From Puia dinghuensis (lineage in GTDB: Bacteria; Bacteroidota; Bacteroidia; Chitinophagales; Chitinophagaceae): a stretch of DNA of 32,199 bases. Both the position numbers and the translations under genes were made by a program. The stretch spans positions 1 to 32,199 of the forward strand of contig JAMFSL010000012.1 of assembly GCA_026225275.1 (NCBI GenBank). The letters run 5' to 3'. Below, piece by piece: positions 1-32,199 of this stretch. Numbering within the stretch: position 1 is the stretch's first letter; the number at the start of each line of letters is the position of its first letter. The notes under the pieces are model-generated. The model saw only the letters and a program-made list of their open reading frames with translations. It was not told the DNA's origin and did not search any database.

Positions 1-22
1 ATAAGCTAAAAATCAATGTGTG

Positions 23-96
23 TAGCGCGATCGGGATTTGAACCCGAGACCTCAGGGTTATGAATCCTGTGCTCTAACCAACTGAGCTATCGCGCC
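23..96 (-). tRNA. tRNA-Met (anticodon CAT)
   Basis: A 74-nt cloverleaf can be folded on the minus strand. The acceptor arm is GGCGCGA against TCGCGCT, the D arm is GCTC/GAGC, and the anticodon loop is TTCATAA with anticodon CAT. The T arm is TCGGG/CCCGA with loop TTCAAAT. CCA is not encoded. Two details are slightly off: the first pair is G1-U72, and the last anticodon-stem pair is A31-C39, a mismatch. CAT could also belong to an Ile2 tRNA whose C34 is modified by TilS, or an initiator; the G1-U72 closing pair leaves this open, but elongator Met is the simplest reading. Confidence 0.93.
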
Positions 97-160
97 GGTT
101 GATGTTCTTTAGGGGCTGTCCGGGGGGAGGGGTTCCATCCGGGGGTTTCCTAAGGGGCTG

Positions 161-168
161 CAAAAATA
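161..168 (-). promoter_or_regulatory. Putative -7 element of the tRNA-Met promoter
   Basis: Read on the minus strand this is TATTTTTG, an exact match to the Bacteroidota -7 consensus TAnnTTTG. It lies about 65 bases upstream of the tRNA. The -33 region is a T-run (184-189) rather than a clean TTTG, so the call rests mainly on the -7 match and its position. Confidence 0.4.
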
Positions 169-225
169 GAGAAAAATCATTGGAAAAAAGCATAATCAGG
201 ATTGAAAATCAGGGGACGTGATGAG

Positions 226-275
226 GAGATGCGATGAGGGCGGCAGAAAGTGAGGGTGAGATGCGATGAGAGCGG
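226..275. repeat. Short direct repeat, 18 bp twice
   Basis: GAGATGCGATGAG followed by GGCGG occurs at 226-243. It recurs at 258-275 with one changed base (AGCGG). The two units are 32 bp apart, in a purine-rich non-coding stretch between the tRNA promoter and the terminator at 300. No function is visible. Confidence 0.6.
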
Positions 276-291
276 GAGGAGGCGAAGGGGC

Positions 292-323
292 AAAAAAAAG
301 GCCCTCTGTGGAAACAGAAGGCC
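292..323 (-). terminator. Rho-independent terminator of the candidate small RNA
   Basis: GGCC at 300-303 pairs with GGCC at 320-323. TCTGT at 305-309 pairs with ACAGA at 314-318, around the tetraloop GGAA, with one C/A mismatch between the two stems. On the minus strand the hairpin is followed by eight U (292-299). The nearest protein gene on this strand ends 425 bp upstream, so the terminator is more likely to serve a local transcript. Confidence 0.75.
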
Positions 324-385
324 GTCTAACGATTGCTTGCCATATGAAAATTCTTAATAAAGATCTTTGTTGTTGTTGTTCTTCG
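292..385 (-). ncRNA. Candidate small RNA, about 90 nt
   Basis: A complete transcription unit is visible on the minus strand with no gene inside it. A promoter lies at 390-423, the predicted start is near 385, and a strong terminator follows at 292-323. The 5' part is A-rich and unstructured, with an AACAACAACAACAA run. The 3' part is the terminator hairpin and U-tract. The only open frame is a six-codon ATG-to-TAG frame (326-343, peptide MASNR). It may be a trans-acting small RNA or the remains of a leader/attenuator. It matches no Rfam family that I can name. Confidence 0.45.
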
Positions 386-389
386 GGAG

Positions 390-423
390 CAAAGATAACG
401 TCTCGAAACTACTCGGAGAACAA
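390..423 (-). promoter_or_regulatory. Promoter of the candidate small RNA
   Basis: On the minus strand TATCTTTG (397 to 390) matches TAnnTTTG exactly. A TTG at 423 to 421 lies 23 bp upstream. The flanking region from 424 to 700 is very AT-rich, as expected upstream of a strong promoter. Confidence 0.5.
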
Positions 424-747
424 TCCAATGATATCAAATGGTTAAAGAAAGCCTAATTGCTAAATCCTTTTATCACTTTTCCTTTCCTTCAACCGTTCTG
501 AGCACAAGATCGGAAATTTTTGGGAAAATGGAAACTATTTTATTAACATTTTCTGGAATTTTTTATAAAAAACGATATGTTTATTATGTTTAATGTGATT
601 TTTGAGGTCTTAAATGGCCATTTTAGCTTGTTTTTTGCTCAAATTCACGAATTTCTATAAATCGATTAATAAATTATTATTAATTATAATTTGATTTTTT
701 GGCGTCCGGGAGCGGCAAGGGGCAGAATAAGGTAAGACGAACGGCGA
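424..747. other. AT-rich stretch without a gene
   Basis: This 324-bp stretch lies between the small-RNA promoter and the aminotransferase stop codon. It is far richer in A and T than the rest of the window, especially 530-700. I see no convincing open frame, tRNA or repeat in it. It may act as an upstream promoter element for the unit at 390, or simply be a spacer. Confidence 0.5.
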
Positions 748-1986
748 TTATCCAGCGGGTTGGGTGGCTTTCATTGCCGGTTCATGGGACTGCGCGGATG
801 CTCCGGGGTATTCAGCGAGGGCTTTCTCCAGGCAGTCCATGGCTTTATTGAGGTCGTCTGTATTCAAGACGTATGCCAGGCGGACTTCCTTTTTTCCGAG
901 TCCTTTGGTGCCATAGAAGCCGCCAGCGGGGGCCAGCATGACCGTCTGGTTCTTATAAGAGAAGGATTCGAGCAGCCACTGGCAGAAAACATCGGTATCA
1001 TCGACGGGAAGGGAAGCCATGGCATAAAATGCTCCCCCCGGATTGGGGCAGAAGACGCCCGGCATCCGGTTGAGGCGATCGACGAGTACATCTCTTCTTT
1101 TCAGGTATTCGGCTCTGGTAGCGTCGAAGTAGTCGGGAGGCAGGTCGGTAGCGGCTTCGCCGAGGATCTGGGCGAAAGAAGGGGGGCTCAGCCGGGCCTG
1201 CGCAAATTTCATGACGGTATCGAGCACTGCCTGGTTGCGGGTCACGAGCGCGCCGATCCGGCCTCCGCAGGCGCTATAGCGCTTGGATATGGTATCCATC
1301 ATCAGGACGTTGTTTTCGGCTCCTTTAAGGTTGAGGGCGCTGATATGTTCGCCACTGTAACAGAAGTCACGATAGGCTTCATCGGAAAACAGGTATAAGT
1401 TATGTTTGATGACAAGATCTCTGAGGGTGTCCATTTCCTCCCGGCTGTAGAGGTAGCCGGTGGGGTTATTGGGGTTACAGATCACGATGCCCCTGGTACG
1501 TGGGGTGATCAGTTTTTCGAATTCTGATACGGGGGGGAGGGCGAAGCCATTTCCGATATAGGAAGTCAGCGGCACTACGGTCACATTGGCTGCCACGGCA
1601 AATCCATTATAATTGGCATAAAACGGTTCGGGAATGATCACCTCGTCACCGGCATCCAGGCAGCTCATGAAACCGAACATGATGGCCTCTGATCCTCCTG
1701 TCGTGACGAGTATCTGCTGGTAATCGACATCGATGCCCGCTTTTTTATAATAGGTTGACAGCTTACGCCGGTAGCTTTCGTTGCCTGCACTGTGACTATA
1801 TTCGAGCACTTTGAAGTCAAAATTCCGGACGGCATCGAGGGCCATTTTGGGGGTTTCGATATCCGGCTGGCCGATGTTCAGATGGTAGACCTTGACGCCT
1901 TTCTTTTTGGCGGCCTCTGCATAGGGCACGAGTTTCCGGATGGGCGAAGCCGGCATTTGCTGTCCGCGTTGACTGATGGTTAACAT
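748..1986 (-). CDS. PLP-dependent class I/II aminotransferase
   Basis: This 412-residue protein is a fold-type I aminotransferase of the aspartate aminotransferase family, transferring amino groups between amino acids and 2-oxo acids in the cytoplasm. Visible hallmarks are LNIGQPD near 36-42 and TTGGSEA near 95-101. N174 lies in CNPNNPTG and D202 in SDEAYRDF, which holds the pyridine nitrogen. The Schiff-base lysine is K235 in DTISKRYS, and a C-terminal arginine in KKEVRLAYV binds the substrate carboxylate. Length fits the family. The exact substrate cannot be told from sequence alone. The ATG at 1986 is chosen because the -7 promoter element ends only four bases upstream, which leaves no room for an earlier start and suggests a nearly leaderless transcript. 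The upstream neighbours are the two DUF1573 genes, separated by a terminator. Confidence 0.93.
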   Translation of the reverse strand: MLTISQRGQQMPASPIRKLVPYAEAAKKKGVKVYHLNIGQPDIETPKMALDAVRNFDFKVLEYSHSAGNESYRRKLSTYYKKAGIDVDYQQILVTTGGSEAIMFGFMSCLDAGDEVIIPEPFYANYNGFAVAANVTVVPLTSYIGNGFALPPVSEFEKLITPRTRGIVICNPNNPTGYLYSREEMDTLRDLVIKHNLYLFSDEAYRDFCYSGEHISALNLKGAENNVLMMDTISKRYSACGGRIGALVTRNQAVLDTVMKFAQARLSPPSFAQILGEAATDLPPDYFDATRAEYLKRRDVLVDRLNRMPGVFCPNPGGAFYAMASLPVDDTDVFCQWLLESFSYKNQTVMLAPAGGFYGTKGLGKKEVRLAYVLNTDDLNKAMDCLEKALAEYPGASAQSHEPAMKATQPAG

Positions 1987-1990
1987 GGGG

Positions 1991-1998
1991 CAAAAATA
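1991..1998 (-). promoter_or_regulatory. -7 element of the aminotransferase promoter
   Basis: Minus-strand TATTTTTG matches TAnnTTTG exactly. It is followed by CCCC and then the ATG, so transcription should start at or next to the start codon. The -33 region falls inside the terminator hairpin at 2000-2027, and no well-placed TTTG is seen there. Confidence 0.45.
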
Positions 1999-1999
1999 G

Positions 2000-2027
2000 C
2001 AAAGCCTCCCGACAACGGAAGGCTTTG
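2000..2027 (-). terminator. Terminator downstream of the DUF1573 pair
   Basis: CAAAGCCTCCCG pairs with CGGAAGGCTTTG over 12 positions with a single C/A mismatch, closed by loop ACAA. On the minus strand it is followed by GCTATTTTTG, a short U-rich stretch. It would end the DUF1573 transcript 86 bp after its last stop codon. It directly abuts the -7 element of the next gene. Confidence 0.65.
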
Positions 2028-2047
2028 AGCTAATTATTTGAGGCTAT

Positions 2048-2089
2048 TTAGAGGCGTGCCATCGACGGTTAGAGGCCTGCCGTCGGCCG
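2048..2089. repeat. Imperfect tandem repeat, 21 bp twice
   Basis: Two adjacent 21-bp units begin TTAGAGGCGTGCC and TTAGAGGCCTGCC and agree at 17 of 21 positions. They lie between the DUF1573 stop codon and its terminator. No role is apparent. Confidence 0.5.
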
Positions 2090-2113
2090 TGGGACGAGCC
2101 TTGGGAGTAAAAA

Positions 2114-2557
2114 TCAGCGACCAGGAGTCGTAGGCTTGGTGTTACCGGCCTGGTATTTTGCATAGGCATCCGTGGTCAGCACTTCACCCGTAATTTTCAA
2201 CTGGACGGGGAGGTCGACACCGGCTACTTTGATGGTGATGCTCTTGTTGAACGGACCGACGTTAGCGGCATTGAAGCCGGCCTGGATCTTGTCGTCCTTG
2301 CCCTGTGGGATGGCGCCTTCCGGTTTGACGGGTGTTGTGCAACCACAGGAGGGAACAGCGGACTCGATGATCACGGGGGAGTTGCTGATATTGGTAAAGA
2401 CGAAATTATGCGTAACGGGAGAGCCTTGCTTGATCTTGCCAAAGTCATAGGTCAATTCCTTGAACTTAACGACATCTTCAGCCTTCTTGGCCTGGTCCTG
2501 GGCAAAAACTCCGATGGTCAGGAATGCAGCGCTGGCTAACAGGAATAACTTCTTCAT
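2114..2557 (-). CDS. DUF1573 domain protein, exported (second of pair)
   Basis: This is a 147-residue protein with a typical Sec signal peptide (MKKLFLLASAAFLTIGVFAQ, cut near residue 20). One DUF1573 domain follows from about residue 30 to 130. The domain signature is clear: TYDFGKIKQGSPVTHNFVFTN, then VPSCGCTTP with two cysteines, and a final beta sandwich. DUF1573 proteins are immunoglobulin-like periplasmic or surface proteins widespread in Bacteroidota, and their role is not established. The gene follows the related DUF1573 gene at 2565 after only seven bases, so the two form an operon, probably from a tandem duplication. The C-terminus is Thr/Pro-rich (TKPTTPGR). Confidence 0.9.
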   Translation of the reverse strand: MKKLFLLASAAFLTIGVFAQDQAKKAEDVVKFKELTYDFGKIKQGSPVTHNFVFTNISNSPVIIESAVPSCGCTTPVKPEGAIPQGKDDKIQAGFNAANVGPFNKSITIKVAGVDLPVQLKITGEVLTTDAYAKYQAGNTKPTTPGR

Positions 2558-2564
2558 TGTTGTA

Positions 2565-3023
2565 TCAATTTATTTGTTTTAATAATTGGACTGATTCATT
2601 GTCGGGTGCGGAACTGGCGGGCACTTTATATACTTCGCCGGAAATGGTGAGCAGTTTTGTATGGTTGGTATTATACATGACGGACACTGTCTTTGTAAAA
2701 GTGCCTTCGGCATAAGCGTTGTAGCCCACTCTGATCTGGGCTGTCGCGCCGGGTTCGATGGGAGTCTTGCTCCATTCCGGAGTCGTACAGCCGCAAGAAG
2801 CCTTTACATTATCCAGTTTAAGGGGGGTAGAACCCGTGTTAACGATTTCGAAGACATAGACGGCAGGACGGCCCTGGGGAATCTTACCGAAGTTATGGCT
2901 GTTCTCTTTTAACTGCAGTACATCCTCCTGCGTTGGCAAGGCAGTGCCGACCGGATTACTGACCTGCGCGTGGGCGGACAGGATGGTGATAAAAAGAAAG
3001 GCTGAAATTGTTATTTTTTTCAT
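2565..3023 (-). CDS. DUF1573 domain protein, exported (first of pair)
   Basis: A 152-residue protein with an N-terminal signal peptide (MKKITISAFLFITILSAHAQ) and one DUF1573 domain. The domain shows NSHNFGKIPQGRPAVYVFEI and KASCGCTTPEW, the same cysteine-containing motif as its downstream partner, and a Tyr-rich strand near YNAYAEGTFTKTVSV. It is predicted to be periplasmic. It is the first gene of a two-gene operon, diverging from the E1 dehydrogenase gene with 108 bp between the start codons. A weak -7 match on the minus strand, TAATTTTA, lies at 3048-3055. The function of the family is unknown, so no specific role is proposed. Confidence 0.9.
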   Translation of the reverse strand: MKKITISAFLFITILSAHAQVSNPVGTALPTQEDVLQLKENSHNFGKIPQGRPAVYVFEIVNTGSTPLKLDNVKASCGCTTPEWSKTPIEPGATAQIRVGYNAYAEGTFTKTVSVMYNTNHTKLLTISGEVYKVPASSAPDNESVQLLKQIN

Positions 3024-3131
3024 AGTTTGGCTGCTTTAAGCAGGATATAAAATTAATTACTTAACGTCAGGTTTTCGAATAAATTATTGGAGATTGCATC
3101 TTTTTAACAATCAACGAGATAGGAGATAAAA

Positions 3132-5588
3132 ATGGAAAATCCAGTCGCCGGCGAAGTCCTCGATCCGGAAAAACTATCATTCGATAAATTTCGGGCAGAA
3201 GTCCTGAAAGATTACCAGTCTGCCTGTGAGAGCCGGGAAACGAGTCTTCTGGGGCGTAAAGAGGTGTTGACGGGGAAGGCCAAATTCGGCATTTTCGGGG
3301 ATGGAAAGGAAGTCCCGCAGGTGGCCATGGCCAAATTTTTCCGGCCGGGCGATTTTTATGCGGGGTATTACCGTGACCAGACATTCGCTTTTGCGACTGG
3401 GGCAGCGACTATTCAAGAGTTTTTCTCTCAGCTATATGCGGATCCTGATCCGAAAAACGATCCCCACAGTTCGGGCAGGAATATGAATTCTCATTTTGCC
3501 ACGCCTTTTGTGGACGGGGATGGAAAGACGCTGGACCTGATGAGCACGAAGAACCTCACGGCGGGACTGGCACCGACTGCGGCGCAGATGCCGAAGGCCC
3601 TGGGGCTGGCATACGCCAGCAAAGTTTTTCGGGAAGTAGAAGTGCTGAAGCAGTTTACGGGGCTGTCGAATCAGGGTAACGAAGTATGCTTTTGTACGAT
3701 TGGCGATGCGTCTACCAGTGAGGGGCATTTTTGGGAGACGATAAATGCTGCTGGAGTATTGCAGGTTCCTCTGGCCATTTTCGTTTGGGATGACGGGTAC
3801 GGCATCTCTGTACCCCGCAAATTTCAGACGACGAAAGGGTCTATCTCGGAAGCGCTGAAAGGATTCCAGAAAAAAGAAGGTACTAACGGTATAGACATTT
3901 TCCGGGTGAAGGCCTGGGATTATGCCGGGATGTGCGAGGTTTTCGAAGCCGGCATCCGGTCTGTCCGCCTGACACATACGCCGGTAGTTTTCCATGTTGA
4001 AGAAGTTACGCAGCCGCAGGGGCATTCGACCTCCGGGAGCCACGAAAGATATAAATCGCCCGAGCGCCTGGAATGGGAGCGGGAGTGGGATGGGATCAGG
4101 AAGATGAAGGAATGGATTATCGAGAATGATCTGGCCAGTGATGATGAACTGGACGAGATCGAGACGTCGGCGAAGGATTTCATCCGTGACGGCCGTAACC
4201 TGGCCTGGGAAAAATACCAGGGTCCGATCCGGGCGCTGGTTACGCGTGCGGTTGAGCTGATCCGTGAGTTGGCGCAGCATAGCCCCGACACGGGGGAGCA
4301 ACTGCAGCAACTGGCGCAAACGCTGGTGGCTAACCGCGAACCAGGCCGGAGGGAAGTACTGCAGACGTTGCATGAAGTGCTGGAGGTCAATCGGGCGGCC
4401 ACTGGTGGTGGATCGGCCGGTGCCGGTGGACCTGGCGGTGCGGGAGGATCGGGAGACAGGGCGACGGCTGCTTCGAATGTGGCCGCCTACTACCAGGAAC
4501 TGAAAAAGGAGAATGCCGCCGCCTACAATACGCATTTATACCATGAAGGCGCCCGGAATATTTTACAGGTACCTGAGGTAAAGGCGGTCTATACGGAAGA
4601 TGCACCTACTCTCAACGGCTATGAAGTGCTGAACCGGTATTTTGATCAGTTGTTTACTCACAACCCGTTGGTGGTGGCCTTTGGCGAGGACCTGGGTAAG
4701 ATAGGCGACGTCAACCAGGGATTTGCCGGTCTGCAGGCCAAACATGGCGCTGAAAGGATCTTTGATACGGGTATCCGGGAGCTGACGATCATGGGACAGG
4801 GCATCGGGATGGCCTTCCGGGGGCTGAGGCCGATCGCGGAAATTCAGTATATCGATTACTTATTATACGGACTTCAGCCATTGAGTGATGACCTGGCCAC
4901 GCTCCAATACCGGACGGCAGGCAGGCAGACGGCGCCGTTGATTGTCCGGACCCGGGGGCATCGGCTGGAAGGGATCTGGCACAGTGGATCGCCGATGGGA
5001 CTGATCCTCCATTCGCTTCGCGGCTTGCATGTCTGCGTGCCGCGCAACATGGTACAGGCTGCCGGCATGTACAATACCCTCCTGAAAGGGGCCGACCCGG
5101 CGATCATGATCGAGTGCCTGAACGGCTATCGCCTGAAAGAAAAACTGCCGGCGAATCTGGAGGAATTTACTGTTCCCCTGGGTGTGCCGGAGATCATCAA
5201 AGAAGGGGAGGACATCACGATCGTTTCTTACGGGGCTACTTTACGGATTGCACAGGAAGCGGCAGAGGTGCTGGAAACCTCGGGGATCAGTTGCGAGGTG
5301 ATTGACGTGCAGACGCTGCTGCCTTTTGATATCCATCATATCATATTCGAATCGCTGAAGAAGACGAACAGGATACTGATTGTCGATGAAGATGTTCCCG
5401 GCGGTGCGGCGGGCTTTATCTTTAATAAGGTCATGGAGGAGCAGGGGGGATATAGATGGCTGGATACGTCACCGCGCACGATTACGGCGCAGGCGCATCG
5501 GCCGGCTTATTCCAGTGACGGCGATTATTTCAGCAAGCCGAATGCCGAGCAGATCGTGGATGCGGTCCGGGAGATGATGGCGGAATAG
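3132..5588 (+). CDS. 2-oxoacid dehydrogenase E1, fused alpha and beta subunits
   Basis: This 818-residue protein carries both chains of a thiamine-diphosphate-dependent E1, which decarboxylates a 2-oxo acid (pyruvate or branched-chain) and passes the acyl group to an E2 lipoyl domain. The alpha part (about 20-390) shows YYRDQTFAFATG, the cofactor-binding TIGDASTSEGHFWETIN...WDDGYGIS, and the loop GHSTSGSHERYKSPE. The beta part (about 475-815) shows VVAFGEDLG, FDTGIRELTIMGQGIGMA, PIAEIQYIDY and the C-terminal transketolase domain with VDEDVPGG. The parts are joined by a Gly/Ala-rich linker near residues 423-442. Single-chain E1 enzymes of this type are common in Bacteroidota. The E2 and E3 genes are not in this window. 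The start is supported by an AGGAG-type ribosome site eight bases upstream. A copy of the dispersed hairpin element begins five bases after the stop. Confidence 0.92.
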   Translation: MENPVAGEVLDPEKLSFDKFRAEVLKDYQSACESRETSLLGRKEVLTGKAKFGIFGDGKEVPQVAMAKFFRPGDFYAGYYRDQTFAFATGAATIQEFFSQLYADPDPKNDPHSSGRNMNSHFATPFVDGDGKTLDLMSTKNLTAGLAPTAAQMPKALGLAYASKVFREVEVLKQFTGLSNQGNEVCFCTIGDASTSEGHFWETINAAGVLQVPLAIFVWDDGYGISVPRKFQTTKGSISEALKGFQKKEGTNGIDIFRVKAWDYAGMCEVFEAGIRSVRLTHTPVVFHVEEVTQPQGHSTSGSHERYKSPERLEWEREWDGIRKMKEWIIENDLASDDELDEIETSAKDFIRDGRNLAWEKYQGPIRALVTRAVELIRELAQHSPDTGEQLQQLAQTLVANREPGRREVLQTLHEVLEVNRAATGGGSAGAGGPGGAGGSGDRATAASNVAAYYQELKKENAAAYNTHLYHEGARNILQVPEVKAVYTEDAPTLNGYEVLNRYFDQLFTHNPLVVAFGEDLGKIGDVNQGFAGLQAKHGAERIFDTGIRELTIMGQGIGMAFRGLRPIAEIQYIDYLLYGLQPLSDDLATLQYRTAGRQTAPLIVRTRGHRLEGIWHSGSPMGLILHSLRGLHVCVPRNMVQAAGMYNTLLKGADPAIMIECLNGYRLKEKLPANLEEFTVPLGVPEIIKEGEDITIVSYGATLRIAQEAAEVLETSGISCEVIDVQTLLPFDIHHIIFESLKKTNRILIVDEDVPGGAAGFIFNKVMEEQGGYRWLDTSPRTITAQAHRPAYSSDGDYFSKPNAEQIVDAVREMMAE

Positions 5589-5593
5589 GCGCT

Positions 5594-5640
5594 GAGAGGA
5601 CGCGCGAGGGCGCGGCCGATACTAGAAGCGGCAGCTCTGT
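5594..5640 (+). repeat. Dispersed hairpin element, copy A
   Basis: The hairpin at 5598-5617 has arms GGACGCGC and GCGCGGCC around loop GAGG. The tail CGATACTAGAAGCGGCAGC (5617-5635) follows, then CTCTGTG. It lies between the convergent E1 and yebC genes and starts five bases after the E1 stop codon. The arms carry one A/G mismatch at the third pair, shared with copies C, D and E. The same element recurs near 12414, 24797, 27476 and 31355. Confidence 0.85.
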
Positions 5641-5700
5641 GCGGTAGGATGGAGGGCTCCGGGTCAGTAAGGGGCTGGGGCCGGATGGGCCCGAGGGCGC

Positions 5701-6423
5701 CTACTTCAGGTTGTGAAAGACTTTTTGAACGTCTTCGTCCTGTTCCAGCCGGTCGATCAGTTTGAGCACATCCTGGGCCTGGTCTTCGGAGAGTTCGACC
5801 GTGGTGGTCGGGATCCATTCGGTCTCCGAGCTGATCGGGGTGATACCTTTTTCTTCCAGGGCCTTCTGCAAATGACCGTAGTCGTTGAAGGCTGCCCGTA
5901 GTACCAGCACCGGTTCGTCATGTTCCCCGGTTCCTTCGCCCAATTCTTCGAGGCCGTGATCGATCAGCTCTAATTCCATGTCGTCCATATTAACTCCTTC
6001 GGGTTTCAGCTTGAAGACCCCCATCTTTTTGAACTGGAAGCTGACGCTGCCGCTATTGCCCAGGGTTCCACCGCCTTTATTGAAGTGCGACTTGACGTTC
6101 GCGACTGTTCTGACATGGTTATCGGTGGCCGTTTCGACGACGAGGGCCACCCCATGGGGGGCATATCCTTCATACAGGATCTCTTCGTAGTTCGTGGTGT
6201 CCTTGCCCGTCGCCCGCTTGATGGCGGCTTCGACGCGGTCTTTGGGCATGTTGACGCTCTTGGCGTTCTGGAAGCAGCGGCGCAGCGCGGGGTTGGTGGC
6301 GGTATCGGGGCCTCCGACCTTGACGGCAATGGCGATTTCCTTACCGATGCGGGTGAATTGCTTGGCCATCCGGTCCCAGCGGGCGAACATGGTATGCTTC
6401 CGTACTTCAAATATGCGACCCAT
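5701..6423 (-). CDS. YebC/PmpR family DNA-binding regulatory protein
   Basis: A 240-residue member of the YebC family (TACO1/PmpR). These cytoplasmic proteins have been described both as transcription regulators and, more recently, as factors that relieve ribosome stalling. The N-terminus [20 protein letters not shown] is the variant of the usual MAGHSKWxxIKxxK opening seen in Bacteroidota. It is followed by the family core [30 protein letters not shown], then [18 protein letters not shown], and [21 protein letters not shown]. Length matches the family (about 240). The gene has its own well-formed promoter and converges on the E1 gene, with copy A of the hairpin element between them. Confidence 0.93.
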
Positions 6424-6444
6424 AGACTTTTCCTTTTAGGGGGG

Positions 6445-6475
6445 CAAAAATAGAACAAAAGAAAACCGCCTCAAA
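6445..6475 (-). promoter_or_regulatory. yebC-family gene promoter
   Basis: On the minus strand TTTG (6475 to 6472), a 19-bp spacer and TATTTTTG (6452 to 6445) give a perfect match to TTTG-N19-TAnnTTTG. The predicted start near 6440 leaves a leader of about 16 bases containing AAAAGGAAAAG before the ATG at 6423. The -33 element lies inside the arm of the permease terminator. Confidence 0.65.
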
Positions 6476-6496
6476 AGAAAAATTCGAGGCGGTTTT
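6462..6496 (-). terminator. Terminator of the amino acid permease gene
   Basis: AAAACCGCCTC (6462-6472) pairs perfectly over 11 bp with GAGGCGGTTTT (6486-6496) around a 13-base loop. On the minus strand the hairpin runs into TTTTCTTTTG. It lies 54 bp after the permease stop codon and overlaps the promoter of the next gene. Confidence 0.75.
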
Positions 6497-6549
6497 GCTG
6501 AAAGGCGGGCGGGCGGCCTGAAAATAAAATGCCGCCGGGGAATAGAACT

Positions 6550-8118
6550 TTATAGCGCTTTGAGCTTGCTGTTTTTTTGGCCATAGGCAAAGTAGACCAC
6601 GAGGCCGATGATCATCCAGACAAATGCGGCTGTCAGCGTGTGAATATCGAGTGCGACGATCATACCGAGGCAGACCAACACTCCCAGAATGGGAACCAGC
6701 GGCACCAGGGGTGTACGGAAAGGCCGTTCCGCATCGGGATTCGATTTGCGCATGACCAGCACACCAGCACTGACGAGTACAAAGGCAAACAATGTTCCGA
6801 ATGAGGTAAGGTCGCCTGCTATGCTGCCGGGCACGAAGGCGGCGAACAAGCCGACGAACAAGAAGAGGATCATGTTGGACTTGTAAGGCGTCCGGAATTT
6901 GGGATGAAGGTCGGAGAAGATCTTAGGGAGTAATCCATCGGTAGACATAGTATAGAATACTCGGCTCTGACCCAGCAACATGACGAGTATCACCGAAGAA
7001 AATCCGGCGAGGATGGCCACGTTGACGGCGGTCGCCAGCCATTTATATCCTACCATATAGGTCTTGATGGCATAACTGACGGAAGCCTCTTTGCCTGCGA
7101 GTTCGAAATCCTTCCAGTTGGCGACGCCGGTCAGCACATAAGAGAACAGTACATATAATATGGTGCAGACGACGAGTGAACCCAGAATGCCGATGGGCAT
7201 ATCCCTTTTGGGATTCTTTGCCTCCTGGGCTGCGGTGGATACGGCGTCAAAGCCAATAAAGGCAAAAAATACGATCGCTGCTCCGCCGAGAATGCCGCCA
7301 AGGCCGTGTTTGAAAAATCCTTCGTGTCCGGGAGCGTCGGCCGGGATAGTGTATGGGGTATGGTTGGCGGGGTTGATAAAATGCCAGCCGACTGCGATGA
7401 AAACCAATACGATAGCTACTTTGATGAATACGATGATCGCGTTGACAAAGGCCGACTCCGCGGTGCCTTTGATCAAGAGCAAGGAGATCAGCAACAGGAT
7501 GAGCAGCGCCGGGAAATTCATGATACCATTAGAGGTATGCACGAGTGCCTGCAGGTCAGGAGACAAGGCCTTATATTGGAGGTCACTGATTAAAGCCACA
7601 TTTTCTTTGGCGGCAGCGGCAATGCTGGCCGGGAATTGTGCGATCGCGGAGCCTGTTACGCGGTGAATATGCTCGAGTGGCGAATGGCACCATTCATAAG
7701 GTATCTTGCCGCCGAAAAGCTGGTTCAGATATTCGCTCCACGCGATTGAGACAGTAGCTGCGCCGAGGGCATATTCCATAATCAGCGCCCAGCCGATGAT
7801 CCAGGCTATTAATTCGCCGAGGGTGGCGTAAGCGTAGGTATAAGCACTACCGGCGATGGGGATCATGGCTGCAAATTCAGCATAGCAAAGGCCGGCGAAT
7901 ACGCAGCCTACTGCGGCTACGATGAAAGAGACCGTGACTGCGGGGCCTGCAGCTTCGGCTGAAGCGGCGGCAGTCCTGACAAACAGGCCTGCGCCAATAA
8001 TGGCTCCAACCCCTAAGGCAACGAGGTTTCCCGCCCCCAGGGTCCGTTTGAGGCCTTTTTCGGAATTGGCCGCCTGAGTCAGCAAAGAAGCCAGGGATTT
8101 CTTTCTGAGTAAACTCAT
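6550..8118 (-). CDS. APC-family amino acid permease
   Basis: A 522-residue integral membrane protein of the amino acid-polyamine-organocation superfamily, closest in pattern to the cationic amino acid transporter (YfnA/CAT) group. The N-terminus GLKRTLGAGNLVALGVGAIIGAGLFV is the classic first helix, with the unwound GxIIGxG that holds substrate. Later helices include AGLCYAEFAAMIPIAGSAYTY, and FFAFIGFDAVSTAAQEAKNP RDMPIGI, the conserved helix 6 to 8 segment. About 12 to 14 hydrophobic segments are visible. It would import amino acids across the inner membrane. The ATG at 8118 (MSLLRKKS) is preferred because the 24 residues upstream of it lack any family pattern. It diverges from the DAACS symporter gene. 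Confidence 0.9.
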   Translation of the reverse strand: MSLLRKKSLASLLTQAANSEKGLKRTLGAGNLVALGVGAIIGAGLFVRTAAASAEAAGPAVTVSFIVAAVGCVFAGLCYAEFAAMIPIAGSAYTYAYATLGELIAWIIGWALIMEYALGAATVSIAWSEYLNQLFGGKIPYEWCHSPLEHIHRVTGSAIAQFPASIAAAAKENVALISDLQYKALSPDLQALVHTSNGIMNFPALLILLLISLLLIKGTAESAFVNAIIVFIKVAIVLVFIAVGWHFINPANHTPYTIPADAPGHEGFFKHGLGGILGGAAIVFFAFIGFDAVSTAAQEAKNPKRDMPIGILGSLVVCTILYVLFSYVLTGVANWKDFELAGKEASVSYAIKTYMVGYKWLATAVNVAILAGFSSVILVMLLGQSRVFYTMSTDGLLPKIFSDLHPKFRTPYKSNMILFLFVGLFAAFVPGSIAGDLTSFGTLFAFVLVSAGVLVMRKSNPDAERPFRTPLVPLVPILGVLVCLGMIVALDIHTLTAAFVWMIIGLVVYFAYGQKNSKLKAL

Positions 8119-8274
8119 AAATAGCTTGTTTTGATATGTTTTGCTTTGGTGATGACTAGAGCCGAAAATAAACAAATATTTAATACTCAACCGTCAATTG
8201 TTAGCGCCAGAGCGGGATTTTTGGGATTAAAGTTTTGTCAAATCAATATTTTTCGATTCTTTGCAGACTCAAAG

Positions 8275-9534
8275 ATGGACCGGATGCCTAAGATCAGTCT
8301 GACAGGGTGGATGATGATCGCTATGGTCGCAGGTGTTCTCCTGGGGCTTTGGGCGCATTATAATGGTAGTACGGCACAGATTGAAGGTTTTACGGCGGTG
8401 ACGGGGGTGGTGACGGATATTTTTCTCCGGCTGATCAAGATGATCATTGCGCCGCTGGTCTTTTGCACGCTGGTGGTGGGAATTGCTAAACTAGGGGATA
8501 TCAAGGCGATAGGCAGGATTGGCGGAAAGGCGTTGTTGTGGTTTATGGGGGCTTCCTTTCTGTCGCTGCTGCTGGGTATGGTGGTCATGCATGCCCTGTC
8601 TCTGGGCAGCGAGCTGAACCTGCCGCTTCCGCCGGCCGGCGCCAGCACGGGTATCGAACAGTCGACTCTCTCTTTTAAGACTTTTTTTACCAATATCGTT
8701 CCCCTCAGTATTTTCGATGCCCTGGCGAAAAATGCGATCTTGCAGATCGTCGTCTTTGCCGTTTTGTTCGGCATTGCCACGGCCTCCATCGGGGAACAGG
8801 GTGCAATGGTCATCAAAGCCCTTGACGCCATCTCGCAAATTGTCCTGCGGGTTACAGGTTATGTCATGTATCTTGCGCCGATCGCTGCTCTGGCGGCGAT
8901 TGCCAGTGTGATGGCGATCAAGGGGCCGGAATTGCTGGTGAGCTATGGAAAAGTGATCCTGAGCTTTTATATGGCGATATTGTTATTGTGGCTGATCCTG
9001 CTGCTGGTCGCCAGCGCCTTTGTGGGCAGGCGGGTGATCGAGCTGGTGATGACGGTGAAGGATATGCTGTTACTGGCTTTCAATACGGCGACTTCGGAGG
9101 CTGCTTTTCCCCGGCTGATCGTGGAGCTGGAAAATTTCGGCTGTCCGCCGAAGATTGTGAGCTTTATATTGCCCCTGGGGTATTCTTTTAATCTGGATGG
9201 GGCGATGCTGTATGCGACTTTTGCGTCATTATTCATTGCGCAGGCGTATAATATTCACCTGAGCCTGGGGCAGGAAGTCTCGATGCTGCTGGTGCTGATG
9301 CTGACGAGTAAGGGGGTGGCGGGGGTTCCGCGGGCGGTACTGGCGGTTTTGACGAGCACGCTTTTAATGTACAATATACCGCAGCAGGGGCTGTTACTTT
9401 TGCTGGGTATCGACCAGATACTGGATATGGCCCGGGCCGCCACTAACGTATTGGGTAATAGCATAGCGGTGGTTGTGGTGAGCAAGTGTGAGGGGGAATT
9501 AGGGGAGGCTGGCGTGAATAAGAAAGCTGCCTGA
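8275..9534 (+). CDS. Dicarboxylate/amino acid:cation symporter (DAACS family)
   Basis: This protein of about 419 residues has the GltP/DctA fold and couples uptake of glutamate, aspartate or C4-dicarboxylates to H+ or Na+. Visible family motifs are FLRLIKMIIAPLVFCTLVVGIAKLGD in the first third, and AFNTATSEAAFPRLIVELENFGCP, the re-entrant loop corresponding to the serine-rich motif. Further motifs are LPLGYSFNLDGAMLYATFASLFIAQ, the helix 7 region, and MARAATNVLGNSIAVVVVSK, the substrate-binding helix 8 with the conserved Asn. Translation most likely begins at MDRMPKIS (8275) or the next ATG at 8284; the longer upstream reading lacks family features. It opens a rightward gene run, with DedA 34 bp downstream. 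Confidence 0.92.
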   Translation: MDRMPKISLTGWMMIAMVAGVLLGLWAHYNGSTAQIEGFTAVTGVVTDIFLRLIKMIIAPLVFCTLVVGIAKLGDIKAIGRIGGKALLWFMGASFLSLLLGMVVMHALSLGSELNLPLPPAGASTGIEQSTLSFKTFFTNIVPLSIFDALAKNAILQIVVFAVLFGIATASIGEQGAMVIKALDAISQIVLRVTGYVMYLAPIAALAAIASVMAIKGPELLVSYGKVILSFYMAILLLWLILLLVASAFVGRRVIELVMTVKDMLLLAFNTATSEAAFPRLIVELENFGCPPKIVSFILPLGYSFNLDGAMLYATFASLFIAQAYNIHLSLGQEVSMLLVLMLTSKGVAGVPRAVLAVLTSTLLMYNIPQQGLLLLLGIDQILDMARAATNVLGNSIAVVVVSKCEGELGEAGVNKKAA

Positions 9535-9568
9535 GGTAACCAAATTAACTGAATTTATTCTTTTTTTT

Positions 9569-10273
9569 ATGTTCGAACTCTTAACGATCACTTTCAAAGA
9601 CCTGATCAATCCTGAATTTTACATTGCACTTGGCGGCTTGTGGGTGTTATTGTTCATCGTTTTTGCCGAGACCGGCCTGATGGTCGGATTTTTTCTGCCG
9701 GGGGACAGCCTGCTGTTTGTAGCGGGTATCTATAGTGAAAAACTGGTTGACAGTATGATGAGCGGCGGCACCGGCAGTGAACTGCTGGACCTGGTGGTGC
9801 TTTGGCTGATGGTATCGGCGGCGGGTATACTCGGCAATGCAGCGGGCTACTGGTTCGGTCACAAAAGTGGTCCTTATCTGTATCAGCGGAACGACAGCAT
9901 GTTGTTCAAGAAAAAATACCTTTTCCGGGCGAAAGAATTCTTTGACAAGCATGGGGGCGAGGCCGTTGTGTTTGCCCGTTTCCTGCCTATTATCCGGACG
10001 TTTACTCCGATCATTGCGGGGGTTGTGGCGATGGACCGAAAGAAATTTATCATTTACAATATCATCGGTTGTGCGGCCTGGGTTTTCGCGATGCTCTTTG
10101 CGGGTCATTACCTGGACAAGCTCTTTATGATGAAATTCGGTTTCGATCTGAAAAAGCACCTGGAAGTCATCGTCATCGGCATCGTCATTATCACTACGGC
10201 CCCCGTCATTTACAAACTCTTTTTCGGCAAAAAAAATCCTCCTGTTGCCGAGGACCCCTATAAAAAATCATAA
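9569..10273 (+). CDS. DedA family membrane protein (VTT domain)
   Basis: A 234-residue inner-membrane protein of the DedA family, whose members flip or transport lipids, including undecaprenyl phosphate in some bacteria, and support membrane homeostasis. The signature is present: ETGLMVGFFLPGDSLLFVAG near 30-50, GILGNAAGYWFGHKSGP near 90-105, and FARFLPIIRTFTPIIAGVVAMDRKKF near 133-158 with the conserved RF...R-T..P.AG pattern. A C-terminal hydrophobic helix precedes a basic tail. It sits between the symporter and the MFS transporter, eight bases upstream of the latter, and is probably co-transcribed with it. Substrate is unknown. Confidence 0.92.
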   Translation: MFELLTITFKDLINPEFYIALGGLWVLLFIVFAETGLMVGFFLPGDSLLFVAGIYSEKLVDSMMSGGTGSELLDLVVLWLMVSAAGILGNAAGYWFGHKSGPYLYQRNDSMLFKKKYLFRAKEFFDKHGGEAVVFARFLPIIRTFTPIIAGVVAMDRKKFIIYNIIGCAAWVFAMLFAGHYLDKLFMMKFGFDLKKHLEVIVIGIVIITTAPVIYKLFFGKKNPPVAEDPYKKS

Positions 10274-10281
10274 TTTTCCGC

Positions 10282-11526
10282 ATGGAGCAAAAAAAGGTCT
10301 CGCTTTTCAATCTGGCTGTGATCGTAGGAGCCCTGGGTTATTTTGTCGATGTCTACGATCTGTTGCTATTCAGTATTATCCGGATACCATCGCTGAAGGG
10401 GCTGGGGTTGACGGATGCAGAAGTGAAAATAAAGGGAACGGATATCCTGAGCATCCAAATGTATGGGTTGCTGATCGGCGGCATCCTCTGGGGCGTGTTG
10501 GGTGATAAACTGGGGAGGTTGCGGGTATTGTTTGCGTCCATCATCCTGTATTCTTTGGGAAGCATCGCGAATGGTTTTGTGCATACCGTCAGTCAGTATG
10601 AGCTGGCACGTTTTGTTACGGGGCTGGGGTTGGCGGGCGAATTGGGTGCGGGGATCACGCTGGTGAGCGAGCTGATGCCAAAGGAAAGGCGCGGGATCGC
10701 TACTTCGCTGGTTGCCGGGATTGGGTTGAGCGGGGCGGTGTTTGCGTATTTTATCAAAGTCTGGTGTGTGGGTGCGACTGGTGAAGGCTGGAGGACCTGT
10801 TATTATATCGGCGGCGGGCTTGGTATCCTGCTGTTGCTGTTGCGGGTGGGGGTGCTGGAGTCGGGGATGTATAAGAATATGGCCGGAACGGCTGTGAGCC
10901 GCGGGAATTTTTTTATGTTGTTCACCAGCGGGCAGCGGTTCAAAAAATATCTGACGGCAATATTGATCGCCCTGCCGAATTGGTATGTCATTGGGGTGTT
11001 GATTTCCTTTAGCAATGATTTTGCAACTGACATGAAGGTGAAGGGAGCGATCGATCCGGGCAAGGGGATCATGGTGGCATATGCGGCGATCTCGATAGGG
11101 GATGTGTTGATCGGGTTTATCAGTCAGGGGTTGAAGAGTCGGAAAAAAGCACTGTTGCTCTTCCATATTATTACTGTGATCGGGGTGATCGCCTTTTTCA
11201 ACCTGCAAGGGGCGACGTCGGCTACCTTGTATTGGGTCTGTGTGTTGTTGGGTTTTGGGACTGGTTTCTGGGCGATGTTCGTGACGATGGCGGCTGAGCA
11301 GTTCGGGACGAATATCCGGGCGACCGTGGCGACGACAGTGCCTAATATGGCTCGCGGGTCTTTGGCAGTGGTTGTTGCGCCCTTGTTCAAGTCACTGGTG
11401 CCTTCACTAGGTCATTTCCAGGCGGGGTGGGTGACGGGTGTTATTGTTTTTGTAGTCGCGTTTGTGGCGTTGGCGATCACGCCGGAAACGTTTGGAAAGG
11501 AATTGAATTACATAGAGCCACAATAA
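10282..11526 (+). CDS. MFS transporter
   Basis: A 414-residue major facilitator superfamily transporter with about 12 hydrophobic helices. It shows the loop 2-3 motif GDKLGRLRVLF and the D-to-R pattern ARFVTGLGLAGELGAG typical of the metabolite:H+ symporter and sugar-porter branches. LMPKERRGIATSLVAG follows helix 4. The C-terminal half repeats the pattern with AAEQFGTNIRATVATTVPNMARG, as in aromatic-acid or sialate-type symporters. The substrate is not predictable. The stop codon overlaps the ATG of the glycosyltransferase by one base (TAATG), a sign of translational coupling. The gene is part of the run from 8275 to 12626 or beyond. Confidence 0.9.
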   Translation: MEQKKVSLFNLAVIVGALGYFVDVYDLLLFSIIRIPSLKGLGLTDAEVKIKGTDILSIQMYGLLIGGILWGVLGDKLGRLRVLFASIILYSLGSIANGFVHTVSQYELARFVTGLGLAGELGAGITLVSELMPKERRGIATSLVAGIGLSGAVFAYFIKVWCVGATGEGWRTCYYIGGGLGILLLLLRVGVLESGMYKNMAGTAVSRGNFFMLFTSGQRFKKYLTAILIALPNWYVIGVLISFSNDFATDMKVKGAIDPGKGIMVAYAAISIGDVLIGFISQGLKSRKKALLLFHIITVIGVIAFFNLQGATSATLYWVCVLLGFGTGFWAMFVTMAAEQFGTNIRATVATTVPNMARGSLAVVVAPLFKSLVPSLGHFQAGWVTGVIVFVVAFVALAITPETFGKELNYIEPQ

Positions 11527-12626
11527 TGAAGTTTCTGGTTATTAGATTTTCTTCTATCGGGGATATTGTACTGACGACTCCGGTGGTCCGCTGCCTGAAA
11601 AAGCAAGTCGCGACGGCGGAGGTGCATTATCTGACCAAGGCTTCCTTCAAGCCCATCCTTGAGGCCAATCCCTATATCGATAAGATCCATTGTCTGGGGG
11701 CGGGACTTGCGGGGGGGCCGGCTGCGGGGGACGATCTTGCGGCGGTGATCGAGACACTGCGGCGGGAGGATTTCGATTATGTGATCGATCTGCATCATAA
11801 TCTGCGGACCTTAAAGGTCAAGCGAGGGCTGGGTAAGAAGGCTTTTTCTTTTGACAAGCTGAACATTCCAAAGTGGCTATACACGAATTTTAAAGTGAAC
11901 CGGATGCCCGAGCGGCATATCGTGGACCGGTATATGGATACTGTCGCCGCTTTCGGGATCAAAAATGACGGGGCCGGTCTCGATTATTTTATTCCGGCGG
12001 CGGACGAGCTGAAACCCAACGATATTCCTACGGCTCACCAGGCGGGGTATGTGGGGCTGGTGATCGGAGCGGCATTGCCGACCAAGAAGCTGCCTTATCA
12101 CAAGCTGGCGGAGGTATGCGAGCAGGCGCGGCATCCGATGATCCTGCTGGGCGGTCCGGAAGATGTTGCGGTCGGGGAGCGGTTGGCGGCGATCGATCCG
12201 ATCAAGATCTACAATGCCTGTGGGAAGTTTAATCTCAACGAGTCTGCGGGGCTGGTGCGGCAGGCGCGGCTGATCGTGACGCATGATACGGGGCTGATGC
12301 ATATTGCGGCGGCTTTTAAGCGGCCTGTCCTGTCGATCTGGGGGAATACCGTGCCGGAGTTCGGGATGTATCCTTATTATGGGGATAATTATTTGAATTT
12401 TTATGAAGGGAGAGACCGTTCGAGGGAACGGTCGATCTTAGAAGCCGAAGCTCCGGGCGAGGATTGGCAGACGTCAGGGAAGTCACCTTACTCGATGATG
12501 GAGGTAAAGGGGTTGAGCTGTCGTCCCTGTTCGAAGATCGGGTATCAAAAATGTCCGAAGGGGCATTTCAAATGTATGGAGCAGCAGCCGATGGAGGTTG
12601 TGATTGACGCGATCGAGCGGCGATAG
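11526..12626 (+). CDS. Glycosyltransferase family 9 (heptosyltransferase-like) with element insertion
   Basis: This 366-residue cytoplasmic enzyme belongs to family GT9, which adds heptose or related sugars to lipopolysaccharide core. The start MKFLVIRFSSIGDIVLTTPVVRCLK is the family N-terminus and fixes the ATG at 11526, overlapping the MFS stop; a longer reading from 11427 is an overlap artefact. The donor-binding part shows GAALPTKKLP, ILLGGPED, and THDTGLMHIAAAFKRPVLSIWGNTVPEFGMYPY. The C-terminus GLSCRPCSKIGYQKCPKGHFKCM is a Cys-rich tail seen in Bacteroidota members. Between YPYYGDN and the Cys-rich tail lie about 25 extra residues rich in Arg and Glu (GRDRSRERSILEAEAPGE), encoded by copy B of the dispersed hairpin element. 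The element is read in sense and keeps the frame. Confidence 0.92.
   Translation: MKFLVIRFSSIGDIVLTTPVVRCLKKQVATAEVHYLTKASFKPILEANPYIDKIHCLGAGLAGGPAAGDDLAAVIETLRREDFDYVIDLHHNLRTLKVKRGLGKKAFSFDKLNIPKWLYTNFKVNRMPERHIVDRYMDTVAAFGIKNDGAGLDYFIPAADELKPNDIPTAHQAGYVGLVIGAALPTKKLPYHKLAEVCEQARHPMILLGGPEDVAVGERLAAIDPIKIYNACGKFNLNESAGLVRQARLIVTHDTGLMHIAAAFKRPVLSIWGNTVPEFGMYPYYGDNYLNFYEGRDRSRERSILEAEAPGEDWQTSGKSPYSMMEVKGLSCRPCSKIGYQKCPKGHFKCMEQQPMEVVIDAIERR
12411..12480 (+). repeat. Dispersed hairpin element, copy B, inside the GT9 gene
   Basis: A perfect hairpin at 12414-12433 has arms GACCGTTC and GAACGGTC around loop GAGG. The tail CGATCTTAGAAGCCGAAGC follows, then GGATTGGCAGACGTCAGG (12461-12478), which is nearly repeated at 27566-27583 in copy D. 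About 69 bp (23 codons) of the glycosyltransferase gene are accounted for by the element. This is the only copy in which all eight arm pairs match. Confidence 0.85.
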
Positions 12627-12680
12627 GGTTAGAAGGGCAGCGGCGGTAAGGAGGATTTTTACTATTTTTAAAATAAAACT

Positions 12681-13751
12681 GTGAGCGGCCATCATCTTCG
12701 ACATGACAAGACCTGTTTGAATTGCGGCTTTACCGTAGAGGACAGGTATTGTTCGCGGTGCGGGCAGGAGAACCTGGAGCCTAAAGAGAGCGTCGGTCAT
12801 TTGGTCCGGCATTTTTTTGAGGATGTCACGCATTTCGACGGCAAGTTCTTTGTGACCGTCAAAGATCTGATCGTCCGGCCGGGTTTTCTCACCCGCGAAT
12901 ACGTTTCGGGTAAGAGGACGAGCTATCTGAATCCGATTAGGATGTATATTTTTATTTCCGCGGTCTTTTTTGTCGTGCTTTTCGCGGGTAAAGAGAAAGA
13001 GACGGCCAATCTCCAGGAAGAAACCGGGCATGCCGTGAATCTTTACCGTCAGGGGATGGCAGATAGTCTCCGGTCGGTGGTTAAAACAGATAGCCTCCGC
13101 CGGTCCTTCAACGGCGCGATGGCTGCCCGGCTCGATACTACTGAAAAGGTAACGCCGAATGACGAAACCATATCGCTGAATATGAACACTGCCGGGAAGG
13201 TGATCATCGATATGACGGAGTATAAATACAATACGCTGAGAGAATATGACTCCATCCAGCGCAGTCTTCCTGACACAGCGCGCGATAAGGGTTTTATGCA
13301 CTGGCTGTTGCGCAATAATGTCCGGCAGAAAGAGAAAAACGGTGGTCGCAGCAAGATGCATGTGGAAGTGGACGTGAGCCATGACATTCCCAAGATCATG
13401 TTTGCCCTCCTACCGCTATTTGCCCTGTATGTAGGCTGGTTCTATAGCCGGAAACAGTATTATTATGTGAACCACGCGATCTTCACTGTGCACTATCATT
13501 GCTTTATTTTTTTGTTGTTCCTCGTGTTTCTAGGTCTCAGCAAACTGATCCCGGGCGATCTGGCTGAGATCATTCTTACGTTCCTCGCGACGATCCTGGC
13601 CTTTATTTATCTTGTGGCCGCTTTGCACGGGATGTACAGGCAGTCTTTCTGGCTCTCACTAGGAAAAGCGGTGGCCATCACCCTGCTCTATTTCATTACT
13701 ATCAGCGTGGCGAATATGCTGCTGAGCGCTTATGCTTTTCTTACGATATGA
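12681..13751 (+). CDS. DUF3667 domain membrane protein with zinc ribbon
   Basis: A 356-residue protein that starts with GTG. The N-terminus holds a zinc-ribbon with C12, C15, C24 and C27 (CLNCGFTVEDRYCSRCGQ). The DUF3667 core follows: HLVRHFFEDVTHFDGKFFVTVKDLIVRPGFLTREYVSGKRTSYLNPIRMYIFISAVFF. The first membrane helix is near residues 92-108. A polar region of about 120 residues follows, and then several hydrophobic helices fill the last third. DUF3667 is common in Bacteroidota and its function is unknown. It lies 54 bp after the glycosyltransferase and may belong to the same transcript. Confidence 0.87.
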   Translation: MSGHHLRHDKTCLNCGFTVEDRYCSRCGQENLEPKESVGHLVRHFFEDVTHFDGKFFVTVKDLIVRPGFLTREYVSGKRTSYLNPIRMYIFISAVFFVVLFAGKEKETANLQEETGHAVNLYRQGMADSLRSVVKTDSLRRSFNGAMAARLDTTEKVTPNDETISLNMNTAGKVIIDMTEYKYNTLREYDSIQRSLPDTARDKGFMHWLLRNNVRQKEKNGGRSKMHVEVDVSHDIPKIMFALLPLFALYVGWFYSRKQYYYVNHAIFTVHYHCFIFLLFLVFLGLSKLIPGDLAEIILTFLATILAFIYLVAALHGMYRQSFWLSLGKAVAITLLYFITISVANMLLSAYAFLTI

Positions 13752-13753
13752 CA

Positions 13754-13783
13754 TAAAAAAACCCCGATCGTGGGATCGGGGTT
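13754..13783 (-). terminator. Terminator of the malate dehydrogenase gene
   Basis: AACCCCGATC (13760-13769) and GATCGGGGTT (13774-13783) form a perfect 10-bp stem with loop GTGG. On the minus strand it ends in a run of T. It lies 44 bp after the mdh stop codon. On the plus strand no T-run follows, so it acts mainly for mdh but may also slow the convergent DUF3667 transcript. Confidence 0.85.
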
Positions 13784-13827
13784 GTATGGGGAGAAGGCGA
13801 TCTTTACAGTTATGGCGATCTCTACAG

Positions 13828-14757
13828 CTATAATGTCTTCAGCACATCATTCATGCTCCGGACGGCTTCAGCGCTCTTGTTAAAGAGGGCTTGTTCGTCT
13901 GCATTCAGACCGAAGTCGAGGATCTTTTCCCAGCCATGGCGGCCGATGGTAACCGGGACGCCGAGGCAGATATCTTTCTGACCATACTCGCCATTGAGGG
14001 AGACGCAGCAGGTAAATAATTTCTTTTCGTCGCGGACGATGCTCTTGACCAGGGCAGCACCGGCGGCTCCGGGTGCGTACCAGGCGGAGGTGCCGATCAG
14101 TTTGGTGAGGGTAGCGCCACCGACCATGGTGTCGGCAACGATCTGCTGTTGCTGTTCTGCGCTGAGGAATTTCGTAACGGGTGCGCTATTCCAGGAAGCC
14201 AGGCGGATGAGCGGGATCATGGTGGTATCGCCATGACCGCCAACTACTACAGCATTGAGGTCATCCGGGCTACAGTGCAGGTGCTGGCTGAGCTGGTATT
14301 TAAACCGGGCGCTATCGAGCGTGCCGCCCATGCCGATGATGCGATGTTTGGGCAGGCCGGTAGCTGTGAGGGCCAGGTAGGTCATCGTGTCCATCGGGTT
14401 GCTGATGATGATCAGGATGGCGTTGGGGGAATGTTTGAGAATATTTTCCGCTACACCTTTGACGATGCCGGCGTTGGTGCCGATCAGTTCTTCGCGGGTC
14501 ATGCCGGGTTTACGGGGGAGGCCGGAGGTAATGACGACGACATCGCTGCCGGCAGTCTTTGTATAATCATTCGTGCTGCCGGTGATGCGGGTATCGAAAC
14601 CCAGCAGAGCGGCGGTCTGCATCATATCCTGCGCTTTTCCTTCTGCTAATCCTTCCTTGATGTCCAACAATACCAATTCTTCAGCCAATGCTGCCCGGGC
14701 GATATTATCGGCACAGGTAGCGCCAACAGCGCCGGCGCCTACAACCGTAACTTTCAT
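13828..14757 (-). CDS. mdh: Malate dehydrogenase
   Basis: A 309-residue NAD-dependent malate dehydrogenase of the lactate-dehydrogenase-like type, interconverting malate and oxaloacetate in the citric acid cycle. The dinucleotide fold begins VTVVGAGAVGATCADN (GxGxxG at 7-12). The substrate arginines are in GLPRKPGMTREEL (R82 and R88), where Arg at 82 favours malate over lactate. IISNPMDTMTY follows. The catalytic H175 is in VVGGHGDTTMIPL. Length matches the family. The gene has an exact -7 element upstream and a strong terminator downstream, so it is probably monocistronic. Confidence 0.95.
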   Translation of the reverse strand: MKVTVVGAGAVGATCADNIARAALAEELVLLDIKEGLAEGKAQDMMQTAALLGFDTRITGSTNDYTKTAGSDVVVITSGLPRKPGMTREELIGTNAGIVKGVAENILKHSPNAILIIISNPMDTMTYLALTATGLPKHRIIGMGGTLDSARFKYQLSQHLHCSPDDLNAVVVGGHGDTTMIPLIRLASWNSAPVTKFLSAEQQQQIVADTMVGGATLTKLIGTSAWYAPGAAGAALVKSIVRDEKKLFTCCVSLNGEYGQKDICLGVPVTIGRHGWEKILDFGLNADEQALFNKSAEAVRSMNDVLKTL

Positions 14758-14794
14758 CTGTAAAATATTTGAGTGATAAAATGATTTGCGCGCA

Positions 14795-14802
14795 CAAAGG
14801 TA
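14795..14802 (-). promoter_or_regulatory. -7 element of the mdh promoter
   Basis: Minus-strand TACCTTTG matches TAnnTTTG exactly and predicts a leader of about 32 bases before the mdh ATG. No clear TTG is seen at the -33 position. Confidence 0.5.
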
Positions 14803-14831
14803 TGACTTATGCCATTTGGTTGATACTTCCG

Positions 14832-15365
14832 CTATTTCTCGTTGTTGAATGCATCCATGATAGTTTCCGCTTTTTGCGCTCCTTCGAAAGTGGTGATCAG
14901 TTTACCTTTTTTATCATATAAGGCGAGGTAAGGAAGGTTGCGGATCCTGTAGAAGGGAGGGATGGCGAATTTTTCATCGCGGCCCATTAAAATATTCGGA
15001 TGATCGAAGATGTGGTAATGTGTATTGAAGTCTTTCAGTTCGTTAAATGGCTGGTAGGTGGCCATGACGATCTCAATATCCTTGAATTCCTTGAAGTCGG
15101 CAAGGATGTTTTCGGTCTGGTGCTTGCAATGCTCGCAATCCGGGCTGAAGAACATGATGATCGTCCTGCGATTTTTCTTGATATCGTCTTTGGACAGATA
15201 GGTGGCGCTATCGAGTTTCAGCAGGTGGAGCGGCGGAATGGTCGGGAAACGCATGTAGGGGGCGTTGGCATTGGCCGAATCGGTGGCGGGCTGGTTGGGT
15301 AATTTCTGAGCGGAAGCGACATGACCGAGGGCCAGTGCGAGGATTGCCAGGTATACTGTCTTCAT
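14832..15365 (-). CDS. Exported thioredoxin-like protein
   Basis: A 177-residue protein with a Sec signal peptide (MKTVYLAILALALGHVASAQ). A thioredoxin-fold domain follows from about residue 45. The active-site motif is FFSPDCEHCKHQ with C77 and C80. A cis-proline position is probable in RIRNLPYLALYDKKGKL. It resembles the TlpA/redoxin-like thiol proteins of the Bacteroidota periplasm, which reduce or shuffle disulfides or act as peroxiredoxin-like proteins; the specific partner is unknown. The CEHC active site suggests a reductant role, but this is inference. It has no obvious operon partner; mdh begins 75 bp downstream with its own promoter. Confidence 0.87.
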   Translation of the reverse strand: MKTVYLAILALALGHVASAQKLPNQPATDSANANAPYMRFPTIPPLHLLKLDSATYLSKDDIKKNRRTIIMFFSPDCEHCKHQTENILADFKEFKDIEIVMATYQPFNELKDFNTHYHIFDHPNILMGRDEKFAIPPFYRIRNLPYLALYDKKGKLITTFEGAQKAETIMDAFNNEK

Positions 15366-15441
15366 CTTATTAGTTTCTAAAGAGTTTGATAGGCTAAACG
15401 CGGTGTAAAAATAAATGTTTAACGAAAAAGGGCCGTTTTTA

Positions 15442-15483
15442 TTTGTTTTTACGAAAATTCCGTAGCTTTACGAAAAATTCGTA
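15442..15483 (+). promoter_or_regulatory. blaI-type promoter with twin operator
   Basis: TTTG (15442-15445), a 17-bp spacer and TAGCTTTA (15463-15470) resemble the Bacteroidota promoter. Two palindromic 15-mers overlap it: TACGAAAATTCCGTA at 15450-15464 and TACGAAAAATTCGTA at 15469-15483. The second has outer 6-bp arms TACGAA/TTCGTA that pair perfectly. Their 19-bp spacing puts them on nearly the same face of the helix. The position, just before a BlaI-family gene, fits autorepression by the BlaI dimer. Confidence 0.7.
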
Positions 15484-15489
15484 GATATC

Positions 15490-15852
15490 ATGGAAAAGTT
15501 AAGTCATCAGGAGGAGGAAGCCATGCAGGCTGTCTGGAAGATGGGGGAAGGGAGTATTAAGTTATTCCTGGACAACATGTCTTCGCCGGATACTCCATAT
15601 ACCACGCTGGCATCGACTATCAAGAACCTGGAGAAAAAAGGGTTTTTGTCGAGCCGGCTGGTCGGGAATACCTATTTGTACCGGCCGTTGATCTCGGAAG
15701 ACGAGTATAAGAAGAAATTCATGAGCGGGTTCGTCCGGGATTATTTTTCCAATTCCTATAAGGATCTGGTGAATTTTTTCGTGGAAGAGAAGAAGCTGAG
15801 CGCAGGTGAACTCAAGGAGATCATCAAATTAATCGAAAAATCGGATTCCTGA
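15490..15852 (+). CDS. BlaI/MecI/CopY family transcriptional repressor
   Basis: A 120-residue winged-helix regulator of the penicillinase repressor family. The N-terminal DNA-binding domain runs LSHQEEEAMQAVWKMGEGSIKLFLDNM, then PYTTLASTIKNLEKKGFLSSRLVGNTYLYRPLIS (recognition helix near 42-52 and wing near 58-66). The C-terminal helices, DEYKKKFMSGFVRDYFSNSYKDLVNFFVEEKK, form the dimer domain. Family members repress their own operon until a membrane M56 peptidase relieves repression, and the next gene, 25 bp downstream, encodes such a peptidase. Two palindromes over the promoter are the probable binding sites. The signal and target genes are unknown. Confidence 0.92.
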   Translation: MEKLSHQEEEAMQAVWKMGEGSIKLFLDNMSSPDTPYTTLASTIKNLEKKGFLSSRLVGNTYLYRPLISEDEYKKKFMSGFVRDYFSNSYKDLVNFFVEEKKLSAGELKEIIKLIEKSDS

Positions 15853-15877
15853 GATCCGGGAGTTAAATATATTTTTT

Positions 15878-17377
15878 ATGCCATTTATCCTTTTATACCT
15901 GTTGAAGGTATCGATCAGTCTGTCGGTTGTCTGGCTGTTTTATCAATTGTTATTGCGACGTCTGACGTTCTATACCATGAACCGATGGTATCTGCTGGGT
16001 TATTCGGTCCTGTCTTTTTTCATTCCGTTGATCGATATCGGGGATTGGCTGGGGTTAGACGGTTCCGGTGGGCAGTCTTCGGTGATCCGGTATATCCCTG
16101 TCGTCGGGGGTGGCGGGGCAGCGCATCCTGTGGTTGCGGGACCAGGTGGAGGGACCAGTGGATGGAGTATATTGATGGTGGTGCTGGCGGCGGGAGCGGC
16201 GGTGCTGCTGGTCCGAACGGCGGTTCGTTGGTTATCCCTGCTGAGGTTGCGGCAAAAGGCCCGGCGGATAGAGGGCACCGAATGGAAGATCTACGAGGTG
16301 GATGAGCAGATTATTCCTTTTTCGTTCGGTAATGCCATTTATATTAACCGGGATCTGCATACGGAAAAGCAGATGGCGGACATCATTCTGCATGAATATG
16401 TACATATCCGGCAAAGGCATACGATGGATATCCTGGTGGCCGAGCTGATGTGTATACTGAACTGGTACAATCCTTTTTGCTGGCTGATCAGGTGGTCGAT
16501 CCGGCAGAACCTGGAGTTTATTGCCGATCAGCAGGTACTCAGCAGCGGGGTGGAGCGGAAAAGTTATCAATATCATTTATTGACTGTCCTTGGCGAGCCT
16601 TGTTACCGGCTGGCGAATAATTTCAATTTTTCATCCCTTAAAAAGCGAATTATGATGATGAACAAAATGCGGAGCGCACGTCTCCAGTTGCTGAAATTTT
16701 TATTTATTGTGCCACTGGCGGCGGTTTTGCTGGTGGCGTTCCGGGGCAAGCGTGTGGTGCGGCCGGAGGTGGTGGTGGGGTCAGCGGTGACGGTGCGGCC
16801 GGTGGTGGCAATGGGGATGGGTGGTAAGGCGGGGCCGGCCGTTGTCCGTGTCGATGCGGGGGATACCAGTGTTCCGCATGTGCTGGATAGTATCCGCGCC
16901 GGTGTCCTGTACGTGGTGGATGGTGAAAAAATGCCGGAAAGGTGGAATTCAGGTGTACTTTCTCCGGACATGATCAAATCCGTGGATGTCGTGAAGGGTG
17001 AGGAGGCTGTCAGGCTGTTTGGTAAGCGGGGGGCTAATGGAGTTATAGCCATCACACTGAAGGATTCGGTCAAACTTCCCGACAATTATGTCTTCGATGA
17101 CCATGTTCCGGTATATGTGGTGGATGGAAAGGTAGTGAGTCCGGAAAACATGGGGGCGGTCACCCCGGACAGGATCGAGAGTATTTCAGTACATACAAAG
17201 GATGATGTAGCCCGGAGCTATGGAGAGAAGGGCAAAAAAAATGGGGTGATCGTGATCACGTTGAAAAAGGAAGTCGTTATTGTTGGCGCGCCTCGTCAGC
17301 AGGTGACGGCTGCAATGGTGGTTAATGGTGAGCCCTGGACCATAACAGCTGATACGCTCAGGGTTTCCCAGCCTTAA
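15878..17377 (+). CDS. M56 (BlaR1-like) membrane metallopeptidase with TonB-plug-like repeats
   Basis: A 499-residue protein. Membrane helices lie near 5-25, 37-52 and 95-118. The zinc-peptidase motif is HEYVH (H172, E173, H176), followed by CILNWYNPFCWLI and the third-ligand region LEFIADQQVL. A last helix (LLKFLFIVPLAAVLLVAF, near 270-290) leads to the periplasm. In BlaR1/MecR1 the outer part is a beta-lactam sensor; here it is replaced by two repeats near 340-395 and 405-462. Each has the pattern YVVDG...P-D-I-S-V...YG-G-GVI-ITLK, like the plug of TonB-dependent receptors. The peptidase is predicted to inactivate the BlaI-type repressor encoded just upstream. What the plug-like repeats sense is unknown. 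Confidence 0.88.
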   Translation: MPFILLYLLKVSISLSVVWLFYQLLLRRLTFYTMNRWYLLGYSVLSFFIPLIDIGDWLGLDGSGGQSSVIRYIPVVGGGGAAHPVVAGPGGGTSGWSILMVVLAAGAAVLLVRTAVRWLSLLRLRQKARRIEGTEWKIYEVDEQIIPFSFGNAIYINRDLHTEKQMADIILHEYVHIRQRHTMDILVAELMCILNWYNPFCWLIRWSIRQNLEFIADQQVLSSGVERKSYQYHLLTVLGEPCYRLANNFNFSSLKKRIMMMNKMRSARLQLLKFLFIVPLAAVLLVAFRGKRVVRPEVVVGSAVTVRPVVAMGMGGKAGPAVVRVDAGDTSVPHVLDSIRAGVLYVVDGEKMPERWNSGVLSPDMIKSVDVVKGEEAVRLFGKRGANGVIAITLKDSVKLPDNYVFDDHVPVYVVDGKVVSPENMGAVTPDRIESISVHTKDDVARSYGEKGKKNGVIVITLKKEVVIVGAPRQQVTAAMVVNGEPWTITADTLRVSQP

Positions 17378-17428
17378 CATGACCATTAATAATAGTATTG
17401 CGCATTAATAGGTCGGCCGAAGTGAACT

Positions 17429-17459
17429 TTTGCCACATATAGTTTTTAGTGTAAATTTG
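17429..17459 (+). promoter_or_regulatory. efp promoter
   Basis: TTTG (17429-17432), a 19-bp spacer and TAAATTTG (17452-17459) match the Bacteroidota consensus TTTG-N19-TAnnTTTG exactly. Transcription should start near 17463, giving a leader of roughly 95 bases before the efp ATG. Confidence 0.7.
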
Positions 17460-17525
17460 CCCCCTCCTTCCCGGAAGGTCGTCCTGCTAACTTGTTTAGC
17501 TGACATCCGGAAAGGGGGGATTTAC
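17451..17525 (+). promoter_or_regulatory. Long inverted repeat covering the efp -7 element and leader
   Basis: CCCCTCCTTCCCGG (17461-17474) pairs with CCGGAAAGGGGGG (17507-17519) with one bulge, one mismatch and a GU pair. GTAAAT (17451-17456) extends the symmetry to ATTTAC (17520-17525). Within the loop, GCTAA and TTAGC (around 17486-17500) form a second small stem. Most of it would be present at the very 5' end of the efp mRNA, where it could protect the transcript or regulate it. Confidence 0.6.
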
Positions 17526-17557
17526 ATTTAACGGCCTCAATAAATTTTACAGCTTCT

Positions 17558-18121
17558 ATGGCAAATACTGCGGACATCAGTCGTGGCATGATCATCAAAT
17601 TGGATGGTAGTTTATATACCGTAGTGGAATTCGGGGAGAATAAGACAGCCAGGGCGGCAGCCAAGGTATGGGCCAAGCTGAAGGGGGTGGACAATGCGCG
17701 TTCCATTGAAAAGACCTGGAACAGCGGAGATTCGATCTATCCGGTACGGGTGGAAAGGAAGGCGTACCAGTATCTCTATAAGGATGATACAGGATATAAT
17801 TTCATGGACAATGAGACTTTCGAGCAGGTTGCGATACAGGAACAGCTGATCGATGCGCCTCAATTTCTGAGGGAAGCGCAGGAAGTTTCAGTTCTCATCA
17901 ATACGGATACCGACCTGCCGATGAGTGTGGAATTACCCGATAAGATCGTGGTGCTGGTGACATATTCCGAACCTGGTATGAAGGGAGATACGGCTACGCG
18001 GACGCTGAAGCCTGCAACGATCGAGACGGGCGCTACTGTGAATGTCCCTCTCTTCGTGAATGAAGGGGAAATGATCCGGATCAACACCAAGACCGGGGAA
18101 TATGTGGAACGGGTAAAATGA
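17558..18121 (+). CDS. efp: Elongation factor P, Arg32 type
   Basis: A 187-residue EF-P, which binds between the ribosomal P and E sites and rescues stalling at consecutive prolines. The three-domain layout is complete: KOW-like domain to about 65, middle domain FMDNETFEQVAIQEQLIDAPQFL, and C-terminal VSVELPDKIVVLVTYSEPGMKGDTATRTLKPATIETGATVNVPLFVNEGE. The acceptor loop is unusual. Instead of PGKG with a modifiable Lys34, it reads ENKTARAAAKVWAKLK with Arg32 at the tip. This aligns with the NKSGRNAAVVKMKLK loop of EF-P rhamnosylated on Arg32 by EarP in Pseudomonas. No modification gene lies in this window. It heads an efp-accB-accC cluster and has its own promoter. Confidence 0.95.
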   Translation: MANTADISRGMIIKLDGSLYTVVEFGENKTARAAAKVWAKLKGVDNARSIEKTWNSGDSIYPVRVERKAYQYLYKDDTGYNFMDNETFEQVAIQEQLIDAPQFLREAQEVSVLINTDTDLPMSVELPDKIVVLVTYSEPGMKGDTATRTLKPATIETGATVNVPLFVNEGEMIRINTKTGEYVERVK

Positions 18122-18155
18122 GATAACTAGTTGATTTATAAATTTCACCGGTGTT

Positions 18156-18188
18156 TTTGGGTATATTTAGCTTTAATCCCTATTTTAG
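18156..18188 (+). promoter_or_regulatory. Possible accB promoter
   Basis: TTTG (18156-18159), a 21-bp spacer and TATTTTAG (18181-18188) agree with the consensus at all but one -7 position. It would give a leader of about 27 bases before accB, allowing accBC to be made without efp. Confidence 0.35.
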
Positions 18189-18218
18189 CCGCCCAAATAA
18201 AACTGTAAATTCATCCAT

Positions 18219-18710
18219 ATGGATTTTAAACAGATTCAGGAGTTGATCAAAATGATCAACAAGTCTAACATTGGCGAAGTGAGTATTGAGGAGAAAGGTT
18301 TCAAACTGACTATCAAACAAAAAGAAGAGCCGGTACAGCAGGTTTTTGCGGCTCCTATACACGTTCCGGCGGCTGCGGCGATGACAGCGGCGTCTCCGGC
18401 ATCCTCTCAGCCTGCTACGTCTGCAGGGGCGGAAAAGTCTTCGAAAGCAGCCGAGGCTCCCGCGGGCAATACAGTCACCATTAAGAGTCCCATGATCGGT
18501 ACTTTTTACCGCAGCGCCTCTCCGGACAAACCTTCTTTTGTCGGTGTCGGAGATGAGGTTGAGCCGGGCAAGGTGGTTTGCATCATAGAGGCAATGAAGC
18601 TCTTTAATGAAATCGAAAGTGAAGTGAAAGGCAGGATCGTAAAAGTTCTGGCGGAAGACGCCTCTCCGGTTGAATATGATCAGCCCTTATTCCTCGTAGA
18701 ACCTGCTTGA
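18219..18710 (+). CDS. accB: Acetyl-CoA carboxylase biotin carboxyl carrier protein
   Basis: A 163-residue carrier that holds the biotin used to move CO2 from biotin carboxylase to the carboxyltransferase, the first committed step of fatty acid synthesis. The N-terminus [33 protein letters not shown] is typical of AccB. An Ala/Pro/Ser linker spans about 47-82. The C-terminal biotinyl domain shows [28 protein letters not shown] and the biotin site EAMKLFNEI with K127. Length and order agree with the family. accC follows 19 bp downstream, the standard accBC pair. Confidence 0.95.
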
Positions 18711-18729
18711 CCCATCCAAAATTGCAAGA

Positions 18730-20067
18730 ATGTTTAAAAAAATACTGATTGCCAACAGAGGGGAGATCGCTCTCCGGGTTATTCGTACCTGTCGTGAGAT
18801 GGGTATTAAGACTGTGGCGGTTTATTCCACGGCGGACAAGGAAAGTCTGCATGTGAAGTTTGCCGACGAGGCTGTTTGTATAGGCAAGCCGGCGAGCTTT
18901 GATTCTTACCTCAACATTCCGCATATCATGGCTGCCGCGGAGATCACGAATGCGGATGCCATTCATCCGGGGTATGGTTTTTTGGCGGAGAATGCGCGTT
19001 TTGCCGAGATCTGCGGTGAGCATGAGATCAAATTTATCGGGCCAACCCCGTCGATGATCAACTCCATGGGGGATAAGATCACCGCGAAAGAGACGATGAT
19101 CAAGGCCGGGGTGCCGGTGGTGCCAGGTGGAAAGGGGTTGCTGGAAACCCTTGACGAGGCCAAGGGGCTGGCTAAGGAGATCGGTTATCCTGTCATCCTG
19201 AAAGCGACGGCTGGTGGCGGAGGAAAAGGGATGCGGGTGGTATGGGAAGAAGACGAGATGGAGCGGGCTTATAACACGGCCAAGGCGGAAGCCGGTGCTT
19301 CCTTTAAGAATGACGGCATCTACATGGAGAAATTCGTGGAGGAGCCGCGGCATATTGAAATACAGGTAGCGGGTGACCAATATGGAAGGGTATGCCATCT
19401 CAGCGAAAGGGATTGCAGCATCCAGCGTCGTCACCAGAAACTGGTGGAAGAGTCTCCGTCACCTTTTATGACGGAGGAATTGCGTCACCGGATGGGTGAG
19501 GCTGCTATCAAGGCTGCTTCCGCGATCAATTATGAGAGTGTAGGCACCATCGAATTCCTTGTCGACAAGCATCGCAATTTCTACTTCATGGAGATGAATA
19601 CGCGTATCCAGGTAGAGCATTGCGTGACCGAGGAAGTCACGAATTTCGATCTGATCAAAGAACAGATAAAGATAGCGGCGGGCGAGGCGATCAGCGGGTT
19701 GAATTACGAACCACAGGGACATGCCATCGAATGCCGGATCAACGCTGAAGATCCTTATAACGATTTCAGGCCTTCTCCGGGCCGGATCAACGTGCTGCAT
19801 CAGCCGGGGGGACATGGTATCCGGGTTGACAGCCATGCTTATGCGGGCTATACGATACCCCCTTATTATGATTCCTTGATTGCTAAGATCATCGCTGTCG
19901 CACGGACGCGGGAAGAGGCGATCAATACGATGCATCGTGCGTTGAGCGAATATGTGATCGAGGGTATTAAGACGACGATTCCCTTCCATCTCCAACTGAT
20001 GAAGGATGAGCGATTCCGCAGTGGTGATTTTAATACGAAATTTCTCGAAGGATTTAAGATGGTATAA
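18730..20067 (+). CDS. accC: Acetyl-CoA carboxylase, biotin carboxylase subunit
   Basis: A 445-residue ATP-grasp enzyme that carboxylates the biotin on AccB using bicarbonate and ATP. The N-terminal domain opens [26 protein letters not shown]. The glycine-rich ATP loop is [15 protein letters not shown] near 156-170. Catalytic motifs are [19 protein letters not shown] and [15 protein letters not shown], where the usual VEHPVTE has Cys for Pro. The C-terminal part has ECRINAEDP and SPGRI. Length is normal. Its stop lies nine bases from the convergent ispH stop. It forms an operon with accB. Confidence 0.96.
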
Positions 20068-20076
20068 GGGCGGCGA

Positions 20077-21306
20077 TCAGGCTTCGAGGGTCGTGATGAG
20101 TTCGTCGAGCGATGCGGTGGCTTCGTAGTATCCGGCCAGTTTGCGGATGACGGATTCGACGAGGGCGTCGGGGCAGGAGGCGCCGCTGCTGATGAGGATG
20201 CGGGCGGGTGCGGCTGAGGGTAGCCAGTTAGTTGTTTTCTCTTCTCTTTTAGCGTGAAAATTATAGTGCAGGATTTCTTCTGCGGACAGTATCTTTTCTT
20301 CTCCACTGATAAAATAGGTCGGCATTTTTTCTTCGCACAGCTCTACGAGGTGTGAGGTGTTGGAACTGTTGTATCCGCCTACGATGATGGCGAGGTCGGC
20401 GGGGACGGCGAGCAATCCATTGATGGCCGACTGGTTGTCGAGGGTAGCATAGCAGAGGGTGTCACGGGTGTCGGCGAAATGCGTTTCGGCGGAGGCTTGC
20501 GTGAGTCGGAAAGTTTCGATCATCGTCTGGCGCAGGAAATCGGCGATGGCCTGGGTATCGCTGGCCAGCATGGTAGTCTGATTGACGACGCCGATGCGGG
20601 TGAGATCTTTTGTCACGTCGAAGCCGGGACTGTATTGCCCCTTGAAGTGTTCGTCAAATGATTCGGGTGAGCGGGCGCCGGTGATGTATTCGGCCAGCAG
20701 CTTTGCTTCGGCCATGTCCCTGACGATAACGGTGGGGGTTTCTGCCGCTGCATGGGAGAACGTGGCCCTCGTCTCTTCGTGACCGGGCTTGCCATGGACG
20801 ACGATCGTGTATTTTTTTTGAGCGATCTGCGCACTACGATTCCAGACTTTTTCCACGAAGGGACATGTCGTATTATAGCGTTCGGTATGGATGCCGGCGT
20901 GGTGTAATTTTTCTTCTATCTCGAGCGTGGTGCCAAAGGCGGGGATGATGACGATATCATCTGCCGTTAATGACTCGAAAGGGATGATCTGCTGACCGTG
21001 TGTATCCTGGAGGAAGCGGACTCCTCTGGCCTGCAGGTCTGCGTTGACCTGGGGGTTGTGGATCATCTCGCTGAGCAGATAGATCGGACGACCGGGATTT
21101 TCTTCAATGGTACGAAAGGAGATTTCGATGGCGTTCTCCACTCCATAGCAGAATCCGAAATGTCTTGCGAGGTAGACATTCAGGTGGCCAAGGTCGAGCA
21201 GGGTGGGCGTGAAATCCTTTTTCATTTTATCCTGCTGCTTTCTCTGGTTCTTGATGGCCGAGATGAGGGGGCTACGGTAGATGATGGGAATCTCGAATTG
21301 CTTCAT
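20077..21306 (-). CDS. ispH: 4-hydroxy-3-methylbut-2-enyl diphosphate reductase
   Basis: This is a 409-residue IspH (LytB), the last enzyme of the non-mevalonate isoprenoid pathway, reducing HMBPP to IPP and DMAPP with an iron-sulfur cluster. The three cluster cysteines are visible in ARHFGFCYGVENAI, TTCPFVEKVWNRS and RDTLCYATLDNQSAI. Other family motifs are HNPQVNADL, VVHGKPGHEET, and GYNSSNTSHLVELC, with ISSGASCPDALVE near the end. It has about 45 extra N-terminal residues relative to the short proteobacterial form, as is common in Bacteroidota. The start at 21306 (MKQFEIPI) is chosen because the upstream continuation lies across the divergent promoter region and the amylase gene. The -7 element nearly abuts the ATG. 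Confidence 0.94.
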   Translation of the reverse strand: MKQFEIPIIYRSPLISAIKNQRKQQDKMKKDFTPTLLDLGHLNVYLARHFGFCYGVENAIEISFRTIEENPGRPIYLLSEMIHNPQVNADLQARGVRFLQDTHGQQIIPFESLTADDIVIIPAFGTTLEIEEKLHHAGIHTERYNTTCPFVEKVWNRSAQIAQKKYTIVVHGKPGHEETRATFSHAAAETPTVIVRDMAEAKLLAEYITGARSPESFDEHFKGQYSPGFDVTKDLTRIGVVNQTTMLASDTQAIADFLRQTMIETFRLTQASAETHFADTRDTLCYATLDNQSAINGLLAVPADLAIIVGGYNSSNTSHLVELCEEKMPTYFISGEEKILSAEEILHYNFHAKREEKTTNWLPSAAPARILISSGASCPDALVESVIRKLAGYYEATASLDELITTLEA

Positions 21307-21313
21307 GACGCCG

Positions 21314-21349
21314 TAAAGGTACAAAAGAGCGGAATAAGTGGTAACTTTC
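21314..21349. promoter_or_regulatory. Divergent promoter elements, ispH and amylase
   Basis: On the minus strand TACCTTTA (21321 to 21314) matches seven of eight bases of TAnnTTTG, and would start the ispH transcript within a few bases of its ATG. On the plus strand TAACTTTC (21342-21349) also matches seven of eight, and would start the amylase transcript about 30 bases before its ATG. Clear -33 elements are not seen. Confidence 0.35.
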
Positions 21350-21384
21350 CGCCTGAATGGATTAATTTCATCCATGTACCTATT

Positions 21385-22680
21385 ATGAGCGAAGTTTTTC
21401 GTCCCGTTGACTGGATCTATTCGTCCAATATCTATGAAGTGAACCTGCGACAGTATACTCCTGAAGGAACCATCGCAGCTTTTGCCCGGCAGATGCCGCG
21501 ACTGCGGGAAATGGGGATCGATATCCTCTGGTTCATGCCGATCACGCCGATCAGCCATGATCGCAGGCTGGGCAGCCTGGGTAGTTATTACGCCTGTTCA
21601 GATTACACCGCTATCAATCCCGAGTATGGCACGCTGGATGATTTTACCCAAATGGTCAAAGAGGCGCATGCGCTGGGTTTTAAAGTGATCATCGATATCG
21701 TTGCTAACCATACCGGCTGGGACCATCGCTGGACCCGGGAGCATCCTGACTATTATCGCCGCAACCAGGAAGGTCAATTCTACGATCCTCATGGCTGGGC
21801 GGATGTGATCGATCTGAATTATGACAATCCGGCGCTGCGTGCGGCGATGATCGATGTGATGAAGTTCTGGATCGACACCAGTGATGTAGATGGTTTTCGC
21901 TGCGATATGGCCATGCTGGTGCCGCTGGATTTCTGGCGGGCGGCGCGGACGGCGCTGGATCCGTTGAAGCCTTTATTTTGGCTGGCGGAATGCGAGGAGA
22001 TTGCATACCATGAAGTATTCGATGCAACCTATACTTGGACGTTCCTGCACAAGATGGAAGCTGTCTGGCGAAAGGAAGTCGGGCTGGGTGGTCTGGATGA
22101 GGTGTTGAATCAATATGCCGCCCAATTTCCTGCAGGTGCGATCCGGGCTTATTTTACGACTAACCACGATGAGAATTCGCATAGCGGCAGTGAGTATGAG
22201 CGGCTGGGGGATGCGGCGCTGGCGTTCGAGGTGTTGTGCTGTATGTGGGATGGGATACCCTTGATCTATAGTGGGCAGGAGATGCCCAATTACAAGCGGC
22301 TGAAATTTTTCGATAAGGATCCTATCGAATGGACGGGTCGGTATGAATTACATGATTTTTATCAGGCGCTGCTGACGCTGCGCAAGCGGAATCCTGCGGT
22401 ACGTGGCGGGGATGTCAGGGCGACAGTCCGGCGGCTGCATACTTCGGCCGATGATCGGTGTTTTGCCTTTGCGCGGATAGCGGGGGGGGATGTGGTGCTG
22501 GTGGTGTTGAATTTTTCCGGGGGGGCTTTGCGGGTGGATGGGGCAGCCTTGCAGGGGCAACTGGGCGAGGGTGGGGGGGAAGGGGATTACCTCGATATTT
22601 TTACCCGGGAGAAGCTGGTGTTGCCTGGTGGATCGGTGGAGTTAGAGGCATGGGGATATAAGGTATTGGAGAAAAAATGA
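21385..22680 (+). CDS. GH13 alpha-amylase family protein
   Basis: A 431-residue glycoside hydrolase of family 13, acting on alpha-1,4 glucans or maltooligosaccharides. All four conserved regions are present: VIIDIVANHTGWDH (region I), GFRCDMA with nucleophile D174 (II), LAECEE with acid/base E202 (III), and TNHDENS with D262 (IV). The barrel is followed by a small C-terminal beta domain starting near FAFARIAGGDVVLVVLNFSG. There is no signal peptide, so the enzyme is probably cytoplasmic. The ATG at 21385 (MSEVFRPVDWIYSSNIYEVN) is chosen because the barrel begins immediately; a longer frame upstream overlaps ispH in antisense and is spurious. Substrate specificity cannot be set from sequence alone. 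Confidence 0.93.
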   Translation: MSEVFRPVDWIYSSNIYEVNLRQYTPEGTIAAFARQMPRLREMGIDILWFMPITPISHDRRLGSLGSYYACSDYTAINPEYGTLDDFTQMVKEAHALGFKVIIDIVANHTGWDHRWTREHPDYYRRNQEGQFYDPHGWADVIDLNYDNPALRAAMIDVMKFWIDTSDVDGFRCDMAMLVPLDFWRAARTALDPLKPLFWLAECEEIAYHEVFDATYTWTFLHKMEAVWRKEVGLGGLDEVLNQYAAQFPAGAIRAYFTTNHDENSHSGSEYERLGDAALAFEVLCCMWDGIPLIYSGQEMPNYKRLKFFDKDPIEWTGRYELHDFYQALLTLRKRNPAVRGGDVRATVRRLHTSADDRCFAFARIAGGDVVLVVLNFSGGALRVDGAALQGQLGEGGGEGDYLDIFTREKLVLPGGSVELEAWGYKVLEKK

Positions 22681-22702
22681 GAGCGGCTGAGTAGCGGGCC
22701 GC

Positions 22703-22731
22703 AAAAAAAGGCTGACCCGGAGGCCAGCCTT
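22703..22731 (-). terminator. Terminator between amylase and HtrA genes
   Basis: AAGGCTG (22708-22714) pairs with CAGCCTT (22725-22731), with an inner CC/GG pair and loop CGGA. On the minus strand it is followed by seven T, giving a good terminator for the HtrA gene. On the plus strand GAATAAAAA follows, so it is less convincing for the amylase gene. Confidence 0.75.
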
Positions 22732-22762
22732 GAATAAAAATATTTTCGAGTTAAGTACTTAA

Positions 22763-24271
22763 TTAATTACCTGAGGAGAGGCGCAGGGGATAGGTATAGA
22801 CGCCTTCATAGCCGGGGAATACACCTTCCAGTTTAACGGTACCGGTAGATTTTTCCATGAGTTTCTGGAATTCCTCTACGTTCTTTACTTCTTCGCCATT
22901 GGCTTTGAGGATGATGAATCCTTCCTGAATCCTGGATTTGTCCATGAGTCCGTTCTCGACTACTGTTTTGACGACAACACCGCCTTTTACTTCCAGCGTG
23001 GCTGCATCTTTCTTATTCAGGGTTTCGAGTGTGGCGCCCAATTTATCCAGCACGGAGGTCTTGACGATCGTGGTGGTACCGGTGTTATTGCGCAGTACAA
23101 CGGGAATGGTCGTTTCCTTGTTATCGCGTTTGTAGGTGACGGTGATCTTGTCGCCGGGGCTATAGGTAGCTATCTGGCCGATCATTTCGGCGCCGGTGGT
23201 AATGGTGATACCGTTGAGTTTGGTGATCATGTCACCTTTCTGGATGCCGGCATGTCCGGCTGCTCCGTCGGGGGTAACGTCCATGACGTATACGCCTTCG
23301 CCGTCCTTAATATTTTCCTGCTTCTTCTGGTCGTCGCTAAGGTCGTCTTTGGGATAGGATATACCCAGGAAGGCTCTTTGCGGGGTACCGAATTTCATGA
23401 TATCATTGACGACTTTCTTGACGATATTGACGGGGATGGTGAAAGAGTAACCGGCATAGCTGCCCGTGGGGGAGGCGATGGCCGAGTTGATGCCGATGAG
23501 TTGGCCATCCGTATTGATGAGCGGTCCGCCGCTGTTACCGGGGTTGACGGCTGCATCTGTCTGGATGAAGGATTCCACCGGGGTCTGGCTCTGACGGCGG
23601 TTGATATCGAGTGTTCTGCCTTTGGCGCTGACGATACCGGCCGTAGCGGTCGTTTCGAGTGTCAGGGGATAGCCGACGGCTAACACCCACTGGCCGATCT
23701 TTACGTCATCGGAGTTGCCGTAGAGGAGGAAGGGCAGTCCCTGTGCATCGATCTTGACGACAGCGAGGTCGCTGGCGGGGTCGGAGCCGATGACTTTTGC
23801 CTTGAAGGACTTTCGGTTGCTGAGGGTGACAGTCACTTCGTCTGCTCCGTCTATGACATGGTTATTGGTCACGATATAGCCATCGTTGCTGATGATGACA
23901 CCGGAACCGGATGCCATTTCGGGCATGGATCTCATTCCGTTACCGTTACCGAAGAAATCATCCGGGTCGATACCGAAAAGGTCGGAGAAGGGGTTGTGTT
24001 TGGGAAGATTGTTGCTGACGGTGCGAACGGTCTTCGTTTTGACATGCACGGTTGCGGGGATGGCCGCGCTGGCTGCATCGACGAAGTCTGCCGGGCCGCC
24101 GTTTTTCTGGCCGCTTTCAAAGAATTTGGCGTAGTTGGAGGGGATTTTGCCGGAATCCTGTGAATAGTAATAGGTTCTGGCTGTCGAGAAATAATGATTG
24201 TAGCCCCACAGGGTAGCCATTGTGGTCACCGCACTGATCAGGATAACAGCTACTACTTGCTTTGCTCTCAT
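22763..24271 (-). CDS. HtrA/DegP-like periplasmic serine protease
   Basis: A 502-residue Deg/HtrA protease and chaperone for damaged envelope proteins. An N-terminal membrane anchor or uncleaved signal (MRAKQVVAVILISAVTTMATLWGY) is followed by the trypsin-like domain. Its catalytic triad is H138 in TNNHVIDGA, D168 in SDLAVVKID and S247 in NPGNSGGPLI. Two PDZ domains follow, near 300-385 (FLGISYPKDD..., DGAAGHAGIQKGDMI) and 405-495 (VENGLMDKSRIQEGFIILKANG). The start at 24271 is preferred because it gives a normal anchor; the earlier frame adds 23 residues without family features. It ends at a strong terminator. The upstream stretch to 24597 contains no other gene. Confidence 0.94.
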   Translation of the reverse strand: MRAKQVVAVILISAVTTMATLWGYNHYFSTARTYYYSQDSGKIPSNYAKFFESGQKNGGPADFVDAASAAIPATVHVKTKTVRTVSNNLPKHNPFSDLFGIDPDDFFGNGNGMRSMPEMASGSGVIISNDGYIVTNNHVIDGADEVTVTLSNRKSFKAKVIGSDPASDLAVVKIDAQGLPFLLYGNSDDVKIGQWVLAVGYPLTLETTATAGIVSAKGRTLDINRRQSQTPVESFIQTDAAVNPGNSGGPLINTDGQLIGINSAIASPTGSYAGYSFTIPVNIVKKVVNDIMKFGTPQRAFLGISYPKDDLSDDQKKQENIKDGEGVYVMDVTPDGAAGHAGIQKGDMITKLNGITITTGAEMIGQIATYSPGDKITVTYKRDNKETTIPVVLRNNTGTTTIVKTSVLDKLGATLETLNKKDAATLEVKGGVVVKTVVENGLMDKSRIQEGFIILKANGEEVKNVEEFQKLMEKSTGTVKLEGVFPGYEGVYTYPLRLSSGN

Positions 24272-24597
24272 TTTGTTATAGATTTTTTCGTTTTGAGGTG
24301 TTTTATTGATTGAGCGTCTGTGGTACCAAATTAACGCCAAGGTTTCACAACTGTATCTACCAACGCTTTAGTTTAACAAATGTTTTACTAAGACCTTCGT
24401 AGATCGGTTCGACTATGCTTATAAATATACGACTAAAATGAAGTCTTTTGGGGGAATTTCGTGTGGGCGGGGCGGGGATTTCGGCTGGTTGCGGGGGGAG
24501 TGGTTCCGGGGTTGGGGTTAGGATTTGGCCGGGTGGTTGCGAGATTTGGCAAGGGGCGAGGCAACCGGAAAAAATTGCAGTTTGGGCTGACAATTGT
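24272..24597. other. Intergenic stretch, AT-rich half and G-rich half
   Basis: This 326-bp gap lies between two minus-strand genes. The part up to about 24445 is AT-rich and should hold the HtrA promoter, though no clean -33/-7 pair is seen (TTAATTTG at 24327-24334 on the minus strand is the nearest). The part from 24463 to 24540 is strikingly G-rich on the plus strand, with runs of three to six G. No protein gene or tRNA is recognised. Confidence 0.5.
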
Positions 24598-25761
24598 TCA
24601 GGGTTTTTCGCCGAGGCTGCGCAAAAATTGCAGGGTATCGCGGCCGTCGGCGTAGTCGGTGAGGCCGGGTTGCTGGGCGTGGCCGAAGGCTATGGGGGCC
24701 GCCTTCGCCGAGGCTTCGGCGGCCGAGGGGGCGCCGACAACGCATTGGATATCTGGATTATCCGGAGCCAGGGCGGAAGAGGACGCGCGAGTGAGAGGAC
24801 GCGCGAGGGCGCGGCCGATACCAGAAGCGGGAGCCATGGGCGAAAGCCTCGAAGGAGTTGGCGATACCAGAAGCGGCAGCGCTGTGCCGGGCAGGGCAGG
24901 AATAGGCTGGCCGGGACGATAAAACTGATAATGTAACACACTGATCGGGCTGAAGGGGGAGGCTTCTTCCGTCAGTAGGATCGAATCATTAGAGAGGTAA
25001 TATTTCTTATTCAGGATCAGCAGGGTCAGTTGGTAATCATAGTTATTCTTGTAGCGGGCCAGGTCGGCCAGGTAGTCGTATTTGCGGAAGGTGGTGAGCA
25101 GGGGGAGGAAATCGTAATTTTCCGGTACATAGAGTTGGGTAACGTTGCGGCAGCCGAGGCCGAAGTATTGATAGACGTCGTCGGCGAGTCCTTCCAGTTG
25201 ATGGGGGGATTCCTGGCCGGTAAGCACGGCGACAGAGGTCCGGTTGCGGCGGATGAGGCTGGGATATTTTCCAAAATAATAGTCAAAATAGCGGGCGGAA
25301 TTATTGCTGCCGGTAGCAATGTAGGCGTCGCACCCGTTGAGTCTTTCAGCGAATTGTATCTGTTGAGCTGCTGCCGGGCTGGCGGCCGACAGCCATTCGG
25401 CGAGATGGCGGATGAGCACTTCATCCCGTTGGGAGGGTTTGATGAGCTGACGATGTCCTGATATGAAGATGGACAGGAAATCATGAAATCCTACGAGGGG
25501 AATATTACCTGCCATGACCAGGCCGATGGTACGGGGTAGGGCAGGCTGATCGGGAAGTTGGTATTGGCTGGCCCATGCCTGGAGTTTATCTTTTTGCAGG
25601 AACCCGGTGGCGATCCCGCGGACGGCCAATTCAATGAATTCCGGGGTGAACCATGGGTTGACGGCCGATGCCTGCCGTTTGGCTGCTGACCAGTCCGGAC
25701 TCTCTGATACACAGTACTCACCGAGCCGAGCCAATAAATCTATCCGTTGTTCCAAGTTCAT
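24598..25761 (-). CDS. LuxC-like acyl-CoA reductase with element insertion
   Basis: This 387-residue protein resembles the acyl-CoA reductase (LuxC) family, NADPH-dependent enzymes that make aldehydes from acyl-CoA or related thioesters. Family patterns are GLVMAGNIPLVGFHDFLSIFISGH, KPSQRDEVLIRHLAEWL, YIATGSNNSARYFDYYFGKYPSLIRRNRTSVAVLTG and the C-terminal AFGHAQQPGLTDYADGRDTLQFLRSLGE. The ATG at 25761 gives MNLEQRIDLLARLG, the usual start. The protein is longer than Bacteroidota relatives as I recall them (about 340-350 residues). The surplus falls at residues 292-331, exactly where copy C of the dispersed hairpin element lies in antisense, with a further palindrome-coded piece near 346-355. 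It diverges from the ferredoxin gene. Confidence 0.85.
   Translation of the reverse strand: MNLEQRIDLLARLGEYCVSESPDWSAAKRQASAVNPWFTPEFIELAVRGIATGFLQKDKLQAWASQYQLPDQPALPRTIGLVMAGNIPLVGFHDFLSIFISGHRQLIKPSQRDEVLIRHLAEWLSAASPAAAQQIQFAERLNGCDAYIATGSNNSARYFDYYFGKYPSLIRRNRTSVAVLTGQESPHQLEGLADDVYQYFGLGCRNVTQLYVPENYDFLPLLTTFRKYDYLADLARYKNNYDYQLTLLILNKKYYLSNDSILLTEEASPFSPISVLHYQFYRPGQPIPALPGTALPLLVSPTPSRLSPMAPASGIGRALARPLTRASSSALAPDNPDIQCVVGAPSAAEASAKAAPIAFGHAQQPGLTDYADGRDTLQFLRSLGEKP
24697..24724. repeat. Palindrome inside the acyl-CoA reductase gene
   Basis: GGCCGCC (24697-24703) and GGCGGCC (24718-24724) form a perfect 7-bp stem around a GC-rich loop containing GCCGAGGCTTCGGC. It encodes the Ala-rich piece SAAEASAKAA, which interrupts the family pattern between IQCVVG and AFGHAQ. 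It is not a copy of the GAGG-loop element, and no second copy was seen in the window. Confidence 0.55.
24779..24889 (+). repeat. Dispersed hairpin element, copy C, compound, inside the acyl-CoA reductase gene
   Basis: The hairpin at 24797-24816 has arms GGACGCGC and GCGCGGCC around GAGG. It is preceded by a duplicated left part GAGGACGCGCGAG at 24779-24791. The tail CGATACCAGAAGCGGGAGC is at 24816-24834, and a second tail CGATACCAGAAGCGGCAGC is at 24862-24880. The element is antisense to the host gene. It is read as APASGIGRALARPL from the first tail and hairpin, and as LPLLVSP in another frame from the second tail. Confidence 0.85.
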
Positions 25762-25772
25762 AAAAACCGCGC

Positions 25773-25796
25773 TATATTTGCTGGATCGCAAAGGTA
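25773..25796. promoter_or_regulatory. Face-to-face -7 elements, ferredoxin and acyl-CoA reductase
   Basis: On the plus strand TATATTTG (25773-25780), with a TTG 23 bp upstream (25747-25749), points to the ferredoxin gene. On the minus strand TACCTTTG (25796 to 25789) points to the acyl-CoA reductase gene. Both match TAnnTTTG exactly. The two predicted start sites fall within a few bases of each other near 25785, so polymerase could occupy only one promoter at a time. Confidence 0.6.
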
Positions 25797-25825
25797 AGTT
25801 TAATCACTCCCTAATTTTATAAAAT

Positions 25826-26173
25826 ATGGCTATTAAGATAACAGAAGAATGTATTAATTGCGGCGCCTGCGAACCGGAATGTCCCAACAATGCGATTTAT
25901 GAAGGTGGCGTGGAATGGGCAATTACGGATGGCACCAGTGTGAAGGGCTCTTTTACGCTGCTGGATGGCAGTGTTGTGGATGCGGGGCACCGTAACGCGC
26001 CTATCAGTGTGGATACTTATTATATCGTTCCTAATAAATGTACCGAGTGTCAGGGGTTTCATGAGGAGCCGCAGTGTGCGGCGGTTTGTCCGGTGGATTG
26101 TTGTGTGCCGGATGATATGTATAAGGAGACGGTGGATGAGTTACTGGCTAAAAAGGGGAAGTTGCATTTATAG
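25826..26173 (+). CDS. 2[4Fe-4S] ferredoxin, extended type
   Basis: A 115-residue electron carrier with two iron-sulfur clusters. The first cluster motif is CINCGACEPECP (C9, C12, C15, C19). The second is CTECQGFHEEPQCAAVCP (C72, C75, C84, C88), where eight residues separate the second and third cysteines, as in Allochromatium-type ferredoxins. Between the motifs lies a 50-residue insert instead of the usual 25 or so, and a short acidic-basic C-terminal tail follows. It is cytoplasmic. The gene is divergent from the acyl-CoA reductase, and their promoters overlap, which suggests linked control and perhaps a shared redox pathway. The direct partner enzyme is unknown. Confidence 0.93.
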   Translation: MAIKITEECINCGACEPECPNNAIYEGGVEWAITDGTSVKGSFTLLDGSVVDAGHRNAPISVDTYYIVPNKCTECQGFHEEPQCAAVCPVDCCVPDDMYKETVDELLAKKGKLHL

Positions 26174-26376
26174 ATTTTCCGGGCGGATTCGCGGGGCCGA
26201 TTGAGGGGTATGAGGAGTGTGGAGTGGCGGGGCGGTGGGATGTGCATAAGTGCTGCCCGATTTGCTCGGATTTTCTTTGGAATTTTCGTGGAATTCGGTA
26301 ACTTAACGTTATCAATTTGTTTGCGAATGTAGCCCGAGTGCTACTAATAATAGGCGGGTGATATTTCCCGTCATAA

Positions 26377-26414
26377 AAGGGTGAAGGACGTATTTCCTTC
26401 ACCTTTCTGTTTTG
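26377..26414 (+). terminator. Hairpin terminator between ferredoxin and ddl
   Basis: AAGGGTGAAGGA (26377-26388) pairs with TCCTTCACCTTT (26395-26406) over 12 positions, with one GU pair and loop CGTATT. CTGTTTT follows. It lies about 200 bp after the ferredoxin stop and 53 bp before ddl. It may end the ferredoxin transcript or act as a leader hairpin of ddl. Nothing else is recognised in 26174-26376. Confidence 0.65.
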
Positions 26415-26466
26415 GGGTGCGCGGGGCGAATAACTTTCGTTATTTTGCCGAAAATTATTCTCATTC

Positions 26467-27456
26467 ATGAAACCTACCATTGCATTCATCACCGGCGGGT
26501 ATTCCGGTGAGTCGGTTATCTCCTATAAAAGCGCTATTACGATTGAAAATAATCTGGATTATGACAGATACACGGTGTATCGTATCGATATTACGCCCGA
26601 TAGTTGGTTTCATCCCATGAAGGATGGTCGAAAGATCGTCGTTGATAAAAATGATTTTTCGTTGACGATCGATGGGCGCAAGATCGTGTTTGATGCCGTG
26701 CTGATGGGCATACACGGCACGCCGGGCGAGGATGGTAAGTTACAGGGATATTTCGATCTGTTGCATCTGCCCTATACGAGCTGCGATGCGGTGGTGTCTG
26801 CGATAACGTTCAATAAGCGTTTTACGGTAGCTGTTGCTTCCTTCAACGGCATTCATGTGGCACGATCGGTGCTGTTCCTTCAGGGAAGGGGGGATAGTCC
26901 CGATGAGATGACGCGGCACCTGCAGTTTCCGGTTTTTGTCAAGCCGAACAATGGCGGGTCGAGCATTGGGATGTCGAAGGTGAATTCACGTTCGGAAGAG
27001 TTGGGCGCTGCCATTGAAAAAGCTTTCCGGGAGGACAAGGAGGTGCTGGTGGAAGAATTTATTGCAGGGCGGGAGTTCACGATCGGCGTATTCAGACACA
27101 AGGGGGAGATCATTACACTACCCTTCACGGAAGTAAAGAGTAAAAGGGAGTTTTTCGATTTCGAGGCGAAGTATACGGCGGGGTTAAATGAGGAGATCAC
27201 TCCTGCCCAGGTTGATGAAGCTATTGCGGCCAAGGTCAGGGCTACCGCCAAAAAGATCTATGCGGTGTTTAATTGCCGGGGCATTATCCGGATCGATTTT
27301 ATTTACAATGAGGAGAAGGGGGAGCCATTCATGCTGGAAATCAATACGGTGCCGGGGCAAAGTGAGGCCAGTCTCGTTCCGCAGCAACTGAAGGTCCATG
27401 GCTGGACGCTGGAGCAGTTTTATTCGGCGCTGGTCGATGAGGCGCTGGGGGGCTAG
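26467..27456 (+). CDS. ddl: D-alanine--D-alanine ligase
   Basis: A 329-residue ATP-grasp ligase that joins two D-alanines for peptidoglycan synthesis. The N-terminal domain has ITGGYSGESVISYKSA, where the family usually has GGxSxEHxVS, and VLMGIHGTPGEDGKLQGYFDLLHLPYTSCDAVVS with the substrate loop HGxxGEDG. The ATP-grasp part shows FPVFVKPNNGGSSIGMSKV, VLVEEFIAGREFTIGVF, and NCRGIIRIDFIYNE, ending with MLEINTVPGQSEASLVPQQ. Length is typical. The stop TAG runs directly into copy D of the hairpin element. The PASTA gene that follows also relates to the cell wall. Confidence 0.95.
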   Translation: MKPTIAFITGGYSGESVISYKSAITIENNLDYDRYTVYRIDITPDSWFHPMKDGRKIVVDKNDFSLTIDGRKIVFDAVLMGIHGTPGEDGKLQGYFDLLHLPYTSCDAVVSAITFNKRFTVAVASFNGIHVARSVLFLQGRGDSPDEMTRHLQFPVFVKPNNGGSSIGMSKVNSRSEELGAAIEKAFREDKEVLVEEFIAGREFTIGVFRHKGEIITLPFTEVKSKREFFDFEAKYTAGLNEEITPAQVDEAIAAKVRATAKKIYAVFNCRGIIRIDFIYNEEKGEPFMLEINTVPGQSEASLVPQQLKVHGWTLEQFYSALVDEALGG

Positions 27457-27583
27457 AGACCGTCCGAGGGGGAGAGGACGTTCGAGGGAACGGCCGATCT
27501 TTGAAGCGGGAGCCTTATGCCAGGGTTGAAGGGGTATCGATCTTAGAAGCGGGAGCTCTGGGATTGGATTGGCAGGCGTAAGG
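27455..27583 (+). repeat. Dispersed hairpin element, copy D, compound
   Basis: The main hairpin (27476-27495) has arms GGACGTTC and GAACGGCC around GAGG. A partial copy, GAGACCGTCCGAGGG, precedes it at 27456-27470. The first tail, CGATCTTTGAAGCGGGAGC, is at 27495-27513. The second, CGATCTTAGAAGCGGGAGC, is at 27538-27556, followed by GGATTGGCAGGCGTAAGG (27566-27583), which is also seen in copy B. The ddl stop codon overlaps the left edge. The same compound order is seen in copy C. Confidence 0.85.
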
Positions 27584-27647
27584 CGAGTGCGGATAAAATT
27601 CTTTATCTTCGGCAATAACCAACGATCTTATTTTAAACTATTAAGGC

Positions 27648-28463
27648 GTGTTTAAATTTCTCACCACCAAACCCCTCTGGGTTAACATAGTAGCAGGTTT
27701 CGTCATTTTATTGTTGCTGTTGTTATTGTTCCTGGGCTCGCTGGCGCTGCTGACCCAGCATGGCAAGACGATGAAGATCCCGTCGGTCACGGGGATGTCG
27801 TTTGACGAGGCGAAGAAAACGCTGCAGGGGCAGGGATTTGAGGTGCAGATCCAGGATAGCAGCGTTTATTATGATACCATGCGTCCGATGCAGGTGGTCA
27901 AGCAGTTCCCGGAGGCGGATAATCTGGTCAAGATCAACCGTACGGTTTATCTGTCGATCAACCGGGCCTCGGCGCCTTTTATCCAGATGCCGAATCTGGT
28001 GAGTATGAGTTTCCGCAATGCCAAGACTGTACTGAGCCAATACGGGCTCAAACTGGGGGATACGATCTTCAAGCCCGACTTTGCCCGAAATTCGGTTTTG
28101 GATCAGCAATACAAGGGTGAGACCATCAAGCCCGGGACGACCATTCAGCAAGGGAGTTCCGTTACGCTGGTGCTGGGCAATGGCATTGGCGGCCAGGAGT
28201 TCATCGTGCCGGACCTTACCGGGCTGACCTATCAGCAGGGGAAGACACGGCTGGACTCGTTTGGTCTTTCATTGGGGGCTGTCGCTAAGGACCCGGATGT
28301 GAGAGATTCGGCTGAATCCTATATCTACTGGCAGTCTCCACCACAGTTCAACGACGGTGGCGGGGTCAATCATATTCGTCCCGGTCAGGCGATCGACATC
28401 AAACTAGGCGTACAGAAGCCGGTGCCCGGGGATTCTACGCATGCCTCGACCAACACCAATTAA
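27648..28463 (+). CDS. PASTA domain membrane protein
   Basis: A 271-residue protein that starts with GTG. A short cytoplasmic stretch and one membrane helix (NIVAGFVILLLLLLLFLGSLALL, about 12-35) are followed by three PASTA repeats near 40-105, 108-178 and 183-258. Repeat starts are visible as MKIPSVTGMSFDEAKKTLQGQGFEV, IQMPNLVSMSFRNAKTVLSQYGLKLG and FIVPDLTGLTYQQGKTRLDSFGLSLG. PASTA domains bind peptidoglycan or muropeptides in kinases and penicillin-binding proteins. Here no kinase or transpeptidase domain is present, so the protein is a stand-alone anchored PASTA protein, common in Bacteroidota. Its neighbourhood with ddl fits a cell-wall role, by inference. Confidence 0.9.
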   Translation: MFKFLTTKPLWVNIVAGFVILLLLLLLFLGSLALLTQHGKTMKIPSVTGMSFDEAKKTLQGQGFEVQIQDSSVYYDTMRPMQVVKQFPEADNLVKINRTVYLSINRASAPFIQMPNLVSMSFRNAKTVLSQYGLKLGDTIFKPDFARNSVLDQQYKGETIKPGTTIQQGSSVTLVLGNGIGGQEFIVPDLTGLTYQQGKTRLDSFGLSLGAVAKDPDVRDSAESYIYWQSPPQFNDGGGVNHIRPGQAIDIKLGVQKPVPGDSTHASTNTN

Positions 28464-28493
28464 TCATTTTTATTTGTAAACTAATATCTAGCC

Positions 28494-28802
28494 ATGCAAA
28501 CTATTTCCGTCGAGGAGTTAAAAGCCCGGATAGACGCCGGTGAAACCCTGCATTTACTGGATGTCCGGGAGCCTTTTGAACACGAAGATTTCAATATTGG
28601 CGGTGTACTGCTGCCCCTGGGCAGGATCCAGACTTTACAGACGGACGAGATTGACGGCTGGAAGGACCAGGAGGTTATCTGTTATTGCCGTAGTGGCAAT
28701 CGTAGCGGGCAAGCCTGTATGATACTGGAAGGGGCCGGGTTCACGAACCTGAAGAATCTCTCCGGGGGAATGAATGCCTGGCAGGACCGGATAAAATCTT
28801 AA
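28494..28802 (+). CDS. Rhodanese-like domain protein
   Basis: A 102-residue single-domain rhodanese. These enzymes move sulfane sulfur through a cysteine persulfide. The N-terminal motif is LLDVREPFEHEDFNIGGVLLPLG, and the active-site loop is CYCRSGNRSG with C65. The GMNAW near the end is the conserved C-terminal motif of this group. No signal peptide is present, so it is cytoplasmic. It follows the PASTA gene after 30 bp. Sulfur donor and acceptor are unknown. Confidence 0.93.
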   Translation: MQTISVEELKARIDAGETLHLLDVREPFEHEDFNIGGVLLPLGRIQTLQTDEIDGWKDQEVICYCRSGNRSGQACMILEGAGFTNLKNLSGGMNAWQDRIKS

Positions 28803-28890
28803 GGCGGGGGTTGGAGGGATGTGGCGCGAGGGCTGAGGGGCAAGCAACATTTTCACCATGCGGGCGTCCTTATGGGAAACCTCCCGGGAT

Positions 28891-31350
28891 ATGTCAACCA
28901 AAATCTTTCCTTTCCTGTTCCGTCGCTGGCGAAAGAATAAAGCGTACAGTGTCCTTAATATTTTTGGGCTGGCGATGGGTATCGCCTGTGCAGGCCTGAT
29001 TTTTTTATGGATCGAGGATGAACGCAGCTACGACAATTTCAACACAAAAAAAGACCGTCTCTACAAGATTGAGGTCAACATGGCTGTCGATGGAAACGTC
29101 TCGACCATCGGTTCTACGCCGCGGCCATTGATGGACGTGCTGAAAAAAGAGATCCCGGGTGTCAGGAATGCTGCACGCGCCTCGGATGAAAACAGGAAGA
29201 TACTCCTTGGGTGGGGAGACCGGTCGTTGTATGCCACGGGTGGTTATGCAGATCCTTCGCTGTTCAGCATGTTCACGCTGCCTTTTGTTGCCGGAGACCC
29301 GAGGACGGCATTCAATCAAATATATTCCCTGGTACTAACGGAAACAGAAGCCCGCAAAATTTTCGGACCCGTTCCTGCTGCATCGCTGATTGGTAAGTCT
29401 TTGCATGTCGATAATATCCGGGACTATACGGTAACGGGCATTGTCAAAGACCTCCCTGCGAATAGCGGCCTGCAATTTGAATGGCTTGCTCCTTTCGCTA
29501 TCGATATACTTCGCCAGGGCATTGACACCCTCCATCCGGATAGACCCCTTGTCTGGAACAGCTATGGCCCCATGACCTACGTTGAACTGGAGCCGGGTGT
29601 GGACCCACATACTGTCGATAAAGAAATGGCCGGACTCATTCATCGAAAAGATCCGCCGCGCAATCATCAGCTGTTTTTGTTCCCCATGAGGGACTGGCGA
29701 CTGTATGATCAGTTCGAGAATGGCAAACAAACGGGCGGCGGCCGGATAGAATACGTCAATCTCTTGTCGCTGGTGGCGTGGATCATCCTGCTGATCGCAT
29801 GCATCAATTTCATGAACCTGGCGACGGCGCGCAGCCAGCAAAGGGCCAGGGAGATCGGTGTCCGTAAGGTGTTGGGTGCAGGGAGAAAAGGGCTGGCGTT
29901 GAGGTTTCTGCTGGAGGCGCTGTATCTGTCGGCGGTGGCGGGGGTGCTGGCTGTGGGTATCATGGCTTTAGCCCTGCCGGCCTTCAATGCGCTGGTGGAA
30001 AAGCAACTTTTTCTTGCGCCCTTACGTCCGGACCATTGGCTGGGTCTGTTGAGTATCATTGTCTGTTGCGGGCTGGTGGCAGGCAGCTATCCTTCCTTCT
30101 ATCTCTCGTCTTTCAAACCGATCATTGTATTGAAGGCGATGAAGCTACCGGCCGGGAGCGATGCCTGGATACGCAAAGGGCTGGTAGTCTTACAATTTTC
30201 GCTTTCGATTGTCTTTATCATTGCGACGATCATCATCTTCCGGCAAATTCAATATGTGAAGGAGCGCAACTTAGGTTTTCATAAAGACCAGCTGATCGAG
30301 ATCGATATGCAGCATGCGATGGCAGGGGCCTTTGAGGGTATCAGACAGGAATTGCTGCAAACCGGTGCAGTGGCCTATGCCGCGATGGCCGACCACTCCA
30401 TCCTGAAAGGAGGGAATACGCGTGATTACGATTGGCCTGGTAAGCCTGTCAACATGCAGGTTAATATCGCCCATAGGAATGTCTCGAACGACTTTATCCC
30501 GGCATCGGGTATGACACTGCTTGCAGGAAGTAATTTTGCATCGCCGACGGATTCTTCTCATGTACTTGTCACGGCGACTATGGCCCGGTTGATGAGCACG
30601 GAGAGCAAAGGAGAAGGCGGAGGGAAGGAAGGGGAAGGCATCAACTATGGCGATATACCGGGCAAGGTCATCCGATTTCCGATCAACGAAGAAAAGACGC
30701 GGTTCGAGTATTTTACAGTGGCGGGAGTAGTGAGTGATTATGTCTATGGCAGTCTTTATGGGGATCCCGGGCCGCTGATCTTGTTCTGCAAGGCTCCCGG
30801 CTACTGGGATGCAAATCTGATCTATGTCCGGATGAAGGAGACCCGGAATCCTTCACAGGCATTGGCGAAGATACAGGAGGTCATTCAGGGATATAATAAA
30901 GGGTATCCCTTTCAATACGCCTATGTCGACGACCAGTTCAATGCACAGTTTAAAACGGAAGCATTGATGGCTGACACAGCGAAGGCTTTTGCTATTCTTG
31001 CCATTCTGATTTCCTGCCTGGGGCTATTTGGGCTGGCTGCCTACAGTGCTGAACAAAGGACGCGGGAGATCGGCATCCGCAAAGTGCTGGGGGCGAGTGT
31101 GGCGGGGATCACGGGGCTCCTGTCGAAAGATTTTTTGCAGCTGGTTGCAATCTCGTGTCTGATTGCCTTTCCTGTTGCGGGTTGGCTGGCGCATAACTGG
31201 CTGCAGCAGTATACTTATCGCATTGCGCTGAGCGGGTGGATATTTGTGATGGCCGGGGTTCTGGCGCTGCTGATTGCCTGGGTCACGATTGCCAGTCAGG
31301 CTATCCGGGCGGCGCTGGCTAATCCGGTTGTCGCTTTGCGGAGTGAATAG
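28891..31350 (+). CDS. ABC transporter permease, MacB/FtsX type
   Basis: A protein of about 819 residues with two MacB-periplasmic-core/FtsX units, as in the large family of Bacteroidota permeases. A first helix (SVLNIFGLAMGIACAGLIFLW, about 19-39) and a periplasmic domain are followed by three helices with the signature ATARSQQRAREIGVRKVLGAGRKGLALRFLLEALYLS. A second unit ends in EQRTREIGIRKVLGASVAGITGLLSKDFLQLV. Such proteins use conformational change across the membrane, often for export or signalling, with a separate ATPase that is not in this window. The start at 28891 (MSTKIFPFLFRRW) resembles the family start; an earlier in-frame ATG at 28858 is possible. Copy E of the hairpin element begins directly after the stop. 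Confidence 0.88.
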   Translation: MSTKIFPFLFRRWRKNKAYSVLNIFGLAMGIACAGLIFLWIEDERSYDNFNTKKDRLYKIEVNMAVDGNVSTIGSTPRPLMDVLKKEIPGVRNAARASDENRKILLGWGDRSLYATGGYADPSLFSMFTLPFVAGDPRTAFNQIYSLVLTETEARKIFGPVPAASLIGKSLHVDNIRDYTVTGIVKDLPANSGLQFEWLAPFAIDILRQGIDTLHPDRPLVWNSYGPMTYVELEPGVDPHTVDKEMAGLIHRKDPPRNHQLFLFPMRDWRLYDQFENGKQTGGGRIEYVNLLSLVAWIILLIACINFMNLATARSQQRAREIGVRKVLGAGRKGLALRFLLEALYLSAVAGVLAVGIMALALPAFNALVEKQLFLAPLRPDHWLGLLSIIVCCGLVAGSYPSFYLSSFKPIIVLKAMKLPAGSDAWIRKGLVVLQFSLSIVFIIATIIIFRQIQYVKERNLGFHKDQLIEIDMQHAMAGAFEGIRQELLQTGAVAYAAMADHSILKGGNTRDYDWPGKPVNMQVNIAHRNVSNDFIPASGMTLLAGSNFASPTDSSHVLVTATMARLMSTESKGEGGGKEGEGINYGDIPGKVIRFPINEEKTRFEYFTVAGVVSDYVYGSLYGDPGPLILFCKAPGYWDANLIYVRMKETRNPSQALAKIQEVIQGYNKGYPFQYAYVDDQFNAQFKTEALMADTAKAFAILAILISCLGLFGLAAYSAEQRTREIGIRKVLGASVAGITGLLSKDFLQLVAISCLIAFPVAGWLAHNWLQQYTYRIALSGWIFVMAGVLALLIAWVTIASQAIRAALANPVVALRSE

Positions 31351-31392
31351 GAGAGGACGCGCGAGGGCGCGGCCGAGCTTAGAAGCGGGAGC
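31351..31392 (+). repeat. Dispersed hairpin element, copy E
   Basis: The hairpin at 31355-31374 has arms GGACGCGC and GCGCGGCC around GAGG, followed by tail CGAGCTTAGAAGCGGGAGC (31374-31392). It begins at the first base after the TAG of the permease gene. Only one tail is present. A weak GC-rich echo, ACGCGCGGGGGCGGCC, follows near 31417. Confidence 0.85.
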
Positions 31393-31437
31393 AAAGTGCG
31401 AGGCGTGGCAGAGATAACGCGCGGGGGCGGCCGGGGC

Positions 31438-32199
31438 TCACGGAGTGGGCGCGAGATATTTTCCGAACCAGGCCAGCCAGCGGTCGAAGCGGTCGCGTTG
31501 ATAGGACGGAATGCTGATGCCGTGGAATTGACCGGGATAGACGATGAGTTCGGTAGGGATGCCCAGGGTGCGCAAAGCCTGGTACATCTGTTCGCTGCCA
31601 GCAGTGGGTACGTTAAAATCTTTTTCGCCGCTCATGAATAGTGTAGGCGTTTTGATCCGGTCGGCCTTCAGTAAGGGATAGCTGATCTTGAGGTAACGGT
31701 CGATGCTGGTCCATGGAGTGCCTAATTCATTATTATATTGATTGATGTATTGATCGACGCCATAGAGGGACAGGGTGAACCCGGTGCCGGCGCCGCTGCT
31801 GGCAGCCTTGAATCGGGTATCCGACGCAATCATGTAGTCTGTCAGGATGCCGCCGTAGCTCCAGCCGGCCACGCCCATGCGGTTCGGGTCGACAAAGCCC
31901 TGTTTGATCAGATAATCCACTGCCCCGTGCAGGTCGAGGACTTCTTTATTGCCCCAATCACCGGAGATGACTTTACTATAGGCGAGGCCACGGCCGCTGC
32001 TGCCGCGGTAATTGACGGCGGCGACGACATATCCTCCGGCTGCGAGCATTTGTCTTGACAGATCGAAGCTCATCGCATCCTGACCGACGGGGCCGCCATG
32101 AATGAATAAGATGAAGGGGTATTTTTTATCGGGTGATGCACCGGGCGGCAGGTAATAGATGCCGGAGACCAGGGTGCCGTCGCTGCTTTTTGATTGGAA
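31438..32199 (-). CDS. S9 family (prolyl oligopeptidase-like) peptidase, N-terminus cut off by window end
   Basis: The visible 253 residues are the C-terminal alpha/beta-hydrolase domain of an S9 serine peptidase; the frame stays open to the window edge, so the beta-propeller part lies outside. The first visible residues, FQSKSSDGTLVSGIYYLPPG, lead into FILFIHGGPVGQD, which holds the oxyanion region. NYRGSSGRGLAYSK, the nucleophile motif GWSYGG, SGEKDFNVP with the catalytic Asp, and GQFHGISIPSY with the catalytic His complete the triad. Full-length members are usually 600-800 residues and exported, cleaving peptides in the periplasm. No function beyond peptidase can be assigned. Confidence 0.9.
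   Translation of the reverse strand, partial: FQSKSSDGTLVSGIYYLPPGASPDKKYPFILFIHGGPVGQDAMSFDLSRQMLAAGGYVVAAVNYRGSSGRGLAYSKVISGDWGNKEVLDLHGAVDYLIKQGFVDPNRMGVAGWSYGGILTDYMIASDTRFKAASSGAGTGFTLSLYGVDQYINQYNNELGTPWTSIDRYLKISYPLLKADRIKTPTLFMSGEKDFNVPTAGSEQMYQALRTLGIPTELIVYPGQFHGISIPSYQRDRFDRWLAWFGKYLAPTP

Follow-up and report, generated by a model that had tools for sequence, protein, structure and literature searches.

Recent spread of a hairpin element of about 65-70 nt, between and within genes, in two related Chitinophagaceae genomes

Five small hairpins of one kind, each followed by a conserved tail, lie on a single contig of Puia dinghuensis and raise the question of whether they are copies of a mobile element and, if so, what moves it. 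We analyzed the whole 32,199-nt stretch of DNA (the window) together with the genome from which it comes (G000) and the genome of a congener, a Chitinophagaceae MAG (G030). The tail, CGATCTTAGAAGCGGGAGC, had six matches in the window at three or fewer mismatches, compared with 0.02 expected from shuffled sequences. Five full hairpins were found, at 5593, 12409, 24792, 27471 and 31350 (copies A to E). The copies at 5593, 24792 and 31350 have the arms GGACGCGC/GCGCGGCC in common, the copy at 27471 has GGACGTTC/GAACGGCC, and copy B at 12409 has GACCGTTC/GAACGGTC; the loop is GAGG in each. The five 8-bp-arm hairpins and conserved tail of an earlier note on this DNA were thus recovered, and the arms read as it had described them, with paired changes at positions 2, 6 and 7 and with A/G at position 3 in every copy except B. 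The earlier note had not included a conserved 3′ part of about 25 nt directly after the tail, additional tails at 27538 and (with four mismatches) at 24862, two 5′ half-hairpins at 24778-24791 and 27455-27470, or the position of copy B and, via the opposite strand, copy C in frame within open genes. The features of the window are as follows.

5593..5657, + strand: copy A, simple unit (hairpin 5598-5617, tail 5617-5635; 74.4 bits), starting 4 nt past the stop of a dehydrogenase E1/transketolase gene (3132-5588)
12409..12473, + strand: copy B, simple unit (hairpin 12414-12433), within a family-9 glycosyltransferase gene (ORF 11427-12626, PF01075)
24598..25791, - strand: host gene of copy C, which it carries in frame on the opposite strand
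24778..24791, + strand: copy C, outer 5′ half-hairpin AGAGGACGCGCGAG, remnant of an older copy
24792..24856, + strand: copy C, inner unit, within the hairpin of the older copy
24862..24905, + strand: copy C, outer second tail and 3′ part
27455..27470, + strand: copy D, outer 5′ half-hairpin AGAGACCGTCCGAGGG
27471..27535, + strand: copy D, inner unit, within the hairpin of an older copy, 3′ of a gene ending at 27456
27538..27580, + strand: copy D, outer second tail and 3′ part; the tail matches that of the earlier note perfectly
31350..31414, + strand: copy E, simple unit, beginning at the stop codon of a MacB/FtsX permease gene (28858-31350)

Copy B is read through in frame, and the C-terminal KGLSCRPCSKIG..CPKGHFKCM part of its host ORF lies downstream of the insert; an ortholog of this site was sought in G030 and not found. 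The host gene of copy C matched no Pfam family at E 1e-5, and its protein shares 290/315 and 47/61 identical residues with the G030 protein on the two sides of the insert. An Rfam scan of the window returned nothing but one tRNA at the gathering score; therefore, no curated RNA family explains the element at that threshold.

In copies C and D, a new unit has landed within the hairpin of an older one, as the second tails and the 5′ half-hairpins around the inner units reveal. In G030, the site of copy C holds one simple unit, and at the site of copy D the hairpin GACCGTCC GAGG GGACGGTC is uninterrupted. Since these are perfect simple hairpins, we rejected a single long ancestral element as the origin of the nested copies. 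Further two-tail copies exist beyond C and D.

By conservation, the element is about 65-70 nt long. It begins with a G-rich AGAG foot and an 8-bp (at times 6-bp) hairpin, which are followed by CGATnYTAGAAGC, a small GC-GNNA-GC hairpin and the 3′ part, which ends near GG(A/G)(A/G)T. The two ends are not inverted copies of each other, so terminal inverted repeats of the MITE type are absent, and strong pairing is confined to the first 20 nt. The loop is mostly GNNR; GAGG, claimed earlier as invariant, is so in the window but is only common over the larger copy set. In the foot, AGA is invariant and AGAG is present in at least 90% of the own-genome copies (n=29), and AGAG is invariant in the G030 copies (n=30). 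Stem pair 1 is G-C in 27/29 own-genome copies and pair 2 is A-T in 8/29. The suggestion that the folded form is maintained gained support in both genomes: the covariation score was 0.368 against a shuffled mean of 0.131 for the own-genome copies and 0.324 against 0.126 for the G030 copies, and none of 500 shuffles scored as high in either case. The 3′ part may hold a third hairpin, noticed as CTGT/ACAG in some copies and as GATGC/GCATC in two copies of another genome (G007).

The element is not limited to the five copies first noticed, as the covariance model found 80 matches in the own genome and 75 in G030. As far as our scans went, it was found only in the genus. Among 394 genomes of the family, the scan detected it in one, the own genome. 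An exact-pattern search across 84,980 species returned 31 stretches in one MAG and 13 single matches in other records; the latter were taken as chance, because only one of them (L102, 20.9 bits) reached E 0.01 with the model. Viral contigs gave no exact pattern matches, and plasmids gave no match to one 91-base copy of the element. Our literature search, mainly of open papers, found no description of this hairpin element. The five window copies do share one orientation, as the earlier note stated, but this is not a property of the element: the own genome has 28 tails in the forward and 20 in the reverse direction, and the common + orientation in the window is therefore a local feature, with a chance of about 6%.

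Comparison of the two genomes showed that the element is mobile. At 38 of the 46 orthologous sites compared between the own genome and G030, including that of copy E, the element was absent from the other genome, which means that it moved after the two species split. It has done so in both orientations, and its recent spread has brought it to about 75-80 places per genome. Copies lie in intergenic DNA, at gene ends, in frame within genes and within older copies. At 27 of the 37 sites measured, the net length difference was divisible by three (binomial p ~1e-6); 13 of the 37 had gained a net 57, 60 or 63 nt. Inspection by eye of these 37 sites revealed neither a constant target duplication nor a terminal inverted repeat, and target losses were small, uneven and seemingly linked to nesting. 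One site (L076) has a possible AGAG repeat. The empty site already contained AGAG at L013, L155, L134 and L076 but not at L101, L008 (first copy), L138 and L078; at many other sites, the flanks were too diverged for this comparison. Therefore, a fixed IS608-like target is not established.

Twenty-five of the 38 insertions lie in frame within genes, in either orientation, with the protein conserved on both sides. The invaded genes include those for AnmK, DNA polymerase III delta′, a ketoacyl synthase and a carbamoyltransferase close to N-acetylornithine carbamoyltransferase. The element is mostly stop-free in two frames of either strand. With about four of six frames lacking a stop, insertions that keep the frame at tolerant spots would survive and others would be lost. 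The mean number of open frames was 4.07 of six (59 copies), barely above the 3.67 of shuffled sequences, and the copies are related; therefore, selection for coding compatibility appears weak and adaptation is unproven.

What moves the element is a separate matter. With a probability of roughly 0.55, we consider it a non-autonomous, REP/RPE-like mobile element of about 65-70 nt whose folded single strand is moved in trans by an unlinked Y1 transposase. The element would be recognized as a folded single strand, a step suggested by the covarying hairpin together with the behavior of IS200/IS605 and REP enzymes, which act on folded single-stranded DNA. Our best guess for the enzyme is a Y1 (HUH) transposase of the IS200 type that does not adjoin the element and would act on it in trans. 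The own genome encodes two Y1 transposases, among them a protein of 158 aa, and one of the products has an HVH motif and tyrosines. The best Y1 protein scored 51.9 against the IS200 curated cut-off of 55 and 23.7 against the REP-transposase cut-off of 80. Unfiltered covariance scoring of the 3.2-3.3 kb around each of the two loci detected no copy of the element. Thus, of the proposal that the element, if mobile, is moved in trans, mobility is confirmed and movement in trans is likely. Y1 genes were also considered as a marker of the expansion and rejected: 23 of the 33 genomes in the genus carry them, a distribution that does not track it.

The lack of Y1 linkage and this broad occurrence would suit the same mobile element served by another enzyme, such as a DDE or IS110-type transposase or one that was lost or is missing from the draft genome, and some IS elements do target REP-type hairpins. 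We hold this to be less likely; by eye, the 37 sites displayed neither a target duplication of constant form nor inverted repeats at the ends of the element. An RNA route, in which a folded transcript is reverse transcribed and then inserted in the manner of a bacterial SINE, would profit from a structure kept by covariation, which would serve an RNA just as well, and from small, uneven target losses, which would suit a loose insertion reaction. However, stem pair 3 is non-standard in 15/29 own-genome and 17/30 G030 copies and thus gives no RNA-specific sign, and such a route seems very unlikely.

The remaining explanations do without transposition of this kind. A structured 3′-UTR or terminator element, kept for its function and spread with duplicated genes, is suggested by window copies A and E, which come after stop codons, and by the six copies inspected in G007 and G002 (three each), all of which lie just past the stops of FtsX/MacB-type permeases, antisense to them. 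Only 2 of 74 own-genome copies were at such a permease end in a protein-motif test, however, and empty sites, in-frame insertions and nesting differ from gene duplication. For G000 and G030, the empty sites largely refute this explanation, which we regard as highly improbable overall. Segmental duplication or assembly error might be suspected from one pair of nested copies that are almost the same in sequence and separated by 8 kb (L070/L072), from several G030 contigs that end within copies and from the fragmentation of both genomes. Yet the copies have dissimilar flanks, which match different genes, and filled and empty sites are clean in two separate assemblies. The orthologous sites refute this source of the repeats, whose probability is next to negligible.

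The element works like Rickettsia palindromic elements (RPE) and intragenic REPs, without their defining tags, long palindrome or linked transposase. RPE and the protein-coding palindromes of Wolbachia are described as small mobile repeats found in frame within conserved genes as well as between genes (PMC2229807, PMC3733652), and in-frame insertion into conserved protein genes was found here at 25 of the 38 empty-ortholog sites. However, RPE are described as 105-146 bp long with terminal inverted repeats and a long stem-loop (PMC2229807), although RPE-4 and RPE-6, which are counted among the CGTC repeats, are shorter (PMC3733652). By comparison with that description, our element measures about 65-70 nt, a strong hairpin is formed by its first 20 nt alone, and its host belongs to Bacteroidota. 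REPs with RAYT (TnpA-REP) are reported as short hairpins with a conserved 5′ foot and many copies, presumed to move in trans as folded single strands and known to insert within genes (PMC3733652, PMC6006769). Our element shares the short imperfect hairpin and the many dispersed copies; it differs in its AGAG foot, compared with GT[AG]G (GTAG or GTGG), in its long conserved tail and in that no RAYT gene with adjoining copies was found around either Y1 gene. The CGTC-tagged palindromic repeats, which are reported from Bacteroidetes too, are described as occurring within genes and as having no dedicated transposase, and their family 1 has an 8-bp stem and a 4-nt loop (PMC3733652), all as here. 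By that description they also bear CGTC as a terminal tag, AT pairs at the first two stem positions and a CCA tail, none of which our element has. Subclass 2.6 TnpA-REP systems of Bacteroidetes are reported to have atypical secondary structures on their flanks, copies of which also lie at other places in the genome (PMC6006769); by description, they are set apart by an element-gene linkage that we did not see. Bacterial MITEs with coding frames (ERIC, the 107-bp Neisseria repeat and YPAL) are likewise non-autonomous and in some cases fused in frame to genes (PMC2229807), but most have terminal inverted repeats and target duplications, neither of which was seen here.

A tentative reading, on which we place less than even odds, is that this is a minimal mobile hairpin without descent from RPE or REP, which has a gene-compatible sequence and lands in its own older hairpins, building nested units. 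If so, it would represent a further independent origin of palindromic DNA that invades protein genes, recently active and in Bacteroidota. In-frame gene-invading repeats are best detailed in Rickettsia and Wolbachia, with intragenic REPs in several other bacteria (PMC3733652, PMC2229807); the same habit is now seen in Bacteroidota with genomes of about 6 Mb. Because many filled and empty sites occur at the same genes in two close species, one can test directly where in a protein, and how often, an insertion of about 20 residues is accepted, which enzyme moves the element, and whether nested copies are mobile as one. The surviving in-frame insertions are a natural experiment on the tolerance of proteins to random insertion.

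The hairpin repeat of the window is a structure-constrained unit that has moved, has entered genes in frame and has entered its own older copies. The unit is about 65-70 nt long and consists of an AGAG foot, a hairpin whose loop is often GAGG, a tail including GAAGC, and a 3′ part. The arms, loop and paired arm changes described in the earlier note were borne out by the sequences of all five window copies (A to E, with hairpins at 5593, 12409, 24792, 27471 and 31350), and a 64-nt family with the hairpin was the top entry among the window's direct repeats. The tail occurred six times in the window at up to 3 mismatches, compared with 0.02 expected. Two extra tails, at 24862 (4 mismatches) and 27538, are not immediately preceded by a hairpin that belongs to them; they are parts of nested copies. 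In three of the five copies, the start lies no more than 15 nt from a stop codon (window 5588, 27456 and 31350).

Across the whole P. dinghuensis genome (G000; 6.59 Mb, 365 contigs), 48 tails were found at up to 3 mismatches (28 forward, 20 reverse); the reversed control gave 1 in each direction. Extraction at up to 5 mismatches gave 53 rows, of which 13 were set aside: 11 were second tails and 2 matched by chance. Of the 40 rows left, 36 were aligned, omitting the second L004 copy, L022, the second L034 copy and window copy C. Removal of six short-stem rows and one with an additional stem base left an alignment of 29 rows, from which the covariance model R1 was built. R1 matched G000 80 times at E 0.01, rather than the five times known to the earlier note. 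A further short repeat, with the pattern GAAGGGTACGAGCGAGGG, was seen near or within copies (L033, just past the copy; L200:581-691).

The proposal that the folded form is maintained was upheld by covariation in two sets of copies. In the 29-row alignment, the score was 0.368; shuffles averaged 0.131, none of 500 reached the observed value, and sliding the partners gave at most 0.116. Cells changed on both sides numbered 35 compared with 9.1. Thirty copies from G030, a congener MAG of Chitinophagaceae, which were absent from the building of R1 yet found with it, scored 0.324 against 0.126 (0 of 500 shuffles; at most 0.129 when slid). Coarser measures were not exceptional in the 29 rows (pairs with change on both sides, 5 compared with 3.9, reached by 53/500 shuffles; further pair types, 15 compared with 13.5, reached by 90/500) and showed no excess in the G030 copies (4 compared with 3.9, 435/500; 7 compared with 7.9, 486/500). 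Therefore, the support from covariation lies in the frequency of joint changes on both sides. Stem pair 3 was non-standard in 15/29 and 17/30 copies, respectively, mostly A/G. Among the 91 copies with AGAG in place, of 107 offered from both genomes, the conserved stretch began about 4 nt ahead of AGAG and extended roughly 30 nt beyond GAAGC, where conservation dropped to background.

Independent insertion was examined by comparing 46 copies (16 and 30, in two rounds) with the orthologous place in the other of the two genomes, G000 and G030. Empty sites, which the earlier note had proposed to look for, proved to be the rule: 38 of the 46 places were without the element, including that of window copy E in G030, although the downstream flank of L029 was not alignable, the right flanks of L087, L095, L097 and L098 were diverged, and L012 had another copy about 160 nt further on, at a contig end. 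Seven orthologs held an element, remnant or outer copy: L141, L143 (a weak match, E 0.036), L090, L115, the second L008 copy (a remnant), and window C and D. At the eighth non-empty place, L150, the G030 contig starts within the unit. We therefore conclude that the element has moved in both lineages since they diverged. The six longest matches between the window's last 20 kb and G030 were 80-90% identical. Two near-identical nested copies, L070 and L072 (contig C337 of G000, 21246 and 29600), lie 8 kb apart in opposite orientations, possibly through a very recent transposition of the nested unit or a local inversion-duplication.

When open frames across the 46 filled sites were aligned with those of the orthologs, 28 were marked internal, and 25 in-frame internal insertions were counted, each with the element absent from the ortholog and 28 or more residues aligned both before and after the insert. 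The count leaves out L090 and window C, whose orthologs also hold a copy, and L098, which has a weak left side (8/23); L154 and L025 are similar in-frame cases with one short side (14/16 and 13/19). A lower bar adds L142, L143, L115, window D and window E as in frame, uncounted because they are weak, shared or opposite to the strand of the neighbouring gene. Fifteen of the 25 lie on the gene's strand, 13 of them in one frame that reads like ERTREGAADIRSDSAVVGQ, and 10 on the other strand. The five sites not in frame (L147, L108, L073, L101 and the second L008 copy) are all at gene ends; at L108, the ortholog's frame continues beyond the site, whereas the filled frame does not. None of the 46 sites showed a gene disrupted within its conserved middle, although only survivors are visible. 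The net length difference was a multiple of three at 27 of 37 measured sites (about 12 expected), by a crude measure that includes values from diverged flanks and in which L118, L097 and L096, in frame by protein, are not multiples of three.

In a scan of 30 host proteins, 28 carried an in-frame insert, representing all 25 sites (two in one protein) together with L025, L154 and window B and C. Their Pfam families include AnmK, carbamoyltransferase, DNA polymerase III delta', ketoacyl synthase, MeaB/methylmalonyl-CoA mutase, Trp dioxygenase, ABC transporters, alpha-galactosidase and acyl carrier protein phosphodiesterase; no family was found at E 1e-5 for the hosts of L154, L080 and window C. 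The carbamoyltransferase flanks were 164/172 and 149/153 identical to the ortholog, and 40 residues of this protein (29 codons being the insertion) stood opposite 3 of the solved homologue 1js1. In AnmK, the insert follows the GGIANVS block. Window copy B, a site with no ortholog to compare, keeps the reading frame of a glycosyltransferase-9 gene open, and the C-terminal cysteine motif of that gene comes after the insert.

The unit also entered its own older copies. G030 holds simple older copies at the places of window C and D, that at D reading GACCGTCC GAGG GGACGGTC and then the tail, with a TAG within the element serving as the stop codon of the upstream gene. In G000, site D has the 5′ arm and loop, a complete unit and then the older copy's tail, the older 3′ arm being partly gone; site C is nested in the same arrangement. 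Among the stretches examined, 17 rows had two tails, two of which were pattern artefacts (the second L027 row and L152). Tails were spaced 43-48 nt apart in 12 rows (11 from G000, including window C and D, and L095 from G030) and 60-67 nt apart in three head-to-tail forms (L034 in G000; L099 and L112 in G030). Certain nested forms, with identical inner and outer arms, recur at several loci, which suggests that nested forms may move as one unit.

High copy number was confined to two genomes among those compared. At E 0.001, R1 matched four of 58 genomes including G000: G000 (74), G030 (75), G007 (2) and G048 (1). On reading, the G007 matches proved similar to the unit, unlike the G048 match. 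A second model, R2, which takes in the G007 and G002 forms, gave 82, 71, 4 and 5 matches in G000, G030, G007 and G002 at E 0.05 among 33 genomes of the genus; one or two matches in each of eight others (best E 0.001-0.04) were treated as noise from their scores alone. G000 was the sole match in a family scan of 394 genomes from 101 genera at E 1e-6 with stricter filters, a draw that may not include G030, G007 and G002. Scanning 84,980 species for the pattern gave 44 stretches: 31 from the MAG Chitinophagaceae bacterium palsa_949 (PMUF01; evidently G030) and 13 singles elsewhere. G030 is 87% complete with 5% contamination. Several of its contigs terminate within a copy (L079, L091, L100 and L103), so its copy number is perhaps above the count.

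The divergent copies that were read share one position. All six copies read in G007 and G002, leaving out one further match in each, are antisense and directly follow the stop of FtsX/MacB permease paralogs:
G007, L183, antisense copy
G007, L186, antisense copy
G007, L187, antisense copy
G002, L184, antisense copy
G002, L201:1511, antisense copy
G002, L201:11809, antisense copy
L202, a weak match in G002, is unlike the unit. One G000 copy, L010:1481, is also antisense after an FtsX/MacB permease stop. These copies may represent an older, quiet state that gave rise to the mobile form, or else a favoured landing site. The paralogs in front of the divergent copies end in NP..LRAE or LRTD. In the comparison of L183 with L184, the element stretch is 84% identical over 81 nt, and the aligned gene stretches are less conserved (69-76%).

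We propose that the unit would be recognized as a folded single strand and moved in trans by an IS200-type (HUH) Y1 transposase. G000 has two Y1 matches; one of the genes codes for a 158-aa protein that has an HVH motif and reaches 51.9 bits against IS200 (cut-off 55) and 23.7 bits against REP transposase (cut-off 80). The link of Y1 to the unit is weak, because no copy lies in the 3.2-3.3 kb around either gene and Y1 genes are widespread in the genus. An IS200-like Y1 gene at L031:1420-1896 adjoins a gene resembling DAHP synthase/chorismate mutase and, since many genomes of the genus have similar matches, may be domesticated.

Earlier work has described palindromic inserts that keep the frame in Rickettsia and Wolbachia, REPs within genes of several bacteria, and CGTC repeats without a dedicated transposase from Bacteroidetes (PMC3733652, PMC2229807, PMC6006769). 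Against these descriptions, the unit does not show the tag of REP or of CGTC repeats, nor the size and palindrome of RPE, and it is therefore filed under none of them; the apparent lack of a dedicated transposase is a feature that it shares with CGTC repeats. In its manner of working, the unit nevertheless resembles REP, CGTC repeats and RPE.
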